This document shows, in pieces, positions 1 to 64,000 of a stretch of 64,000 nucleotides of DNA. This DNA comes from an uncultured bacterium. GTDB lineage: Bacteria > Hydrogenedentota > Hydrogenedentia > Hydrogenedentales > CAILVY01. Under the pieces are notes generated by a model. It made no database searches. It was not told the origin of the DNA and saw nothing but the letters and a program-made list of their open reading frames with translations. The translations under genes were made by a program, and so were the position numbers. Where the stretch lies: contig CALEDJ010000034.1 in assembly GCA_937951485.1 (NCBI GenBank), positions 115,243-179,242 of the forward strand, given 5' to 3'. Every line of letters begins with the position of its first letter. Position 1 is the first letter of the stretch.

Positions 1-1039
1 CGGCCTCCAACGTCTCGGCCAGCCATTGATTGATCACCGCCGTGCCTTCGGGGGTGTCCAGCGGAACGGGGCCGGCCGTTACGAAAGAATAGGGGGTGGA
101 ACGATCCCCTTTCTTGATGCCATTGACCAGATAGGTCAGGGTAGGGATTGCGGCCGGCAGTTGTCGCGCAGCGCGCACGATTTCTTCGTCGAGGTAGATG
201 CGCGACGACGCGATTTGTACGAGTCCCGACTCATACGTCTTGAAATGGATGCCGATATCTTCGAGATTCCACACACGCTTTAGCGCCTGGGAGAATAGAT
301 GGGGATTCCGCACCGTTTCCGGGGCATCCGAAGCGGCTGAACCCGCAATCAGCAGGTTCGCCAGGGCGTCCAGTTCCATCGCCTCCTGAAGCCAGGTGCG
401 GTCAACAAAGACATTGCAGGGGGGGGCCTGATTGGCGGCGAGGCTGAAGCGCCCGAGTTGTGCGTCGGAAAGCACAGAGATCACGGTCACCCGCAACACC
501 ACCGTGTATTGATCCGTTCTTTGGCTCATGGGGGCGTCCAGCGGCATCCAGTGGTACTTTTCGAGGCGCAAGATGAGATCATCACCGGGGGCGATGCCCA
601 GCACCTCGGCGGTGGTGTGGTTTATGGCGGCTTCCTGAATGCCCGGCACCCGCGGCGGAACGTCGGGGGCGAATCTCCAGAATCCGGGATCAACGCCCAA
701 GACTTGCGCGCGGTTGCGTTGACGGCGCGCGCCGGCCGCCTCCGGCGGCAGGGCCGCCACCCCGCGCAGCGCCAGCACGGCGCTTGCCGTGATGTGCGGT
801 TCTTCGCGCTGCAACCGTTCGGCAAGCGTTTGCGAAAAATAGCGGTTGCGCCATTCCATGGCGTGTTCGACGCGCCCCAACCGCGCCAAAGCGATGTCGC
901 GGAGGGTCCGGTCCACCGAATCCCCCACCACAAGCGCCCCCGCCAGAATAGCGCAGGCCAGGGCCGCGCCACAGACAAGGCCAAGGTGCATACGCCGGTA
1001 GTGGACGATGCTGCGCGTTATCATGCGAAGCATGGTCAT
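1..1039 (-). CDS. ABC transporter permease (FtsX/MacB-like), partial, runs off the left edge
   Basis: Reading leftwards from an ATG at 1039 gives about 346 codons without a stop, and the gene continues beyond the window. The start is MTMLRMITRSIVHYRRMHLG, then a hydrophobic segment (about residues 18-36) and a long, mostly polar region. This is the MacB/LolC/LolE plan of one N-terminal membrane helix followed by a large periplasmic domain; the C-terminal FtsX helices would lie outside the window. The start is 3 bases after the stop of the ATPase gene and has an AGGA about 7 bases upstream, so the two genes are surely co-transcribed. By family it would be the membrane half of an exporter working on outer-membrane lipoproteins or another substrate. 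The substrate cannot be told from the sequence. An alternative in-frame ATG lies at 1033. Confidence 0.8.
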   Translation of the reverse strand, partial: MTMLRMITRSIVHYRRMHLGLVCGAALACAILAGALVVGDSVDRTLRDIALARLGRVEHAMEWRNRYFSQTLAERLQREEPHITASAVLALRGVAALPPEAAGARRQRNRAQVLGVDPGFWRFAPDVPPRVPGIQEAAINHTTAEVLGIAPGDDLILRLEKYHWMPLDAPMSQRTDQYTVVLRVTVISVLSDAQLGRFSLAANQAPPCNVFVDRTWLQEAMELDALANLLIAGSAASDAPETVRNPHLFSQALKRVWNLEDIGIHFKTYESGLVQIASSRIYLDEEIVRAARQLPAAIPTLTYLVNGIKKGDRSTPYSFVTAGPVPLDTPEGTAVINQWLAETLEA

Positions 1040-1042
1040 GGT

Positions 1043-1729
1043 TCAATCCTGCGGAACAAGACGGCCTCCGTGCAGTTCGAATATTTTCCCGAAGCGCGCG
1101 GCGATGGCGGGGGCATGGGTCACAATCACCACGGCCATCCCTTCCTCCCGCTGGAGTTCGCACAGGAGATCGGCGAGTTGTTGGGCCGCTGCTTCGTTGA
1201 GCGAACCGGTGGGTTCGTCGGCCAGCAGCAGGCGCGGCCGGTTGATGAGCGCGCGCGCCACCGCCACGCGCTGGCGTTCGCCGCCGGACAGTTGGCCGGG
1301 GCGGGCGTCCGCTTTGTCCGCCAATCCCATGCGCGCCAGCAGTGCGACCGCGCGGCCATGGGCGTCTGCGGCGGCGTGGGATGCCAGCACGGGTATCAAC
1401 ACGTTTTCAAGTGCAGTGTATTGCGGGAGCAAGTGATGCAACTGAAAAACAAAACCGATATCGCGGTTGCGAATCCGGGCCAGTTCATTTTCCGACAATA
1501 CGGCCATGTTTCGCCCCGCAAAGAAAATGTCGCCTGAGGTCGGCCGGTCCAAAGCGCCCATGAGGTTGAGCAACGTGCTCTTGCCACACCCCGACGGGCC
1601 AACGACGGCAATGCATGTGCCCGCTTCCAGGTGAAAGTCAAGGTCTTTCAATACGCAAAGGGGCGCGGGCGCGCCGGGATACTCCTTGGCGACCTTGCGC
1701 AGTTCGATGAGAGGGGGCGTTTCGCTCAT
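1043..1729 (-). CDS. ABC transporter ATP-binding protein, LolD/MacB type
   Basis: This 228-residue nucleotide-binding subunit is complete. It shows Walker A GPSGCGKST (44-52), the signature LSGGE (147-151) and Walker B LLLADE (167-172). Length and motifs fit the LolD/MacB class that powers FtsX-type permeases in lipoprotein release or macrolide-type export. The partial permease follows immediately (3-base gap) and the PQQ-propeller gene precedes it by 4 bases, so the three form one leftward operon. LolD is a reasonable label, but MacB-like exporters have the same ATPase. The co-transcribed BamB-like propeller gives a hint of an envelope-biogenesis role. Confidence 0.9.
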   Translation of the reverse strand: MSETPPLIELRKVAKEYPGAPAPLCVLKDLDFHLEAGTCIAVVGPSGCGKSTLLNLMGALDRPTSGDIFFAGRNMAVLSENELARIRNRDIGFVFQLHHLLPQYTALENVLIPVLASHAAADAHGRAVALLARMGLADKADARPGQLSGGERQRVAVARALINRPRLLLADEPTGSLNEAAAQQLADLLCELQREEGMAVVIVTHAPAIAARFGKIFELHGGRLVPQD

Positions 1730-1733
1730 GTTC

Positions 1734-3029
1734 TCACGATTCCTTCCCGTGCCCCGCTGTCAGCGCCACAACGGCGCCGTCTTCGCTGCCCACGAGGATG
1801 TGTCCCTGGACGACGGCGGGGGATGTGATTTCATCGGCGATGGTCAACCTCCAGAGCAATTCGCCATCGTCCAGGGCCAGCATGAAGAGTGTTCCGTCCG
1901 CACTGACGATGACCGTGTCCCCCGCAATCACGGGCGAAAGCGGCATGCCCTCCGTATCAAATTTCCAGCGGACTTCGCCCGTCTCTCGGTTCAGGCCATA
2001 AACAATGCCGTCGTAATCGGCGGCAACCACCCATTCGTCGGTGACCGCGGGCGTCGCGAAAATTTCCGCCTCACCTGCCTCGGTCACCCAGATGGTCTCG
2101 CCGGAGGCGATGTCCGCTTCGAGAATCTTTCCGCTGCGGCTGCCGGAAACAACGCGTCCGCCCACAAGCGCAACGCCGCCCGCCACCTGGGAATCGGGAT
2201 CAATTGCAATATCGCGCAGGTGATCGCCGGTTTTGGGATCAAAAACGTGCAGCGCGGCGGCGCAACTGCCGAATACAGCCGCCTCATTGGAAACCGACGG
2301 CGAGGCGTCGCTGCGGTCCACCGCTTCGCCGCGCCAGCGTTCGCGGCCCGTCGCCGCATCGAGGCAGACCAGCACCCCGTTGGATTGCTGGAGCACATAG
2401 ACGCTGCCGGAGGCGTCGGTCTCCGCCGGGTCCGCGGCGCGATAATTCGGCGTCCCCAGAATGGTTCCCGCTAAGGTGTAATGCCATCTTTCCTCGCCCG
2501 TGTCCGCATCAAGGGCGAAAAGCGTCCCGTCTGCGGTTCCCACGAGCAGCATATCATCAAAACACGCGATGGGCGCCTCTATTCGATGCCGCAGCGGCTG
2601 GCCGTCGGGCGTAACGCCCTTATGCAGTTCTCGCGACCATACCAGATTGCCTTCCAAGTCCGCGCTCAACACCTCCCCCCGCGCCGTGGCGACGAAGACG
2701 TGGTCATTGCACACCACCGGCGTTTGCCGTACCGGCCCGCCGGTCTTCAGCCGCCAATGCACACTGAGCGGCGGCGTCCACTCAGAAGTCGCCACGCCCC
2801 GCAGGGCATTGTCACCGTGAAACGTGTTCCACGCGCCTGAATCCAAGAAGTCGCTTTCCGGGCTTGAAAGTGGCGTTTTTTGTTCGCTGACCGGCGGCGT
2901 TTCCACAACGGCATCCAAATCGGGGGGTGGCTTTCTCGCGGAATATTGTTTGGCTACGGTAGATATGACAAAGGCGCCAAAGACCATTGCCGCGACAATC
3001 TTGATGATTAGCCAGGTACGCTGTTTCAT
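1734..3029 (-). CDS. PQQ-type beta-propeller protein, membrane-anchored
   Basis: This 431-residue protein has one N-terminal hydrophobic segment (about 6-24) acting as uncleaved anchor or signal. The remainder consists of repeated blades of the type VxWRLKTGGPVRQTP, LVGTADGTLFALDADTGEERW and VYGLNRETGEVRWKF, which are hallmarks of the PQQ/quinoprotein-alcohol-dehydrogenase-like propeller. No catalytic residues of a true PQQ dehydrogenase are obvious, so a BamB-like scaffold or sensor is more likely than an enzyme. It is the first gene of the leftward operon with the LolD-type ATPase. An acidic, proline-rich linker (about 32-60) separates anchor and propeller. Confidence 0.8.
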   Translation of the reverse strand: MKQRTWLIIKIVAAMVFGAFVISTVAKQYSARKPPPDLDAVVETPPVSEQKTPLSSPESDFLDSGAWNTFHGDNALRGVATSEWTPPLSVHWRLKTGGPVRQTPVVCNDHVFVATARGEVLSADLEGNLVWSRELHKGVTPDGQPLRHRIEAPIACFDDMLLVGTADGTLFALDADTGEERWHYTLAGTILGTPNYRAADPAETDASGSVYVLQQSNGVLVCLDAATGRERWRGEAVDRSDASPSVSNEAAVFGSCAAALHVFDPKTGDHLRDIAIDPDSQVAGGVALVGGRVVSGSRSGKILEADIASGETIWVTEAGEAEIFATPAVTDEWVVAADYDGIVYGLNRETGEVRWKFDTEGMPLSPVIAGDTVIVSADGTLFMLALDDGELLWRLTIADEITSPAVVQGHILVGSEDGAVVALTAGHGKES

Positions 3030-3076
3030 ATATAGCCATTTTCCCGACGAGACGCCCCGGAATCCACGGGGTTCCG

Positions 3077-3312
3077 TAGTGTCTTGACAAAACCTTTTCT
3101 TCCCTCACCCCACCCCTCTCCCAGAGGGAGAGGGCGTTTGCCGCCTGACCTGAGGTATGCTGTTATTCCCCCTCCCAGAGGGAGCAGGCGTTTGCCGCGC
3201 CACCTGCGGAATGCTGTCGCTCCCTCTCCCTCCGGGAGAGGGGTGGGGTGAGGGGGAAATCCAACATGATCGAAGGCTATTCTCAACGCTTAGCATATTT
3301 TGCACAACACCA
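3077..3312. repeat. R1 element, copy 1 (degenerate left end)
   Basis: This is a non-coding block of G/C-rich palindromic modules (CTCACCCCACCCCTCTCCC and its complement). The right terminal arm is at 3296-3312 and its complement, TGGTGTTGTGCAAAATA, matches the R1 arm consensus at 15 of 17 positions. The left arm (3077-3093) is weak, about 10 of 17. The sequence just inside the right end (about 3268-3300) is nearly the same as in R1 copy 3. It abuts the start of the PQQ-propeller gene, so any promoter of that operon must lie within or beside the element. Confidence 0.6.
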
Positions 3313-3907
3313 GGTGGAGATGACCTTTCTCACCAGCAATGCTGTGGGACAGCACATGACCGTTCTTGACAAAGCCTACACGCCAATTGGAGAAAATCAT
3401 GAACACCGTATGTGCTCAAAAAAGCCATTCCGGCAACGAAAACAAAGGACTTTCAACGCAACATCAGAACCTATGGGTGACTGTGAATCAGTTATTTTTT
3501 TGATCAACACGTTCAAGGAAGTCCGTCGCGCGGGCCAGGCGAAGCAATCTTGAATAATGAACATGTCCATATGTATTCGAGATTTATTCGCGTTTGATTA
3601 ACATGTGGTTCATTATTGCTGCATTCCCGCTTGCGGGGATGATGCCCTGAAATAAAACGCTCTGCAGAAATCGTCATTCTCGCAGTGTGTTGCCAAAGGG
3701 TTTATTTCAAATCCCAAAGACAAGGCCCGTTCCGTTGTGATGATGCAGGAGGGTTTACAACGCGCCAGGGAACTTTTTATCAGGTACTTTGGGAAATAGC
3801 GACAGGCTGAAGCCTGCGCTCAAGAACTCATCCGGCTTTGGGCTTTCCGCTCAGAATCCAGTACAATCGCACTGATTGTCTGTAATCCAGACCGTGGAGC
3901 ATGGAAC
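3313..3907. other. Gene-free interval with AT-rich inverted repeat
   Basis: No convincing gene is visible. Base composition is clearly lower in G+C than in the surrounding genes. An imperfect inverted repeat pairs AATAATGAACATGT (3553-3566) with ACATGTGGTTCATTATT (3601-3617) around an AT-rich loop, which resembles another small palindromic element. The phrase GACAGGCTGAAGCCTG (about 3800) is a short palindrome. A 101-codon open frame crossing the R1 end has no ribosome-binding site and unnatural composition. Confidence 0.5.
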
Positions 3908-4660
3908 ATGGAGCGTTCAGATCGAGCGTATGTGCATATCAGCGCGGGAATGACGCGCATCGGAAATGCGTGGATTGAGCGATCTTGGTCAGCATTTCTG
4001 GGCCATACCGTCGGCTTGACCGATCGCGTGCACCCGCGCGAGTGGCTTGATGCATCCGGCGATGACTTTCTGTTGGTTTGCGGCGAACGCCGCATCACGC
4101 CGATGGACTTGGGCGAAAAGGAATGGAGCGAGGCGATGTTCTCTCTGGGCGCGGCGTTGACCGTGCGCCATGCAGGGCCGGGTGTCGTCTTTGACGTCTG
4201 CACCCGCGTTTTCCACCGCGCCTCGTTCATGATACGGTCATGTCGCATCATGAATGCAAGCAATCAGAACATGTCATTGGACGAAATCGTGATTGACCGA
4301 ATGCAATTGTCGGCGCGCGATCCCGAATACGACGTGTTTCCCATGGAGAATGGCGGCTGCACCGGTTTTTTCCTGGATGGCACTCGCGGTTTGGCCTTCG
4401 CCGTCTTGTCAGGGGCCGAGGCCGCTTTCGATCGCTCAGAATCGGGAACGACGTTCCGGTGTACAGTCTCCGGGTTGCAGATTGTCCCGGGCGCACATTG
4501 CGAACTGCCGGACATGGGCGTGGCCTTCTTCTCGGGCGAGCGCGCCGACGCGATGGCCGCCGCGGAAACGATCGCCGATCAAATCCGGAAATGGCGGGTA
4601 CGTGAAGCCGAACAACGCGCCGCCGCGCGCGCAGAGGAGACCGCGCAAAATGGCGGGTGA
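3908..4660 (+). CDS. Hypothetical protein, glycoside-hydrolase beta-sandwich-like
   Basis: This 250-residue protein has no signal peptide and no membrane segment. Residues 10-130 (RIGNAWIERSW ... FHRASFMIRSC ... NASNQNMSLDEIVID) resemble the N-terminal beta-sandwich domain found in alpha-galactosidase-type glycoside hydrolases, where a short strand stating what the molecule looks like on its surface is followed by strands ending in NAS. No catalytic barrel follows. The C-terminus (about 215-250) is an Ala/Glu/Arg-rich helix. The gene overlaps the following methyltransferase by 11 bases, so both are translated together. The family call is a weak similarity judged by eye, and the function is unknown. 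Confidence 0.6.
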   Translation: MERSDRAYVHISAGMTRIGNAWIERSWSAFLGHTVGLTDRVHPREWLDASGDDFLLVCGERRITPMDLGEKEWSEAMFSLGAALTVRHAGPGVVFDVCTRVFHRASFMIRSCRIMNASNQNMSLDEIVIDRMQLSARDPEYDVFPMENGGCTGFFLDGTRGLAFAVLSGAEAAFDRSESGTTFRCTVSGLQIVPGAHCELPDMGVAFFSGERADAMAAAETIADQIRKWRVREAEQRAAARAEETAQNGG

Positions 4661-5813
4661 CAACGAAACAATCGAGGTGACAATCACCACTCTGGCGCAC
4701 GGCGGCGACGGCATCGGACGTGTAGAGGGACAGGTCTGCTTCGTGCCCTATGGATTGCCGGGCGACCGTCTCAGCGTACGCGTCGCACGGCGCGCGAAGC
4801 GCGCGATGTGGGGCGAAATCGTGGACATCATCGAAGCGTCGCCCGATCGCTGCGCGGCGGAATGCCCCGTATTTGGGCGTTGTGGCGGATGTTCGTGGCT
4901 GCACTTTGCCTATCCCGCGCAGGCGGAATGGAAACGCCAGATAGTCCGTGAACTGCTGCAACGCCTTGGCGGCGTCGAGGCCGATCCCGAATGGATTGAA
5001 GACGCCTCGTTGCGCCTGGGCTATCGCACCCGCGCGGAATTCCACGGCGACGGCGCGGTGCTGGGTTTCTATGCGCAGGGTAGCAACACCATTGTGGACA
5101 TCGCGCGCTGCCCGCTCTGCCATGATCGCCTGAATGCCGCGCTGACCCTCCTGCGGGAAACAGCGATCAAGGGCGCGGTCGCCGTCACCGTGAATCCGGA
5201 AGGCGAGGAAACGCTGGTCTGGACCCGCTTCCTCCGGCGCAGCCTGCGTGACCGCTTTCCCTTGGCCAATACGCCACAAGAGGATCGCCCGCGTTCTCGC
5301 TTCGTATTCGACGGCGTCCCCATCATCAACGGAACCTTCAGCCAGTCCAGTCTGTTGCTCAACCGGCTGCTCGTCAAGACCGTCCACGCATTTGTGGGCA
5401 TGCCCACATCGCTGCTTGATCTTTATTGCGGCAACGGCAACCTGTCAGCGACGCTGCCGCTGCGCACGCAGGTGGTCGGCGTGGATCAGAACCGCGCGGC
5501 GGTCCAGGCAGCGCGCGAAACGCGCAACGCAGAATACCGCGCGGGCGATGAAGCAATGATGCGCAAGGTCATCCAGGAAGGGGACTGGGAGTGCATCCTG
5601 CTGGACCCGCCGCGCACGGGCGCGAAAGCCGTCGCCCCGACGATTGCCGCGAGCAAGGCGCGCGCCGTCATCTATGTTTCATGCGACCCCGCCACGCTCG
5701 CCCGCGATTTGAAGACCATCTGCGGCGGCGGCTGGCGCCTGGTGCGCAGCGCTGTGATTGACATGTTCCCCAACACGCCGCATGTGGAGAGTGTGTGCCG
5801 GTTGGAGCGGTAG
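4650..5813 (+). CDS. 23S rRNA (uracil-C5)-methyltransferase, RlmD/RlmCD-like
   Basis: This 387-residue TrmA/RlmC/RlmD family enzyme uses SAM to methylate C5 of uridine in rRNA (tRNA in TrmA). Residues 6-60 form a TRAM-like RNA-binding domain. A cysteine cluster (C72-x5-C78-x2-C81, with a later CPLC) is the expected [4Fe-4S] site. The SAM fold has LLDLYCGNGNLS, the motif LLDPPRTGA, and the catalytic nucleophile in YVSCDPATLARDL near residue 344. The general-base Glu is in PHVESV at the C-terminus. The start at 4650 is preferred because GAGGAGA lies just upstream and the resulting N-terminus fits the TRAM domain, although the frame is open further upstream. Confidence 0.9.
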   Translation: MAGDNETIEVTITTLAHGGDGIGRVEGQVCFVPYGLPGDRLSVRVARRAKRAMWGEIVDIIEASPDRCAAECPVFGRCGGCSWLHFAYPAQAEWKRQIVRELLQRLGGVEADPEWIEDASLRLGYRTRAEFHGDGAVLGFYAQGSNTIVDIARCPLCHDRLNAALTLLRETAIKGAVAVTVNPEGEETLVWTRFLRRSLRDRFPLANTPQEDRPRSRFVFDGVPIINGTFSQSSLLLNRLLVKTVHAFVGMPTSLLDLYCGNGNLSATLPLRTQVVGVDQNRAAVQAARETRNAEYRAGDEAMMRKVIQEGDWECILLDPPRTGAKAVAPTIAASKARAVIYVSCDPATLARDLKTICGGGWRLVRSAVIDMFPNTPHVESVCRLER

Positions 5814-5841
5814 CATCGCTGCAGGGAGTGACAAAAGGAAA

Positions 5842-6417
5842 ATGATTCGAACCGTTTGCGTGTATGCGGCGTCGAGTGAGGCAGTAGCCCCGGAATATGC
5901 GGACGCCGCACGACGGCTGGGCCGTTTGATTGCCGAACGCGGCTGCCATCTCGTTTATGGCGGGGGAAACATTGGCCTGATGGGCGCGCTTGCCCGCGCG
6001 GCGCATGAGGCCGGAGGCCATGTCATCGGGGTGATTCCGGATCGGCTGCGCGGTTTGGAACTGGCCTATGAGGCCGCCGATGAACTGATCGTCACGCGGG
6101 ACCTTCGAGACCGCAAGGCGATTATGGAAGACCGCGCCGATGCGTTCATTGCCCTGCCCGGCGGATTCGGCACGTTGGAGGAAATCATCGAGGTGATGGT
6201 GCTGAAACAACTGTGGTATCACAAGAAGCCGCTCGTTTTCCTCAATGTGCGCGGCATTTACGACAAACTCATGGCCTTTTTCGGCCATCTCGTCACGGAA
6301 CAGTTCATCCCCGCGTCGCACCAGTCGTTGTATCATGTCTGCAACACGCCGGAACAGGCCATCGCCTATCTCGATATCTGCGAAACGACCACTCCTGAAC
6401 GGAAATGGATGCCATGA
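5842..6417 (+). CDS. LOG family protein (nucleoside-monophosphate phosphoribohydrolase)
   Basis: This 191-residue protein carries the LOG/TIGR00730 signature: GGGNIGLMG (40-48), the R-K pair in DRKAIM (91-92) and PGGFGTLEE (106-114). Family members hydrolyse cytokinin-riboside monophosphates or AMP/IMP-type nucleotides to free base and ribose 5-phosphate. In bacteria the true substrate is often unknown. The start was placed at the ATG at 5842, preceded by AAAAGGAAA. The gene lies 28 bases after the methyltransferase and its stop codon overlaps the next start as ATGA, so it is part of the same rightward operon. Confidence 0.88.
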   Translation: MIRTVCVYAASSEAVAPEYADAARRLGRLIAERGCHLVYGGGNIGLMGALARAAHEAGGHVIGVIPDRLRGLELAYEAADELIVTRDLRDRKAIMEDRADAFIALPGGFGTLEEIIEVMVLKQLWYHKKPLVFLNVRGIYDKLMAFFGHLVTEQFIPASHQSLYHVCNTPEQAIAYLDICETTTPERKWMP

Positions 6418-9341
6418 CACAAATACACGAACATAACTCATTATCCAACAGAAAACATTTCTGGTATGTGTCGGACTGGCGCATGCTGGGAGTTTTCGTT
6501 GCGGTTCTGGGTTTGTTCTTCGCTTCCGGTTCCTGCGGGCTGATCTATCAGGTGGTCTGGACCCGGAAACTGGTGCTGCTCTTTGGGGCCACTGCGCACG
6601 CGGTGGGCACGGTGCTCTTCATCTTCTTCCTCGGTCTGGGCGTCGGGAGTCTGTGGGGAGGGCGGATCGCCGATCGGTCGCATCGTCCGCTTTTCCTGTA
6701 CGGACTCTTCGAGATCATCATCGGCGTGTGGGCGCTGGGATTCATTCTTGCTGTGGGCTGGGGGGAAGGTCTGGTGGCGGCGGTGTTGCGGATTTCCGGG
6801 TTGTCGCGCGGGGCGGGGGTCGCGCTGCGCGTGCTGATGGCGACCGTTCTGCTCTTTGTACCGGTGGCGTTGATGGGCACGACGCTGCCGCTGCTGGCGC
6901 GATTCGTCAGCCGGGATGCCGGTGTGCGCGGACGACGCATCGGCGCGCTGTACGCCATGAACACCTTTGGCGCAGTCGCGGGCTGTTTTGCGGCGGGTTT
7001 TCTGCTTCTGCCGCGTTTCGGCTATACCCGGACCACGTTGCTGGGCGCGGCGATCAACGTCAGCGCAGGGGTCATTGCCGTGCTCATGTCTCGGCTGTTG
7101 GAAAAGCGAAGCAGCGGGATGAACGGCAAGGCGGCTTGCGCAGAGGGGTCAGGGACGTCGCCGGACGGAGAGGACCATATGGACGCAATGCACACCGCGC
7201 ATGCGGGGAAGCCGTCCGACGCTGGATCGCTGTCCAGGAAAACCCTTTTTGTGGTTATCGGCGCGTATGCGATGCTTGGATGCTGCGGGCTGGCGCTGGA
7301 AGTCATCTGGACCCGCCTGCTGATTATGGTCTTTCTCGGCACCACCTACGCCTACACCACCATGTTGACCACGCTGCTTTGCGGCATCGCGTTGGGCAGC
7401 GCCATCGCCTCCCTGCGGACGGACCGCATGCGCGCACATGCCTTGGCCTTTGGCATTGTGCTCATGCTTGCTGCGGGCGCCTGCATGCTGACACTCACGC
7501 TCATCGCAGGGTTGCCGCCCAGAATCATCGCGCTGCACCAGCAATACGCCGCCGATTGGCCCGGGATTGTCAGGGGCATATTCTTTTATTCATTCTTTGT
7601 GCTGTTTCTTCCCACATTCCTGTTTGGCATGAGTTTTCCGGTGGCGGTCAAGGCGGTGGCGGGCACCGGGGCGCGCCTGGGACGCCATGTTGGAATTTTA
7701 TACGGCGCCAATACTTTCGGCGGCGTGGCGGGCGCGCTGGCGGGCGGATTCCTCATTCTGCCGGTCTTCGGAGCGCATGACGGCGTATTGCTGTTGTCGG
7801 TCTTGTTGGGGCTGTCAGGCGCGGCGGCGGCGCTGTCCGCGCCTCGAACGCATTGGAGAAAAAAATCCGTATTCCTGCTGTTGGGCGTCGGTCTGTTTAC
7901 TATCGCTGCCATGTTTGCGCCGGAAGATGTCAGCCGCGCCCTGAATGTTGGATACATTCCCGAAGACCACCATGTGATTTTCTATCGCGAAGGCGTTGAA
8001 GGCACAGTCGCGGTATCCGAGCCTGTGGATGAAATGGAGGGCCGCAACCGCGTGTTGTGGATCAACCGCGTGCAGGCGACGGCCTCCATCGAGCGCGGGG
8101 TGCGGATGAACCGGTTTCAAGCCGCGCTGCCGCTGCTTTTCGACCGCGACCCGCGCGAGGTGTTGTTCATGTGTGTGGGGTCGGGCATCACCTGCGGGGC
8201 ACTGGCGCAGGCGGGATTCGACCGCATTGACGCCGTGGAAATCGCCCCGGAAGTGCTGGCGGCCGCGCGCTGTTTCGCGGTGGACAACCTCGGTGTGCTG
8301 GACCACCCCGGTGTGCGGTTCATCGTGGATGACGGCCGGAATTTCCTGCTTACGACCCGGAACGCCTATGATCTCATCTCCTTCGAGCCGATGCCGCTGG
8401 CATTGGCCGGCGTCTCGACGTTCTATTCAAAGGAGTACTATCAACTCTGTCTGCGGCGGCTGCGTCCCGGCGGGCTGGTGTCGCAGTGGGTACCGCTGCA
8501 CAGCATGGCCCCGGACGTGGTGCGTTCGCTCGTGCGCACCTTCACCGCCGTGTTCCCGGAATACTGCGCCTGGTTCGTCAATGCCGACCTTTTCCTCATC
8601 GGATCGGACCAGCCGCTCCGGATTGACTTCGCGCGCGCCGCCCGAAGGCTGAGCCAACCCGGCCTGAGCGAGGCCCTCGCCGAAGTGGGCTATCACGACC
8701 CGCACAGCGTCATCGCGTCGTTCCTGATGGACAAGCGCGGCATGGACGCTTTCGTGGGCGACGGCGAGGTCATGGCCGACGACCGCCCCTGGGCGGAATT
8801 CATCGCGCCGAAACTTGTTTATGCACGGACGGTCCACCAGAGCATCGCCCAAATCCTGCCGCACCTCTCTTCACCATCAGGTCACCTTGTGCCGGACAGC
8901 ATCACCCCGGAAGAACGCGCCGCCCTGGAGCGCCGGGTGCAAAGCCGCGCGCAGGACATACAGGGCGTCATGGCGTTCTACAGCGGTCTTACGCTGGACA
9001 CCACGGCGGCGGAGGCGTTCATGCGCGCGCTGGACATTGACCCCCTCAATCACAATGCGCGGCATTATCTCCAGATTATTTTTGAAACCCAGATTCCGCA
9101 ATGGTTGCGCTGGCAGGACTACGACCGCGCCGAAGCCATGATCATGGATGCCCAACGCTACCTGCCTGATGACCCAATGCCTTATGCCTTTCTCGGCGAC
9201 CTCCACTGGGCGCGCGGCGAAACCCAGGAGGCCGCGGAAGCCTACCAGCGGCACCTGGACCTTGGCGGCAATGCCGCCCGCGCGCGCGAGCATACAAAGA
9301 TGCATCATCAACACGGGGAATCAGCGACTGCGGCGCATTGA
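6414..9341 (+). CDS. Fused membrane / spermidine-synthase-like / TPR protein
   Basis: This 975-residue protein has three parts. Residues about 20-520 contain two similar blocks of hydrophobic helices (GLIYQVVWTRKLVLLFG and LALEVIWTRLLIMVFLG are repeat counterparts), as in MFS-like or fused spermidine synthase proteins. Residues about 560-770 are a Rossmann spermidine-synthase-like domain (FMCVGSGITCGALAQAG, AVEIAPEV, VDDGRNFL). Residues about 860-970 hold TPR-like helices. Such fusions are common in PVC and deltaproteobacterial genomes. Substrate and product are unknown, and true polyamine synthesis is not shown. The ATGA overlap with the LOG gene favours 6414 over the ATG at 6405. Confidence 0.85.
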   Translation: MTQIHEHNSLSNRKHFWYVSDWRMLGVFVAVLGLFFASGSCGLIYQVVWTRKLVLLFGATAHAVGTVLFIFFLGLGVGSLWGGRIADRSHRPLFLYGLFEIIIGVWALGFILAVGWGEGLVAAVLRISGLSRGAGVALRVLMATVLLFVPVALMGTTLPLLARFVSRDAGVRGRRIGALYAMNTFGAVAGCFAAGFLLLPRFGYTRTTLLGAAINVSAGVIAVLMSRLLEKRSSGMNGKAACAEGSGTSPDGEDHMDAMHTAHAGKPSDAGSLSRKTLFVVIGAYAMLGCCGLALEVIWTRLLIMVFLGTTYAYTTMLTTLLCGIALGSAIASLRTDRMRAHALAFGIVLMLAAGACMLTLTLIAGLPPRIIALHQQYAADWPGIVRGIFFYSFFVLFLPTFLFGMSFPVAVKAVAGTGARLGRHVGILYGANTFGGVAGALAGGFLILPVFGAHDGVLLLSVLLGLSGAAAALSAPRTHWRKKSVFLLLGVGLFTIAAMFAPEDVSRALNVGYIPEDHHVIFYREGVEGTVAVSEPVDEMEGRNRVLWINRVQATASIERGVRMNRFQAALPLLFDRDPREVLFMCVGSGITCGALAQAGFDRIDAVEIAPEVLAAARCFAVDNLGVLDHPGVRFIVDDGRNFLLTTRNAYDLISFEPMPLALAGVSTFYSKEYYQLCLRRLRPGGLVSQWVPLHSMAPDVVRSLVRTFTAVFPEYCAWFVNADLFLIGSDQPLRIDFARAARRLSQPGLSEALAEVGYHDPHSVIASFLMDKRGMDAFVGDGEVMADDRPWAEFIAPKLVYARTVHQSIAQILPHLSSPSGHLVPDSITPEERAALERRVQSRAQDIQGVMAFYSGLTLDTTAAEAFMRALDIDPLNHNARHYLQIIFETQIPQWLRWQDYDRAEAMIMDAQRYLPDDPMPYAFLGDLHWARGETQEAAEAYQRHLDLGGNAARAREHTKMHHQHGESATAAH

Positions 9342-9471
9342 ACGAAAGCCGTGATTGAGTTGCATCGAATAATACCCCTTTGGTATCATTTCATCCTGTG
9401 ATTTTCACAGCAGAGGGCCAATCCATTCTTCTGGGTTCCGGTGTTGTGGAATGGCGTCTATTCCTCTGTGG

Positions 9472-9547
9472 GCTGGAATAGCTCAGCCGGTAGAGCGCGT
9501 CACTCGTAATGACGAGGTCCGGGGTTCGATTCCCCGTTCCAGCTCCA
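9472..9547 (+). tRNA. tRNA-Thr (anticodon CGU), CCA encoded
   Basis: A full cloverleaf can be folded by eye. The acceptor GCTGGAA pairs with TTCCAGC, the D stem is GCTC/GAGC, and the anticodon stem CGTCA/TGACG encloses the loop CTCGTAA with anticodon CGT. The T arm is CGGGG-TTCGATT-CCCCG, and a discriminator T is followed by genomic CCA. CGU reads ACG threonine codons. Confidence 0.95.
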
Positions 9548-9703
9548 TCTTCCTGAAGTACGTGCCAAACGCACTAAGCACACTTCCATACGCTGAATAT
9601 TAGGACTGGAAAAAACTTGCAAATGCCGAAAAAATGGTTTATGATTTCGCGCAGTTGATGGCAATTCAAGAAAATCTCCCAAAACATGTAAGGTTTTGCA
9701 ACA

Positions 9704-10282
9704 GTGGAAACAAAGCAATCCTTCAGCACTTCAGAAGTCGCCACGTACTGTCACGTGACCGCGGACACGATCCGCAAATGGGCGGAAGCAGGGCGTATTC
9801 ATGTATTCAAGACGCCGGGCGGACATCGCCGCATTCGCCGGGAGGACTTGATCCGCTTTCTACGGGAGAACAACATTCCCATTCATGAAGACCTTGACAA
9901 TGCCGGGGTTCGGATTCTGGTCGTGGATGACGAAAAAGCGGTAATTTCGGTTATTCGACGTTTTCTGGAACGCGCCCAGACCCCGTTTCAGATTCAGGTG
10001 GCGATGGACGGCTATGACGCGGGACATGAGGTGGCCACATTCCGTCCCGATGTGATTTTCCTGGATTTGCGACTGCCCGGCATTGACGGCTTCGAGGTCT
10101 GTCGCCGCATCAAATCCAATCCTGAATCCGCCAGAACGCATGTCATCGCCATGACCGGCTACTACGAAGGCGACGTGGCCCAGCGGGTGATCGAACTTGG
10201 CGCCGACATGCTGCTGCAAAAGCCTTTTACCCCGGATGACCTGCGGCGCGCGCTGGCCAAGGTCGGCGTGGAAGTGAGTTAA
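9704..10282 (+). CDS. HTH-receiver regulator (MerR/excisionase-type HTH plus REC)
   Basis: This 192-residue protein begins with a MerR/excisionase-like winged helix (about 8-55: STSEVATYCHVTADTIRKW, then KTPGGHRRIRREDL). A complete receiver domain follows (about 69-189). The acidic pocket is D75/D76, the phosphoacceptor D121 (FLDLRLPG), the switch T151 and the conserved K173 (LQKPF). Having the DNA-binding domain before the receiver is the reverse of most response regulators. No partner kinase lies nearby. The start is a GTG with AAGG about 11 bases upstream. It is likely a DNA-binding switch driven by an orphan kinase. Confidence 0.88.
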   Translation: METKQSFSTSEVATYCHVTADTIRKWAEAGRIHVFKTPGGHRRIRREDLIRFLRENNIPIHEDLDNAGVRILVVDDEKAVISVIRRFLERAQTPFQIQVAMDGYDAGHEVATFRPDVIFLDLRLPGIDGFEVCRRIKSNPESARTHVIAMTGYYEGDVAQRVIELGADMLLQKPFTPDDLRRALAKVGVEVS

Positions 10283-10366
10283 CGCATCGCGTCTCGATGC
10301 GTCGTCAATCCTGATCAACGCCGGGTGGCACGGGGGGGCAATGCCAACCCATGGAATGCAGCGCAC

Positions 10367-11971
10367 ATGGCATGCAGGGGCAGGAGAATCAGGGAAAAGA
10401 CACTGCAGTGGCCGATACATGTCGTTGCGCGGTGTGCCCGTATGGCAACATCGGTGTGCCTCATATTCGCTGCTGCCAGATCGTTCGCCACCCTGCAAAA
10501 CGTGGAAGCGGGCGGTTCCCTCCAAATTCACGCCCACTATTACACCGCGTTCTTTGAACCTGAACCCGTGATTCGCATTCCAGAAGCGTTTACGCAGGGG
10601 CGCCCACTGGGACCGTTCGGCACGGAATCCGAAGTGCGCGGACTGCGGCGTGGTGGTGATGGCGTGGCCTATATCGAGCAGCGCACCACCCTGCATTTGC
10701 GCGCGAATTTTACAGGGGACCTTGCCGCATTCGTGGAATTTGACAGTATTCATGACTGGGGCGAAGATTTTCGGTCGAATTATTTGACTGGTCGCGATGG
10801 GAGCGCCGACAGCAGCGACGACGTGGAAATCTATCAGGCATATCTCGAAGCGACACAATTGTTCGGCGTGCCGTTGCGCTTGCGCGTGGGCCGCCAGGAA
10901 CTTTATTTCGGTTCCGGCTGGCTTGTCAGCAATAGCCCTGTTTTCGATCCGATGACCTATCTCTCCTTCGATGCGGTGCGGCTGACCTGGGAACAAGGCA
11001 TCTTCAGCGTGGATGCGTTCTGGAGCAAACTTGCGGAACGATGGCGAGGTCTGGCCAAGGGCGATGTGGATTTTTCCGGGATATATGCGACCTGCTCGCC
11101 ATTGGAAGCGTTTTCGCTGGACGCCTACTGGCTCTTTCTGCTCGACGGAGAACGTCCGCGCGACACGAATGCTTCGCTGTTGCAGGAGTGGGGGGAACGG
11201 CTGCGGGGCCTGGACAATTACCCGAAAACAAAAATCCACACCATCGGCCTGCGCCTGGGCGGGGAATGGCAGGGGTTGGACTACGAGGCGGAGGCGGCTT
11301 ATCAATGGGGGGATGCGGCGACGGCGGGGTCCGGTTTCGCACCCTATGGTTACGGCGATCTCCGCGCGCGCTACGACAACTGGGCGGCACAGGCGACGTT
11401 GGGTTATACATTCGATATCCGCCAGGAACCGCGCATCTACGTCAGCGCTATCTATTATGGCGGCGAGGACCGGCGAAGCATCACGTTTTGGGACTGGATA
11501 AACCCCTTCCACCGACCTCGCGCCAGCATTTCCTTCAACCGCCTTTTTTCGGAATGGAAAGATGATATCTTCTTTGATTCCTCCGCGTTGTCCAATGTCT
11601 GGAAATTCAAAACCGGGGCATCGCTGAACATTACCGAATCACTTGAGGCCGCGCTGGACTTGACCTATACGGGCGTTGTGATCGCGTTCGACACCCCGGT
11701 CCTCCGGCGCGTCGGCCGATACCGCGCGCCAATCGCCTTCTTCCCCTTTGTCACCAGAAAAGGGGCAAAAGACTTGGGATTTGAGACGTGCCTGTCGCTG
11801 GCCTACGATTATTCCGAATCCCTGCGATTTGAAGGGGGTTGGGCGCATCTCTTCGCGGGGCGCGCCGTGCGTGACGGCGCTTTTGTTGACGCCAATGGCC
11901 TCGCGTTCGTCGGCGGACTGGACCGCCAGGATGCGGATTACTTCTGGGCGTCCACGATTGTTTCGTTCTGA
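10367..11971 (+). CDS. Outer-membrane porin, alginate-export-like
   Basis: The chosen start gives about 534 residues. A basic stretch is followed by a hydrophobic signal core (MATSVCLIFAAARSFA, about residues 26-41), and the rest shows alternating strands rich in aromatic residues with the pattern LRLRVGRQELYFGSGW and ending in the porin-like terminal phenylalanine (TIVSF). The RQEL...FGSGWLVSNSP segment is typical of the alginate_exp/AlgE-like porin family. The start is uncertain: a GTG at 10325 and an ATG at 10442, directly before the signal core, are both in frame. The 3' end faces the ettA gene from the opposite strand with 4 bases between them. The transported substrate is unknown. Confidence 0.8.
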   Translation: MACRGRRIREKTLQWPIHVVARCARMATSVCLIFAAARSFATLQNVEAGGSLQIHAHYYTAFFEPEPVIRIPEAFTQGRPLGPFGTESEVRGLRRGGDGVAYIEQRTTLHLRANFTGDLAAFVEFDSIHDWGEDFRSNYLTGRDGSADSSDDVEIYQAYLEATQLFGVPLRLRVGRQELYFGSGWLVSNSPVFDPMTYLSFDAVRLTWEQGIFSVDAFWSKLAERWRGLAKGDVDFSGIYATCSPLEAFSLDAYWLFLLDGERPRDTNASLLQEWGERLRGLDNYPKTKIHTIGLRLGGEWQGLDYEAEAAYQWGDAATAGSGFAPYGYGDLRARYDNWAAQATLGYTFDIRQEPRIYVSAIYYGGEDRRSITFWDWINPFHRPRASISFNRLFSEWKDDIFFDSSALSNVWKFKTGASLNITESLEAALDLTYTGVVIAFDTPVLRRVGRYRAPIAFFPFVTRKGAKDLGFETCLSLAYDYSESLRFEGGWAHLFAGRAVRDGAFVDANGLAFVGGLDRQDADYFWASTIVSF

Positions 11972-11975
11972 TGGC

Positions 11976-13655
11976 TTATCGCTTGATCAGTTTGCGGTAT
12001 CGGGCGCGGCGATTCTCAAAGAGTCGTGAACCCAATTCCCTGACGCGCCATTCCTCATACTCACGGTAGTTCCCCTGAAACCAGCGCACCACGCCGTCGC
12101 CCTCGAAAACCAGCAGGTGGGTGCAGATGCGGTCAAGGAAAAACCGGTCGTGGCTGATCACGAGGGCGCAGCCGCGAAAATCAAGGATCGCCTCTTCCAA
12201 AAGGCGCAGCGTGTTGACATCCAAGTCGTTGGTCGGTTCGTCGAACAACAACACATTCCCGCCGTCCTTGAGCAGTTTGGCGAGATTGCAGCGGTTGCGT
12301 TCGCCGCCGCTGAGTTGCATTGCGGACTTCTGCTGATCGGCGCCCCGAAATCCAAACCACGACAGGTATTGGCGGATGGGAATTTTACGCTTCCCAAGTT
12401 CCACCTCATCCAGTCCTCCGCCGACTTCTTCGATCAATGGACGGTCCCCTTCGAGCGCACGGCGTTCTTGTTCGACATAGGAGAACCTTACCGTTGGGCC
12501 GACGACAATTTCCCCCATGTCGGGCCGCTCCTGCCCTGCAAGCATCCGCATCAGCGTCGTCTTGCCCGTGCCGTTCGGCCCGATAATGCCGACAATGGCA
12601 GCCTTGGGCACAATGAAACTGAGGCCGGAGAAGAGCACGGTATCGCCGAATTGCTTGGAGACATTCCTGAACTCGATGACCTGGTCGCCGAGTTCCGGGC
12701 CGGGCGCGATCTGAATGACGGCGACATCCTGTTTTGCCGCGGCCATTTCACGCGCAACCAGTTGCTCATAATGAGCAATGCGGGACCGGGTCAATTCCTG
12801 CCGTTCTTTGTTGTTCATGCGAATCCATGCCAGTTCCCGCTCCAGTGCTCGCGCCCGGGGAGAACTCCTTTTTTCCTCTGCCGCCAGTTTTGAAAGTTTC
12901 TGCTCAATCCATGACGAATAATTGCCTTCCCACGGAATGCCGTGGCCGCCTTCGAGTTCCAGAATCCATTTGGTCACGTTGTCGAGAAAATAGCGGTCAT
13001 GCGTCACGATGATCACCGTGCCGGGATAGTCGCGCAATTGCGCTTCGAGCCAGTCCACGGTTTCGGCGTCCAGATGGTTTGTCGGCTCGTCGAGCAGCAG
13101 CAGATCAGGACGTTCGAGCAGCACTTTGCACAGCGCAACCCGGCGCTTCTCACCCCCGCTGAGCGTGCCGACGAGGCGGTCATCGTCAGGCAGGCAGAGC
13201 GCCTCGGTGGCTCGGTTGAGGTGCTGGTCCAGGTTCCAGGCGTCGGCGGCGTCGAGTTTGTCCTGCAATGCGCCCATGCGATCCATGGCGGTCTGCATCG
13301 CCTCGTCCGTCATCGGCTCGGCGAGGCTCGCGGCCAGGTCTTCATATTCCTTGAGCAGCGCCAGCGTGTCCGCGAAGGCGAGTTCCAGCGTCTGGCGCAC
13401 GGTCAGGTCGGGATTCAGGACCGGTTCCTGTGGCACAAAGCCCGCACGATACCCCTTGGACAGGGCCGCATGCCCGCGAAATTCCTGGTCCAACCCGGCC
13501 ATGATGCGGAGCACCGTAGACTTGCCGGCGCCGTTTTCGCCCACAATCCCGATCTTTGCGCCGGGATAAAAACTCAACCCGATATCCTTGAGCACATGTT
13601 TCTGACCGTAGTATTTGTTAAGGCCGATCATCGTAAAAATGAACTGTTCCGCCAT
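11976..13655 (-). CDS. ettA: Energy-dependent translational throttle protein EttA (ABC-F)
   Basis: This 559-residue soluble ABC-F protein has two ATPase domains and no membrane part. Walker A sites are GENGAGKST (39-47) and GPNGTGKTT (near 360), each followed by LSGGEKRRVAL or LSGGERNRCNLA and LLLDEPTNHLD or LLFDEPTNDLD. The linker between domains and the length (about 555 in E. coli) match EttA rather than Uup or the resistance ABC-F proteins. EttA binds the ribosomal E site and tunes the first elongation step to the ATP/ADP ratio. It is transcribed alone, leftwards. Confidence 0.93.
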   Translation of the reverse strand: MAEQFIFTMIGLNKYYGQKHVLKDIGLSFYPGAKIGIVGENGAGKSTVLRIMAGLDQEFRGHAALSKGYRAGFVPQEPVLNPDLTVRQTLELAFADTLALLKEYEDLAASLAEPMTDEAMQTAMDRMGALQDKLDAADAWNLDQHLNRATEALCLPDDDRLVGTLSGGEKRRVALCKVLLERPDLLLLDEPTNHLDAETVDWLEAQLRDYPGTVIIVTHDRYFLDNVTKWILELEGGHGIPWEGNYSSWIEQKLSKLAAEEKRSSPRARALERELAWIRMNNKERQELTRSRIAHYEQLVAREMAAAKQDVAVIQIAPGPELGDQVIEFRNVSKQFGDTVLFSGLSFIVPKAAIVGIIGPNGTGKTTLMRMLAGQERPDMGEIVVGPTVRFSYVEQERRALEGDRPLIEEVGGGLDEVELGKRKIPIRQYLSWFGFRGADQQKSAMQLSGGERNRCNLAKLLKDGGNVLLFDEPTNDLDVNTLRLLEEAILDFRGCALVISHDRFFLDRICTHLLVFEGDGVVRWFQGNYREYEEWRVRELGSRLFENRRARYRKLIKR

Positions 13656-13724
13656 AACGCTTCACTCCCTGACCGAATTATGAATGTGGTTGCCTAGTGT
13701 AACAGATGGCATGTTGTTCACGCT

Positions 13725-14507
13725 TCAGCGTGCCATGGTCCTGCGCCCCACTGGGGTGCGCTGGAATTCCGGTTTCTCCAGGATATCCAGCACGCCGGCG
13801 ATATTGGGATACGGCGATACATAATCCGCGTGCGCCTTCAGGGCGGATTTTGCGTTGGCCGGGCACGCAAAAAACCCCACCGCATCGCGCAGGGGCAGGT
13901 CGCCTTCCGTATCGCCGATGCCCGCCGTCTCATCGCGCGATACGCCGAGTTCCTGCATTAACTGCCGCAGCGCGCCCCCCTTGTTCACGCCGGTCATCGA
14001 GATGTTCAGATAATAGTGCGACGGACTGATTTCCACCGCAGGCAGGCTGTTTTCCCGCACAAATCCCTCGATGGCGCACTGAATCGCGGGGAAAATGGCC
14101 GGGTTCTCCGAGTACACAGACATCTGCGCTTCTTTGCCGAATTGATATACCGCTTCCTGATGTTTCGGCAGAATCGCAGACTCAACAAACATTCGCACCG
14201 CACGCATGCCCTGTATCTTTTCCGGCGTCACGCCGGGGCCGTAAACGGAGCGGTTATCGCGCAATGAATAGAAGACCGCCCCGTTTTCACAAATCATCGG
14301 GGCGCGAATATCCAGGATTTTCGCAAGCACTTCGACATAGGGCTGCGGGCGCCCGGTACACAGCGTCATCGGCGCAACCGCGCCCCGGCCTTCGGCGGCG
14401 TCGCGGCAGATACGCGCGAAGCGTCCGAACAGGTCCAAGTCCCAAGGGATAGACTCCTCCGGACTCAGGCATCCGTCAATATCCGTAATGATCCACTTTA
14501 CCGCCAT
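13725..14507 (-). CDS. HAD-superfamily phosphatase (type IIB, Cof-like)
   Basis: This 260-residue protein starts with the HAD motif I TDIDGCLSP (catalytic D9 and D11). It has LCTGRP as motif II, a lysine in VNKGGAL, and motif III/IV GIGDTEGDLPL. A cap of about 100 residues sits between motifs II and III, as in type IIB enzymes such as phosphoglycolate or mannosyl-phosphoglycerate phosphatases. The exact substrate cannot be read from the sequence. The Asn/Asp of motif IV (usually GDSxND) is TEGD here, which still offers the acidic ligand. It is monocistronic, with R3 repeats directly upstream. Confidence 0.85.
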   Translation of the reverse strand: MAVKWIITDIDGCLSPEESIPWDLDLFGRFARICRDAAEGRGAVAPMTLCTGRPQPYVEVLAKILDIRAPMICENGAVFYSLRDNRSVYGPGVTPEKIQGMRAVRMFVESAILPKHQEAVYQFGKEAQMSVYSENPAIFPAIQCAIEGFVRENSLPAVEISPSHYYLNISMTGVNKGGALRQLMQELGVSRDETAGIGDTEGDLPLRDAVGFFACPANAKSALKAHADYVSPYPNIAGVLDILEKPEFQRTPVGRRTMAR

Positions 14508-14526
14508 GCCAGGCCTTTCCTTTCCA

Positions 14527-14626
14527 GAGGCATTTGCGAAATGGGCGTTTCAAACCTCAGTTCCATCGAAAATCCCGGATATTTCGTATTCTTAAACGCA
14601 AAAACAATCCATTTCGCAAATGCCTC
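14527..14626. repeat. R3 element, copy 1 (100 bp, 18-bp inverted ends)
   Basis: The arms GAGGCATTTGCGAAATGG (14527-14544) and its exact complement (14609-14626) bound a 100-bp element. The 5-bp direct repeat TTCCA flanks both sides (14522-14526 and 14627-14631), as expected for a target duplication. A nested GCGTTT/AAACGC pair makes a long hairpin. It has no coding capacity. Confidence 0.88.
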
Positions 14627-14820
14627 TTCCAGACAAACGAGGGGAAACATGTCATTGGGATTGGGCGTCACTGTAATACATGCCGGTCGTGCTGTTCAAC
14701 GCATAGCCGTCATGCGCGACGGTCACGGTTTGACCTGCGCCGTCGTATATCGCTACCATTGCGGCAATTTTCGCGCGGAATCCTTTACTCCCCAAAAGAA
14801 CAATATCAAAACAGGTAAAC

Positions 14821-14931
14821 GAGGCATTTGCGAAATAGGCTTTTTCAAGGAACATCAGAAAAATTTCTGTCGGAAACAGCAAGCGTTTTCGATCGCAGGG
14901 TCGCCAAAAATGCTCATTTCGCAAATGCCTG
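14821..14931. repeat. R3 element, copy 2 (111 bp, diverged interior)
   Basis: The ends AGGCATTTGCGAAATA (14822-14837) and CATTTCGCAAATGCCT (14915-14930) pair at 15 of 16 positions. The interior differs from copies 1 and 3. GGTAA occurs just outside both ends (14814-14818 and 14934-14938), a possible target duplication with a few extra bases. The stretch 14640-14820 next to it has a leftward open reading segment that may be a gene relic but cannot be named. Confidence 0.75.
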
Positions 14932-14974
14932 AAGGTAACATTTTGACCCACTGAAACAATCACTGCATACCACT

Positions 14975-15074
14975 GAGGCATTTGCGAAATGGGCGTTTCA
15001 AACCGCAATTCCACCAAAAATCCCAGATATTTTCTGATCTTAAACGCAAAAATCGTCCATTTCGCAAATGCCTC
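14975..15074. repeat. R3 element, copy 3 (100 bp, 18-bp inverted ends)
   Basis: This has the same perfect 18-base arms as copy 1 (14975-14992 and 15057-15074), the same 100-bp length and a closely similar interior. A 6-bp direct repeat ACCACT flanks the element (14969-14974 and 15075-15080). Its right side joins directly to a truncated R2 element, which suggests it inserted into that R2 copy. Confidence 0.88.
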
Positions 15075-15241
15075 ACCACTCCGTCATTGCGAATGAAACG
15101 AAGCGCAGAGGGGCAATCTGGATACACGCTCCCCCCCAGATTGCTTCGCTCGGCGGCGCAGTGCGCCGCATCGCCGGCAATGACGAAAAGAAAGTGTCAT
15201 GGATGTTGATTTCAAGGGTAATCCCGGTCGGTCAAAATTTT
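15075..15241. repeat. R2 element, copy a (left end truncated)
   Basis: This shares the body of the R2 family (CATTGCGAATG...ACGAAGCG, then GGCAATCTGGATACAC, then GGCAATGACGAAAAG). It ends in a degenerate right arm CGGTCGGTCAAAATTTT (15225-15241), 13 of 17 matches to the arm of intact copies. The left part is replaced by R3 copy 3. It sits immediately upstream of the PAP2 gene. Confidence 0.7.
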
Positions 15242-15262
15242 TGCCAAGACAGGAGCAGCAAA

Positions 15263-16162
15263 ATGGATTTCTCATTTCATTCTCTGGCCATACGATTGCG
15301 CCCGTGGGGTATTGTCTTAGGTGGGTTTTTGTTGATTTTCGGTTTTGTGCTGCTGATGGCACGGTTGATTCATGACCCCCTGGACCGGGTCATTTTGCTG
15401 GCGTGCAATCCGGACCATTATGTTCCGGTGATTGATGAACTGATGATTCTAATCACGGACTTTTCCGTTTTCGTCTTCTCTGTGCTGTTTATCAGTTGGG
15501 AGGTGGCATACCTGATTTGTCGTGGGCGCCCCCATCGCCGCTGGTGGGTGAGCCGGGCGCTCCTGGTTCTGGGCGTGCTTTCCGGCCTGTATTACGCGAC
15601 CGGAGTTTTTCGGGCGCAATATGAATACACCATCATTTTTCTTCCGCTGGGCATGATCTTTCTTGCAGGGTACTGCTATCTGGGCTGGACATTCGCACAC
15701 TGGGATGAAAAGGCGTTGCGACGCGGCAGTCTGGTCTTTCGGCTGACGCTGCTGAGCGTCTTCCTGACCAATGCGATCGGCGAAGACAGCATCAAGAAGA
15801 TTGTCGGACGCCCCCGTCCGCTCGCCGGCCTGAATGAGGACTGGAATGCACCGATCCGCCGAATCCCGGATGAGATAGTTCGCGGCGGCTATTCTTACGT
15901 TTCCGGGCATGCCTCGTCATTGTTCGCCTTGACCACACCGATGGCACTGGCGACAAGCAACCCGTGGATTCGCGGGGCGATTTTCACCTGGGCGGCCGTC
16001 CACGCCTATACGCGGGTCTATACGGCCGCGCATTATCCCTATTGCGCGTTGATGGGGTCGGTGCTGGGCTTCGCTATCGGCGCGTTGGTTTTCGCCGCAT
16101 TCCGGGACCGGCGTGCTGCGCCGGACAACGGCGCTCAGAACAGAAGCGGAGGCGCACCGTAA
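15263..16162 (+). CDS. PAP2-family membrane phosphatase
   Basis: This 299-residue protein has about six membrane helices and the type-2 phosphatidic-acid-phosphatase motifs: K-x6-RP in KKIVGRPRP, SGH in YVSGHASS, and R-x5-H in TRVYTAAHYPYC. The Asp normally found four residues after the last His is Cys here (HYPYC), and the proline before SGH is Val. Family members dephosphorylate lipid phosphates such as undecaprenyl pyrophosphate, phosphatidate or PGP. The start ATG at 15263 has AGGAG 7 bases upstream, which makes it clearly better than upstream in-frame starts lying in repeats. Its 3' end overlaps the folC end by 28 bases on the opposite strand. Confidence 0.85.
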   Translation: MDFSFHSLAIRLRPWGIVLGGFLLIFGFVLLMARLIHDPLDRVILLACNPDHYVPVIDELMILITDFSVFVFSVLFISWEVAYLICRGRPHRRWWVSRALLVLGVLSGLYYATGVFRAQYEYTIIFLPLGMIFLAGYCYLGWTFAHWDEKALRRGSLVFRLTLLSVFLTNAIGEDSIKKIVGRPRPLAGLNEDWNAPIRRIPDEIVRGGYSYVSGHASSLFALTTPMALATSNPWIRGAIFTWAAVHAYTRVYTAAHYPYCALMGSVLGFAIGALVFAAFRDRRAAPDNGAQNRSGGAP

Positions 16163-17430
16163 GCGTCCATGAGAATTTTTCGGGCTTCGCCCGCCGTGTA
16201 AATGGACCCCGCAATCAACAACGGTGAGGTGGCGGAGGCCATTGCCATGCCGCGCGCGATGGCCGTCTTCAAATCCGGGGCGCATTCATGGGGACAGTCC
16301 GCCGCGAGTTCATGCAGGGCGTCAAGAGGCAGGGCGCGTTTGTCGGAGAAAGCGGTCAGAATCAAGCCCGTCGTGTTCGGCGCGAGTTGGGCCAGCATAC
16401 CGCGCGCGTCTTTGTCGGACGCGACGGCGAGGATGATGACGCAACGGCCGACGCTTTCCGCGAGTTTGCGCGCTCCGGCCACATTGTGCGCCGCGTCAAT
16501 GATGACCGGTGGGTTCTCCAGCACGCGCTCCATGCGGCATGGCCATCGCGCGGCGGCCAGTCCTTCCCGAACAGCATATTCGTCCAACATGGGGAACTGC
16601 GCCTGAAGCGCCTCCGCAAGCGCCACGGCGATGGCCGCATTCTCGCCCTGATAGACCCCGGCCAAGCCCAAAGGCGCATCGTGAAACCGCAGGCGCGTGC
16701 CGCAATAATCAAGCCGTTGCCGCCACGGGTCTCCGTGAAGCCGGTATGTGAAATCCCGGCCCAACAATGACACCGGCGCTGCGCATTCGGCGGCCCTGTT
16801 CAGAATGACGGCAAGCGGACCGGGGCGCGTCTCCCCCACTACCAACGGCACACCCGGTTTGACGACGCCCGCCTTCTCGGCGGCGATCAGTTCCAGCGTG
16901 TCGCCCAAGTACTGCGTGTGTTCGAGGTCTATATTGGTAATGGCGGCGGCAGCGGGCGTGATGACATTGGTGGAGTCGAGGCGGCCGCCCATGCCGACCT
17001 CGATCACCGCTACATCCACCCGGGCCGCTTCAAAATGGCGAAACGCAATGGCGGTATTCATCTCGAAGAAGGTAGGAGGCGGATTCACCCGTTCTGCAAG
17101 GACGCGGAAGTAGGCGATGTGTTCGATCAGATGTTCCTCGCTGATCGGAACGGCGCCCACCTGAAAACGTTCGCGCAGGTCCATGATATGCGGGCTGGTA
17201 AAACGCCCCACCCGGAGACCCGCCGCGCGCAACATCGCCTGGACCATTGCGGTGACGCTGCCCTTGCCGTTTGTCCCGGCAACATGCACCGTGGGGTAGC
17301 GGTCCTGCGGATTGCCGGCGGCGTCGAGGAGGATGCGGATGTTTTGCAGACCAAGTTTCACCCCGTGCAGGGTCAGGCTGAAAAGGTATTCGCGGAGTTC
17401 CGAGGCGGCGTATGTGGCGGGAAGACTCAT
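16135..17430 (-). CDS. folC: Dihydrofolate / folylpolyglutamate synthase
   Basis: This 431-residue Mur-ligase-family enzyme joins glutamate to dihydropteroate and to folates using ATP. It has the P-loop AGTNGKGSV (51-59), the FTSPHIMDLRERF segment typical of FolC, EVGMGGRLDSTNV, and NIDLEHTQYLGDT. The start ATG at 17430 overlaps the accD stop as ATGA, the canonical accD-folC arrangement. The frame stays open upstream inside accD but without a plausible N-terminus. Confidence 0.93.
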   Translation of the reverse strand: MSLPATYAASELREYLFSLTLHGVKLGLQNIRILLDAAGNPQDRYPTVHVAGTNGKGSVTAMVQAMLRAAGLRVGRFTSPHIMDLRERFQVGAVPISEEHLIEHIAYFRVLAERVNPPPTFFEMNTAIAFRHFEAARVDVAVIEVGMGGRLDSTNVITPAAAAITNIDLEHTQYLGDTLELIAAEKAGVVKPGVPLVVGETRPGPLAVILNRAAECAAPVSLLGRDFTYRLHGDPWRQRLDYCGTRLRFHDAPLGLAGVYQGENAAIAVALAEALQAQFPMLDEYAVREGLAAARWPCRMERVLENPPVIIDAAHNVAGARKLAESVGRCVIILAVASDKDARGMLAQLAPNTTGLILTAFSDKRALPLDALHELAADCPHECAPDLKTAIARGMAMASATSPLLIAGSIYTAGEARKILMDAYGAPPLLF

Positions 17431-18335
17431 TCGGTATCCGCGCCCGGCGGCGCGTCGGATGCGGCATCGGCCTCTTTGGACGACAAAGCCGCGCGCGCTG
17501 ACTGCGGAGAAAGGCATCGCAGCAGCCTCGCAAGGAACGGTCGCATCTCGGTGCGTTTGACGATTTGATCAATGAAACCGTTTTCGAACTGATATTCCGC
17601 GCGCTGAAACCCTTCCGGCAATTTCACCTTCAGCGCGCCTTCGATAAGCCGTGTGCCCGCGAATCCTATGTAGGCGCCCGGCTCCGCCAGGATGATGTCG
17701 CCCAGTCCTGCAAAACTGGCCAGCACGCCGCCGGAGGTGGGGTCCGTCAACACGGATATGTAGGGCAACCCTGCATCGTTGATTTCGCGTACCGCGTCGG
17801 CCGTCTTGGCCATCTGCATCAGGGCCAGAATCCCTTCCTGCATTCGCGCTCCCCCCGACGCAGCAAATACCACCAGCGGGACTTTTTCACGGATGGCGTC
17901 GCGAACCAGCCGGCAGAATTTTTCGCCCAGAACGGACCCCATGCTCGCCATGATGAACGCGGATTCCATAACGCCGACTGCGATCCGGAAGCCCTCGATC
18001 GCAGCGAAGCCGGTGAGCAATGCGTCCCGCAGTCCCGACTCTTCACGGGCGCGTTCAAGTCGGTCCATATAGGTTTCCTCACCGACGCGAAACCCCAACG
18101 GATCCACTGTTTTGAGATTGGTGCCCGTTTCTTGAAAAGAACCGGGGTCCATCAGCAATTCGAGACGCTGACGCGAGCCGATGCGGTAGTGATGGCCGCA
18201 GGCCGGGCAGACGTGCATGTTCTCCTCGACCTCGGGCCGGTACACGGTCTGCTGGCACGCCGCGCACTTCATCCACAGTCCGTCCGGAATGCCGGGAGCG
18301 TCAAGGCCGTTGCGTTTTCGTTTCAGGAAGCCCAT
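17427..18335 (-). CDS. accD: Acetyl-CoA carboxylase, carboxyltransferase subunit beta
   Basis: This 302-residue protein has an N-terminal zinc ribbon (C24, C27, C43, C46 in KCAAC and VCPAC). A crotonase-like carboxyltransferase domain follows, with VFAASGGARMQEG and DPTSGGVLASFAG. It transfers the carboxyl group from biotin to acetyl-CoA, the first step of fatty-acid synthesis, together with AccA, which is not in this window. The last residues (about 285-302) are an Ala/Asp-rich tail. It is translationally coupled to folC. Confidence 0.95.
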   Translation of the reverse strand: MGFLKRKRNGLDAPGIPDGLWMKCAACQQTVYRPEVEENMHVCPACGHHYRIGSRQRLELLMDPGSFQETGTNLKTVDPLGFRVGEETYMDRLERAREESGLRDALLTGFAAIEGFRIAVGVMESAFIMASMGSVLGEKFCRLVRDAIREKVPLVVFAASGGARMQEGILALMQMAKTADAVREINDAGLPYISVLTDPTSGGVLASFAGLGDIILAEPGAYIGFAGTRLIEGALKVKLPEGFQRAEYQFENGFIDQIVKRTEMRPFLARLLRCLSPQSARAALSSKEADAASDAPPGADTE

Positions 18336-18358
18336 TGACTTTTCCGCATATACCTCCG

Positions 18359-19102
18359 TTATTCGGAAGCGGCGCGCACAAAATTTTCAGAGAAGTACAG
18401 AAGACGGCCACAATGGTGACAGGAATGGATTTTGTCGCCAGCCATGATTTCATTGATGATTTGCGGTGTGACCTGCATATTGCATCCGGAGCATGCTTCG
18501 CCGCGCAGCGGCACCACGGCGGGGCCCTGCTTTTTCGCCTTGCGAATGCGCTGATAACGAGCGAGCAAATCGGGCGGAACAGCGCTCAACAAGGGCTCGC
18601 GCCGCGCTTCCAGTTCCTTTCTTCTTGCGACCGCCTCCGCCAGTTCCTCATCCACCTTCTTGCATTCCGCCGCGATATCCTGCAGTTCCGCCTCGATGCG
18701 CGTCTTGTCCGCCTCCAGATGCGCCTTCGCTTCGTCCATTTCCAGCATCAGCGCGATGACGCGCTCCTCCTTCAGCGCGATTTGTTTGCGCAGGGCGTCC
18801 ATTTCATGCAGCAGCGCCTGATACTCCTCGTTTTTCTTCACCGCAAACAACTGGGTATCGTATTTCTTGATCTGCGCATCTTTCTGCTGAATGTCCACCT
18901 CGCATTCGCGCTGTTCCAGCAGAAGATTCTTGCAGCGCTGTTCACTCTTCTGCAATTCATCGGCGAGGCGTTTGCGATGGATTTCGAATTTTTCCTTTTG
19001 CCTGGGAATCTCGGCCTCACGCGCCTTGATCGCCTCGATCTTCAGGTCTATCGCCTGCAATTGCAGCAAGGTCTTCAATTGAATCCGCCTTTCTGTCGTC
19101 AT
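18359..19102 (-). CDS. Coiled-coil protein with C4 zinc ribbon (CT398-like)
   Basis: This 247-residue protein starts with about 170 residues of charged heptad-like coiled coil (KIEAIKAREAEIPRQKEKFE and onward). It ends in a C4 zinc ribbon: CSGCNMQV near residue 205 and CHHCGRLLY near 230. It belongs to the widespread COG1579 group, believed to bind nucleic acid or assist secretion, with no settled function. The start at 19102 (MTTERRIQLK) matches the usual N-terminus better than the in-frame ATG at 19132. It is followed 23 bases later by accD, so the three genes may share a transcript. Confidence 0.85.
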   Translation of the reverse strand: MTTERRIQLKTLLQLQAIDLKIEAIKAREAEIPRQKEKFEIHRKRLADELQKSEQRCKNLLLEQRECEVDIQQKDAQIKKYDTQLFAVKKNEEYQALLHEMDALRKQIALKEERVIALMLEMDEAKAHLEADKTRIEAELQDIAAECKKVDEELAEAVARRKELEARREPLLSAVPPDLLARYQRIRKAKKQGPAVVPLRGEACSGCNMQVTPQIINEIMAGDKIHSCHHCGRLLYFSENFVRAASE

Positions 19103-19166
19103 GCACCCCGGCCACTGGCCCGATGCGAACAAAACTGTCTCCTATTGTACCGACTTTTCCATCAAC

Positions 19167-19195
19167 AAAAAAGCCGCAGCCCGAACGCTGCGGCA
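19167..19195 (-). terminator. Rho-independent terminator after ilvH
   Basis: Read on the minus strand, GCCGCAG (19189-19195 complement) and CTGCGGC (19174-19180 complement) form a 7-bp GC stem with an 8-base loop, followed by TTTTTTG. It lies about 100 bases downstream of the ilvH stop and separates it from the zinc-ribbon gene. Confidence 0.8.
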
Positions 19196-19293
19196 GTATG
19201 CCTCCAGGCCGCCTCGCGGCCCCCTGAGGCACGGCAAGAATCCTGCCGTCCATCTGCGTAACGCCGTTCCCCTATCCGCATCGCTGTGCGTCC

Positions 19294-19785
19294 TCATTTG
19301 GCGCATCGTCCGATGGCAATCTCGCCGGTGCGAACCAGTTCTTCAACGCCGAAAGGACGCATCATATCAATAAACGCCGCGATCTTTCCCGCAGCGCCGG
19401 TCACCTGCACAATCATCGCGGCCGCCCCGACATCCACCACCTTGGCCCGGAAAATGTTGGCAATCTCAACCACCTCGCTGCGCTGCTGGCCCACCGCAGC
19501 GACCTTGACCATGACCAGTTCCCGCTCCACGAACGATTCCTTGGTCAGGTCCGTCACCTCAATCACTTCCACCAACTTGTTGAGTTGCTGGATAATCTGC
19601 GCGAGCACATTGTCATCCCCATTCACCACCACGGTCATCCGCGACACGGTTGGGTCAAGGGTTTCGCCCACGCACAGGCTGTTGATGTTGTAGCCCCGGG
19701 CGCTGAACATCCCCGAAACCCTGGCCAGAACCCCGAACTGGTTCTGCACCAGAACACTGATGGTGTGTTTCATGCTCTTCTTCAC
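19294..19785 (-). CDS. ilvH: Acetolactate synthase small (regulatory) subunit
   Basis: This 163-residue protein has an N-terminal ACT domain (VLVQNQFGVLARVSGMFSAR, GYNINSLCVG) that binds valine, then the small-subunit C-terminal domain (ELVMVKVAAVG, IFRAKVVDVG, EELVRTGEIAIGR). It stimulates the catalytic subunit IlvB in branched-chain amino-acid synthesis and gives feedback control. No ilvB lies next to it in this window. The upstream 450 bases contain a decayed toxin-antitoxin module. Confidence 0.95.
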   Translation of the reverse strand: MKKSMKHTISVLVQNQFGVLARVSGMFSARGYNINSLCVGETLDPTVSRMTVVVNGDDNVLAQIIQQLNKLVEVIEVTDLTKESFVERELVMVKVAAVGQQRSEVVEIANIFRAKVVDVGAAAMIVQVTGAAGKIAAFIDMMRPFGVEELVRTGEIAIGRCAK

Positions 19786-20020
19786 TGTTATGTCCTTTAT
19801 GTTGCTCTCTCTGGCATTTCAGCAAGTCCACGCCAATGCGAAAGATGAAAGTTGATGACAAGACTGTCAACACATGTCTTTGGCGACCCGGCAACCCGTT
19901 GTCTCTCCAACCTGACTTCCAGCAGTTTAGGGTTCGGTGCGGCTGTTTCGTGGTCCCAGTTCTGCGCCGGCTCTTCATAGCGCGGGTTGATGATGAGGCA
20001 GCCAACTGTGGTGTGCGGCA

Positions 20021-20226
20021 TCAGGGCTTCTCCGCAGAACGCAACCAAGTTTCCAGAACGGAGATAAGACCGGGCAAGTCCATTCGCACCGTCTTCCATG
20101 TTTGCTCAAGATCAATTCCGAGATAGTCATTAACCAGACCGCGCCGCATGCCGACAGTCTCGTGCCACGGCATTTCCGGATGATCAGGCGGTTGGTTATT
20201 TGTTGCAGTGTGTCTTCGTCAATCAT
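20021..20226 (-). pseudogene. Deletion scar of an MNT/HepT toxin-antitoxin pair
   Basis: From the ATG at 20226 the frame reads MIDEDTLQQITNRL, which resembles the first helix of an MNT-type nucleotidyltransferase. After about 15 codons the sequence continues in another frame as HPEMPWHETVGMRRGLVNDY and on to DLPGLISVLETWLRSAEKP, stop at 20021. This is the C-terminal half of a HepT (DUF86) protein. The catalytic His of the R-x4-H motif is Asn (RRGLVNDY). The simplest reading is a deletion that removed most of MNT and the first half of HepT. The rest of 19786-20250 shows no gene. Confidence 0.6.
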
Positions 20227-20250
20227 AATTGCAGGTTTGTCACCATTGGT

Positions 20251-20811
20251 TCAAGCGCTCAACTGGTTTATGGCCTGGGCGATGCCGGCTTCGACCCAGC
20301 ATAGCGCGGCCCGCGCCGCCCGTTCAATCATTTCGGCGACAATGGGCTGCTCTTCGGGGGTGAATCGCGAGAGGACGTGGTCCACGAGGGAATCGCCGGG
20401 TTTTTCCCTTCCCACACCCATGCGCATTCGCGGAAACTCATTGGCGCCAAGCCGCTCGATGATGGATTTCAGGCCCTTGTGGCCGCCGTCGCTGCCGGCG
20501 GGGCGCAATCGGATTTTGCCGAGCGGCAGGTTTACGTCATCCGAAAGAACTAGAAGGTCGCCCAGGTCGTGAATGCGCCTGCGGACGACATCGGCGACAC
20601 AGTCGCCGCTGGCGTTCATGTAAGTCTGCGGCTTGACCAGCAGAAGGCGCTGACCGGCGTGGGCCGCCTCGGCGATCAGCCCCTGGTGCTTTTCCTGGTC
20701 GAAACGCGCGCCCACGGTGGCGGCAATGAGGTCCGCCGTCCGAAAGCCCAAGTTATGGCGGGTGTTTTGATACCGCCTTCCCGGATTGCCCAATCCGACA
20801 ATAATCTTCAC
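20251..20811 (-). CDS. pth: Peptidyl-tRNA hydrolase
   Basis: This 186-residue protein is a complete Pth enzyme, which frees tRNA from stalled peptidyl-tRNA. It has MKIIVGLGNPGRRYQNTRHN with N10 and catalytic H19, the KPQTYMNASG segment, VLSDDVNLPLGKIRLR and the glycine-rich GSDGGHKGLKSI. The start is GTG at 20811. It follows rplY by 48 bases in the common prs-rplY-pth order. Confidence 0.95.
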   Translation of the reverse strand: MKIIVGLGNPGRRYQNTRHNLGFRTADLIAATVGARFDQEKHQGLIAEAAHAGQRLLLVKPQTYMNASGDCVADVVRRRIHDLGDLLVLSDDVNLPLGKIRLRPAGSDGGHKGLKSIIERLGANEFPRMRMGVGREKPGDSLVDHVLSRFTPEEQPIVAEMIERAARAALCWVEAGIAQAINQLSA

Positions 20812-20859
20812 TCCGCGCGTTCTCTTTCAGATGGCTGGGAACCGCCGGCTCCGCCCGAA

Positions 20860-21498
20860 TCAGTCTCCCTTTTTTTCTTCGCCCTCGGCTGCGGCTTCTT
20901 CGCCTTCGGCGACAGTCACCGCTTCGGCGGCCAAAGCGCGCGGCACCTGGATGGATGCGACAACCCGGCCCGGATCCGTAACAATAGTCACGCCCTCCGG
21001 CGCCCGGATGTCGCTGACGTGCAGGCTGGAACCAATATCGAGGTTGGTGACGTCAACAACCAGTTCCGCAGGCACTTCCAGTGCAAGGCATTCGACCTCG
21101 ACTTCGCGCAGGGTATGTTCAAGCACGCCGCCCTTCACGACACCCTCCGCGTGACCGGTCAGCACAATCGACACGACCGTCTGAATGCGTTCATCCAGCC
21201 GGATGCGCAGGAAATCGGCATGCAGAATGGAGCCTTTTATCGGATCGTGCTGGACGGATTTCAGCAGCGCCGGACTGTTCAATTCGGGCCGTTCCGGCAC
21301 TTCCAGTTGCACCACGGCATGTTCGCCCATTCGACTATGCAGAATGTGCTCGAAGTCCTTGAGGTTGATTAGCACCGGCACCGGGTCTCTGCCCCCGCCG
21401 TAAACCACACCGGGCACACTGCCCTTGACGCGCAGTTGGCGCGCAGGACCTTTTCCCCGCCCGTCACGCATACTTACCTTCAGATTTTGCAGTTCCAT
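20860..21498 (-). CDS. rplY: 50S ribosomal protein L25 (Ctc form)
   Basis: This 212-residue protein combines an N-terminal L25 5S-rRNA-binding domain (about 1-95) with the C-terminal beta domain of the longer TL5/Ctc form. The acidic tail AEGEEAAAEGEEKKGD is common in this form. The start at 21498 (MELQNLKVSMRDGRGKGPAR) is preferred to the in-frame ATG at 21537, which would overlap the prs stop. It sits between prs and pth, as in many bacteria. Confidence 0.92.
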   Translation of the reverse strand: MELQNLKVSMRDGRGKGPARQLRVKGSVPGVVYGGGRDPVPVLINLKDFEHILHSRMGEHAVVQLEVPERPELNSPALLKSVQHDPIKGSILHADFLRIRLDERIQTVVSIVLTGHAEGVVKGGVLEHTLREVEVECLALEVPAELVVDVTNLDIGSSLHVSDIRAPEGVTIVTDPGRVVASIQVPRALAAEAVTVAEGEEAAAEGEEKKGD

Positions 21499-21523
21499 AA
21501 CTTGATTCGCCTCCGAGTCGGCC

Positions 21524-22486
21524 TCATTCCTTTGCAAAAAGGCTGCTTACCGATTCATCTTTGTGAATTCTGCAAATCGCTTCGCCAATCAACGGTGCGA
21601 GCGACAAGACCTTGAATTTTGGGTTTGCCGCCGCCTCCGGTTTCAGGGGAATCGAATCGCACACCATGATCGTTTCCAACACCGAATTGTTCAGGTTTTC
21701 CAGGGCTGGACCGCTGCAAACGGGGTGCGTGGCGCACGCGCGCACGCTGGCTGCCCCATGTTCTTTCAGCGCCTTGGCCGCCTTCACAAGTGTTCCGGCC
21801 GTATCAATCATATCATCCAACAGCAACGTGTTTTTCCCTTCCACGTCGCCAATAACATTCATCACTTCCGATACGTTTTCCTTGGGGCGGCGCTTGTCCA
21901 CAATCGCCAAGGGCGCGCCGAGGCGGCTGGCAAATTCCCGCGCCCGACCGACGCTGCCCATGTCCGGGGCAATCACCGCAAGATTCTCTTTCAATCCGTT
22001 TTCCTTGAGCGCATTCACAAACACCACATCCGCCGCCAGGTGGTCCAGGGGGATGTCGAAGAAACCCTGAATCTGCCCACAATGCAGGTCCACCGTCAGC
22101 ACACGGTTGACCCCGGCAGCCGTCAGCAGGTTTGCCACCAGTTTCGCCGTAATTGGAACCCGCGCCTTGTCCTTGCGGTCCTGCCGCGCATAGCCGAAAT
22201 AGGGCAACACCGCCGTCACCCGCTCCGCCGACGCCCGACGCGCCGCGTCCACCAGAATCAGCAGTTCCATCAAATGATCATTTACCGGCGGCGAGGTGCT
22301 GTTCACCAGAAACACATCGCGACCCCGGATATGCTCGCCGATTTGCACCCGAATCTCGCCGTCGCTGAATTTGCCCACTGTCGCCCGGCCCGGTTCCACG
22401 CCCAGGTGCGCGCAAATCCGCTCGGCCAGCGCCCGGGACGCATTGCCGCTGAAAATCTTCAGATCGCTGAAGTAGCCCAATGCCAT
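21524..22486 (-). CDS. prs: Ribose-phosphate pyrophosphokinase
   Basis: This 320-residue enzyme makes PRPP from ribose 5-phosphate and ATP. It has FSGNASRALAERI, GKFSDGEIRVQI, NDHLMELLILVDA, PYFGYARQDRKD, the metal-binding VDLHCGQIQGFFD, and the PRPP loop LLLDDMIDTAGTL. Length and motifs are those of class I PRPP synthetases. It is transcribed leftwards just after tRNA-Gln, and rplY follows 25 bases later. Confidence 0.95.
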   Translation of the reverse strand: MALGYFSDLKIFSGNASRALAERICAHLGVEPGRATVGKFSDGEIRVQIGEHIRGRDVFLVNSTSPPVNDHLMELLILVDAARRASAERVTAVLPYFGYARQDRKDKARVPITAKLVANLLTAAGVNRVLTVDLHCGQIQGFFDIPLDHLAADVVFVNALKENGLKENLAVIAPDMGSVGRAREFASRLGAPLAIVDKRRPKENVSEVMNVIGDVEGKNTLLLDDMIDTAGTLVKAAKALKEHGAASVRACATHPVCSGPALENLNNSVLETIMVCDSIPLKPEAAANPKFKVLSLAPLIGEAICRIHKDESVSSLFAKE

Positions 22487-22536
22487 CCACCCTTTCTGTC
22501 GCAGGCAAACGACCTACGCCGCCGCATCTGACACAA

Positions 22537-22611
22537 TGGCTGGGGCGGCTGGATTCGAACCAACGCGTGCCGGGACCAAAACCCGGTGCCTTACCACTTG
22601 GCGACGCCCCA
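22537..22611 (-). tRNA. tRNA-Gln (anticodon UUG), CCA encoded
   Basis: On the minus strand the acceptor TGGGGCG pairs with CGCCCCA. The D stem is GCC/GGC, and the anticodon stem CCGGG/CCCGG holds the loop TTTTGGT with anticodon TTG. The T arm is GTTGG-TTCGAAT-CCAGC, and the discriminator G is followed by genomic CCA. It reads CAA. A tRNA-Gln just before prs is a conserved arrangement in many bacteria. Between it and 22774 no gene is visible. Confidence 0.94.
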
Positions 22612-22773
22612 ACAGCACATCCATTCACCCTGACTGTCTCCCTATCATCTGAAACGAAAGGATACTATCGGATTGCGAGAAATGGGGAAAAAACAGTCAT
22701 TGTGACGGTTTTCGAAGTATAGCAACCGCAACGACAACAAGTCAACTGAACAGCAACCCAACCCGGTTCCTGA

Positions 22774-23946
22774 TCAACGAACGGGCCACGTTATCAAGGG
22801 ATGAACACGTTGTGAGAGGGGGAGTGAAACGCGACTGTCCAGAGCATGCGAGGAAAAAATGGCCTGGACCATTTCCAGCGCATTGCGACCGTGTTTGAGA
22901 TTGATTTCAGGCGCACGGTCTTCTTCGATGGCAAGGATCAGGTCATCCACGATTGGTTTGCAGGTCTCGCGCGCCGGGTCGGCGAGCGCGAAATGCGGCG
23001 CATCGGGCAGGGGCTTCCATCTTCCCTCGTTCCACAGGGGCGTATCCAGCCAAACCACGTCCGGCACCGAACCCAGGCGGATGGCGACAACACCGCGCGT
23101 GCCACATAGATCGATGCCGAATCGGCTCATTCTTCCGCCCGCATTTTTTACCGAAGCGAAAGACGCGACGACCCCATTTATAAAGCCGAAGACGGCATAG
23201 AGCGTGTCGCCGACGACCGGGCCGAGTTGCTCGGTGGCCTCGCGGACATCGGCCGGGGAAGCCGGCCGTCCCTCATGGAGGATATCCGCAAAACACCAGC
23301 GGGGCAGGCCGTTCATGAACCACGTCATCAGGTCGAAGACATGCGGGCCGAGGACGACCAGGTCTTCGCCGCCGGACCGATGGTCTTCCTTGCCGCGTCC
23401 GCGCATTTCAAGGATATCGCCAATCAGCCCTTCCTCGAAAACGAGTTTTCGCACGTGTTCGATCGTGGGCGTGGCGCGCATGTTGAAGGCGATGGACCAC
23501 TTCAGGTTTTTCGCTGTGACCGTCCCAAGCATGGCATCAGCCTCTTGCAGGTCAACGCACAACGGTTTTTCAATGAGGCCATGCGCGCCGATTTCCGCGC
23601 AGGCCTCCACATATTCCCGGTGATTCACCGTCCAGCGCGGGCCGATGGCCACCAGGTCGGGGCGCTCCTTTTCGAGCATCTCCCGGTAATCGGCGTAGGT
23701 GCGTTGCGCGCCACATTCAGCGGCGCGCCTGGCGCGGCCGGCTTCCTCCGGGTCGGCAAGCCCGACCACGGCCACATCGGGACGCAGGGCGAAGACCATA
23801 TGCAGGCTATGGCCATAGCCGCCGCGCGGCGTGTCGCCGATGATGCAGGCCTTGTAGCGATGCACTTCGGATGCCGCCGGCGCGCTTCGCGCCGCTGTGA
23901 TTCCAATTGCCGCCGCCGCCATGAATTTCCGACGCGAGATGTTCAT
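22774..23946 (-). CDS. Tat-exported Gfo/Idh/MocA-family oxidoreductase
   Basis: This 390-residue protein begins with a twin-arginine signal (ISRRKFMAAAAIGITAAR), followed by a Rossmann NAD(P)-binding domain and the diagnostic EKP (GLIEKPLCVD, near 135). The C-terminal alpha/beta domain is complete. Family members oxidise or reduce sugars and cyclitols. The Tat signal, usual in planctomycete-like genomes, suggests the folded cofactor-bound protein is exported. The start ATG at 23946 has GGGGAG 6 bases upstream. It is monocistronic and the substrate is unknown. Confidence 0.85.
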   Translation of the reverse strand: MNISRRKFMAAAAIGITAARSAPAASEVHRYKACIIGDTPRGGYGHSLHMVFALRPDVAVVGLADPEEAGRARRAAECGAQRTYADYREMLEKERPDLVAIGPRWTVNHREYVEACAEIGAHGLIEKPLCVDLQEADAMLGTVTAKNLKWSIAFNMRATPTIEHVRKLVFEEGLIGDILEMRGRGKEDHRSGGEDLVVLGPHVFDLMTWFMNGLPRWCFADILHEGRPASPADVREATEQLGPVVGDTLYAVFGFINGVVASFASVKNAGGRMSRFGIDLCGTRGVVAIRLGSVPDVVWLDTPLWNEGRWKPLPDAPHFALADPARETCKPIVDDLILAIEEDRAPEINLKHGRNALEMVQAIFSSHALDSRVSLPLSQRVHPLITWPVR

Positions 23947-24364
23947 TGCCAACTCCCCATATCATGAGTTTTGAGGCCATGTGACCTACCCAAAGGACAC
24001 GCATTCATTATGCGGGGGTTGCGTCACACTGTCAATGTATGAGGCATTTGCGAAGCCGTGCACCGCCAGGTTCTTCGAGGGGAATCCTTTGGCGACTGCG
24101 GTGGTGGGGCGCAGGAGGAATCTTCCATCCACACAGTCTGTGTCGGGCCAATGTCCTTGGGCGGCGACGGGAACCGTGGTATCGCCGCAGGTGAGCCGTG
24201 CATTTACCCCGTCAAAGGACAAATGGGCCTTTTTCATGTATCTGTTGCGGATTTTGCGCAAGAAAACGAGCCGCTTCAGCATGTCTTCCAGGCGCAGTCC
24301 AAGGCGGGGATGCAATATGTGTTACGCTGCGTCCATGATCTTACACACTCTTTGCGTCGGCGGT
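23947..24364. other. Gene-poor interval with a solo R3 end and a possible small ORF
   Basis: A solo R3 end GAGGCATTTGCGAA lies at 24041-24054 without a visible partner. On the minus strand, 24282 down to 23986 encodes up to 98 residues beginning MLKRLVFLRKIRNRYMKKAH, with GGAAG just before the ATG. The last part of this frame runs through the R3 end, so it may be a real small gene with a replaced C-terminus, or chance. I do not recognise it. Confidence 0.35.
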
Positions 24365-25378
24365 TTATGCTGCTTTGGCGGCGGCATCCTGGAGTAACCG
24401 CTGAGCGCGTTGCTTCAAGTGCATGCCCGCGCCGATGACGCCGTGTGCGAAGCCGCCGCGATCTAACGCATCGAAATGGTCCACATATTCCGTAATGGCG
24501 CAGAGCAACCCCCAATATGTTTCTCTGGCGCTGGGCAGGTCAGTGCCTCGCCCCGCATGACGCAATTTCAGGATTGTCTTACGCGCCAGTTCAATCTTCT
24601 GGATGCGGCTATCAAGCGCTTTGCTTTGCTGCGAACCGGCACCGAAGACCTCGTTCTTCGTCTTCGGCATTGGGAGCAGTTGTTCAACCAGGGCCTGGGC
24701 GTCTCTATCGGAAAGTTTCACCCCCGCCATGAGATCATAACACGTCCGGGCATAGATGAGGCCATGGTGGACGCGCTGCCAGAATTCTTCGGATGCGTCT
24801 GCCAGGGCATACTTATCGTACCTGTGCGCCAGGCGCAGCATGGTGTGCCGCGTACCCTGTTCGAGCGCCAGCGCAAGGGTATTCTGACAGACAACACGCA
24901 CGAGGGTCAGCCCTATCGTGAATGCGCGCGTACCATCATGGCTGTTGACCCATAGCGCATACGGCTCAATCAGGTCATCTTTTCCGATCGCAAAAGGGCG
25001 GTTCAGATGCGCTTGCAGCCAGACAACTTCCCCGCAGCCCAGATAGCCGCCGGTGCTGTAAACGGACGCGCCTGAACCCAGCAAACGATCGAAAATCCTT
25101 GCGCCGTCGCGGTTCTGAATGGGAATGAAGTCACGATGCACCACCCCGACGACCCTGCGATAATCTCCTTTCGGACGATCCGTCCTGACCAGCGCCTTGC
25201 GATGAATAGCCGGCGCCGGAATGTCTTCGGAAGTCATCAGATCGCATTCTTCAACCTCCCAGTTCAGTCCACCCGCTTTCAAGGCTTCTTTGAGCGTCAA
25301 CAGACTTTTCATTTGCCGGCCCAAACCGTGCCAGGGCGTTTCACCCACATAGAACATTTCTCCGATATTGGCCGCCAT
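24365..25378 (-). CDS. DUF932 phage/plasmid-like protein
   Basis: This 337-residue protein matches the DUF932 (TIGR03299) type. The N-terminus MAANIGEMFYVGETPWHGLG is characteristic, followed by YRRVVGVVHRDFIPIQN, GYLGCGEVVWLQAHL and VRVVCQNTLALAL. Such proteins are encoded mostly on phages, plasmids and genomic islands, and their function is not established. The start at 25378 is supported by AAGGAGG 8 bases upstream. No other phage gene lies nearby, so it is an orphan that was probably acquired horizontally. Confidence 0.82.
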   Translation of the reverse strand: MAANIGEMFYVGETPWHGLGRQMKSLLTLKEALKAGGLNWEVEECDLMTSEDIPAPAIHRKALVRTDRPKGDYRRVVGVVHRDFIPIQNRDGARIFDRLLGSGASVYSTGGYLGCGEVVWLQAHLNRPFAIGKDDLIEPYALWVNSHDGTRAFTIGLTLVRVVCQNTLALALEQGTRHTMLRLAHRYDKYALADASEEFWQRVHHGLIYARTCYDLMAGVKLSDRDAQALVEQLLPMPKTKNEVFGAGSQQSKALDSRIQKIELARKTILKLRHAGRGTDLPSARETYWGLLCAITEYVDHFDALDRGGFAHGVIGAGMHLKQRAQRLLQDAAAKAA

Positions 25379-25550
25379 GACTTGATCCTCCTTTATTGAG
25401 GTTTCATGAAACGTTTTTCCTTTCTCACCATCAGATATTGTTTCACAGGTCCATTCCGAAAAACGGAATGATTGAGGGAAAAATTGGGCATTGTCGTGAA
25501 GAGAAGGCAATAATATATCGGGGTTGAGGAGAAGGCGCCGGTGGGAGATG

Positions 25551-27611
25551 TTATTGCATCGGGATATTGAAGATGCTGAGATTGCCCTGTCGCAGGATGC
25601 GTTCCGCGATTTGATGGATTAAATCTTCAGAGGCGTAATTCAACAGGTCTTCGAATTGGCCCAGGAAGTCAATGACCTGGCTCAAAGAGTTGACAAGACC
25701 TGTGTAGGTGGCCTCGAGTGCGCGCATATTGAGGGGGTCCTGCAGAATGGCATAAATCTGCTGGATGGCCTCCACCGCCTGAATCTGAATTTCAAGCCCG
25801 GCCTGGCGTTCATAACCGAGGGCGGCGCCATTCACAAGTTGCCCGCCCATCTGGCGGATGCTTTCGTAAATCTGCTGCGCCGTGTCGTAGTCGCCCATGG
25901 ATTCGTAATACTGGCCGTATTGCAGAAGTTGCTGGGCCATGGCGACGGCGTCGCGGGATTCGCCGAGGCCGGCGCTGAGGGCGGCGATCAGCCGGGCGGC
26001 TTCCGGATTCATGCCGCTGGCGATGAAGGCTTCCTGACGGTTTCTGGCGGACTGGAGCGAATAGGGGTCCCCGATAGTGCGCGCCGATGCGAGGGTCAGC
26101 GCATTCAGTCCGCTCTCATAGTCGTTCATTTCGAAATACAGCCGCGCTTCCATGTAATGGGGCATGCCATTGTTGGGATCAAGATTACTCCATGCCTGCA
26201 ATTCGGCGAGGCTTTCGGCGGTTCCATCGTCGGTTTCGGCATATTTTTTCGCCAGGGCGGCCCGCAAGTAAGGATCATTCGGATTGTTCTCCACGGCCCG
26301 GCGCAAGATTTCCGCAGCCTCCTCCGGCGGCAGAAACTGCGCCACCCCGGCCAGGGCCTCACTGGACAGCCCGCCTTCCTCGATAAGGCCCCGGGCCTCT
26401 TCTGCGGTCAGAGTGCCCCATTGAAGCATACGTGTAATGGCTTTCGGGTCCCGCAGCATGGCTTCACGGCGGGCGTTGATGATGTCCTGGACCGAAATCC
26501 CCTTGCCCTTCAAGTCCGAGGAATCGTCTTCAGGCAGAGGCGTTGCAATATCCTCTTGCGTCAATCGGCCGATGGGAGGAAGAACTGACTCGATGATGGC
26601 GTCTCCCTGAGAAACGTCGTCCAGAACCTGGGGCTGGTCAGCGGCGGCAGTCGTCCGGGAAACGTCATCCAGCCGCGCGATCCGATCTGGAAAGCGCGTT
26701 CCCTCGAGCCGCGCAGCGTTCCACAGTGTCAGCGCCCCGATGCCCAAAACCAGACAGGCGGCGGCGGCGAGACCCGCCCATTGCCAGGCCGTAAAGAGTG
26801 CGGGGCGCGCCCGGTTTCCGGCCCGGGTCTTGGCGGCATTGGGTGCGCGGCGCGTCAGCGCTGCCGACCGAACGTCACGCATGACATCATCTATCAGATC
26901 CACCTTCGGCGCATTCCCGGCAATGGATTCGCCTATGGCTTCGAGGTCGCCTTTAAGCCTTGCCGCTGCGCGCAGCGCAGCGCGGACGGCGACGTTGTCT
27001 TCGGCGGCGCGCCGCAAACGAACCAATTCCTCCGGCGGCAGGGCATCCTCCATAAAGGCGTCCAGTGCATGTTGAATTTCCATGGGAATGGCCGATGTGT
27101 CCGGCGCTTCGCTGTGTTGGGTGTGGATGCTCGCCATAATGGCATCGGTGAGTTCGATGGCGGGTAAACCGCGCTGCAAGGCGTCTGCGTCACGGCGCAT
27201 ACGTGCGTGCATGGCGGCCAGAGCATGAATCTCCGTGCGCAGCGCCGGGTCCCCTGCCATGCGCTGTTCCAGGCGGTGACTGCTGAAGGGGTCCAAATCC
27301 CCTTCAATATAGGCGATGCGCATGGCGGCCTCGACCGGATCAATATCAATGGACTCCGGCTGGGCGGATTTGACGCGACGGACCCCTTCCTGGACCGCCG
27401 CGACCAGATCAACGACAGGAAGTTGTTCTGCGAGGACGTCACCCGCCCTCTCAAGTGCTTCGGCGACTCGGCGCAGGGATTGGCATTCTTCCCGGCAACG
27501 GGGGCATCTTTCGAGATGCGCGGCCAAGCCAGGGGAGGGCACGCCCGTGTTGACGTCAACAATCAACGCGGCCCGTTCGGCCTCATATTTTTGGCACAAT
27601 TCCGAGTTCAC
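25551..27611 (-). CDS. Anti-sigma factor with zinc finger and extracytoplasmic TPR-like domain
   Basis: This is a 686-residue protein. Residues 29-40 hold the zinc-binding anti-sigma motif H32-x3-C36-x2-C39. Two further segments (about 95-140 and 165-215) look like the cytoplasmic repeats of the same fold. One membrane helix is near 273-297 (WAGLAAAACLVLGIGALTLW). The outside part, about 390 residues, has TPR-like helices (NNPNDPYLRAALAKKYAE, NYDYES-type pairs) and a helical C-terminus. The start is GTG, overlapping the sigma-factor stop as GTGA, so the pair is translationally coupled. It should hold the sigma factor inactive until an envelope signal arrives. Confidence 0.82.
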   Translation of the reverse strand: MNSELCQKYEAERAALIVDVNTGVPSPGLAAHLERCPRCREECQSLRRVAEALERAGDVLAEQLPVVDLVAAVQEGVRRVKSAQPESIDIDPVEAAMRIAYIEGDLDPFSSHRLEQRMAGDPALRTEIHALAAMHARMRRDADALQRGLPAIELTDAIMASIHTQHSEAPDTSAIPMEIQHALDAFMEDALPPEELVRLRRAAEDNVAVRAALRAAARLKGDLEAIGESIAGNAPKVDLIDDVMRDVRSAALTRRAPNAAKTRAGNRARPALFTAWQWAGLAAAACLVLGIGALTLWNAARLEGTRFPDRIARLDDVSRTTAAADQPQVLDDVSQGDAIIESVLPPIGRLTQEDIATPLPEDDSSDLKGKGISVQDIINARREAMLRDPKAITRMLQWGTLTAEEARGLIEEGGLSSEALAGVAQFLPPEEAAEILRRAVENNPNDPYLRAALAKKYAETDDGTAESLAELQAWSNLDPNNGMPHYMEARLYFEMNDYESGLNALTLASARTIGDPYSLQSARNRQEAFIASGMNPEAARLIAALSAGLGESRDAVAMAQQLLQYGQYYESMGDYDTAQQIYESIRQMGGQLVNGAALGYERQAGLEIQIQAVEAIQQIYAILQDPLNMRALEATYTGLVNSLSQVIDFLGQFEDLLNYASEDLIHQIAERILRQGNLSIFNIPMQ

Positions 27612-28192
27612 AGATGCTCTTCAAGCGGAGCGCAATGCTCCTGCAGGTGTTTGAGGATGCGATGCAGCCGTGTGCGCACAGCACCCTCCGTGCTATCCAC
27701 GATTCCCGCGATATCCCTGGCCGACATGCGCTGGAAATAGCGCAACACGACGATTTCGCGAGATTCCGCGGGCAGGGTGTCAATGGCTTCCAGAAGCGCC
27801 CGACGCCGTTCCGTGATAATGAATCGGTCCTCCGGGGTTTCCGAGAAAAGCCCCAGAACTTCGATTTCATTCCTCGGATCGCCGTGTTCCTCCAGCGCAG
27901 CCATGTGAACAAGTTGACTCCTTCTCAACGCGTTCAAACAGAGGTTTCGAGCGATGCGAAGCATCCAAGGCTTAAACTTTCTTTCCACATCGAAACGGTC
28001 CCTGGCGGCGTAGACCCGCAGAAAGGTTTCCTGCGCCATATCCTTGGCCGATTCGACGTTTTTCAAATAATGCAGGCAGAAGCGGAAGACGTCATTCTGG
28101 TAGCGCCGGACCAGTTCGACCAGCGCCGCGTCCTGGCCGCTTGCCAACAGTCCCATCAGGGTTTCATCGGAATGTGCGCTCACTTCCGCCAT
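27608..28192 (-). CDS. ECF RNA polymerase sigma factor (sigma-70 family)
   Basis: This 194-residue protein has region 2 (LVELVRRYQNDVFRFCLHYL, DMAQETFLRVY, FKPWMLRIARNLCLNALRR) and region 4 (LPAESREIVVLRYFQRMS, DIAGIVDSTEGAVRTRLHR), with no region 1 or 3. The ATG at 28192 is preferred to the in-frame ATG at 28255 because GGGAAA precedes it and the protein then starts just before region 2. It is regulated by the zinc-finger anti-sigma factor encoded immediately downstream. Confidence 0.92.
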   Translation of the reverse strand: MAEVSAHSDETLMGLLASGQDAALVELVRRYQNDVFRFCLHYLKNVESAKDMAQETFLRVYAARDRFDVERKFKPWMLRIARNLCLNALRRSQLVHMAALEEHGDPRNEIEVLGLFSETPEDRFIITERRRALLEAIDTLPAESREIVVLRYFQRMSARDIAGIVDSTEGAVRTRLHRILKHLQEHCAPLEEHL

Positions 28193-28445
28193 AACGTTTC
28201 CCGTCGCGGACGGCGCGCAGCCCGCACACCCTTCATAGCCCGTAATAGTAGCCATCTGCTGATTTTACACATGAGATGAGAAAACATCACAGGGTCCTGT
28301 TTGTTTCCATCTTGCTGCAACGAAGCCAATCGTGCGTAAATCATACTAAGGCAAAAACTTGGGAAACGCAAATCGCCATGGAAAGAACCCGGGCAAGGCC
28401 ATCTCGACAGCGAAAAACGGCCAAGTCGGGGGCGTCCTGTAGACA

Positions 28446-29000
28446 TTACAGACCACCCGGAAGCCCCCCCAATCTGCGAAGGTCGTGCGCGGGTTCGCTG
28501 ACATGGGCCGCCAGGCCGCTTTCCTGGAGATAGACGTTCACCTGTTGCGCTGCGATCCGCACCGCCGCCACCGCCTGGCGGCGCAGTTCCAGATTGGCGG
28601 GATGCGCCGCCATCGCCGCGCAACGTTCCGTGGCGGCCAGTAATTCGCGGTATGGCGGCAGATAAATCAGGCGTTCGTCATCCATCCGGTCCCGCAAATC
28701 CCGCAAGCGTTTCAGAAACACCTGCTGCACCCATTGACGCGCCGCCGGTCGGACACTCGAAGCATCCAGTGGGATTTGTGTCAGGTATTCCTCAGTCAAG
28801 GCGGTCAAGGCATTGGCGTGGGCGCGCAGCAACGTCGCTTTCTGGACGGTCGCAGGGGAAGGCTGGTGCACCATGCGGAATTCCCGGGTCAGATGGCGCA
28901 CCACGGCGTAGGAGACGCTCATGGCCACTACGCAGGCCGCAAGCGCAGCAGCCAGAAAACCGATGCGCCGCCGGATAGTTTTCTTAACGTCCGCGGGCAT
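28446..29000 (-). CDS. Small single-pass membrane protein, hypothetical
   Basis: This 184-residue protein has a basic N-terminus (PADVKKTIRRRIG), one membrane helix (FLAAALAACVVAMSVSYAVV, about 16-35) and a mostly helical Ala/Arg/Leu-rich exterior. No domain is recognised. The start at 29000 is chosen because the hydrophobic anchor follows at once; the open frame continues upstream. It lies upstream of the sigma-factor gene on the same strand with a 250-base gap, so a functional link to that stress pathway is possible but not shown. Confidence 0.6.
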   Translation of the reverse strand: MPADVKKTIRRRIGFLAAALAACVVAMSVSYAVVRHLTREFRMVHQPSPATVQKATLLRAHANALTALTEEYLTQIPLDASSVRPAARQWVQQVFLKRLRDLRDRMDDERLIYLPPYRELLAATERCAAMAAHPANLELRRQAVAAVRIAAQQVNVYLQESGLAAHVSEPAHDLRRLGGLPGGL

Positions 29001-29097
29001 GCCTCGCAGTCCGAATCCTTTGGAGTTCACCGTTGCCGGGTTTCCAATCACTGTATCCCAATCGTGCGGCGGACGCAAAGCGGTCGGACGGAAGTCT

Positions 29098-29928
29098 TTA
29101 TTTCCGGGGACGCGGACGCAGCAGACGCCGCATGTTTTCCGGGTTCTCCATCCACGCGACCGCCCGTTCGTAATCGGGATAAGCGCGTTCCATCCGCTTG
29201 AATTCCGGCGGGTGTATGCTGCGCCGGCCCGATTCCGACTCGGCAATGCCGAGGTGGGCGTGCAACATCTCGTGAAACACGATATAGCGGACGAAATATC
29301 GGGGCACAAAATCCTGATCCAGCAAGGGGTGGATGCGGATCACCTTGTCGCGGGGGGAATAACTCCCGAAACGAATCGAGCGCCGTTGAATTTTCCGGGG
29401 CATCTGTCCCCACGAAATATACGCTTCCACTTTATTATCGAAATGCGCCGCGTTGATCTCATCGAGCATATCCCGGAGATCATAGTTGCGGCCTCGGGGA
29501 TAACAGCGAATCACCCGCCTGCGACGGGGCTGAATAAGCCCCTTGTTTTCCCGGATAAATGCATCAATGACATCGCCTGCGAACCCCGCGCGCGGCTTGA
29601 TCACCCATCGCGCCAACGCATCCACCACGCTGTCCGGCGCTTTCAGGAACATGTGGTGCAGATGCACCTGCAGGACGCCGTCCGCGCGGCGGCGCGTCGA
29701 AATGATGGACGACGCGTTGTTCGTGATGCGCAGAAAGACCGGTCCGGGAATGCGTTGACTCAGCGCCTCGTTGAGCCGTTCGACCGCCTGGCGCGCTTCA
29801 CTTGTGGCGCGCGGTGGCGCTTTGGCCGGCCTTTTCCTGGGGGCGGCTTCGGGCTTTCCTGTGCGTGAGGCGGCATTGTCCACGGGTGTCGGAGAGGGCA
29901 CCCAGGGAAATTCCAATTGTTCAGTCAT
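29098..29928 (-). CDS. SprT-like zinc metalloprotease-type protein
   Basis: This 276-residue protein has a proline/alanine-rich N-terminal 50 residues, then a domain with the zinc motif HEMLH near residue 216 (VFHEMLHAHLG) and a downstream HPPEFKRMERAYPDYERA. The segment DMLDEINAAHFDNKVEAYISWG is typical of SprT-like domains (plant, human Spartan and bacterial SprT). These are thought to cleave DNA-protein crosslinks or simply bind DNA. There is no signal peptide, so it is cytoplasmic. The start ATG at 29928 follows GGAAGCACC. Confidence 0.78.
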   Translation of the reverse strand: MTEQLEFPWVPSPTPVDNAASRTGKPEAAPRKRPAKAPPRATSEARQAVERLNEALSQRIPGPVFLRITNNASSIISTRRRADGVLQVHLHHMFLKAPDSVVDALARWVIKPRAGFAGDVIDAFIRENKGLIQPRRRRVIRCYPRGRNYDLRDMLDEINAAHFDNKVEAYISWGQMPRKIQRRSIRFGSYSPRDKVIRIHPLLDQDFVPRYFVRYIVFHEMLHAHLGIAESESGRRSIHPPEFKRMERAYPDYERAVAWMENPENMRRLLRPRPRK

Positions 29929-30029
29929 GATGGTGCTTCCCGTAATAGTCAGGACAACGACGACGCCGCAACGATAACAGAACGGACGGGGTTGAAGACA
30001 AGCCTGCCAGAACTGGATACGCCTTGATT

Positions 30030-30541
30030 CAGTGCTGTCCAGAATAGATTGCCAGGAGAATGAATGGCTATGGCCAGAACCCTTTGAAAATCCTGTGGAA
30101 TCAAGATGATGTGGCGGGCATGTCCTACGGGGAAACCACTCCTTGGGGATTCCTGAGATATCATTGACCCCATTACCAAGGTGTCCTGTCTTGTTTCCCC
30201 TCACCCCACCCCTCTCCCGGAGGGAGAGGGAGCCGTCCGAGCACGACAGCGCGACGCAGACAGACCTGCCCCTTTCCCGGAGGGAGAGGGTGTATATGGC
30301 GAAAAAGGTGTCCTGGCTTGTTTCCCCTCACCCCACCCCTCTCCCGGAGGGAGAGGGAGCCGTCCGAGCACGACAGCGCGCCGCAGACAGACCTGCCCCT
30401 CTCCCGGAGGGAGAGGGTGTATATGGCGAAACCTGAGGCATGCTGTCGCTCCCTCTCCCTCCGGGAGAGGGGTGGGGTGAGGGGAAAGATCAATACGACA
30501 AAAGGCTTTTCTCGAAACTCAGAATATTCTGGACAGCACTG
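30030..30541. repeat. R1 element, copy 2 (512 bp, perfect 17-bp inverted ends)
   Basis: The ends CAGTGCTGTCCAGAATA (30030-30046) and its exact complement (30525-30541) bound the element. Inside are a left flank shared with copy 3 (about 30060-30180) and a 127-bp tandem duplication (30181-30307 and 30308-30434) made of CTCTCCCGGAGGGAGAGG palindromes. The right part is a mirror of the first palindrome. There is no coding capacity and no transposase. Confidence 0.85.
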
Positions 30542-30623
30542 GATCTGATTCAAGAGTTTCCGGTTTCACAGACAACCCGCAAATCAGTGCATCACCCTTC
30601 GCTCCACAGCACATTCTAGAGAT

Positions 30624-33600
30624 TCAGGACTTTCCGGTTTCACAGACAACCCGGAAACCAACATCATGCATGGCCTGGGAGGCATCGTAATGCAGACGGA
30701 AGGCGGAGCGGGCCCGCTTGGGAATGTCGAGCCAGGACCCGCCGCGGACGACTTTGCGCCTGCCGGCCGCGGCGTGTGGCGCGCAGAATTCGGTGTTTCC
30801 GGGATAGGGGCCGTAATCCGAGAGCGTCCATTCGGCCACATTGCCGTGCATGTCATGCAGCCCCCAGGGATTCGGTGTAAAGACGCCGCCGGGCGCAGCA
30901 ACGCGCCATCCGTCGTCGAAACGGGTGTCGGCGGGCCGCCACGGCGGATGCACGTCGGGTACGTGGGGATAGTAAACGCTGTGATGCGTCGCATCGGACA
31001 AGTTGGCGGAGCGGCTGAAATCGCAATCGAGCGTGCCATGCCAAAAAGCAGTGGTCGTACCGGCACGGCAGGCGTATTCCCATTGCGCTTCGGTGGGAAG
31101 GGTGAACCGCAAACCTGTTTTTCCGGACAGCCACGCGCAGAAGGCCATCGCCTGGTCCCAGGAAACCCGAACCACCGGCTGTTCGGGGCGGTTCAGCGGG
31201 AAGCCGCGCTCGTCATCGCCGAACTGATAGGCTTCCCCCGTTTCAAGGCCGCTATCGTGCGTCGGGTCGAAGCACTGATACTGTCGGTTGGTCACCTCGT
31301 AGCGCCCGATCCAGAAGCCGGTTTCAATGGTCTGCACATGGGCCGGACGTTCATTGGGATATCCCTGGTCCGAACCCATGATAAAGGAACCTGGCCGGAT
31401 ATGGACCAGATCGATGAAAATCCCAGCGGCAATCTCGATGGCGATGGTGTCCTCATTATGATCGCCGGACGTTTCAATCCTGGCGGTCGCATCGCCCTCG
31501 ACAAAGGTCGGGAATGCGGTGATTTCGGGAACCGGCGCGCGTTCGAGGGCGGCTGCGGGATGGATCGCATCGGGGTCTTCGTCAATGCCGGCGTAGCGAT
31601 GATGCAAGACGCGACGGCGCTCATTGCCGCGCCGGGCCGCGGCCAGTTTTGCGGGGATTGCGGCCACCACCTCCTGCCAGGTCCCGTGAAACGGCGCGTT
31701 GAGGTCAATCCAGGTAATCAGGCGGTCCCACGCCTCTGTACTCAGTGAAACGCCATGGTGGCCATCCCTCAGAATTTGAATCAGGCGGCTGTTATCGGCA
31801 TGGAAATCACGCGGCGGCAACAGGTGCGCATCGCTTTCCAGCGTGGGCGTATGCACCCAACGGCGCAGTTCCATATACGACGGCGAAAAGTGCATCTGGA
31901 ACGCGGAGGGAATCCGATCAGTGGGCCGTGCCGTCAGGTCGGAGGCGGTTTTACCGCCCGCCAGCGGTCCGCCGTGATGGCATCCGACGCAATACGCATC
32001 CAGCACGGGCTGGACTTCGCGTTCGAAGGAGAAGCCGCGTGCCGGGCCATACCACGATGCAATCGGAGAGGGTTCGCGCCGGAAGGCCATTGGAGTGGTG
32101 TCAAAGGGGGCGGTGGTGTTCTGCTTTTCGTGGCAACCGACGCAGGAGCGTTTTTCTCCGGGGGCGGCGGTCATCCAACTGCGCATAAGCGCCAGCGCCT
32201 TGCCGTCGGCATCGAGGGGCTGAAGCGAGATTGGCGTGCATGCGGGCACACGGAAATGGGCCGACCCGTCCGGTTCTACTGGCACCGTGCCAATGATGCG
32301 CTTCACATCCCAGGGGCCATCCAAACCGACGCGATCGGGTTCCGCGCCGAGGCCGTGGAAGGTGTAGGTGTATCCCACGAGCCGCAATGCTTTGACCATG
32401 CCGCGCGGCACGCCCGCCAATCCCGGACCGCGATAGACATCCGCCATCAGGACCGTCGCCTCGATTTGGGACGGGTCGGCCACATCGGGAATGACGGGCT
32501 GTCGCGGGGTTGTGCGCCAGGGCGTCGGCTCGAAGAACGCCCAGCCGGGTTCTTCGTGAATCAGGACGAAGTTGTCGAAAACATCCACGAGATAGATGCC
32601 CCAGAGACCCGTTTTCACCGGCTTGCAGGAGACCAGGAAATGTTTTTCGCTCAGGGGGAAGGGATGCAGGAATCGCGGCCAACTGGCGCAGATGAGGCCA
32701 TCAAGAATCACCGGTTTTACTGGTTCACCATGGCCGGGGATACGCTGCACTACGCCATCGGCTTCCTGTCGGCCCAAGGCCGGATCAAAGATCACCAATT
32801 CGCCCTGTCTCGGGGGGTCGTGGTGGCCGCCGACAATTGCCACCACCTTCGTGGGATGATTCGGGATGGGGCGGGCGTAGAACATGGCCGTGGGCCAGAA
32901 CGAGTTGCTGCCATAGTATTCCGTCTGGCGGCTGCCATCGGGGTTCATGCTGAACAGCAGCCGCGTGAAGGCGTGGGCAATGTCGGCATATTCCCAGCGC
33001 TGGTACAGAACGCGCCCATCATTGAGCACGGTCGGACACCAGTTGTGGTCCTGATCGTTCGTGAGGCGCCGGATGCCTTGATCACGGTCAAGAAGATAGA
33101 GATTCGCCACTTTGGATGTACCGCCGACGCAGGGCACGCCGATAAAGGGGGCTGTTGACGTGAAAATGATCCGGTCGTCGGGCAGATAGCAGGCGTCGTA
33201 GTTGTGCACGTCGGGCTCATCAATCAAGGGCAGGCGATGAAGAGTACCGGATGTCAAATCCAATTCGGCGACACCCCAGCGGCCTTCCGTGTCCGGCATG
33301 GAGAACAGGAGTTTCTCGGCATCGTAGTGCAGGTCAAGATCGCCGATGAACTGGTCGTCCGGCGGGCGGAAAAGGGTTTCGGTTCGGCCGCCCGGTCGCA
33401 CTGGTGACAGCATTTCCAGTGTATTTTCATAGCCGGTCGGAGGGAGGTCGTCGTTGCCGTGATAATTCATGGGAAGACCGAGGCGATCGGCGCGCCGTCG
33501 AATCATCAACAGCCGGTCGAAATCCAGGAGCGGATTCGCCAGCAGCGCGTCGCGTTGCAGCGCGTCGAATCGCGCAACAAGTGGAGCGTGCGCATCGGCC

Positions 33601-34589
33601 CCGGCGTCGCGCGGCAGACGATCGTGTTCGGCGCGCAACGCGTCGAGTTGCGCCAGATACTCCACCCCCTGCGCGTACTCGTCCGGAAAATTCCGCATCA
33701 AATCCTCGATCGCCAGGCGCAGCGCGCGCCAGCGCGGCGCGGCAATGCCCGGTTCATCGGGATGGGCCAATGCCGGAAACTTCGAACGCATCACCACCGG
33801 TTGCCACGACTCGGGCGTGGCCAGATATTTCAGGATATTGGCGGTGATTGCAAGCAGATTGGCGCGGTGCGGGTTGTTGCGGTCGGCATAGTCGGGCCAG
33901 CGCCAGCCGAACAGAATGATTCGTCCCGCGCCAACCGCGTATTCCACAAGCGGCCGTTGAACGCCATCGGGCGTGTTCCCCAGCACCATCCCCTCGCCGG
34001 GACCGCCCCAATAGAAGTCGGCCACTGCACGGCAGCCGCCGTTGCTCAGCCAGATGAGGCCGTCATCACCGGGGACAAGGCCGGCAAACACAGGATGCGT
34101 TTTCTCGACCGCTGCCATCGCCGCAGGATCGCGGTAATGGTCCAGTTCCCGCCGCTGCGCCCGCACATCGGGTTCCAATCCCAGGGAATCAATGATGGCC
34201 AGAGCGCCGCCCGACAACAGAACCCCGCCGCCGTCCGTGGCGAAGCGCCGCAGCGCGGCGAGATGCGGCCCGCCATAAAGCCTTGTACGCGCGATGGCGT
34301 CGCCCTGGTGATGCCAGACCACGTCGAAATCGGCGATATTCCGCGCCCCACCGGCAACATCTGCAAATCCGCCCGCGTCGCTTGCGAAAAGCAGCGTCGC
34401 ATCGCCAAGCGCCTGTGCAGAATCCCAAGCCCCGAGATCATGCGGCCCCATCTCCCCAAATGAACCCTCCGCCGCCACAAAAGCAATACGCAACGGCTGC
34501 GCCTGAACTGCATCCATGCAGGCCAATACGATGCACGCAACAGCGACGACAAGGACACGTTTCAGGGCAACCGATGAATAAGTGCGCAT
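30624..34589 (-). CDS. Amidotransferase-like / HzsA-related diheme / SUMF1 fusion protein
   Basis: This 1,321-residue exported protein has a signal peptide (RVLVVAVACIVLACMDAVQA). Residues about 30-260 resemble a class-I amidotransferase or ThuA-like (DUF4960-type) fold without a clear catalytic Cys. Residues about 330-980 form the core shared with hydrazine-synthase alpha-subunit-like proteins: beta-propeller blades (LLFSMPDTEGRWGV, WCPTVLNDGRVLYQRWEYAD) followed by two CxxCH haem sites, CVGCHEK (816) and CVGCHHG (867). Residues about 1050-1318 form a SUMF1/FGE-like domain ending RGGSWLDIPKRARSAFR. The two cysteines of true FGE are absent. It diverges from a sulfatase gene with 148 bases between them. 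Its function is not established. Confidence 0.75.
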   Translation of the reverse strand: MRTYSSVALKRVLVVAVACIVLACMDAVQAQPLRIAFVAAEGSFGEMGPHDLGAWDSAQALGDATLLFASDAGGFADVAGGARNIADFDVVWHHQGDAIARTRLYGGPHLAALRRFATDGGGVLLSGGALAIIDSLGLEPDVRAQRRELDHYRDPAAMAAVEKTHPVFAGLVPGDDGLIWLSNGGCRAVADFYWGGPGEGMVLGNTPDGVQRPLVEYAVGAGRIILFGWRWPDYADRNNPHRANLLAITANILKYLATPESWQPVVMRSKFPALAHPDEPGIAAPRWRALRLAIEDLMRNFPDEYAQGVEYLAQLDALRAEHDRLPRDAGADAHAPLVARFDALQRDALLANPLLDFDRLLMIRRRADRLGLPMNYHGNDDLPPTGYENTLEMLSPVRPGGRTETLFRPPDDQFIGDLDLHYDAEKLLFSMPDTEGRWGVAELDLTSGTLHRLPLIDEPDVHNYDACYLPDDRIIFTSTAPFIGVPCVGGTSKVANLYLLDRDQGIRRLTNDQDHNWCPTVLNDGRVLYQRWEYADIAHAFTRLLFSMNPDGSRQTEYYGSNSFWPTAMFYARPIPNHPTKVVAIVGGHHDPPRQGELVIFDPALGRQEADGVVQRIPGHGEPVKPVILDGLICASWPRFLHPFPLSEKHFLVSCKPVKTGLWGIYLVDVFDNFVLIHEEPGWAFFEPTPWRTTPRQPVIPDVADPSQIEATVLMADVYRGPGLAGVPRGMVKALRLVGYTYTFHGLGAEPDRVGLDGPWDVKRIIGTVPVEPDGSAHFRVPACTPISLQPLDADGKALALMRSWMTAAPGEKRSCVGCHEKQNTTAPFDTTPMAFRREPSPIASWYGPARGFSFEREVQPVLDAYCVGCHHGGPLAGGKTASDLTARPTDRIPSAFQMHFSPSYMELRRWVHTPTLESDAHLLPPRDFHADNSRLIQILRDGHHGVSLSTEAWDRLITWIDLNAPFHGTWQEVVAAIPAKLAAARRGNERRRVLHHRYAGIDEDPDAIHPAAALERAPVPEITAFPTFVEGDATARIETSGDHNEDTIAIEIAAGIFIDLVHIRPGSFIMGSDQGYPNERPAHVQTIETGFWIGRYEVTNRQYQCFDPTHDSGLETGEAYQFGDDERGFPLNRPEQPVVRVSWDQAMAFCAWLSGKTGLRFTLPTEAQWEYACRAGTTTAFWHGTLDCDFSRSANLSDATHHSVYYPHVPDVHPPWRPADTRFDDGWRVAAPGGVFTPNPWGLHDMHGNVAEWTLSDYGPYPGNTEFCAPHAAAGRRKVVRGGSWLDIPKRARSAFRLHYDASQAMHDVGFRVVCETGKS

Positions 34590-34737
34590 CGCGAATCCTT
34601 TCGCGCAAGACCTGAAAAACAGAATAACGATGGATACCATTGAAAACCATAGGGGCGTTCTGGTTCAATCCCCTTGTCGCCATTGCCGGACAAGACAACG
34701 CGATTTTTCACTTCCGCCGGCGACGGAGGATAATACG

Positions 34738-36147
34738 ATGACGCAAAAAACATTGACGCGCAGAGCATTCCTGGAAACGTCGGCAGGAACTCTGGGGGTG
34801 TTTTACGCGGGGCGGAGCGTCGCAGCGCGGACGTTTCCGGATTTCGCACCGAACATCCTGTTCATCAACACAGACCAGCAACGGAAGGACACGCTGGCCT
34901 GCTATGGGAACAGCCGCGTTCAGACGCCGCATTTGGATGCGCTGGCGGAGCGGGGCGCTCTTTTCACTTCATGCTATGTAACCCAACCCGTGTGTTCGCC
35001 ATGCCGTTCGAGCATGGTGACGGGACTTTTTCCCAACGCGACCTCGGTGGTGGAAAACAGTATGCCTCTGCCGCCGCATCTGTTTGCATGGCCGCGCACC
35101 CTGCGCGAGGCGGGATTCAGGACCGCCTATATCGGCAAATGGCACCTTGGCGTCGAACCCGTTCCCGATTATTTCGATTTCTGGCGGGGATTCGAGACGG
35201 GTTGGGAACATTTCATCAAGGAAGATCCGTTTTACGCCCCGCCCGGAGAAAAAGACAGCGAATTCCGAAAGCGCATCGCGAAGAACCCGCCTGTTGTGCC
35301 CGAAGGGGAAAGCCTGATTGGGAAATACCGGCCTGACGTGGAAACGGATTATGCCCTCGAATTCATCCGTGAAAACAAAGACCGCCCCTTCGCCTGCTGG
35401 CTTTCTTTCTATCCTCCGCATACGCCAAAGGAGGCGCCGAAAGAAAACATCGCGCTGTACCGGGGAAAAATTGAGCCGTTGGAACAGGCCGTCTATCACG
35501 CGATGGTCAACCGCCTGGACTGGAATGTCGGACGTATTTTGGCGGCACTCGATAAACGTGGCCTCAGGGAAAAGACGCTCATCGTGTTCACATCGGACCA
35601 CGGGGAGAATTTCCCCATGCGATGGAACAACCATCTCAAGCGCCTGTGCTACGACCAGTCGGCGAATGTGCCCTTGATTATGAGTCTGCCGGGCGTCCTG
35701 CCGGAAGGCGCGCGGATAGACAACGTCGTCAGCATCGCCGATTTGTGCCCGACCATTCTGGACCTCTGCGGGATGACGCCGCCCCCCGGCCTTCACGGCC
35801 ACAGCATGAGAGGACTGCTGTGCAGCGACGCCACCCCATGGCGTGAGGATGTCTTTATCCAGAACAATCCCTACCGTTCCCGGGTGGAAAAAAGCCACGA
35901 CGAGGCCCCGGACATGCGCGAGCGATGTGTGGTCACCGACAATTGGAAACTGATCCTGAATACCTCGCGCCCGCCCGAACTCTATGATCGCCGAAGTCCC
36001 CAAGCCGACACAGAAAACCTCTTCGGGCAACCGGAAACCAAGTCGGTTGCGCGGGATATGGCGGCCCGCATGTCGGGCTGGGCGGAAAAAACCGGCGATG
36101 ACATGGCGAAACAACTCGTTGTTCAGTGGAACCGGGAATGGCTGTAG
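34738..36147 (+). CDS. Tat-exported Cys-type sulfatase
   Basis: This 469-residue protein begins with a Tat signal (KTLTRRAFLETSAG). The sulfatase signature C86-S-P-C-R90 has the C-x-P-x-R pattern, so C86 would be converted to formylglycine by an FGE or anSME. The metal ligands are visible in FINTDQQRKDTL (D46) and in VFTSDHGENF; the His in the fingerprint GKWHLG is present. It hydrolyses sulfate esters of carbohydrates or aryl compounds by family rule; the natural substrate is unknown. The start ATG at 34738 has GGAGGA 7 bases upstream. The divergent neighbour carries a SUMF1 domain that lacks FGE cysteines. Confidence 0.9.
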   Translation: MTQKTLTRRAFLETSAGTLGVFYAGRSVAARTFPDFAPNILFINTDQQRKDTLACYGNSRVQTPHLDALAERGALFTSCYVTQPVCSPCRSSMVTGLFPNATSVVENSMPLPPHLFAWPRTLREAGFRTAYIGKWHLGVEPVPDYFDFWRGFETGWEHFIKEDPFYAPPGEKDSEFRKRIAKNPPVVPEGESLIGKYRPDVETDYALEFIRENKDRPFACWLSFYPPHTPKEAPKENIALYRGKIEPLEQAVYHAMVNRLDWNVGRILAALDKRGLREKTLIVFTSDHGENFPMRWNNHLKRLCYDQSANVPLIMSLPGVLPEGARIDNVVSIADLCPTILDLCGMTPPPGLHGHSMRGLLCSDATPWREDVFIQNNPYRSRVEKSHDEAPDMRERCVVTDNWKLILNTSRPPELYDRRSPQADTENLFGQPETKSVARDMAARMSGWAEKTGDDMAKQLVVQWNREWL

Positions 36148-36551
36148 ATTCCCAGTCTTCGCTGCAAGGCGCACGTCTGTCATCCAGAGAGTTTTGGAGA
36201 CATCGCCCAAAAACGACTCTCCTCGAAACGCAGTGAAAAAATCCTCATCCACCCCGCGTCTGATAGGGAAACGCACTTTCCTGGCAATACGACAATTTGA
36301 ACCTGCCCGCCAACCCTGAATTCTCGTCATTGCGCGCGAAGCGAAGAAAACCGCCGCTGTGACGACTTTCGCTACGCCAATACGCCGCAATAGGAACATA
36401 CAAGCACTCTGAGGCGCATCGCTTATCCGGATTCCGCGCTACGCTTCGCTCGCAATGACGGAGTTATCGGCAATGATTGCGTCAGTCGGCCGAAATGCCA
36501 CCTGATTTTTTTCACGGGAAATCAGGCCTTGTGCGCCTGTCGCGGATCGTG
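36148..36551. repeat. Interval holding R2 element, copy b (left end unclear)
   Basis: The R2-like body is at about 36318-36499 (CATTGCGCGCGAAGCGAAG ... GCTTCGCTCGCAATGACGG) and ends with the arm CAGTCGGCCGAAATGCC (36483-36499). No left arm is recognisable, so the copy is diverged or truncated. Bases 36148-36317 show no gene. CCTGATTT/AAATCAGG at about 36502-36527 forms a hairpin that may end the leftward DUF1846 transcript. Confidence 0.6.
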
Positions 36552-38090
36552 TCACATAACGTAAAGGCTTTCTGTCGAGAAAAGCGCATCACTGGTCAGA
36601 TTGACGCCCAGGGTTCTCAATCCCGCCTCGTCTCCGGGCGTCGGGATATGGGTCATGTGCATGTCGCACCCCTTGAGGTTTTTGAGTTGCTCGATGGCCA
36701 GTTTTGTTGCGCTGTTCAATGGCGTGGAAGCGCCCACGGCGATTAGCGCCTCCTCAAGATCCAGGCTGATACTCTTATCGTCTTTCACGTTCCGCTTCAT
36801 CTCGCCGATGGCCTCCAATATGTGCGGCGAGATCAGATGAATTTTATCCGGGATATCGGCCAGATATTTGATCGCATTCAGCACGACGCTTGTGGCCGCG
36901 TGCATAAGCGGAGAATTGCTCCCGGTGATGATGGCGCCGTCATGCAGTTCGATGGCCGTGCCGCAGTAGACCCCGTTGTGTCCCTTTTTTTTGCGTTCGG
37001 CTTGCTTGGCGGCTTCTCTGGCCGGAGGCACCACCCGGCGGTCTTCCACCTGTATTCCGAGTTCATTCATGAGCAGTTCCACCCGCTCCACCGTTTCCCG
37101 GTCCACAAGGCCCATCATGTATTCACAGCGATAGCGCAAGACCCTGCGGATGACTTCCTGTTTCGCGGCCTCACGAACCAGTTCTTCGTCAACAATCCCG
37201 AAGCCCACCCGATTGACGCCCATATCGGTTGGGGAACGGTAGAAAGATTGCGCACCGGTGATTTTTTCAAAGATGCGCTTCAACAACGGGAACGCCTCCA
37301 CGTCGCGGTTGTAATTGGTGGCGGTCTCGCCATAGGCCTCCAGATGGAAGGGGTCAATCACATTAACATCTTTGAGGTCCGCCGTGGCCGCCTCATACGC
37401 CACGTTTACCGGATGCTTCAAGGGAAGATTCCAGATGGGGAAGGTTTCGAACTTCGCATATCCGGCCCGCACCCCGCGTTCATACTCATGATAGAGTTGG
37501 GAAAGACAGGTTCCCAGTTTGCCGCTGCCGGGGCCTGGCCCCGTCACCACCACCAGCGGCTGGGTCGTCTCGATATAGGTGTTCCTCCCGTACCCTTCCT
37601 TGCTGACGATAAGGTCCACGTCCGTGGGATATCCTCTGGTGGCATGGTGCGTATAGACTCTTATCTTGCGCCGTTCCAGTTTGTTCTTGAAAAGTTGCGC
37701 GGAACACTGATCCTCGTACCGGGTAATGACGACGGCGGTGATTTCCAGTCCCCAGTCACGGCGCAGGTCGTCAATCAATTTCAGCACGTCTATATCGTAG
37801 GTGATGCCGAAATCAGCGCGAACCTTTCTGCGGTCAATATCCCCGGCATGGATGCAAAGAATGACGTCAATCTTGTCTTTGATCTTCTGAAGCAGCCGCA
37901 TTTTCACGTTCGGGTCGAAGTTGGGCAGAACCCGGGACGCATGGTAATCGAAGATCAACTTGCCGCCGAATTCAAGATAGAGTTTGTTATCAAATCGCTC
38001 GATGCGTTCAAGAATTTCACGCGTCTGCTCCTCCAGGTACTTTTCAACATCAAACGCAATTCGATTCCCTGCTTTCATCCGGCCCACCAC
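36552..38090 (-). CDS. DUF1846 (UPF0371) family protein
   Basis: This 512-residue protein is full length for the conserved DUF1846 family (about 500), with [64 protein letters not shown] and [16 protein letters not shown]. Structures of the family suggest a nucleotide-like binding site but no reaction is proven. The first codon is GTG at 38090; an in-frame ATG lies at 38078 and could be the real start. It is a single gene with R2 copies on both sides. Confidence 0.85.
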
Positions 38091-38121
38091 CTTCCCGCCC
38101 GGTTGGAACTATGAAATTCAC

Positions 38122-38320
38122 AACATTTCAGCCGATTGCCAGAACCGTTGAAATCAACACACATGACACTTTCTTCCCGTCATTGCGAGCGGTGCGGCGC
38201 AGAACGCCGCCGATCGAAGCAATCTGAGGCGCATCGCATATCCAGATTGCCGCGCTCCGCTACGCTTCGCTCGCAAAGACGGAGTTATCTGCAGTCATTG
38301 CCTCAGTCGGCTAAAATGTT
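38122..38320. repeat. R2 element, copy c (199 bp, intact)
   Basis: The arms AACATTTCAGCCGATTG (38122-38138) and CAGTCGGCTAAAATGTT (38304-38320) pair at 15 of 17 positions. The body is GTCATTGCGAGCGG ... GAAGCAATCTGAGGCGC ... GCTACGCTTCGCTCGC. It aligns throughout with the reverse complement of copy e, which has the same 199-bp length. No clear target duplication is seen. Bases 38321-38536 contain only the guaA leader. Confidence 0.82.
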
Positions 38321-38536
38321 GCCGGGATTCTATATCCCCCTCTCACTGACAATCAACGCTCTTTTATATCCCTGGCGCGGATTGAGGGGCATTTCGCGTA
38401 TTGCGGCGGCATCTGCTACTATGCTGCCCGCTGGGGAGGGCATGCGGCGGGCACATGCGCCTGCGACATCCGATTGCTGTCGCTTCCCGGTCACGACTTA
38501 ACCCGAAACTGGACCATCATAAGGAGCAAGGTGCCC

Positions 38537-39499
38537 ATGATCAGGGAGATAACCGCACAGGAATTGGATACGGACCGGTTTATCGAAGAGAAAGTACAGG
38601 ACATCCGGGCGGCGGTCGGAGACGGTATGGCCATCAATGCCCTTTCGGGCGGCGTTGACTCGTCAACAGTTACCATGCTTGGACATCGCGCCTTGGGGGA
38701 CCGTCTGAAGACAGTGTTTATCGAGAACGGCATCATGCGGGAGGGAGAGCCTGCACAAGTCGTCGGGTTCTTTGCGAAACTCGGCGTCAAGGTGGAAGTG
38801 GTTGATGCCCGCAAAGAGTTCTTTTCGGCGCTCAAGGGCGTCATGGACCCCGAGGAAAAGCGCGAAGCCATCACCCAGACGTTCTACAAGGATGTTTTCG
38901 GAAAGATCGTCAAGTCCAGCGGCGCAAAATGCCTCCTGCAGGGCACTATCCTGACGGATGTGGACGAAACCGTCGCCGGGATCAAGCGGCAGCACAATGT
39001 CTTTGAACAACTCGGCATTGACCCCCAGCAGGCCTTCGGTTATCGAATCATTGAGCCGCTGATTCAATTGCGCAAGGATGGCGTCAGAAAAGTGGGCAAG
39101 GCCCTTGGGCTGCCGGTTGAACTCTTTGACCGCATTCCATTTCCCGGTCCTGCGCTGGCGGCCCGGGTCATCGGTGAAGTCACACCGGAACGCGTTGAAA
39201 CTGTCCGCAAGGCAACCGCCATCGTGGAACGGATGCTCAAGCAATCCGGTGCATTTCAGTATATGGCAATCCTTCACGAGGACCGGGTTACCGGGGTGCG
39301 CGACGGAAAACGCGATTTCGGACACCAGATCGAGGTGCGTTGCTGGGACAGCGTGGATGCGCGGACCGCATCTCCTACAAAGTTACCTTTCGATCTTCTG
39401 GAGGAACTTGCCGGGAAACTCACCGAAGAAATTCCCGGCGTTGTCAGTGTCACGTATAATATTGCATCCAAACCTCCGTCAACGCTTGAAGCAGTCTGA
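38537..39499 (+). CDS. guaA: GMP synthase ATP-pyrophosphatase subunit (no amidotransferase domain)
   Basis: This 320-residue protein covers only the ATP-pyrophosphatase and dimerisation domains of GMP synthase. The PP-loop SGGVDSS (37-43) adenylylates XMP, followed by the GMP-synthase pattern IENGIMREGE, LLQGTILTDV, FPGPALAARV and FGHQIEVR, and the C-terminus SKPPSTLEAV. The glutaminase domain found at the N-terminus of ordinary bacterial GuaA is absent, so ammonia must come from a separate subunit, as in archaeal GuaAb. AAGGAG is 10 bases before the ATG. A GTG two codons upstream is an alternative start. Some such proteins may not make GMP, but the motif set is complete. Confidence 0.85.
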   Translation: MIREITAQELDTDRFIEEKVQDIRAAVGDGMAINALSGGVDSSTVTMLGHRALGDRLKTVFIENGIMREGEPAQVVGFFAKLGVKVEVVDARKEFFSALKGVMDPEEKREAITQTFYKDVFGKIVKSSGAKCLLQGTILTDVDETVAGIKRQHNVFEQLGIDPQQAFGYRIIEPLIQLRKDGVRKVGKALGLPVELFDRIPFPGPALAARVIGEVTPERVETVRKATAIVERMLKQSGAFQYMAILHEDRVTGVRDGKRDFGHQIEVRCWDSVDARTASPTKLPFDLLEELAGKLTEEIPGVVSVTYNIASKPPSTLEAV

Positions 39500-39525
39500 T
39501 CGAGTCAAAGAGCAACGCCGTCTCC

Positions 39526-39556
39526 CCGGTGCGCATCAAATTGCATCGCGCACCGG
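39526..39556. terminator. Hairpin between convergent guaA-like and sialidase genes
   Basis: CCGGTGCGC (39526-39534) pairs with GCGCACCGG (39548-39556), a 9-bp stem with a 13-base loop in the only gap between two facing genes. There is no T-tract on either strand, so the terminator function is an inference. Confidence 0.4.
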
Positions 39557-39602
39557 CGCAAAGCGCGAACCGCAGGGGCAGACGCTTCAGCCGCCAGAGT
39601 GA

Positions 39603-40946
39603 CTATTGAGTCAGCCAATCCGGAATATCGCCGTCACCGGTCCGCTCGCCATCGAGTATCCAGGAAAGGTTGAAACGGGCGAACTGCATGCCGCCATAGG
39701 CGTTTGATTCGACCCCTTCAAAGAGGAGAAAAATCCGGCCCTCGGCGGGCGTGCCGGGCCGGCCAGCGACCATGGACGAGTAGGCGCTCGGTCCGGCATA
39801 AACCAGCCGTTTCACCGGCCAGGTCTTCGCGCCGTCGAAACTGACCCAAACCGTCATCTTCTCCCGCGCGCCGCCCGCCGTGTCCGAATTGCTGTAAATC
39901 AGGATGTCCCGGCCTTGCACGGGCAGGCGTGTCAGGCCCGCCTTCATGCCATAGCCCCGGTCAAATCCCCCGCCGTCGGGCAGTACCGGGTTGACTTCCA
40001 GACCCTCCCAAGTCTGGCCGCCATCGTGACTCCAGGCCGTGCGACGCAATCGCTCGTCGCGCTCGAGTTCCCGGGCGCGGGCTTTGTCATAGAAGCCTTT
40101 ACAACTGCGCGAGTTATAGTAAATCCGGCCGTCGCTCAGTTCGGCCAACGCCCCCTCTTCCGTATATCCTTCCGGGAAAAAACCGCTCACTTGCCACGTT
40201 GCCCCGCCGTCATCGCTGTATATTGCGCAATTGTAAATCGCGTCCACGGGGTCCCTGTCCGAAGGATGCGCCTTGGCGTGCGGGCGGAACGTCGCCGCCG
40301 CCAACAACCTTCCCCGGTGTCTCCCATGTCTGAGGGTGACGCCGCTTTCACTTGCATTGGCGTGCATGAAATACTTGCCGCTGTCCGTGTCGCTGCCCTC
40401 GTCGGTCCCCCGGGTTTTCAGCCCTGTCTGTTCCAGCCATTTCATCACCTCGTTGGGTTTCAGCACGATGCCTTCTTCCTGCCAGGTCTTGCCGTGGTCC
40501 TGGCTGCGCCACAACCGGTCCCGGGCCTCCCACAACCGCACCGTCAGAATGTCACCCGTGTTTTCATCAACAATCATGTTTGTGTCCAGATAACCGAAGG
40601 GGACTTCGATAATGTCACTCCAAGTTTCTCCGCCATCCTCGCTTCGTCTTAAATGACGCGCTATGTTCCGGAGTGCCAGCAGCGTTCCATCCGCCGCAAT
40701 CGCAAGATAAGGCTCACGGACCCCCTCGCCCCCTTCAAATATGATTTGTCTGTCGAAGAAGGGTTCGCCCAGGAAGACATCGAGCGGTCCCTCCGATGGA
40801 TGGCCCGCAGCCGTACGGGCCGCGGGCACATCGGCTTGCATCGCCCCGGCAACAAAAGCGTACAGCAAGATATGAACCGTCAAAAGTCCCATGCCGACCA
40901 TCAGCACAGCATGGGATAGACCAAGCGACTTTTTTCGTGTGTTCAT
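39603..40946 (-). CDS. Exo-alpha-sialidase / BNR-repeat protein
   Basis: This 447-residue protein has an N-terminal hydrophobic segment (VLMVGMGLLTVHILLYAFVA) serving as signal or anchor. Five Asp-boxes of the S-x-D-x-G-x-T-W type follow: SEDGGETW, SQDHGKTW, SDDGGATW, SHDGGQTW and SFDGAKTW. This is a six-bladed sialidase propeller. A catalytic assignment is less sure than the fold: BNR proteins also act on rhamnogalacturonan and other glycans. The start ATG at 40946 has AGGAGG about 8 bases upstream. Confidence 0.82.
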   Translation of the reverse strand: MNTRKKSLGLSHAVLMVGMGLLTVHILLYAFVAGAMQADVPAARTAAGHPSEGPLDVFLGEPFFDRQIIFEGGEGVREPYLAIAADGTLLALRNIARHLRRSEDGGETWSDIIEVPFGYLDTNMIVDENTGDILTVRLWEARDRLWRSQDHGKTWQEEGIVLKPNEVMKWLEQTGLKTRGTDEGSDTDSGKYFMHANASESGVTLRHGRHRGRLLAAATFRPHAKAHPSDRDPVDAIYNCAIYSDDGGATWQVSGFFPEGYTEEGALAELSDGRIYYNSRSCKGFYDKARARELERDERLRRTAWSHDGGQTWEGLEVNPVLPDGGGFDRGYGMKAGLTRLPVQGRDILIYSNSDTAGGAREKMTVWVSFDGAKTWPVKRLVYAGPSAYSSMVAGRPGTPAEGRIFLLFEGVESNAYGGMQFARFNLSWILDGERTGDGDIPDWLTQ

Positions 40947-41099
40947 GGCATGGAACCTCCTGTATGCGAATCTGACGCGTGCTCGGAAATGATTACATTT
41001 CCGGTGTTGCGATATAAGACGCTGCCATAAACGCAAGATTTATTCAAGGTGTGTACGAATAACAGACACGGTGAATTATCGTGTTGTGACTTGTTCACA

Positions 41100-41637
41100 G
41101 GCTTCGCTCCAACAACGGTGCGCGTCAACATCGCGCTTATTGTCAAGTTCATGCCGAATCATTATTTCAATCCCGGGACATTTCCCGAACAGGAGCACAG
41201 TCATCCCGGATTCGACCCGGAGAACAGCGAAAACGTCGCGTGGACTGATTGGGGGCCGGAACACGCCGTCAAGATCGGCTGGCGCAACTGGGGGCATCAG
41301 GTTCGCGTGCTGCCCATTGTGTCTTCAGAATCCAATGTTCTCAAAACACCCGTCTGATGCCGATCTCCGGGCGCGAGGCGATATCCTTCCAAATGAGAAT
41401 TATCAACATCATCCAGGCGCAGCCGCCCCCGCACTGTTGCTCACCGCTTCCGTGAAACCCGTCGGGACTGATGATCGCGCCGGCCGCGGCATAGGTGTCA
41501 TCAAACGTCCTGAATTGGAGTTGTACGACCTTGCCGAAGACATCGGTGAGAAAAGCAACCTGGTGGTGCAACATCCCGATATGGCGGCGCGTTTTGAAGC
41601 CTGTTTGAAAACGGCCCGGATTCCTTCGCCGCATTGA
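41100..41637 (+). pseudogene. Remnant of a sulfatase C-terminus and other decayed coding sequence
   Basis: Bases 41505-41637 read LELYDLAEDIGEKSNLVVQH and on to a stop, which is the usual C-terminal signature of sulfatases (ELYDLxxDxxExxNL). No sulfatase core precedes it. Bases about 41150-41357 encode, in another frame, MPNHYFNPGTFPEQEHSHPG and a WTDWGPEH segment with protein-like composition that I do not recognise. Together they suggest a decayed or rearranged gene. Bases 40947-41100 and 41638-41802 contain no gene. Confidence 0.5.
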
Positions 41638-41802
41638 CCGGTCGCTTGCGAACGCATGGGGGAATCCCCCTGATGCTAGATTGCAGCAATGCAACCAGGG
41701 TTTACTTGAACAGCGCCGATACGCAAGGCCGCTATTAAGAACGGCGAAAAATGTGGCGACCCAATCAACAACCATCGGCCTTCGCGTCGCATTTCAGGAT
41801 AT

Positions 41803-43167
41803 TTACCCCCAGATCAGCGGAAACCAGAATGCCGTTATCCAGGCGAGAATAATACCGCACGCCACGGCGCCGGAACGATAATCTCCTGCGCCCCGGACGG
41901 CCAGGGCATAAACCGCTGAAATTAGAACAAATACCAGGGCCACTATGCCCAACATCATCCCGGCGAAGGCGATGCCGGGTCCCATGAGCATAAGCGCCAG
42001 GCAGGCAAGCAGCAGCGGCGTCGCACGGGTCAGCGCACCGACCGCAAACCGCTGACAGACGCTCTGCAATGGGATGCGTTCCAATGCACGCGACGTCAAA
42101 AAGAACAGACATACCATGATAAAACCAAGAACCAGCCAGGTGATGCATCGTTCCGGATGATTCAGGCTGCAGGTGTACACGTTCGTCGTCAATATCCAGG
42201 ACAGGAGCATGACGAAAACCAGGCTGAATACAACACCCCGAAAAAGGGCAAAAAGCAGGTTGCCGGATCGCGGCGGAGCGCTCTCGCCTTTGCACCCGAT
42301 CACCCAGGCGGCAATGCGGAACAGATTGAAGCGCCCCGGCGGTTTGGCAGGCATGGGGTCGCAGGGTTTGGCAAATCGGCGCAGCGTCGCTGCGGCCTGT
42401 TCCGCGATCAGGAGCGCCGCAACGCCCCCGATAATCGCGGCCAGAAGCGTGAGCATCCAGCGTCCCCACGGAAACACGCCTTCCCGCTCAATCCCCAGCG
42501 CACTGTTGACCCAGGTGATAATCCCCTGAATCAGCACGGGGTCCGCCGCCTCAAGCGTATGGTCGCTGAATGGGCTGACCAGGATGTCCGCCTGGTCTTG
42601 AGCGGCGCGCCGAGCCTGATCTACTGTGAACAACTCTTCGAAGCGGCCCATGGCGATCAGCGTCCGGCACTCGGGAATACGCCTCGGCAACATGCCCATC
42701 GAAACAAATGCGGCGACTTTTGGAGCATCGCGAAAGGCGGCATCGCCGGCAGCGCCTCCCATTGAATGGCCCAGGTAGGCCAGCGGCAATCCGGGATACC
42801 GTTCTCCGGCCCAATCGCACCATGCGTTCACCTGCCCCGCGTTGGCGGTCCAGTCAAATCGCTCACGCGATCCGCCATGCCCCCAGAAATCCATGGCCAC
42901 CGCCGCATACCCGTTCCGCGCGAATGCGTTCGCGATCGTCGCCATGCCTCCCCGGTTCACCGTCACACCGTGCCCCACTATAATGACGGCCTTGGGGTTG
43001 TTCGGCATCCAGAGCGTACCCAGGCACGGTTTCCCGCCGGGACCTTCGATCGAGAGGTTTTCCCGATCCAGTCCGCCGACGATGAACACATTCATGGCCA
43101 CCCAGGAGAACAGATAAGCGATCACCGCCGTGATGACCAGGCGATCTCGGAAGATACGTTGTTTCAT
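41803..43167 (-). CDS. Membrane alpha/beta hydrolase
   Basis: This 454-residue protein starts with a membrane anchor (VITAVIAYLFSWVAMNVFIVGG). An alpha/beta-hydrolase domain follows (about 40-225): oxyanion segment VGHGVTV, nucleophile elbow GHSMGG (S135), and D/H positions near VSPFSDHTLE. The second half (about 240-450) holds seven or so membrane helices. It is likely an inner-membrane esterase or peptidase-like protein with unknown substrate. The start at 43167 is favoured; an ATG at 43221 lies in the inverted repeat R5. Confidence 0.78.
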   Translation of the reverse strand: MKQRIFRDRLVITAVIAYLFSWVAMNVFIVGGLDRENLSIEGPGGKPCLGTLWMPNNPKAVIIVGHGVTVNRGGMATIANAFARNGYAAVAMDFWGHGGSRERFDWTANAGQVNAWCDWAGERYPGLPLAYLGHSMGGAAGDAAFRDAPKVAAFVSMGMLPRRIPECRTLIAMGRFEELFTVDQARRAAQDQADILVSPFSDHTLEAADPVLIQGIITWVNSALGIEREGVFPWGRWMLTLLAAIIGGVAALLIAEQAAATLRRFAKPCDPMPAKPPGRFNLFRIAAWVIGCKGESAPPRSGNLLFALFRGVVFSLVFVMLLSWILTTNVYTCSLNHPERCITWLVLGFIMVCLFFLTSRALERIPLQSVCQRFAVGALTRATPLLLACLALMLMGPGIAFAGMMLGIVALVFVLISAVYALAVRGAGDYRSGAVACGIILAWITAFWFPLIWG

Positions 43168-43182
43168 AAGGAGCAACTCTTC

Positions 43183-43284
43183 TGGAGTTCCGGGGAAAGT
43201 ATACTCAATTTTCTTTCTCAATGCCTTGTAAAAAGCGGGCGCAATTTTCGTGATATAATTGAGTATGTTGTCCCCGGAACTCCA
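43183..43284. repeat. R5 inverted repeat (102 bp, 28-base arms)
   Basis: The left arm 43183-43210 (TGGAGTTCCGGGGAAAGTAT...) is matched by the reverse complement of 43257-43284 at 25 of 28 positions, with 46 bases between. It lies in the gap between two divergent genes and could form a large hairpin or be a mobile element. The region 43285-43521 shows no gene. Confidence 0.8.
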
Positions 43285-43521
43285 CCATGGGTTTCGTCAC
43301 CATCCCGCACAAAATGCGCCGGCACTGCATGAATGCACGCGGCAATGCATTGCATTCAGCAGCGCTCGTGTGGTCACGTCATGTCGCACTGCCCATCCCC
43401 GTCATACGCATTTGCTCGCATGGTTTTGTGAAATATTCTCTGGACTCGGCAAGTGGGCATTTTGTTTTTCATTTCGAAAAATGCCATTGTAGCGTTGGTG
43501 TCAAAGAAAGGGAATTTCAAT

Positions 43522-44463
43522 ATGGATCAATCCGCATGTGGCGCATGGTCCGGCGTTTTTGCGGCGACGCTGTGCCCGTTCAGGGAAGATTATGGCATTG
43601 ATGAGGACGACCTGGCGCAGTATCTTGCCTGGGTGGCGCAGCACGACGGCGTAAGGGGGATTGTCGTCAACGGGCATACGGGGGAGATCACATCGCTGCG
43701 CAACCCTGAACGCGCGCGGGTCGTCGAGGTTGCCGTTGCCAGTGTTCCGGCGGGGAAAAAAGTCGTCTCCGGCGTGTGCGCGGAGGGCAGCCATGACGCC
43801 ATTGACCAGGCCCTCGCGGCGAAAGTGTCCGGCGCGAACGCCATCCTGCTGATGCCGCCGCATCATTGGCTTCGTTTCGGGCGCAGTTCCCAGACCGCCA
43901 TCGGTTTCATCGAGGATGTAGCCGCCGCGGGGATCAGCATCATCGTCCACCAGTACCCGGCCTGGACCAAAGCGGGCTACTCGCTGGCCGAAATGCTGGA
44001 GATCGTCAAAATCCCCCAGGTGGCCGGCATTAAAATGGGCACACGCGACATGGCCCGCGCCCATTATGATTATGTAAGGCTGAAAGAGGCTGCGCCCCGC
44101 GTGTCCGTCATTACGTGCCACGATGAATTCCTGCTGGCCAGCCTGCTGGAAGGCGCGGACGGCGCGCTGGTGGGATTCGCCGGGTACGCGCCCCGCTTGA
44201 TTTGCGACTTGGTGGACAAGGCGCTGGGCGGCGACCTTGCCGGGGCACGCGCCATTCGCGACAAGGTGGACGCGCTTGCCCGGGCGATCTACCAGTTTGG
44301 CGAGCCTTCCGCCGAAGCGCATCAGCGCATGAAAATGGCCGCCTGGCTGACGGGGAAATTGCGTTCGCCCGTGGTGCGCCCGCCGTTGCGGCCGTTGTCG
44401 CCCAATACGGTGGCCGCCATGCGGGAAGCGCTTGCCGCCGCAGGGGAGAAGATTGTCCGATAG
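43522..44463 (+). CDS. DapA/NanA-family lyase or dehydratase
   Basis: This 313-residue protein has a TIM-barrel of the dihydrodipicolinate synthase/N-acetylneuraminate lyase family. Schiff-base Lys171 (AGIKMGT), Tyr145 (IVHQYPAW) and the GHTGE motif (51-55) are present. Members split or form 2-oxo acids such as N-acetylneuraminate, KDG or dihydrodipicolinate. The pairing with an SSS symporter and oxidoreductases in the same run suggests catabolism of a sugar acid rather than lysine synthesis. The ATG at 43522 has AAAGGGAA upstream. Confidence 0.85.
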   Translation: MDQSACGAWSGVFAATLCPFREDYGIDEDDLAQYLAWVAQHDGVRGIVVNGHTGEITSLRNPERARVVEVAVASVPAGKKVVSGVCAEGSHDAIDQALAAKVSGANAILLMPPHHWLRFGRSSQTAIGFIEDVAAAGISIIVHQYPAWTKAGYSLAEMLEIVKIPQVAGIKMGTRDMARAHYDYVRLKEAAPRVSVITCHDEFLLASLLEGADGALVGFAGYAPRLICDLVDKALGGDLAGARAIRDKVDALARAIYQFGEPSAEAHQRMKMAAWLTGKLRSPVVRPPLRPLSPNTVAAMREALAAAGEKIVR

Positions 44464-44531
44464 TCGCTCGTGGCCATGGCGCCGTTTTGCGACTGGGGGA
44501 TGTGTCATCATAATCTGGAAATGGAGGAAGA

Positions 44532-46058
44532 ATGACCGGCAGCGAACACGGCAATGTACTGACCATCCCGGACTGGTCTGTCCTCATCGGGTATGCTGTG
44601 GCCATCACGATGCTGGGCCTGTACTTCTCCAGGCGTCAGAAGACAAGTGATCACTATTTTACGGCCAGCGGGCGCATTCCGGGGTGGGCGGCGGGTTTGT
44701 CCCTGTTTGCCACGCTGCTCTCCAGTTTCCTGTTCATCGGTTTTCCCGGCCAGACCTACGAGCGGAACTGGGAAGTGCTTATGCAGCAGTTCATTACACC
44801 CCTCGTAGTGCTTTTTGTGGCGGTGTTGATCATTCCCGTGCTCCGCAAACACATCAAGGTCAGCGTGTATGAGTATCTTGAACAGCGTTTTGGATATGGC
44901 GCGCGGGTCTATGGGACGCTTGCCTTTCTCGCCGAGCATTTTTTCAAAATGGGCGTGGTTCTGACGGCCATGTCCCTGGCCATTTACACCATCACGGGCT
45001 GGAATCAGGACACGGTGATTATCTGCCTGGGCGTTCTTACGATCACCTACACCTTTTTCGGCGGGATTGAAGGGGTCATCTGGACCGACGTGGTCCAGGG
45101 CCTGTTGATGCTCGCGGCGAGTTTCTTTGTGATCGTGTTCGTCCTGTTTTTCGCGAGTAACGATGGCGCGGCGGCGATTCTCCGGACCGCCATTGAGGAT
45201 GACAAGTTCAAGTTGATCAACCCGGAGTTTGACATGCGGCAGAAAACGGTCTATGTCATCATCTGGATGGGCATATTTCATTTCCTGCTGCGTTATGTCA
45301 CGGACCAGACCATGGTGCAGCGCTATCTGACCGCGCCGTCCCTGCGCGAAGCGCGCAAAAGCGCCTTTGTCAGCATCGTGGCCTGCATGATCGCCTGGAT
45401 TACCTTTTCCCTCATCGGCACGCTGCTTTACGGTTTCTATAAGTTGAATCCGTCCCGGCTGGGCGCAAGCGTGCAAAAAGCGGATCAAGTTTTCCCCTGG
45501 TTTATTGGACACGAAATTCCCGGCGGATTCACCGGCCTGATTCTCGTCGGCCTGCTCGCGGCAAGCATGTCCACCCTTTCCTCCGAGTTCAACAGTTTCA
45601 GCGCGTGCCTGACCACGGATTTCTACGAGCGACTCGCCGGCAACCTTGACAACCGCCGAAGACTGCTTATGTCGAAGTCCATCGTGCTGGTCACCGGCGC
45701 ATGTGCAATAGCACTGGCGCTGTTGCTCAGCCGCCATTCCGGGGGCATCATGCTGCTGGTGCTCAACGCATGGGCGGGGATCGGCGCCATCCTGGGCGGC
45801 GGCATCCTTGCCGCCTTCTTCCTGGGAATCTTCTGCCCAAAAGCCAATAAACGGGGACTCTATCCGGCGCTGATCGTCGGCTTCGTGCTGACCCTGTGGT
45901 GCTATGCCACGGCGTACGCATGGGTCACGCCGCCACCTCCTCTGAATTTTCTCGTATACAAATGGCATACATGGTGGCTGATCGGTTTCAGCAATGTTCT
46001 GGTCTTTGCACTTGGGTATGGTCTCAGTCGGGCTTTTCCCACAAAAGAACAGGAATAA
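44532..46058 (+). CDS. Sodium:solute symporter (SSS family)
   Basis: This 508-residue protein has about 13 hydrophobic helices. The N-terminal SRRQKTSDHYFTASGRIPGW, the SSS-type NFSA-like segment and LLAASMSTLSSEFNSFSACL in the later helices are typical of Na+/solute symporters of sugars, sialic acid or organic acids. The 68 bases after the lyase stop and the GGAGGAAG at the start suggest one transcript. The substrate would be expected to match the neighbouring lyase. Confidence 0.9.
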   Translation: MTGSEHGNVLTIPDWSVLIGYAVAITMLGLYFSRRQKTSDHYFTASGRIPGWAAGLSLFATLLSSFLFIGFPGQTYERNWEVLMQQFITPLVVLFVAVLIIPVLRKHIKVSVYEYLEQRFGYGARVYGTLAFLAEHFFKMGVVLTAMSLAIYTITGWNQDTVIICLGVLTITYTFFGGIEGVIWTDVVQGLLMLAASFFVIVFVLFFASNDGAAAILRTAIEDDKFKLINPEFDMRQKTVYVIIWMGIFHFLLRYVTDQTMVQRYLTAPSLREARKSAFVSIVACMIAWITFSLIGTLLYGFYKLNPSRLGASVQKADQVFPWFIGHEIPGGFTGLILVGLLAASMSTLSSEFNSFSACLTTDFYERLAGNLDNRRRLLMSKSIVLVTGACAIALALLLSRHSGGIMLLVLNAWAGIGAILGGGILAAFFLGIFCPKANKRGLYPALIVGFVLTLWCYATAYAWVTPPPPLNFLVYKWHTWWLIGFSNVLVFALGYGLSRAFPTKEQE

Positions 46059-46135
46059 TATGTGCCGCCCAGATTGACCGGGGTTGTCCATCTTGTGCAG
46101 CATGGCGCAGTGGATAGAAAAAGGGAGACGGGGTT

Positions 46136-47416
46136 ATGTTCAGCACAAGCCGTCGTGATTTCCTGGGTGTTTCAGGCATGGGACTGATTGCGGGGCTGGC
46201 CGGCGCAAAGGGATGGGCGGCTGCGCCGCCCAGCGAGCGCGTGCGCCACGCGGTCATCGGAACGGGTGGTCAAGGAAAACGCCACGCCCAAGTGTTCTCC
46301 GGCTTTGAGGATTGCCAGGTCGTTGCGTTGTGCGATGTGGACCCGGAACGCAGAAACAGCATTGCACAGCGCCTGGAAAGAAGGAGCCGGGTCGCGGTGC
46401 ACGAGGACTACCGCCGCATTCTCGACGACCCGGATGTTGACTGTGTCAGCATCGCAACGCCTGATCACTGGCATGCGCCCATCGCTCTGGCGGCCCTTCA
46501 AGCCGGAAAGCATGTGTATGTGGAAAAGCCGTGCGCGCACAACATTCATGAGGCGATGCTTCTTGCAAAGGCATCGGCGGCCTCCGGCAAATGCATACAG
46601 CACGGCACGCAGGGTCGCAGCGGCGCGGCGCTCCAGGCGGCGGTGATCTTTTTACGCGAAGGCGGTCTGGGAAAAGTACGCATGGCGAAGGCCATCAATC
46701 ATCAGCACAGGAAACCGATCGGGCGCGCGCCGGTAAGCGAACCGCCGGAAGGTGTCAATTATGACCTGTGGCTGGGTCCCGCCCCGGAGCATCCCTTCAC
46801 CCGGAACCGCTGGCACTATAACTGGCACTGGTTCTGGGACTACGGTTGCGGCGACATCGGCAATGACGGCATCCACCAGATCGATCAGGCGCGCTGGGGG
46901 CTGGGCGTGGGCCTGCCCAAATCGGTCGTCGCGCTGGGCGGCCAGTTGTATTACGATGACGACCACGAAACGCCGGACACGCAAACCGTGCTCTATGAAT
47001 ACGACGATTGTCACCTCATGTACGAGATGCGGCTGTGGACAGACTACCCCCTTGAAGGCCTTGACAACGGCGTGATCTTCTATGGAGACAAAGGCGTCTT
47101 GGAATTTGGCCGGAACGGCTGCGTTGCCAAGTTCATCGGTGGCGAAGAGAAACACTTTGGACCGTATGCGGACATAGGAGATCACGTGCGGAATTTTCTC
47201 GATTGCGTGAAGTCCGGCGCGCCCTCAGACCTGTATGCCCCGATAGACGAGGGGACCGTGTCAACAATCCTGTGCCACCTCGGCAATATCGCAACACGGG
47301 TGGGCCGCACACTGACCATTGATCCTGAAACGGGGCAATGCCTCGGCGATAAAGAGGCGACAGCGTTGTATTCCCGAACCTATCGGAAAGGATATGAACT
47401 CCCGGCTGTACTCTGA
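46136..47416 (+). CDS. Tat-exported Gfo/Idh/MocA-family oxidoreductase
   Basis: This 426-residue protein has a Tat signal (STSRRDFLGVSGMG), the nucleotide fold GTGGQGKRHAQVFSG, VDCVSIATPDHWHAPIALAA, and the EKP motif in YVEKPCAHN. The long insertion (about 195-250) with WLGPAPEHPFTRNRWHYNW is typical of the PVC-type bacterial Gfo/Idh proteins. GGGAG is 9 bases before the ATG. It follows the symporter in the same direction, so it probably acts on the imported compound outside or in the periplasm. Confidence 0.9.
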   Translation: MFSTSRRDFLGVSGMGLIAGLAGAKGWAAAPPSERVRHAVIGTGGQGKRHAQVFSGFEDCQVVALCDVDPERRNSIAQRLERRSRVAVHEDYRRILDDPDVDCVSIATPDHWHAPIALAALQAGKHVYVEKPCAHNIHEAMLLAKASAASGKCIQHGTQGRSGAALQAAVIFLREGGLGKVRMAKAINHQHRKPIGRAPVSEPPEGVNYDLWLGPAPEHPFTRNRWHYNWHWFWDYGCGDIGNDGIHQIDQARWGLGVGLPKSVVALGGQLYYDDDHETPDTQTVLYEYDDCHLMYEMRLWTDYPLEGLDNGVIFYGDKGVLEFGRNGCVAKFIGGEEKHFGPYADIGDHVRNFLDCVKSGAPSDLYAPIDEGTVSTILCHLGNIATRVGRTLTIDPETGQCLGDKEATALYSRTYRKGYELPAVL

Positions 47417-47499
47417 TGCAAGGCGACTTTTCCTGTCCAACAGACGTGTGGAAGGACTGGCAATACGGTAGCACTCTGAAACAAGCGCTTAACGATGGG

Positions 47500-47612
47500 A
47501 GCCGTCATTGCGTGCGAAGCGGCGCACAGCGCCGACGAGCATAGCAATCTGAGGCGCACGGCATAGCCGGATTGCCGCGCTACGCTACGCTTCGCTGCCA
47601 AGCATGTTACGA
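47500..47612. repeat. R2 element, copy d (partial)
   Basis: This has the R2-like body CGTCATTGCGTGCGAAGCGG ... AGCAATCTGAGGCGCACG ... CGCTACGCTTCGCTGCC in the same orientation as copy c. It lacks both terminal arms. It sits just upstream of the DUF6807 gene, between 47417 and 47623, where no gene is visible. Confidence 0.6.
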
Positions 47613-47623
47613 AGGATTGCAGA

Positions 47624-48604
47624 ATGTCATTAATCTTGATCATTGCGCTAACGTCCCAAGGCCTGTATGCTGCTGTTCCCGAACCGCAATTCACGGTGGA
47701 TTTCAATGTAGGCGGGGGCCGCGTGGAAATTCTGGCGGGTGGCGAACATTTCGCTACGTATGTCTATGCCGACCCGGAAATTCCAAGACCGTATTTTTGC
47801 CGGGTGGCTGCGCCGGGCGGCATCCAGGTTACTCGCAATCATCCACCGCACCCGATTGAAGATGCCAAAAACGATGATCATGCGACATTTCATCCTGGCT
47901 TATGGCTGGCTTTTGGAGACTTGGGCGGCGCGGATTTCTGGCGCAACAAAGCGCGCGTGCGCCATGTGCACTTTGAAGATTCGCCGCAATCCGGTGATGT
48001 CGGGACCTTCACTGTAAAGAACGTCTATGAAACGCCGGAGTCCCCGCCACGAATTATATGCACAGAAACGTGCCGATACATGGTGCTCATCACGCCAACA
48101 GCGCGGTGGATCATTGCCGAATCGCAGTTGCAGGCCGTGGCGTCGGAGGTGGCCTTTGGCGACCAGGAGGAAATGGGCTTCGGGGTGCGCATGGCCACGC
48201 CGCTGACCGTGAAACACGGCAACGGCACCATCATCAACGATCTTGGCGGCCAAAATGAACCGGGTACGTGGGGAAAACAGGCGGATTGGTGCGCGTATTC
48301 CGGAGTGATGGATGGGCGTCGCATCGGCATACTACTGGCCGCCAACCCCGGTAACTTCCGCCGATCCTGGTTTCACAATCGCGATTACGGGCTTATGGTC
48401 GCCAACCCTTTTGGCAAAAAATCCATGACTGCGCCGCGTGACAGAACAGTACTGCCCGATTCCACGCCATTGCCGTTGGGTAACGTGTTTTCGTTGGGTT
48501 TTGGGGTGTGCGTGTTTGCGGAAGAGGGGGAACAACATCCCGACTACGGGGCGCTGTATGATCGCTACATCAACTTGCTCATTGACCCGAATCCGAAACA
48601 ATGA
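47624..48604 (+). CDS. DUF6807 (PmoA-like) exported protein
   Basis: This 326-residue protein starts with a signal (LILIIALTSQGLYA). The beta-sandwich-like body has LAGGEHFATYVYADPEIPRP, HPPHPIEDAKNDDHATFHPG, WLAFGDLGGADFW and NAPPNP-like loops, matching the DUF6807/methane-oxygenase PmoA family seen in planctomycete-like genomes. The name refers to a domain family and no oxygenase activity is shown. GAAGGATT precedes the ATG. It continues the co-directional catabolic run. Confidence 0.82.
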   Translation: MSLILIIALTSQGLYAAVPEPQFTVDFNVGGGRVEILAGGEHFATYVYADPEIPRPYFCRVAAPGGIQVTRNHPPHPIEDAKNDDHATFHPGLWLAFGDLGGADFWRNKARVRHVHFEDSPQSGDVGTFTVKNVYETPESPPRIICTETCRYMVLITPTARWIIAESQLQAVASEVAFGDQEEMGFGVRMATPLTVKHGNGTIINDLGGQNEPGTWGKQADWCAYSGVMDGRRIGILLAANPGNFRRSWFHNRDYGLMVANPFGKKSMTAPRDRTVLPDSTPLPLGNVFSLGFGVCVFAEEGEQHPDYGALYDRYINLLIDPNPKQ

Positions 48605-48611
48605 AGCACAT

Positions 48612-48810
48612 GACGTTTCAGCCAACTGAAGCGATCACAGAACACAACTTCCTCATTGCGGGCGTAACGAAGCGTAGCGCGGCAATCTGGATACACAGTG
48701 CGCCTCCAGTGCTTCGCTCAGCGGCGCTGTGCGCCGCGCCGCCCGCGATGACGAAAAGAAAACTGTGCGTGTTGTTGATTCCAAAGATTTCGCCAGTCGG
48801 CTAAAATGTT
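48612..48810. repeat. R2 element, copy e (199 bp, intact, reversed)
   Basis: The arms GACGTTTCAGCCAACTG (48612-48628) and CAGTCGGCTAAAATGTT (48794-48810) pair at 13 of 17. Its reverse complement aligns end to end with copy c. It starts 7 bases after the DUF6807 stop and its right end borders the ribosome-binding site of the next gene. Confidence 0.82.
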
Positions 48811-48826
48811 ACTGGAGCACAAGTTT

Positions 48827-49687
48827 ATGAACATTGGCATCATTGGACTTGGATTGGTAGGCAATGCGATCGCCCGCAGATTGCTCGCAGCGGGACACGT
48901 AATCCTTGGCTACGATATCGCCGCATCGGCGCGTGACAACGCGGCGACTGTCGGCGTGCGCGTGCAGCCGGATGCCGCCTTGGTCGCCGCCTCGGCGGGA
49001 ATCCTGTTTCTTTGCATGATGGACTCAAATGATCGGCGCGCGTTGCTGTGGGGCGAAACGCGATTGGCGGAAACACTGTCTCAGGGGGCGGTGCTGTTGG
49101 ATGTATCCACGGCGCGCCCCGAAGACATTGTCGCCGACAGTGTGCGGCTTGCCGCGCAGGGGGTGCGGCTGGTGGACGTATGTTTGTCCGGTTCCAGCGA
49201 GGTAATCGCCCGAGGAGAAGCCCTGGCCCTGGTCGGTGATCGGGAGGAAAACGCCGCTTATCGCGAACTGCTGAATCTTTTTACAAAGCGCCAGTATTTC
49301 TTCGGCGCGCCGGGCGCGGGCAACCGCATGAAACTTATCGTCAACATGGTGTTTGGCCTTAACCGGCTTGTGCTGGCCGAGGCATTCGGGCTGGCCGCCA
49401 AGGCGGACTTTGACCTGAACACCGTCCTCGACGTGCTCAAGTCCGGAGAAACCTATTCCGCGTGCATGGACACCAAAGGCCCGAAAATGATCGCCGGCGC
49501 TTACGAGCCGCCGGTGGCGCGGCTGTCGCAACATTTCAAAGATGTTGAACTGATTCTTGAATTGGCGCAATCGCTGGGCGCGCGCGTCCCTGTGTCGGAG
49601 GTGCATGCGCGGCTGCTCCGCGAACTGGTGGATGCCGGCGCCGGCAACCTTGACAACGCGGCCATATTCAAGGCGTACCTGTCATAA
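48827..49687 (+). CDS. NAD-binding beta-hydroxyacid dehydrogenase-like protein
   Basis: This 286-residue protein starts with a Rossmann motif (GIIGLGLVGNAIARRL) and has the 3-hydroxyisobutyrate/6-phosphogluconate-type fold: SGSSEVIARGEALALVGD and the catalytic Lys region GNRMKLIVNMVFG. Members oxidise beta-hydroxy acids such as tartronate semialdehyde, glyoxylate or hydroxyisobutyrate. GGAG lies 10 bases before the ATG at 48827; R2 copy e ends just upstream, so the element has become part of the leader. Confidence 0.85.
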   Translation: MNIGIIGLGLVGNAIARRLLAAGHVILGYDIAASARDNAATVGVRVQPDAALVAASAGILFLCMMDSNDRRALLWGETRLAETLSQGAVLLDVSTARPEDIVADSVRLAAQGVRLVDVCLSGSSEVIARGEALALVGDREENAAYRELLNLFTKRQYFFGAPGAGNRMKLIVNMVFGLNRLVLAEAFGLAAKADFDLNTVLDVLKSGETYSACMDTKGPKMIAGAYEPPVARLSQHFKDVELILELAQSLGARVPVSEVHARLLRELVDAGAGNLDNAAIFKAYLS

Positions 49688-49702
49688 AACGGAGATGTCC
49701 GA

Positions 49703-50278
49703 ATGGAAAAAGTGCTGCTGGTAATCGGCGATGGTGCGGAGGTGATTGACACGATGGTCCCCTACTATCGTCTTGGAGAAGACTTCCAAGTGGTCGTTGC
49801 CGCGCCGGAGAAACGAAGATACCACCTGGTTCAGCATGAACATGCCCCGGACTGGGACATCACAGTCGAAATGCCCGGCTACACCTTCCATTCGGATATC
49901 GCCTTTCGTGACGTCAACCCCGATGAATATATCGGGCTTGTCCTGCCGGGCGGACGCGCGCCGGAATTCCTGCGATACGACCCTGATCTCATTCGGATAG
50001 TGAAGCGCTTTTTCGAGATGCAGAAGCCAGTGGCTTCAATTTGCCACGGTGTGGAGATATTGGCGGCAGCGGATATTATTCGCGGCCGCGAGGTGACCAC
50101 CATTCCCCGGTGCAGGTTTGACGTCGAGGTCGTGGGCGCCAAATACCTCGACCAGCCACTGGTAATTTCCGGCAATCTTTTCTGCTGCCGGTTCAAGCGT
50201 GAATGCTCCGCATGGATGAAGGCTTTTGTAGAAGCGCTGCACCAGGGCGCCAAGGAATCGTCCCGGGCGAATTCATAA
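49703..50278 (+). CDS. DJ-1/PfpI-family protein
   Basis: This 191-residue protein has a flavodoxin-like fold with the nucleophile elbow ASICHGVE (C114-H115), typical of DJ-1/PfpI intracellular proteases, chaperones or glyoxalases. LVLPGGRAPEFLRYD (79-93) and VISGNLFCC follow. The activity cannot be told apart by sequence alone. The start ATG at 49703 has GGAG upstream and lies 15 bases after the previous stop, so the genes are cotranscribed. Confidence 0.87.
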   Translation: MEKVLLVIGDGAEVIDTMVPYYRLGEDFQVVVAAPEKRRYHLVQHEHAPDWDITVEMPGYTFHSDIAFRDVNPDEYIGLVLPGGRAPEFLRYDPDLIRIVKRFFEMQKPVASICHGVEILAAADIIRGREVTTIPRCRFDVEVVGAKYLDQPLVISGNLFCCRFKRECSAWMKAFVEALHQGAKESSRANS

Positions 50279-50329
50279 TTGCGGTGGATTTCCTGTACAG
50301 TAACGCACATCTTCACAGGAGTTGACGGA

Positions 50330-53300
50330 TTGTTCGGTTTATCGTGCCTGATAATCGCGCTCAGTTGCGGTTCAATGGCGGAGCCGGGACAGAACAACGC
50401 CGCTGCGGAAGCGAAGCAGGCGTTGCGGCTTCCCGTCGCCCAGGAGTTTTCTGAAAAACTGGCGCGCATGCCCCATACTGAGACAGCGCAACGGGTTTGT
50501 GTCATCAGATTTCCTGCGCAGCAGGCGCGCTATGTCCGCCTGATGATCCATCAGACCAGCGGCAACACCGAGCCATGTCTGGATGAACTGGAAGTGTACA
50601 ACCCGGATGGCGCGGAGAATCTCGCCCTCGCCCTGCGCGGCGCGACCGCGAACGCCTCTTCGGTAATCGCCGGGTATCCGATCCACGCAGTGCCGCACCT
50701 CAACGACGGCTTGTACGGCAACAACCACAGTTGGATTGCGGCGACATCGGGCAAGGCTTGGGCGCAGATAGAATTGCCCATGGCGGCCACTGTGGACAGG
50801 GTAATCATTTCACGCGATCGCAAAGGCGAATTCCGCGACCGCATCCCGACCAATGTCGAGGTGTTGTTGTCTCTGGACGGGAACGACTGGATATCGGCGG
50901 CCACTGTGGAGCGGACGATAGATACGTTGCGACCCAAGCGGCGCAATCCACTGAGCCAGTATGACCTGATTCCTTACCTGCCGATTGCCCGGTTGACTGA
51001 ACAGAACTGGCAGGGTGTTGTACAGTATGCCTTCCTGCGCGAACGTGAGACGTGGCGGCAAATTCCCACGGATGATCACCTCTCGCCGCTGGTCACGGAG
51101 CGTCCCGCATATCCGGGCGGCCCGCCATATTGGGGACGTATCGCGCGTCTGTCGCCGCTGGACAGGGTCTTCACGCTGTTTGAGGAGATGATAGACCGGC
51201 TTGGCCGGCAAGGTCTGGACGTCAGCGGGGAAAGACAAGAGTTGGCGCGATTTCGGCAGCAGGCCGCCACAGCCGCCGACAAAAACGCCGATGATGCCCT
51301 TTATCTCGCAGCCCGATGGGCGAAGCGGCGACTCTTCTTCCGTGATCCCGCACTGACCCCGCTGGAACGGGTTCTGTTCTCCAAGCGGCACCCCTTCCTT
51401 GAATCGCACAATTACAGCGAGCATCTGGACGGCTATCTCGATCCGGGCGGCGGACTCTATGTGCTCCACATCCCCCGTGACGCGCAGGGACGCCTGCTTC
51501 CTGAACAGGCCGAAATTGAAGAGATTTTCGATGGCAGCGCGGGCATCGTGCGCGACCCCGTGATTGATTACGAAGCGCGGACCGTTTATTTCGCCTATCG
51601 TCCGGAGATTCCGCTGGTCGCGGGATGGGATTCCTACTGGCATCTTCACGCCTTGTCGCTCGACACCGGCGAATGCAAGCGGATCACCGACGGCCCCTTT
51701 CACGACTTCGACGCCGTCGTGTTGCCCGACGGCGGCCTGGCCTTTCATACCACGCGCTGTGCCATTCGATTCCTCTGCTGGCGGCCGCAGGCCTATGTGC
51801 TTTACCGGATGGAACGCGACGGATCGCGCATGCAGCGGCTCTCCTACGCCAACCTCAGCGAGTGGAAGCCGTCGGTGATGAGTGACGGACGCATCCTCTG
51901 GACGCGGTCGGAGTATCAGGATAAGGGGGCGGACTTCGGCCACACGCTCTGGGCCATCCATCCCGACGGCACGCACCCCGAATTGGTCTTCGGCAACAAC
52001 ACGCCGAATTGCTACAGCCAGGCGCACGAGGTGCCGGGCACGAACGAGATTGTCTGCACACTGATGTCGCACGGAGACCACCAAGGGCCGATCGCGCTGA
52101 TTGATCGGAGCAAGGGACCGTTTGATACCAACGCGATCACCAGCATCACACCGGATACGCGCCCGCACTACCAGATGAGCCGGTCGCACTTTGACACATT
52201 CCGCGATCCCCACCCCGTTTCGCGCGACCATTTCCTGGTCAGCCATAATCCCGACAACCACCACAATTGGGGCATCTACGTCATAGACCGCTACGGCAAC
52301 CGCGAATTGCTCTATGTTGACCCGGAAATCAGCAGCAAACGTCCAACGCCGCTGCGCGCGCGGCCGCGCCCGCCTGTGCTGGCGAGCACATTGGACCCGG
52401 CGCTCGCGGAAGAGGGACTGGGCCATTTCACCGTGCAGGATGTCTACGTCGGTCTGGGACCGGACGTCGCTCGCGGACGGGTCAAATACCTGCGCGTTGT
52501 CGAGGAAGTCCCTTCCAATCTGGAGAAACTCGCCTGCGGGGAGTATCGCAATGATCACCCGCCGTTTCAGGATTTCTATGCGTCGCCCATTCACCTCGTG
52601 ACGGGCCCTCCCCAGAGTTATCTCACCCGCACCGACAACGCACCGCAGATGCTCCTGGCGACCCATTACAAATGGAGCGATCTCGTAACGGAAATATCCG
52701 ATGGGCTTTATCGCGTGACCGAGGCGGCAGGCTGGCCGAGTTACGTTGCGAAGATGTCCCACGGCATCGCGCCCGTGGCGGAAGACGGTTCGGCGAGTTT
52801 CCTCGCGCCCGCGGGAAAACAACTTTACTTCCAGGCGCTCGACGCCGAATTCAATGAGATTCAGCGGATGCGAAGCGTGGTTCACTTACAGCCCGGCGAA
52901 CGCCGCAGTTGCATCGGATGCCACGAGCACCGCAAGACCGCACCGCCCGATGCCGGGCCGCCGCTGGCCATGCGACGACCACCCGATCGCCTCGAACCGC
53001 CGCCCTGGGGCGCCGTCCCATTCGCCTACGAAGCAGTGGTTCAGCCCGTCCTGGATCGCCGTTGCGTCAATTGCCATGACGGCAGCCCCAAGGGTGCACG
53101 GCCTGACCTGCGGGGGATTCTTGACAGGGAGCGCATCCCCGCGTCCTATCGTTCGCTGATTACCGGCGGCTGGGTCCACTACTTCGATTTCACCTACGGC
53201 ATGCGCCACTTCAAGGCCGAACCCCTCTCCTTCGGGACGCTCCAGAGCCGCCTATGGAAAATCCTTGGCGACCCGAATCACAAAGACGTTGCGCTCACTG

Positions 53301-53398
53301 AGCATGAGATGCGTGCGGTGAAAACGTGGATTGACCTGAACTGCCCCCTGTGGCCCGACTACACCTACCGGCCAGACCGCCCCGCTTCGGCGAAATGA
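50330..53398 (+). CDS. HzsA-related diheme protein with discoidin-like domain
   Basis: This 1,022-residue exported protein is a homologue of the other two large diheme proteins here. It has a short signal (FGLSCLIIALSCGS). Residues about 50-200 form an F5/8-type-C (discoidin)-like domain, absent in the others. Residues about 300-860 hold the propeller-like region (WKPSVMSDGRILWTRSEYQD, FGNNTPNCYSQAHE). Haem sites are CIGCHEH (861) and CVNCHDG (912), without SUMF1. The start is chosen at a TTG at 50330 because AGGAG lies 8 bases upstream; a TTG at 50279 is in frame. Cotranscription with the catabolic run suggests periplasmic electron transfer or sugar binding. Not proven. Confidence 0.75.
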   Translation: MFGLSCLIIALSCGSMAEPGQNNAAAEAKQALRLPVAQEFSEKLARMPHTETAQRVCVIRFPAQQARYVRLMIHQTSGNTEPCLDELEVYNPDGAENLALALRGATANASSVIAGYPIHAVPHLNDGLYGNNHSWIAATSGKAWAQIELPMAATVDRVIISRDRKGEFRDRIPTNVEVLLSLDGNDWISAATVERTIDTLRPKRRNPLSQYDLIPYLPIARLTEQNWQGVVQYAFLRERETWRQIPTDDHLSPLVTERPAYPGGPPYWGRIARLSPLDRVFTLFEEMIDRLGRQGLDVSGERQELARFRQQAATAADKNADDALYLAARWAKRRLFFRDPALTPLERVLFSKRHPFLESHNYSEHLDGYLDPGGGLYVLHIPRDAQGRLLPEQAEIEEIFDGSAGIVRDPVIDYEARTVYFAYRPEIPLVAGWDSYWHLHALSLDTGECKRITDGPFHDFDAVVLPDGGLAFHTTRCAIRFLCWRPQAYVLYRMERDGSRMQRLSYANLSEWKPSVMSDGRILWTRSEYQDKGADFGHTLWAIHPDGTHPELVFGNNTPNCYSQAHEVPGTNEIVCTLMSHGDHQGPIALIDRSKGPFDTNAITSITPDTRPHYQMSRSHFDTFRDPHPVSRDHFLVSHNPDNHHNWGIYVIDRYGNRELLYVDPEISSKRPTPLRARPRPPVLASTLDPALAEEGLGHFTVQDVYVGLGPDVARGRVKYLRVVEEVPSNLEKLACGEYRNDHPPFQDFYASPIHLVTGPPQSYLTRTDNAPQMLLATHYKWSDLVTEISDGLYRVTEAAGWPSYVAKMSHGIAPVAEDGSASFLAPAGKQLYFQALDAEFNEIQRMRSVVHLQPGERRSCIGCHEHRKTAPPDAGPPLAMRRPPDRLEPPPWGAVPFAYEAVVQPVLDRRCVNCHDGSPKGARPDLRGILDRERIPASYRSLITGGWVHYFDFTYGMRHFKAEPLSFGTLQSRLWKILGDPNHKDVALTEHEMRAVKTWIDLNCPLWPDYTYRPDRPASAK

Positions 53399-53504
53399 CA
53401 GCAGGCCGCAGAAAATCACGGCGTACATGCCCCACGATGCGAAAAGCGTTTTCCCCTGGCCATATGATCCAATGAATATTGGCGTTTGTAATGGGGGGTG
53501 TCTG

Positions 53505-53975
53505 ATGAAGAAAGCACCTCAGAACAAAGAAGCCGCGGTGCTGGCTTTATGCGAACGTTATCGGGTGACGCAACTGGAATTATTTGGTTCGGGGCCGGGG
53601 GAGGATTTCGCGCCGGGCCACAGCGATTTGGATTTACTTGTGCGTTTCCAAGCGTGCACGCCGGAAGAAGATGCCGAACGATACCTCGGGGTGTTGGCAC
53701 AACTTCAGGAACTCTTTGGTTGCAGCATTGACCTCGTAGAAATCGAGGCGGTCCGAAACCCTGTAACCGTTCACGGGGTCCAGAATGCGAAAACAGTTGG
53801 AAAACCGCACTTTTCGGATCACAAGTCGTCGCATTTTGCCGCATTTTCGCGCCGTTCTCCCGCTGCAATTGCGAAAACCCCCATGTTTTTTGGGGGGCAA
53901 CCCCGTGAACGGTTACGAAACCCTTCTGTTATTGAGCACATCAAGTCTTCCAGGACGCCTGTCTATGCGGCTTGA
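53505..53975 (+). CDS. MNT-type nucleotidyltransferase with in-frame element insertion
   Basis: Removing the R4 element and one duplicated target gives a compact nucleotidyltransferase of 102 residues: KEAAVLALCERYRV, the GS-x-D-x-D core LFGSGPGEDFAPGHSDLDLL, and a C-terminus ending SSRTPVYAA. This is the MNT partner of HepT. In its present form the protein is 156 residues, of which residues 87-140 (54 codons) come from R4 plus a target copy. The element added exactly 162 bases with no stop, so the frame stays open. MNT proteins adenylylate HepT toxins in known pairs. Whether this one still folds is unknown. It overlaps the hepT relic by 11 bases. Confidence 0.8.
   Translation: MKKAPQNKEAAVLALCERYRVTQLELFGSGPGEDFAPGHSDLDLLVRFQACTPEEDAERYLGVLAQLQELFGCSIDLVEIEAVRNPVTVHGVQNAKTVGKPHFSDHKSSHFAAFSRRSPAAIAKTPMFFGGQPRERLRNPSVIEHIKSSRTPVYAA
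53763..53916. mobile_element. R4 element: IS66-like non-autonomous MITE, 154 bp
   Basis: The ends GTAACCGTTCACGGGGT (53763-53779) and ACCCCGTGAACGGTTAC (53900-53916) are perfect inverted repeats. The 8-bp duplication GAAACCCT flanks both sides (53755-53762 and 53917-53924). IS66-family elements are known to begin with GTAA and to make 8-bp duplications. There is no transposase inside. It lies within the nucleotidyltransferase gene. Confidence 0.9.
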
Positions 53976-54306
53976 GGAAAAAGCGCCGCTGTATGGCATT
54001 CATGAGTCCTGCGAATTGATTGTATAGTTCGCCGCCGAAAAGGATTTTCCGGATGATGTCGCGGACGCGAAGTGTCGTTCAGCAGTTGAGCGCCGATTTA
54101 TCACTGTGGGGGAAACCCTTAAGCGTTTGGGGAGATTCACCTCTGAATTGCTGAATCGCATTCCGGAGAGCCGTGACATAATCAACTTCCGAAATATCCG
54201 GGTGCATGGATACGACCGTGTGGAAGACGAGGTTGCAGGGGGCATCGTGCAAAAGCAAACGCCTGTCTTGAGTAATCTGGCGATGCGTCTGTTGGCGGAA
54301 TTCTGA
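53965..54306 (+). pseudogene. hepT toxin relic with amber stop
   Basis: From the ATG at 53965 the frame encodes MRLEEKAPLYGIHESCELIV, a TAG at 54025-54027, then FAAEKDFPDDVADAKCRSAV, a GETLKRLGRF segment, and RNIRVHGYD, ending at 54304-54306. The last motif is the R-x4-H-x-Y of HepT (DUF86). The family usually has a glutamate at the TAG position (LIVEF), so one GAG-to-TAG change explains the stop. The 113-codon frame is otherwise intact. Its neighbour, the nucleotidyltransferase, carries R4. Confidence 0.85.
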
Positions 54307-54419
54307 CTTGAGTGCCGGATTTCTATATTGAACTGATCGGAGGCATGAAGCACCGCTCATTGGCTGTTGTTTTGATCCATGCGCACAGACGAATGACATC
54401 ACCGGCGATGTATCCCGGA

Positions 54420-57400
54420 TTATTCCGCCGCGTTGTCATCGTCTGCGGCGCACATGACCCGGAAGCCAACACTGTACACCCGTTGCCAGGGTGCATAGCG
54501 CAAGCGGAAGGCGCTGCGGGCGCGCGCAGGCCGGTCATACCACGAGCCGCCCCGAACCACCCTGTCCTCTTTCAGCGCGGGATCATTGCGCCCGTCGTCG
54601 TCGCGCCAGGGATAGGCGCGGTATACGCTGCGGGTCCACTCGGCGGCGTTGCCGTGCATGTCGAATAAGCCCCAGTGGTTTGGGGCGTAACTGCCGACGG
54701 GCGCGCTGACGCGGTGTCCGTCATTCACGGCGGTGATTGCAGGACGCCAGGGCGGTATCGCGCCGGACGGTAGTTTCCAGGGTTCAAAAGTGTCTATATG
54801 GGCCAGGGAGTAATCGGCCAGATTGGCGCGGGCGGCAAAGTCATCGGTGATACATCCGTATTCCATCGGCGTGGTCGAATCGGCGCGGCATGCATATTCC
54901 CAGTGGGCTTCATCGGGCAGGGTAAACGCCTCGCCGGTCTGCGCGCTCAGCCACGCGCAGAAGGCCATGGCGTCATACCATGACACCCGCACCACGGGCT
55001 GCGCGGGTTCGTTGAGCGGATATCCGCGCTCCTCGACGCTGAACTGCAGGAAATCGCCGCCTTCGAGACGGCTGTCGTGCACGGGGTCAAAACGCGCGTA
55101 TTGATCGTTGGTCACTTCCGTAACGCCCATCCAGAACGGGCGGTCAATCGCAACCCGCGTCACCGGCCTCTCGTTGGGTTCGCCGTCGTCCGCCCCCATG
55201 TCAAACACGCCGGCGGGAATCCGGGCCAGTTCCAGCGTGACTCCCCCGCCGAGGTCCACCGTGCGTCTGGCACCGGCAGGGCGTCGTTGCTTCGGTTCGG
55301 GGGGAATGACGTTTTCTTTCGGCTTCTCAATTTTGGCCTCTTTTTGCACCGGGGGAATATCCTGCAACGGTGTCAGATCAAAAATGACTTCCGGGTCCTG
55401 GTCGGCCGTATTCGGCGCGTAGCGCCGCGCCATCTCAAGGCGGCGGTCCCGCTGATGCGCGACCTTCTCCATCCCGACAATTTCATGCCAGGTGCCGTGC
55501 GCGGGGGTATGGAGGTCTATCCAAGTGATAATCCGGTCCCATGATTCGGCGTCAAGCAAGACCCCGTGGTGGCCGTCGCGCAGGCGCTGCACCAGTTCCG
55601 TCGTGCTTGCGTGAAAATCCAGCGGGGTGAGCAGGTGCATGTCGCTTTCAATGGTCGGCCCGCGTACATAGCGGCGCAAGGCGAGGTAGGACGGCGGGAA
55701 GTGCGAACCGCTGGTGTATGCCGGATCATTGGCGACGGGATGCACGTCGGGCAGGTCGCGAAAGTCGGGGATCGCCGCATCCGCACCGTCGTGGCAGTCC
55801 ACGCAATAATGGTCGAGGACCGGCTGCACCTCGCGGCGGAAGGAGAATCCGCGTTCGGGTCCATGCCACGGCGTTATCTCAGACGGCGCGCGGCCGGCGG
55901 CCATCGCCGGTCTTCCCGGCGGCGACATGCTCTGCTTTTCGTGGCAACCCACGCATGACAACCGCTCGCCGGGCATGGCCGTCATCCAACTGCGCATCAG
56001 TTGCAGCGCCTGGCCTTGCTCGTCCAGCGGCTGTACGGAAATGGGCGTATTCGCCGGCACGCGAAACAACGCGGACCCGTCCGGTTCGACCGGAACCGTT
56101 CCGATGACGCGCTTGATGTCCCACGGTCCGTCCAATCCCACGCGGTACACCTGTCCGCCGACGCCGTGATATGCAAAGTGGTAAGTGAACAGACGCAATT
56201 GTTTCACCGTGCCGCGCGGCACGCCCTTCAGGCCGTCGCCGGCATATATGTCGCTCATATATATCAGCGCATCGTCGCGCGTCAGGTCCACTTTGGGCGG
56301 GACCACCGGCGGTTTCGGTCGGGTGCGCAGTGGAATGGGTTCAAACAGTGCGTACCCGTTGATTTCCTTCAGCAGCGTCATGTTGTCGAACACATCCACG
56401 AGGTACACGCCCCATGGCGATTGCGGCCTGGGTTTGGCCGATACGAGAAAATACTTCTCGCTGAGCGGAAACGGGTGCAGAAACTTCGGCCACGAAGCAT
56501 CCACCAATTCATCACGCAATATCGGGTCCACCGTCTGCCCCCGACCGGGGATGCGCTGCACCACCCCGTTCGTCTCGAAGCGACCCTTGGTCGGGTCGAA
56601 CAACACCAGTTCACCCATGCGCGGGACACCATGGTGCCCGCCGACGATGGCGCAGAACATGGTCGGATGGTTCGGAATTGGGCGCGCGTAGAACATCGCG
56701 TTGGGCCAGTAGGAATTGCTGCCGTAATATTCCGCCTGATTGGTGCCGTCGGGATTCATGGAGAAGAGAATCCGCGACACGAAATGCGGAATGTCCGAGT
56801 ATTCCCAGCGCAAATAGAGCACGCGCCCGTCGTTCAGCACCCTCGGACACCAATTGTGGTCCTGTTCGAAAGTCAGACGCCGGATACGTCCGTTCGACGT
56901 GTCGTAATGATAAATATTCGATACATGCGATGCGCCGGTTACGCACGGCACGCCGACAAAGGGCGCAGTCGAAGCGAACAGGATGTTCCCATCCGGCAGA
57001 TAGCAGGCCTCGTAGTTATCCACGTCAGGTTCGATAATCAGCGACAATTCCCGTACGGTTCCGTCCGGCAAAAGCATTTCGTGCACCTGCCAGCGGCCGT
57101 TCGTTCCGGGCATGGAAAAAAGAAGCCGGTCCGCGTCGAAATGCAGGTCAATGTCGCCGACAAAGACGTCCTTCTCTGGTCGGTAAAGTGTCGCCAATGT
57201 CCCCTCATTCAGCGGCGACAGGAGACACATTTCATTGTCGAAACCGGATATCGGCAGGGAGGAATTTCCCTCCCAGTTCTGGGGCAAACCAAGATGTTTT
57301 TCGGACCGTTTGATGACGATCAGGGCATCGAAATCCATCAGCGGATTCGCCAGCAGTGCAGTACGCGCCAGGGCTTCCCAATGTTTCAATGTCCGAGCGG

Positions 57401-57635
57401 CCCGCGCATCGCCGGCCCGGGCCGCAGACTGCATGGCCGCCGCCTGCTCCCGCGCTTCTTGCAGATCCGTCAGATGCTCCGCACCAATGCGGTATGCCTC
57501 GCCGAATGTGCGCTGGAGGTCTTCCACGGCCAGGCAGACGGCCTCGAAATCCGTAGCGTGAGAAATCTCTGCTCCGATGACAAGTGGTGCGAACGCAATC
57601 CCAAGGAGGAACGCGCAGGTCTTCCGCTCGAACAT
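54420..57635 (-). CDS. HzsA-related diheme / SUMF1 fusion protein
   Basis: This 1,071-residue exported protein (signal KTCAFLLGIAFAPLVIGA) is a paralogue of the 1,321-residue protein without the amidotransferase-like part. Residues about 100-550 form the propeller-like region (RLLFSMPGTNGRWQV, NWCPRVLNDGRVLYLRWEYS). Haem sites are CVGCHEK (561) and CVDCHDG (611). A Lys/Pro/Glu-rich linker (about 745-785) leads to the SUMF1 domain (about 790-1062), which ends RVVRGGSWYDRPARARSAF, so the two FGE cysteines are absent. It is preceded by the aldo/keto reductase with a 12-base gap. Function unknown. Confidence 0.75.
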   Translation of the reverse strand: MFERKTCAFLLGIAFAPLVIGAEISHATDFEAVCLAVEDLQRTFGEAYRIGAEHLTDLQEAREQAAAMQSAARAGDARAARTLKHWEALARTALLANPLMDFDALIVIKRSEKHLGLPQNWEGNSSLPISGFDNEMCLLSPLNEGTLATLYRPEKDVFVGDIDLHFDADRLLFSMPGTNGRWQVHEMLLPDGTVRELSLIIEPDVDNYEACYLPDGNILFASTAPFVGVPCVTGASHVSNIYHYDTSNGRIRRLTFEQDHNWCPRVLNDGRVLYLRWEYSDIPHFVSRILFSMNPDGTNQAEYYGSNSYWPNAMFYARPIPNHPTMFCAIVGGHHGVPRMGELVLFDPTKGRFETNGVVQRIPGRGQTVDPILRDELVDASWPKFLHPFPLSEKYFLVSAKPRPQSPWGVYLVDVFDNMTLLKEINGYALFEPIPLRTRPKPPVVPPKVDLTRDDALIYMSDIYAGDGLKGVPRGTVKQLRLFTYHFAYHGVGGQVYRVGLDGPWDIKRVIGTVPVEPDGSALFRVPANTPISVQPLDEQGQALQLMRSWMTAMPGERLSCVGCHEKQSMSPPGRPAMAAGRAPSEITPWHGPERGFSFRREVQPVLDHYCVDCHDGADAAIPDFRDLPDVHPVANDPAYTSGSHFPPSYLALRRYVRGPTIESDMHLLTPLDFHASTTELVQRLRDGHHGVLLDAESWDRIITWIDLHTPAHGTWHEIVGMEKVAHQRDRRLEMARRYAPNTADQDPEVIFDLTPLQDIPPVQKEAKIEKPKENVIPPEPKQRRPAGARRTVDLGGGVTLELARIPAGVFDMGADDGEPNERPVTRVAIDRPFWMGVTEVTNDQYARFDPVHDSRLEGGDFLQFSVEERGYPLNEPAQPVVRVSWYDAMAFCAWLSAQTGEAFTLPDEAHWEYACRADSTTPMEYGCITDDFAARANLADYSLAHIDTFEPWKLPSGAIPPWRPAITAVNDGHRVSAPVGSYAPNHWGLFDMHGNAAEWTRSVYRAYPWRDDDGRNDPALKEDRVVRGGSWYDRPARARSAFRLRYAPWQRVYSVGFRVMCAADDDNAAE

Positions 57636-57647
57636 GCAGTGGCCTCC

Positions 57648-58646
57648 CTACTCGGGGTTCCCCAGAGCGACCGCATCGTTGCGCATTCGGGCGATATCCG
57701 CCGCCTCCAGCGTCAACGCGCCCGCCGCCGCGTTCTGCCCGGCCTGTGCCGCCGTGCGCGCGCCGCAGAGCACATGCGTGACGCCGGCCTGTGCCGCCGT
57801 CCACGCAATCACCAGTTGCGCCAACGTGCAATTGTATTTTTCGGTCAACTCCTTCCAGCCTTCCAGCATGGCGAGCACTTTCGGCCGGTTCACCAGTTTG
57901 AACCACGGATTCCACGCTTCGTTGCTGCGGAATTCATTGGGGTCGAATACCCGATCCATCCCGACCTTTCCGGTGAGCAGCCCCTGTTCGAGCGACATAT
58001 AAGTCAACGTTGCGATGCCGTGTTGGGCGCAATAAGGGAGCACGTCGGCCTCCGGTGCGCGGTACAGAATGCTGTAGCGGAACTGGTCGCTGGCGATGTC
58101 GCCGTTGGCGCGGTATTCTTCGAGTTGTTCGATGCTGACATTCGAGACGCCGATTGCGCGAATCTTGCCCTGATCCTTCAACTTCATCAAGAAGGCCATT
58201 GTGTCTTCGATGGGTGTAAAATCAGGTTCTTTTGACGGCCAATGCGTCTGGTACAGGTCTATGTAATCCGTGTCCAGGCGCCGCAGGCTGTTTTCGATCT
58301 CGATGGCGAGCGTATCCGGATGCAGGCTGATAAACGTATCCTTCCCGTCCAGATGGTAATGGAAAGAGCCGCGATTGTCCTCCCACCACATGCCGCACTT
58401 GGTGGCGAGGACCACCTTATCGCGCCGGCCGCGAATGGCCCGGCCTATGATGGTTTCGCTGTGCCCCCATCCATATGCCGGGGCCGTATCAATAAGGTTG
58501 ATGCCGGAGTCGAGCGCAACGTCAATGGCGCGCAGCGATTCCGCATCGTCCGCCCCATGCCACATCTCGCCGCCGCCCGTCACCCACGTGCCCAAGCCCA
58601 CCACCGACGCGCTGATTCCGGAATTTCCCAGGTCTCTGTATTGCAT
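57648..58646 (-). CDS. Aldo/keto reductase
   Basis: This 332-residue protein has a TIM-barrel of the AKR superfamily: DTAPAYGWGHSE (catalytic Tyr in AYG), KVVLATKCG (Lys) and DLYQTHWPS (His), then IRAIGVSNVSIEQLEEY and the NADPH-binding C-terminus. It is likely an NADPH-dependent reductase of aldehydes or keto-sugars. The SUMF1/HzsA gene follows 12 bases later, so they are transcribed together. Confidence 0.9.
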   Translation of the reverse strand: MQYRDLGNSGISASVVGLGTWVTGGGEMWHGADDAESLRAIDVALDSGINLIDTAPAYGWGHSETIIGRAIRGRRDKVVLATKCGMWWEDNRGSFHYHLDGKDTFISLHPDTLAIEIENSLRRLDTDYIDLYQTHWPSKEPDFTPIEDTMAFLMKLKDQGKIRAIGVSNVSIEQLEEYRANGDIASDQFRYSILYRAPEADVLPYCAQHGIATLTYMSLEQGLLTGKVGMDRVFDPNEFRSNEAWNPWFKLVNRPKVLAMLEGWKELTEKYNCTLAQLVIAWTAAQAGVTHVLCGARTAAQAGQNAAAGALTLEAADIARMRNDAVALGNPE

Positions 58647-58911
58647 GGCGTTTCTCCCAACAGTTCAATGGTTTCAGACATGCTTGGCTGCCGTTACAAG
58701 CCAATCCGTCGGATCATAACATGCCGGCGCTTCACTATTCGCCATGCCGGTGCTTGGGCATGCAATGGCGGAATCGCTGTGATTGGGCGCTCCAATGCCA
58801 ACGGATCAGATCGTTCCCATCCCCGCACCCCTCCGGGGCGCGCAGGAATTTCCATCGCGTCTGCGTCGGAAGGTTATAATGTTGTCCTCAATCGAGAAAA
58901 GGAGAAAGACC

Positions 58912-60258
58912 ATGACTACGGCGATGGTAATCTGTCCTCACGCCGATGATGCGGCGGCGTTCTGCGGGGCGACTCTGGCAAAATTCGCGGCGGAAGGATG
59001 GCGCATTGTCCTCGTGCGGGTCACGAACGACAGCAAGGATTCTGTGGGACTGAGCCAGGAAGAAACGATCCTCCGAAACACCGAGGAACTGCATGCAGCG
59101 GCAAAGATCCTGGGAGTTGCGGAGATCATCGAACTCGGTTACGAAACGGATTGCCTTGCCGACGCGCCAATGGTGCCGATGCGAGAAAGATTTGTGTATC
59201 TCTTTCGAAAATACAGGCCCTATGCGGTGTTTTCATTTGACCCCTTCGGCCTGTATGAAGGCAACATGGACCATATCCGCGTGGCGCAGGCGGTTGAAGA
59301 AGCGTTTTGGGTCTCGTGTTTCGACAAGCATCACCCCGAACATTTCGAAGAGGGGCTTGCGCCCTTCAGCGTATGCGAACGCTGGTATTTCGGCCGCAAT
59401 CTGCCCGGGGCCAACCACGCCGAAGATGTATCTGAATATCTCGAAAAGAAAGTCGAGGCGCTGTGCGCCCACCGCGAAATGATGCGCAATACAATCAACC
59501 AGTTGCGCCTTCAGGCGCAGACCTTCGGCCGGCGTTTGCCCCTGCTGGACATGGCCATGGAGGGCGACCTGCGCCCGTTGCTGGCCCTGGTCATGCAGGA
59601 ACAGGCCAACGCAGTGGCCCGGACCTTCAACCTTGGGGAAGGTCGAATGGGCGAGGTCTTCCGGCTCGAGCGCTTCGGCGACATGGAGGAATTTGTGCAG
59701 GCGCTGAGCGAACCGATTCCCGGGGCTGAGCAGGCCCCCAAACGGGAACGATTCGATGCCCAGAAAACGGAAAACGGGCAAACGCTGTCGCCAGAGCACA
59801 CCGTCCCATCCAATCTGAACCAACGGGTGGGCCTGATGGGGCATCATCACTTGTGTGCAGGCGCCTTCGAGGAACTGTTTCAGATGCCGGCTTTCCGGGC
59901 GGCTTACGCGGATTTGGTGGACCGTTTACAGCCATCGCCCGATTTGCAGATCGAAACACTCTTCGGATACGACATCTTTTGTTATCACTGCGAATACTGG
60001 TCGAACGAGGAAGGCCGCTGTTCAACAGGCTGGAAAAACAAAATCAGCAAGGACGCAGCGGTGCTCGAACATCTCGGCCTTCGGCCCGGTCAAGTCACCC
60101 GATTTGAAGACCTCCAGCGCCTGTTGGCCGCAAAGATTTCCGATGCAGACCTGAAACGGTTCTGCAGTGTCGGCGAGTGGAAATGCGAAATGTATATCCT
60201 CGGGGCGTGCCAAAAGGCTTATCAACGTCTGCGCGATCGATTTGGCGGACAACCGTGA
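58912..60258 (+). CDS. PIG-L deacetylase-like / DUF1284 fusion protein
   Basis: This is a 448-residue protein. Residues 1-250 form a PIG-L/LmbE deacetylase-like domain. The metal motif is CPHADDAAAF, where the usual AHPDDE has Ala for Pro and for the last Glu; the second site GNMDHIRVAQA keeps the Asp-His pair. Residues about 310-440 match DUF1284 (HHHLCAGAFEELF, DIFCYHC, FCSVGEWKCE), a cysteine-rich domain that may bind an Fe-S cluster. No such fusion is known to me. AGGAG is 7 bases before the ATG at 58912. Deacetylase activity is uncertain because of the changed motif. Confidence 0.78.
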   Translation: MTTAMVICPHADDAAAFCGATLAKFAAEGWRIVLVRVTNDSKDSVGLSQEETILRNTEELHAAAKILGVAEIIELGYETDCLADAPMVPMRERFVYLFRKYRPYAVFSFDPFGLYEGNMDHIRVAQAVEEAFWVSCFDKHHPEHFEEGLAPFSVCERWYFGRNLPGANHAEDVSEYLEKKVEALCAHREMMRNTINQLRLQAQTFGRRLPLLDMAMEGDLRPLLALVMQEQANAVARTFNLGEGRMGEVFRLERFGDMEEFVQALSEPIPGAEQAPKRERFDAQKTENGQTLSPEHTVPSNLNQRVGLMGHHHLCAGAFEELFQMPAFRAAYADLVDRLQPSPDLQIETLFGYDIFCYHCEYWSNEEGRCSTGWKNKISKDAAVLEHLGLRPGQVTRFEDLQRLLAAKISDADLKRFCSVGEWKCEMYILGACQKAYQRLRDRFGGQP

Positions 60259-60335
60259 GGAATACCCGCTTGCCGGCATAATGCCTGCGATACTGCGGGT
60301 TCCGTCGAAAAAATTCTCGTTCAGGCAGCGTGCGT

Positions 60336-61673
60336 TTAGACCTTCCAGGGCGCGCGGTATTCTCGCGTGAGCCATTCGGGCTTGCCGCTGTCGTCGGCGA
60401 AACGCATCTCTTTGGGGTTCCACTTGATGACAGCATGATTGTAGTATGCCTGATTCATCAAGTGGCAGCATATGGCGCTCCGACCGCCGATTTCCTCATG
60501 CGTAATCGGCCTGGTCCGCGCCTCGACACAATCCAGGAAGTCACGGATGTGATCTTTGCTTTTGTAAAGCCTGATCTTCGCGTCGCTGAGAAAATCCTTC
60601 TCAATGCGGCTGATGACGGAACCCAGAGAGCCGCCGTCTTCTCGACTGGCGAAGCCCGCCACCTTCTTCCCGTCGCGCCAGAATTCGAGTCTTCCCCGGC
60701 CAACGTTGACTTCGCCCTCGTCGCCGAAGAAATGCGCGCCAAAGCCTTTTTGTATATGAATAACCTTGATGTCGCCTCCGTACTGAAGAACGGCGCCGTA
60801 TTGCGCATCGGGGGCTTCTGGCGGATGTACCTCGTCCGGACCGCTGTCATCCATTCCCAGTCCCCATTGGGCGATATCGAGGTGGTGGGCGCCCCAGTCG
60901 GTGACCATGCCGCCGCCGTACTCTCTATAGTTGCGCCAATCGGGATAGTGATCATGGATACCCCGGGGACTGAGCACCGAACTATATGGCCGCACCGGGG
61001 CGGGACCGAGCCACATGTCCCAGTCAAGACCCGGTTCCATCTCTTCCTCCGGCAAATCGCAGGGAACACCCGGCGGGCCGAAGTTGCATTCCACGCGATG
61101 GACCTTACCGATGGCGCCGTTGCGCACCAGTTCGCAGGCCACCCGGAATTCTTCCATGGATCGCTGCATGGAACCGGTTTGCAGCACCCGCTTGTTCTCA
61201 TTCACTGCGCGCATCACCTCGATGGCCTCGTGGATATTATGGGTCAGGGGTTTCTCGCAATAGACATCCTTGCCGCTTTCCAGGGCGGCGATCGTCTGAA
61301 TGGCGTGCCAGTGGTCCGGCGTGGCAATGCAGACCGCGTCAATGTCGTCCCGCGCTATCAGTTCCCGGAAATCGTTATAGGCCTCACATTCAGGAGCGCC
61401 GATATCCGGGCGCGCCTTGTAGAACTCGTCCACGCGCTGTTTGGCATCCGTACGCCGTGTGGCGTCCACCTCGCAAACGGCCACGACAAGACAGCGTTTA
61501 TGATGTAGAAATGCGTTGACAAGCCCCCTGTTCTGCTTGCCCATCCCGATAAATCCCACAACAATACGATCATTCGGTTTCTTTTCTGAGGCCCAGATGC
61601 TGGAAGGCAGAATAAGCGGTCCGACCGAAACGACAGACAACTGCTTGAGGAACGAGCGACGGTTGGTTTTCAT
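60336..61673 (-). CDS. Tat-exported Gfo/Idh/MocA-family oxidoreductase
   Basis: This 445-residue protein has a Tat-type signal (TNRRSFLKQLSVVSVG), then VGFIGMGKQNRGLVNAFL, AVCIATPDHWHAIQTI and the EKP motif in YCEKPLTHN. The long loop WLGPAPVRPYSSVLSPRG is as in the gene at 46136, so the two are paralogues of one PVC-type subfamily. It is monocistronic, with an R1 element behind its start. The substrate is unknown. Confidence 0.9.
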   Translation of the reverse strand: MKTNRRSFLKQLSVVSVGPLILPSSIWASEKKPNDRIVVGFIGMGKQNRGLVNAFLHHKRCLVVAVCEVDATRRTDAKQRVDEFYKARPDIGAPECEAYNDFRELIARDDIDAVCIATPDHWHAIQTIAALESGKDVYCEKPLTHNIHEAIEVMRAVNENKRVLQTGSMQRSMEEFRVACELVRNGAIGKVHRVECNFGPPGVPCDLPEEEMEPGLDWDMWLGPAPVRPYSSVLSPRGIHDHYPDWRNYREYGGGMVTDWGAHHLDIAQWGLGMDDSGPDEVHPPEAPDAQYGAVLQYGGDIKVIHIQKGFGAHFFGDEGEVNVGRGRLEFWRDGKKVAGFASREDGGSLGSVISRIEKDFLSDAKIRLYKSKDHIRDFLDCVEARTRPITHEEIGGRSAICCHLMNQAYYNHAVIKWNPKEMRFADDSGKPEWLTREYRAPWKV

Positions 61674-61851
61674 GAACTAATCCTTTCGTGGGTCGAAACG
61701 TGGATGCTGACGATCATCAGGCACGAAGGTGGACGTCGGAATGCCGACGCGCAGACCCCGTCAGCGCGAGTAATCCTATCAGTTTCGGCCGCGGCGGGTA
61801 AAGCCCTCCCACGGGGGCGGAAACCCGGCAGATTGAATGCATTATCAATCA

Positions 61852-62478
61852 CGGTGTTGTCCAAAACAGATTATCAAGAGGATGAAAAACCATGCCCAAG
61901 ACTCTTGGAAAACCCTGTTAGCAAGATGATGTGGCAGGCTTATCCTGTACGCAAACTTCTCTGTGCTAATTTCTGAAGCATCATTGACCCGTGTACCAGG
62001 GGGGCCTGTTTTGTTTCCCCCTCACCCCACCCCTCTCCCAGCGGGAGAGGGTGTATATGGCGAAACCTGAGACAGGCTGTTGCTCCCACCGCGCAACGGG
62101 GTTTCCCAAATGAGGGTGTATATGGCGAAACCTGAGACAGGCTGTTGCTCCCACCGCGCAACGGGGTTTCCCCAATGGGGGTGTATATGGCGAAACCTGA
62201 GACAGGCTGTTGCTCCCACCGCGCAACGGGGTTTCCCCAATGAGGGTGTATATGGCGAAACCTGAGACAGGCTGTTGCTCCCTCTCCCTCCGGGAGAGGG
62301 CCTTTGTGGAGCAACCTGAGGCATGCCGTTGCTCCCTCTCCCTCCGGGAGAGGGCCTTTGTGGAGCAACCTGAGGCATGCCGTTGCTCCCTCTCCCTCCG
62401 GGAGAGGGGTGGGGTGAGGGGGAAAGCCAACATGATCGAAAGCCCTTCTCAACGCTTAGCATATTTTGGACGGCACTG
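61852..62478. repeat. R1 element, copy 3 (627 bp, with tandem arrays)
   Basis: The ends CGGTGTTGTCCAAAACA (61852-61868) and TATTTTGGACGGCACTG (62462-62478) are complementary at 13 of 17, all differences being transitions. The left flank resembles copy 2 closely (CAAGATGATGTGGC). The middle holds three full 65-bp tandem units (62051-62115, 62116-62180, 62181-62245), a partial fourth, then two 54-bp units made of CTCCGGGAGAGGG palindromes. It occupies most of the interval 61674-62627, and no gene is present there. Confidence 0.82.
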
Positions 62479-62627
62479 GATCGATCACTGTTTTCGCAGA
62501 GCGGGAGGATACTTGGTGCAGGCACAAGGCTTGTACTGTCCTTGCGGATTCTTCTAGACTGTCGCGGTCAGACCGGCAGTGTATTGAAACCAATCATTGC
62601 GCTTCGGCGCGCCAGGATACGCCACGC

Positions 62628-64000
62628 ATGCATTGTCCCCGGCACCATGACGCATCGTCTTGTCCGCCTTTTCTGCGGGCAGTTTTGGCCTTGGCGCCAT
62701 TGGCATCGGTAATCCTTGCGGCTTGCTCGCCCCCGGAGAAAGCGGTTTCCGTGGAACGGCGCAACACCGTCATCATTGATTTGGAGAGCCGGGTCCTGAA
62801 TCCGGACCTTTGGAATCCCTTTGTGCCCGGCGCGCGTCAGGATCAGGGCTACCATCAGGCCATGATCGAGCCGCTGTTTATCCTGAATTACGAATCGGGC
62901 GAGATTGAGCCGTGGCTGGCCACGGAAATGACCTCGAATGAGACCTTGGATGTATGGACGCTCACTTTGCGACCGGGCATCGCCTGGAGCGATGGCATGC
63001 CATTCAGCGCCGACGACGTGGTGTTCACGGTCGAAATGCTGCTGGCGAACGCACCGTCGCTGATGTTCAGCGCCGCATTGGATCAGTGGGTGGATCGGGT
63101 CGAGAAGGTGGACGACCTCACGGTGCGGTTTCATCTGAAACAGCCCAATCCCCGTTTCAAACTGGACTACTGGTCGGTAAAAATCTACAACTCCGTCTAT
63201 ATCGTGCCCCGGCACATCTGGCATGACAAAGACCCGCTCACTTTCAAGAACTATGATCCGGCCAAAGGCTGGCCCATCTTCACCGGCCCTTACCGGCTCA
63301 AACAGTTCACGGAAACCGAGTTCGTGTATGTGCGGGACGACAACTGGTGGGGAGCAAAGACGGGCTGGAAACCGCTGCCAGAACCGGAGCGACTTATCTG
63401 GGTGTGGTATGGTCCCGAAGAGACCCGCACAGCGGCGGCGGCGGATGATGAACTGGACAGCCTCGCCGATATTTCACTGGGCGCGTTTCAGGCATTGGGT
63501 TATCGCAAGCCGAATGTATTTGTGTGGTACGACCATCCGCCCTATGCCTGGGTGGACCCCTGCGCGCGCACTCTCGAATTCAATCATACGCGGCCGCCCT
63601 GGGATGACAAGGAGATGCGCTGGGCGATCAATCACGCCATTGACCGCGACGTCATCGTGGCTGTCGCCTATGAAGGCACCACGTTGCCCGCCCGTCATTT
63701 CTTCCCCGCCTATGCGCCGTTGAACCGCCTCGTTGACCTGTTGGAGACAGAGGGGCTTTACGACGCCTATCCGGTGATGAAGTATGACCCGGAATTGTCG
63801 CGGCGGATATTCGAGTCGAAGGGGTATCGCCTGAACCGGCGCGGGTATTACGAGAAGGACGGCAGGACGTTGAGCCTGGCGATCACCACGCATGAGGCGT
63901 ATATCGAGAAGCAGCGTATCGCCCAGGTGCTCGTGGAGCAATTACAGGCCGTCGGCGTCAATGCCACCCACAGAAACGAGGCGGGCGGCACCTGGGCCGA
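62628..64000 (+). CDS. Peptide/nickel-type ABC solute-binding lipoprotein, partial
   Basis: The reading frame from the ATG at 62628 is open to the right edge (457 codons). A signal with a lipobox (ASVILAAC-S) puts the acyl-Cys near residue 33. Then come [45 protein letters not shown] and [15 protein letters not shown], the characteristic pattern of OppA/DppA (SBP_bac_5) proteins. It would bind peptides or another oligomer for an importer. The rest of the transporter should be beyond the edge. Confidence 0.85.

Follow-up and report, generated by a model that had tools for sequence, protein, structure and literature searches.

The closest described relatives of the genes studied here are the subunits of hydrazine synthase, the anammox enzyme that forms hydrazine from NO and ammonium. 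In the alpha subunit, HzsA, Tyr591 is the proximal ligand of haem I, Cys303 a zinc ligand and His772 the distal ligand of haem II, as given in the available portions of PMC12758564 and PMC12607021; according to the former, Cys303 is also missing from Scalinduaceae. Proteins with an HZS_alpha domain outside anammox bacteria, together with co-located HzsBC-like genes, have already been published (PMC12758564, PMC10732223, available portions), and as far as the accessible text goes, Hagglund et al. 2025 (clades I-IV, PMC12758564) present them as distant homologues without a function or a pathway context. A further point of comparison is the planctomycete-specific cytochromes PSCyt1-3 of PVC bacteria, which occur in many copies and carry fused binding domains (He et al. 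2017, PMC5615132).

We analysed a stretch of 64,000 nucleotides (the window) from an uncultured bacterium of the Hydrogenedentota. A sequence-only reading had described in it three HzsA-like proteins with two CxxCH haem motifs about 50 residues apart, and had considered them the best candidate for an undescribed system. The three proteins were recovered as open reading frames with matches to PF18582 and with the expected motif spacing, while "undescribed" no longer applies to HZS_alpha proteins outside anammox bacteria, given the available portions of the two papers on them cited above. The features are as follows.

30624..34640, minus strand: HzsA-like diheme protein 1 (P0001), 1338 aa
33798..34499, minus strand: amidotransferase-like N-domain of protein 1, residues ~48-281 (DUF4960, E 7.9e-5, below the family cut-off)
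32127..32402, minus strand: HZS_alpha middle domain of protein 1, residues 747-838 (PF18582, E 1.4e-29)
32130..32144, minus strand: first CxxCH (CVGCH) of protein 1
31977..31991, minus strand: second CxxCH (CVGCH) of protein 1
30645..31412, minus strand: SUMF1/FGE-like domain of protein 1, residues 1077-1332 (PF03781, E 4.5e-47)
43453..50278, plus strand: same-strand run ahead of protein 2, by domain matches DHDPS-type lyase, SSF symporter, Gfo/Idh, DUF6807, 3-hydroxyisobutyrate-dehydrogenase-like, DJ-1/PfpI
50330..53398, plus strand: HzsA-like diheme protein 2 (P0002), reading frame open from TTG 50279
50648..50911, plus strand: F5/8 type C (discoidin; galactose-binding-like) domain of protein 2, residues 124-211 (PF00754, E 3.5e-7)
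52652..52927, plus strand: HZS_alpha middle domain of protein 2 (PF18582, E 2.8e-19)
52910..52924, plus strand: first CxxCH (CIGCH) of protein 2
53063..53077, plus strand: second CxxCH (CVNCH) of protein 2
54420..57635, minus strand: HzsA-like diheme protein 3 (P0003), 1071 aa
55938..56213, minus strand: HZS_alpha middle domain of protein 3, residues 475-566 (PF18582, E 2.1e-32)
55941..55955, minus strand: first CxxCH (CVGCH) of protein 3
55791..55805, minus strand: second CxxCH (CVDCH) of protein 3
54456..55226, minus strand: SUMF1/FGE-like domain of protein 3, residues 804-1060 (PF03781, E 9e-46)
57648..58646, minus strand: aldo/keto reductase (PF00248, 5e-68), 12 bp upstream of protein 3 on the same strand

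Protein 1 consists of a signal peptide, an amidotransferase-like N-domain, a beta-propeller, HZS_alpha, the diheme region and a SUMF1-like C-domain; protein 3 has the same order from the propeller onward, and protein 2 places an F5/8C-like N-domain before the propeller, HZS_alpha and diheme region and has no SUMF1 domain. The added domains thus differ as had been proposed, the amidotransferase-like part matching only weakly. For protein 2, TTG 50330, where the earlier reading had placed the start, is likelier than TTG 50279 because AGGAG (50318-50322) precedes it. The CxxCH motifs begin at residues 833/884, 878/929 and 561/611 in proteins 1, 2 and 3, which are spacings of 51, 51 and 50 residues. 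At least two such motifs are kept in 137 of the 141 family members, and the first two lie 49-54 residues apart in 136 of them, so the pairing is far beyond chance.

The likeness to HzsA had been thought to be confined to the fold family; instead, the three exported proteins are homologous in sequence to HzsA across its whole core. A profile search with the HZS_alpha middle domain placed all three above the gathering cut-off of 26.6 bits (PF18582; 102.9, 69.9 and 112 bits for proteins 1, 2 and 3), and the family profile matched HzsA in the PDB (5c2v_A) at E 4.4e-42. Structure predictions, suggested earlier as a check, share the HzsA core: HzsA is the best PDB match by Z both for the model of protein 2 (Z 34.0, 523 residues) and for the AF2 model of protein 3 (mean pLDDT 89.9; Z 31.4, 560 residues, rmsd 2.9). 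Like HzsA of Kuenenia stuttgartiensis (5c2v), the family has two CxxCH motifs and an unchanged succession of propeller, HZS_alpha and C-terminal c-haem domain. A candidate counterpart of His772 is a conserved His, His689 in protein 3 numbering (98-100% of the family), which lies by alignment within one residue of the position matched to His772. Unlike HzsA, the family has many paralogues, carries SUMF1, F5/8C and amidotransferase-like domains, has no HzsBC-like gene beside it in the window and shows other invariant residues (C231, R276, Y279, D281 and M547, and also H334 and H335, in protein 3 numbering). A galactose-oxidase-like Cys-Tyr-His copper site at C231/Y279/H334/H335 is an idea suggested by these residues that we do not claim.

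The haem and zinc ligands also differ. At the position equivalent to Tyr591, which lies four residues beyond the CxxCH His, 1 of 140 family members has Tyr and most have N, S or Q; the window proteins show N, a K/T region and S there, with Tyr in none of the three. In the comparison of the family profile with 5c2v, the counterpart of the YGNC loop of HzsA, which holds Cys303, is a YGSN/YGNN loop that has no Cys. Scores against NCBIfam hydrazine_alpha are 29.8, 43.2 and 36.8 bits, compared with an equivalog cut-off of 800. Judged by sequence, proteins 1-3 are not hydrazine synthase, because the Tyr591 and Cys303 ligands are not conserved, which agrees with the caution that hydrazine synthesis is not implied. 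The homologues of Hagglund et al. (PMC12758564), in the portions available, belong to the same family, likewise do not conserve Tyr591 and Cys303, and have alpha and fused betagamma genes co-located; the distal His region reported absent from their clade I is, in contrast, apparently kept here in the alignment.

The absence of HzsB and HzsC from the window was correctly noted, but the genome does carry a fused HzsBC-like gene, on contig C35 together with two more HzsA-like genes. This gene (L102:1729-3594) matches NF052342 hydrazine_BC at 3e-51, 5c2v_B at 3e-30 and 5c2v_C at 6e-28, scores 174 bits against the hydrazine_BC cut-off of 1250, and also matches the CCP_MauG and MbnH/MauG-like families; the partner alignment has no conserved Cys equivalent to gammaCys165. 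On C35 it closes a same-strand set of DhaK, DhaL, an LsrF-type aldolase, an exported isomerase-like cupin that resembles lyxose isomerase, an HzsA/SUMF1 gene, an HzsA gene and HzsBC, an arrangement seen at eight loci. The sugar operon is located there and not at the window genes. HzsA-like genes number 0-21 per genome among 68 Hydrogenedentota genomes and up to 87 elsewhere, and the HzsBC-like gene is usually present in one copy. Both occur in 38 of the 68 genomes, the alpha alone in 8, the partner alone in 2 and neither in 20 (Fisher p 6e-9, counting genomes as independent; the association also holds within families f2, f7 and f11), and some of the 8 alpha-only genomes possibly lack a detected partner through incompleteness. 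Of the 40 genomes carrying the partner, at least 21 have it next to an HzsA-like gene, although in the two closest relatives (G001, G002) it is not beside an HZS_alpha gene; the partner-adjacent alphas are spread over several branches in the tree of alphas. From these copy numbers we infer that the window alphas may use the C35 partner in trans. Set against the description by Hagglund et al. (PMC12758564, available portions), the additional features here are the fusions to SUMF1 and other domains, the ratio of as many as 87 alphas to one or a few partners, and the operon of DhaK, DhaL, aldolase and cupin. The accessible text of PMC12758564 and PMC10732223 makes no mention of the copy-number pattern, the SUMF1 and F5/8C architectures or this operon, and neither the many-to-one pattern nor a sugar-kinase/aldolase operon was found in the literature searched, preprints and subscription papers lying outside it.

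Within the window, the HzsA-like genes are scattered. The catabolic neighbours named earlier are present by domain matches: a sulfatase (34582), symporter (44532), DHDPS-type lyase (43453), Gfo/Idh (46136 and 60336) and DUF6807 (47624). Gene neighbours of orthologues were compared across loci by tblastn. The conserved neighbourhood expected in relatives was found for protein 3 and not for proteins 1 and 2: an aldo/keto reductase (62-83% identical) lies just upstream of the protein 3 orthologue or near relative in nine other loci and is its conserved partner. Protein 1 has orthologues of 60-73% identity in seven loci of relatives, with no common neighbourhood among eight other loci except in the related pairs L135/L140 and L132/L134. 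Protein 2 has an orthologue of 71% identity in L111 and a partial one of 78% in L108; the run 43453-50278 is not repeated beside its orthologues in L107/L108 and L111, and in L108 an alpha-L-fucosidase with F5/8C follows instead.

Several readings of these genes have to be weighed. A role in sulfated-glycan breakdown, with the SUMF1-like domain activating sulfatases, is suggested by the sulfatase adjoining protein 1 and by the PSCyt cytochromes that neighbour sulfatases in Verrucomicrobia (PMC5615132). We regard it as very improbable. The SUMF1-like domains in proteins 1 and 3 have the FGE-sulfatase fold (PF03781, 1e-45 or lower). In human FGE, the copper-binding Cys pair is C336/C341. The catalytic and copper cysteines are replaced here (GGSWYDRPARARS), with no Cys conserved at the site in 59 sequences, and those of the FGE type are missing at the RGGSW motif of protein 1; the absence of the copper cysteines places these domains closer to FGE-like proteins other than formylglycine-generating enzymes. 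For protein 3, the nearest structures are PvdO (Z 30.7) and TvpA (Z 30.0), with human FGE at Z ~25, and the fold is shared with PvdO, GldK/PorK and TvpA at Z 26-31. The sulfatase beside protein 1 has relatives (26-28% identical) in just two of eight other loci. Co-occurrence with sulfatases and DUF6807, proposed as a link, does not discriminate because both families occur in 68 of 68 Hydrogenedentota genomes, with or without HzsA-like genes. HzsA-like and sulfatase copy numbers are uncorrelated overall (rho 0.12, p 0.34; correlation within family f2 only), and the DUF6807 correlation (rho 0.50) is discounted because DUF6807 copies also track genome size (rho 0.47). Large, modular proteins whose SUMF1-like domain has its closest structures in PvdO, TvpA (lectin-like) and PorK could instead be non-catalytic electron carriers, or surface redox or adhesion proteins anchored to glycans or the envelope by their added domains; this we consider unlikely, as the invariant polar residues beyond the haem motifs (C231, R276, Y279, D281) resemble an active site and haem I of HzsA is catalytic.

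A genuine hydrazine synthase, or some other enzyme of the nitrogen cycle that forms or uses up N-N bonds, would fit the homology to HzsA, the HzsBC-like fusion beside HzsA-like genes of the same genome, and a similar Phycisphaerae locus once read as possible anammox (PMC10732223). It is nevertheless scarcely credible in view of the lost Tyr591 and Cys303, the scores far under both cut-offs (30-43 bits against 800, and 174 against 1250), the missing match to gammaCys165 and the presence of alphas by the dozen in genomes of heterotrophs; the available portions of Hagglund 2025 (PMC12758564) reject it for the published homologues. The peroxidase-related families matched by the partner, and the resemblance of HzsC itself to diheme peroxidases (PMC12607021), point to detoxification of peroxide or reactive nitrogen, in which a CCP/MauG-like partner would reduce H2O2 or NO with electrons that the alphas supply from sugars or other donors. 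Such a role is rather improbable: up to 21-87 alpha paralogues with varied added domains would be unusual for it, the operon context is sugar catabolism, and oxidant stress is not the obvious driver, because a haem-copper oxidase is often missing from alpha-rich genomes (partial r -0.43, controlling for genome size). PSCyt, in contrast, is abundant in oxic layers (PMC5615132); it resembles the present family in copy number, in fusions including F5/8C and in its proposed action on carbohydrates, and differs in its domain set and in neighbouring sulfatases, which HzsA-like genes do not do consistently.

The reading we prefer, tentatively, is that the products of the three genes are exported oxidoreductase subunits with two haems, namely the catalytic or substrate-selecting alphas of a wider HZS-like family that does not make hydrazine. 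The active site, facing the propeller, would be haem I with the His of its own CxxCH as ligand, and the bis-His haem II would hand electrons onward. The HzsBC-like diheme protein would be a common redox partner of several alphas. The SUMF1-like, F5/8C and amidotransferase-like domains would be non-catalytic binding modules selecting different substrates, although the SUMF1-like one could serve another purpose. The substrates may be sugars or carbonyl compounds derived from them, since the alpha-alpha-betagamma locus sits with DhaK, DhaL, the LsrF-type aldolase and the lyxose-isomerase-like cupin, and since protein 3 travels with an aldo/keto reductase. We propose that the proteins act as periplasmic haem oxidoreductases on sugar-derived substrates, and the role in extracytoplasmic carbohydrate breakdown first proposed from the catabolic neighbours is plausible. 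A bolder version, which we hold to be doubtful, is a widespread two-part sugar-oxidising haem system in which many exported alphas, each with a binding domain of its own, share one HzsBC-like propeller-diheme partner and carry out the periplasmic oxidation of small sugars or ketoses; the products would be phosphorylated by DhaKL and split by the LsrF-type aldolase, and the hydrazine synthase of anammox bacteria would be a member of this carbohydrate system put to a new use.

The DhaK-DhaL-aldolase-cupin-alpha-alpha-betagamma locus supplies a pathway context and a short, testable list of substrates, and the pattern of many alphas and few betagammas suggests interchangeable subunits. A sugar operon carrying HzsA- and HzsBC-like genes is a concrete clue to the origin of hydrazine synthase. 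If the proposed role is true, an HZS_alpha annotation should not be taken as a sign of nitrogen metabolism, and a large exported redox family of PVC bacteria, Armatimonadota and Hydrogenedentota would contribute to carbon turnover.

The window is part of contig C34, from a genome of 4.5 Mb, and holds three HzsA-like genes, whose products each combine an N-terminal hydrophobic segment, which would be consistent with export, with a propeller, an HZS_alpha middle domain and two CxxCH motifs spaced 50-51 residues apart. The closest relatives matched by protein 3 are mostly from Candidatus Hydrogenedentota.

30624-34640, minus strand: protein 1; Pfam HZS_alpha E 1.4e-29; extra amidotransferase-like N-terminal domain (weak DUF4960 match) and SUMF1/FGE-like C-terminal domain
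50330-53398, plus strand: protein 2; E 2.8e-19; extra F5/8C-like N-terminal domain
54420-57635, minus strand: protein 3; E 2.1e-32; a C-terminal SUMF1-like domain as its sole addition

Judged by sequence profiles and predicted structures, this family is a true homologue of HzsA. Among PDB chains, the family profile matched HzsA (5c2v_A) at 4.4e-42, with an alignment that spans propeller, middle region and C-terminal haem region, followed by TolB propellers at 3e-8. For protein 3, AlphaFold2 gave a model (mean pLDDT 89.9, pTM 0.89) whose highest-Z match is HzsA (Z 31.4 over 560 residues, rmsd 2.9, covering residues 101-723). The protein 2 model is weaker (overall pLDDT 69.9, though most of the propeller exceeds 85); HzsA again ranks first (Z 34.0, 523 residues), against 27.8 for propeller-only matches.

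The family proteins are nevertheless predicted not to be hydrazine synthases. In HzsA, Tyr591 holds haem I, the CxxCH histidine and Cys303 bind zinc, and His772 belongs to haem II (PMC12607021, PMC12758564). In the family, the Tyr591 position is mostly Asn, Ser or Gln (Tyr in 1/140), and the place of Cys303 is taken by a conserved YGSN loop that contains no Cys. H689 of protein 3 is invariant and lies at most one residue from the aligned His772 position, whereas the published clade I homologues lack this histidine. Residues invariant in both SUMF1 and non-SUMF1 branches include C231, R276, Y279, D281, D519, D538 and M547 (protein 3 numbering), and an R-W-E-Y-x-D stretch of the family is absent from HzsA at the aligned place. 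Because the family has its own invariant residues, HzsA lacks this stretch, and Tyr591 and Cys303 are missing, a conserved site different from that of HzsA is likely.

SUMF1-bearing alphas (HzsA-like proteins) form one branch in a tree of 136 members (support 0.98), which suggests that the fusion arose once, long ago. The SUMF1-like domains contain none of the FGE copper cysteines, their nearest structures are PvdO and the lectin-like TvpA, and a role as binding modules would fit them best.

Clustering of alpha neighbours singled out an HzsBC-like gene at 16 loci, typically less than 100 bp from an alpha. Its product has a propeller plus a diheme region and hits NF052342, the beta-gamma fusion of hydrazine synthase (3.1e-51), as well as 5c2v_B (2.6e-30) and 5c2v_C (5.6e-28). 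The gene occurs in 40/68 Hydrogenedentota genomes, singly with three exceptions (partial matches on two contigs, counted as two); at least 21 of these 40 genomes have it no more than 4 kb from an alpha. Both genes, alpha only, partner only and neither were found in 38/8/2/20 genomes (Fisher p 6e-9, ignoring kinship), and the association holds inside families f2, f7 and f11. Partner-adjacent alphas fall in several branches and include a sister of protein 2 (L089), a pattern that suggests several alphas per partner, which may interact with it.

HZS_alpha genes number nine in the window's genome, occur in 46/68 Hydrogenedentota genomes (up to 21 copies) and are absent from 14 control genomes; all counts come from incomplete MAGs with mechanical gene calls. 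Relatives that are at least 46% identical and share the full SUMF1 architecture come from Planctomycetota, Verrucomicrobiota, Lentisphaerae, Kiritimatiellae, Armatimonadota and Acidobacteria. The sample from other phyla consists solely of 24 genomes picked for already carrying an alpha; these have 3-87 copies, and 23 have one to six HzsBC-like matches. Paralogue expansion is extreme in two single genomes, with 87 genes in G081 (L101, Kiritimatiellia) and 67 in G087 (L035, Verrucomicrobia). A 21 kb contig labelled Gammaproteobacteria bears six HzsA-like genes (L056:326-19504); the search for an HzsBC-like gene in its genome gave no hit. A single 1805-aa ORF with four CxxCH (L091:6782-12199) is apparently a tandem fusion of two HzsA-like cores, or possibly an assembly artefact. 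Alpha-rich Hydrogenedentota genomes tend to lack haem-copper oxidase genes, genome size accounted for.

The sequence-only reading had tied these proteins to sulfatases and DUF6807, a link that fails to discriminate since both families are present in every Hydrogenedentota genome (68/68). Across these genomes, sulfatase copy number (first-look candidates, with at most about 28 per genome scored) shows no overall relation to alpha number. Alpha number and haem-copper oxidase genes are, if anything, inversely related across the 68 genomes (partial r -0.43, controlling for genome size; p 2e-4, kinship uncorrected), so the system does not rely on these enzymes for respiring O2; the count covered haem-copper oxidases and not the bd type.

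An aldo/keto reductase gene lies 12 bp upstream of the protein 3 gene, and a 62-83% identical one stands just upstream of an orthologue or near relative at nine other loci. The same-strand run ending with protein 2 (DHDPS-type lyase, SSF symporter, Gfo/Idh, DUF6807, 3-hydroxyisobutyrate-dehydrogenase-like, DJ-1) does not recur next to the orthologues detected, one of which is followed by an alpha-L-fucosidase. L049 and L090 resemble the window in having protein-2-type genes close to SUMF1-alphas. The loci of protein 1 orthologues (60-73% identity) share no common neighbours. The window also encodes a DUF1846 protein (36552-38090, minus strand; NF010184, 747 bits), a homologue of which lies three genes upstream of a protein 2 orthologue in L111.

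HzsA/HzsBC homologues outside anammox bacteria have been described (PMC10732223, PMC12758564), and a broad family with other substrates was already proposed (PMC10732223). The papers searched gave no mention of the copy-number pattern, the domain fusions or the DhaKL-aldolase-cupin operon. In the window's genome, the partner sits in this operon on contig C35 (L102:1729-13198):

L102 1729-3594, same strand: HzsBC-like
L102 3623-6232, same strand: alpha
L102 6253-9657, same strand: SUMF1-alpha
L102 9674-10345, same strand: TAT-exported cupin, D-lyxose/D-mannose isomerase family (assigned via the L124 orthologue; PDB 7nzo, 3.4e-16)
L102 10371-11264, same strand: LsrF-type aldolase
L102 11248-11955, same strand: DhaL
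L102 12197-13198, same strand: DhaK

L032, L034, L076, L102, L122, L124, L125 and L126 all combine the four sugar genes with the HzsBC-like gene; an Akkermansiaceae contig (L078) has the sugar genes with a SUMF1-alpha and no partner nearby. This type of operon is the strongest functional clue to the family, suggesting catabolism of ketoses or small sugars.
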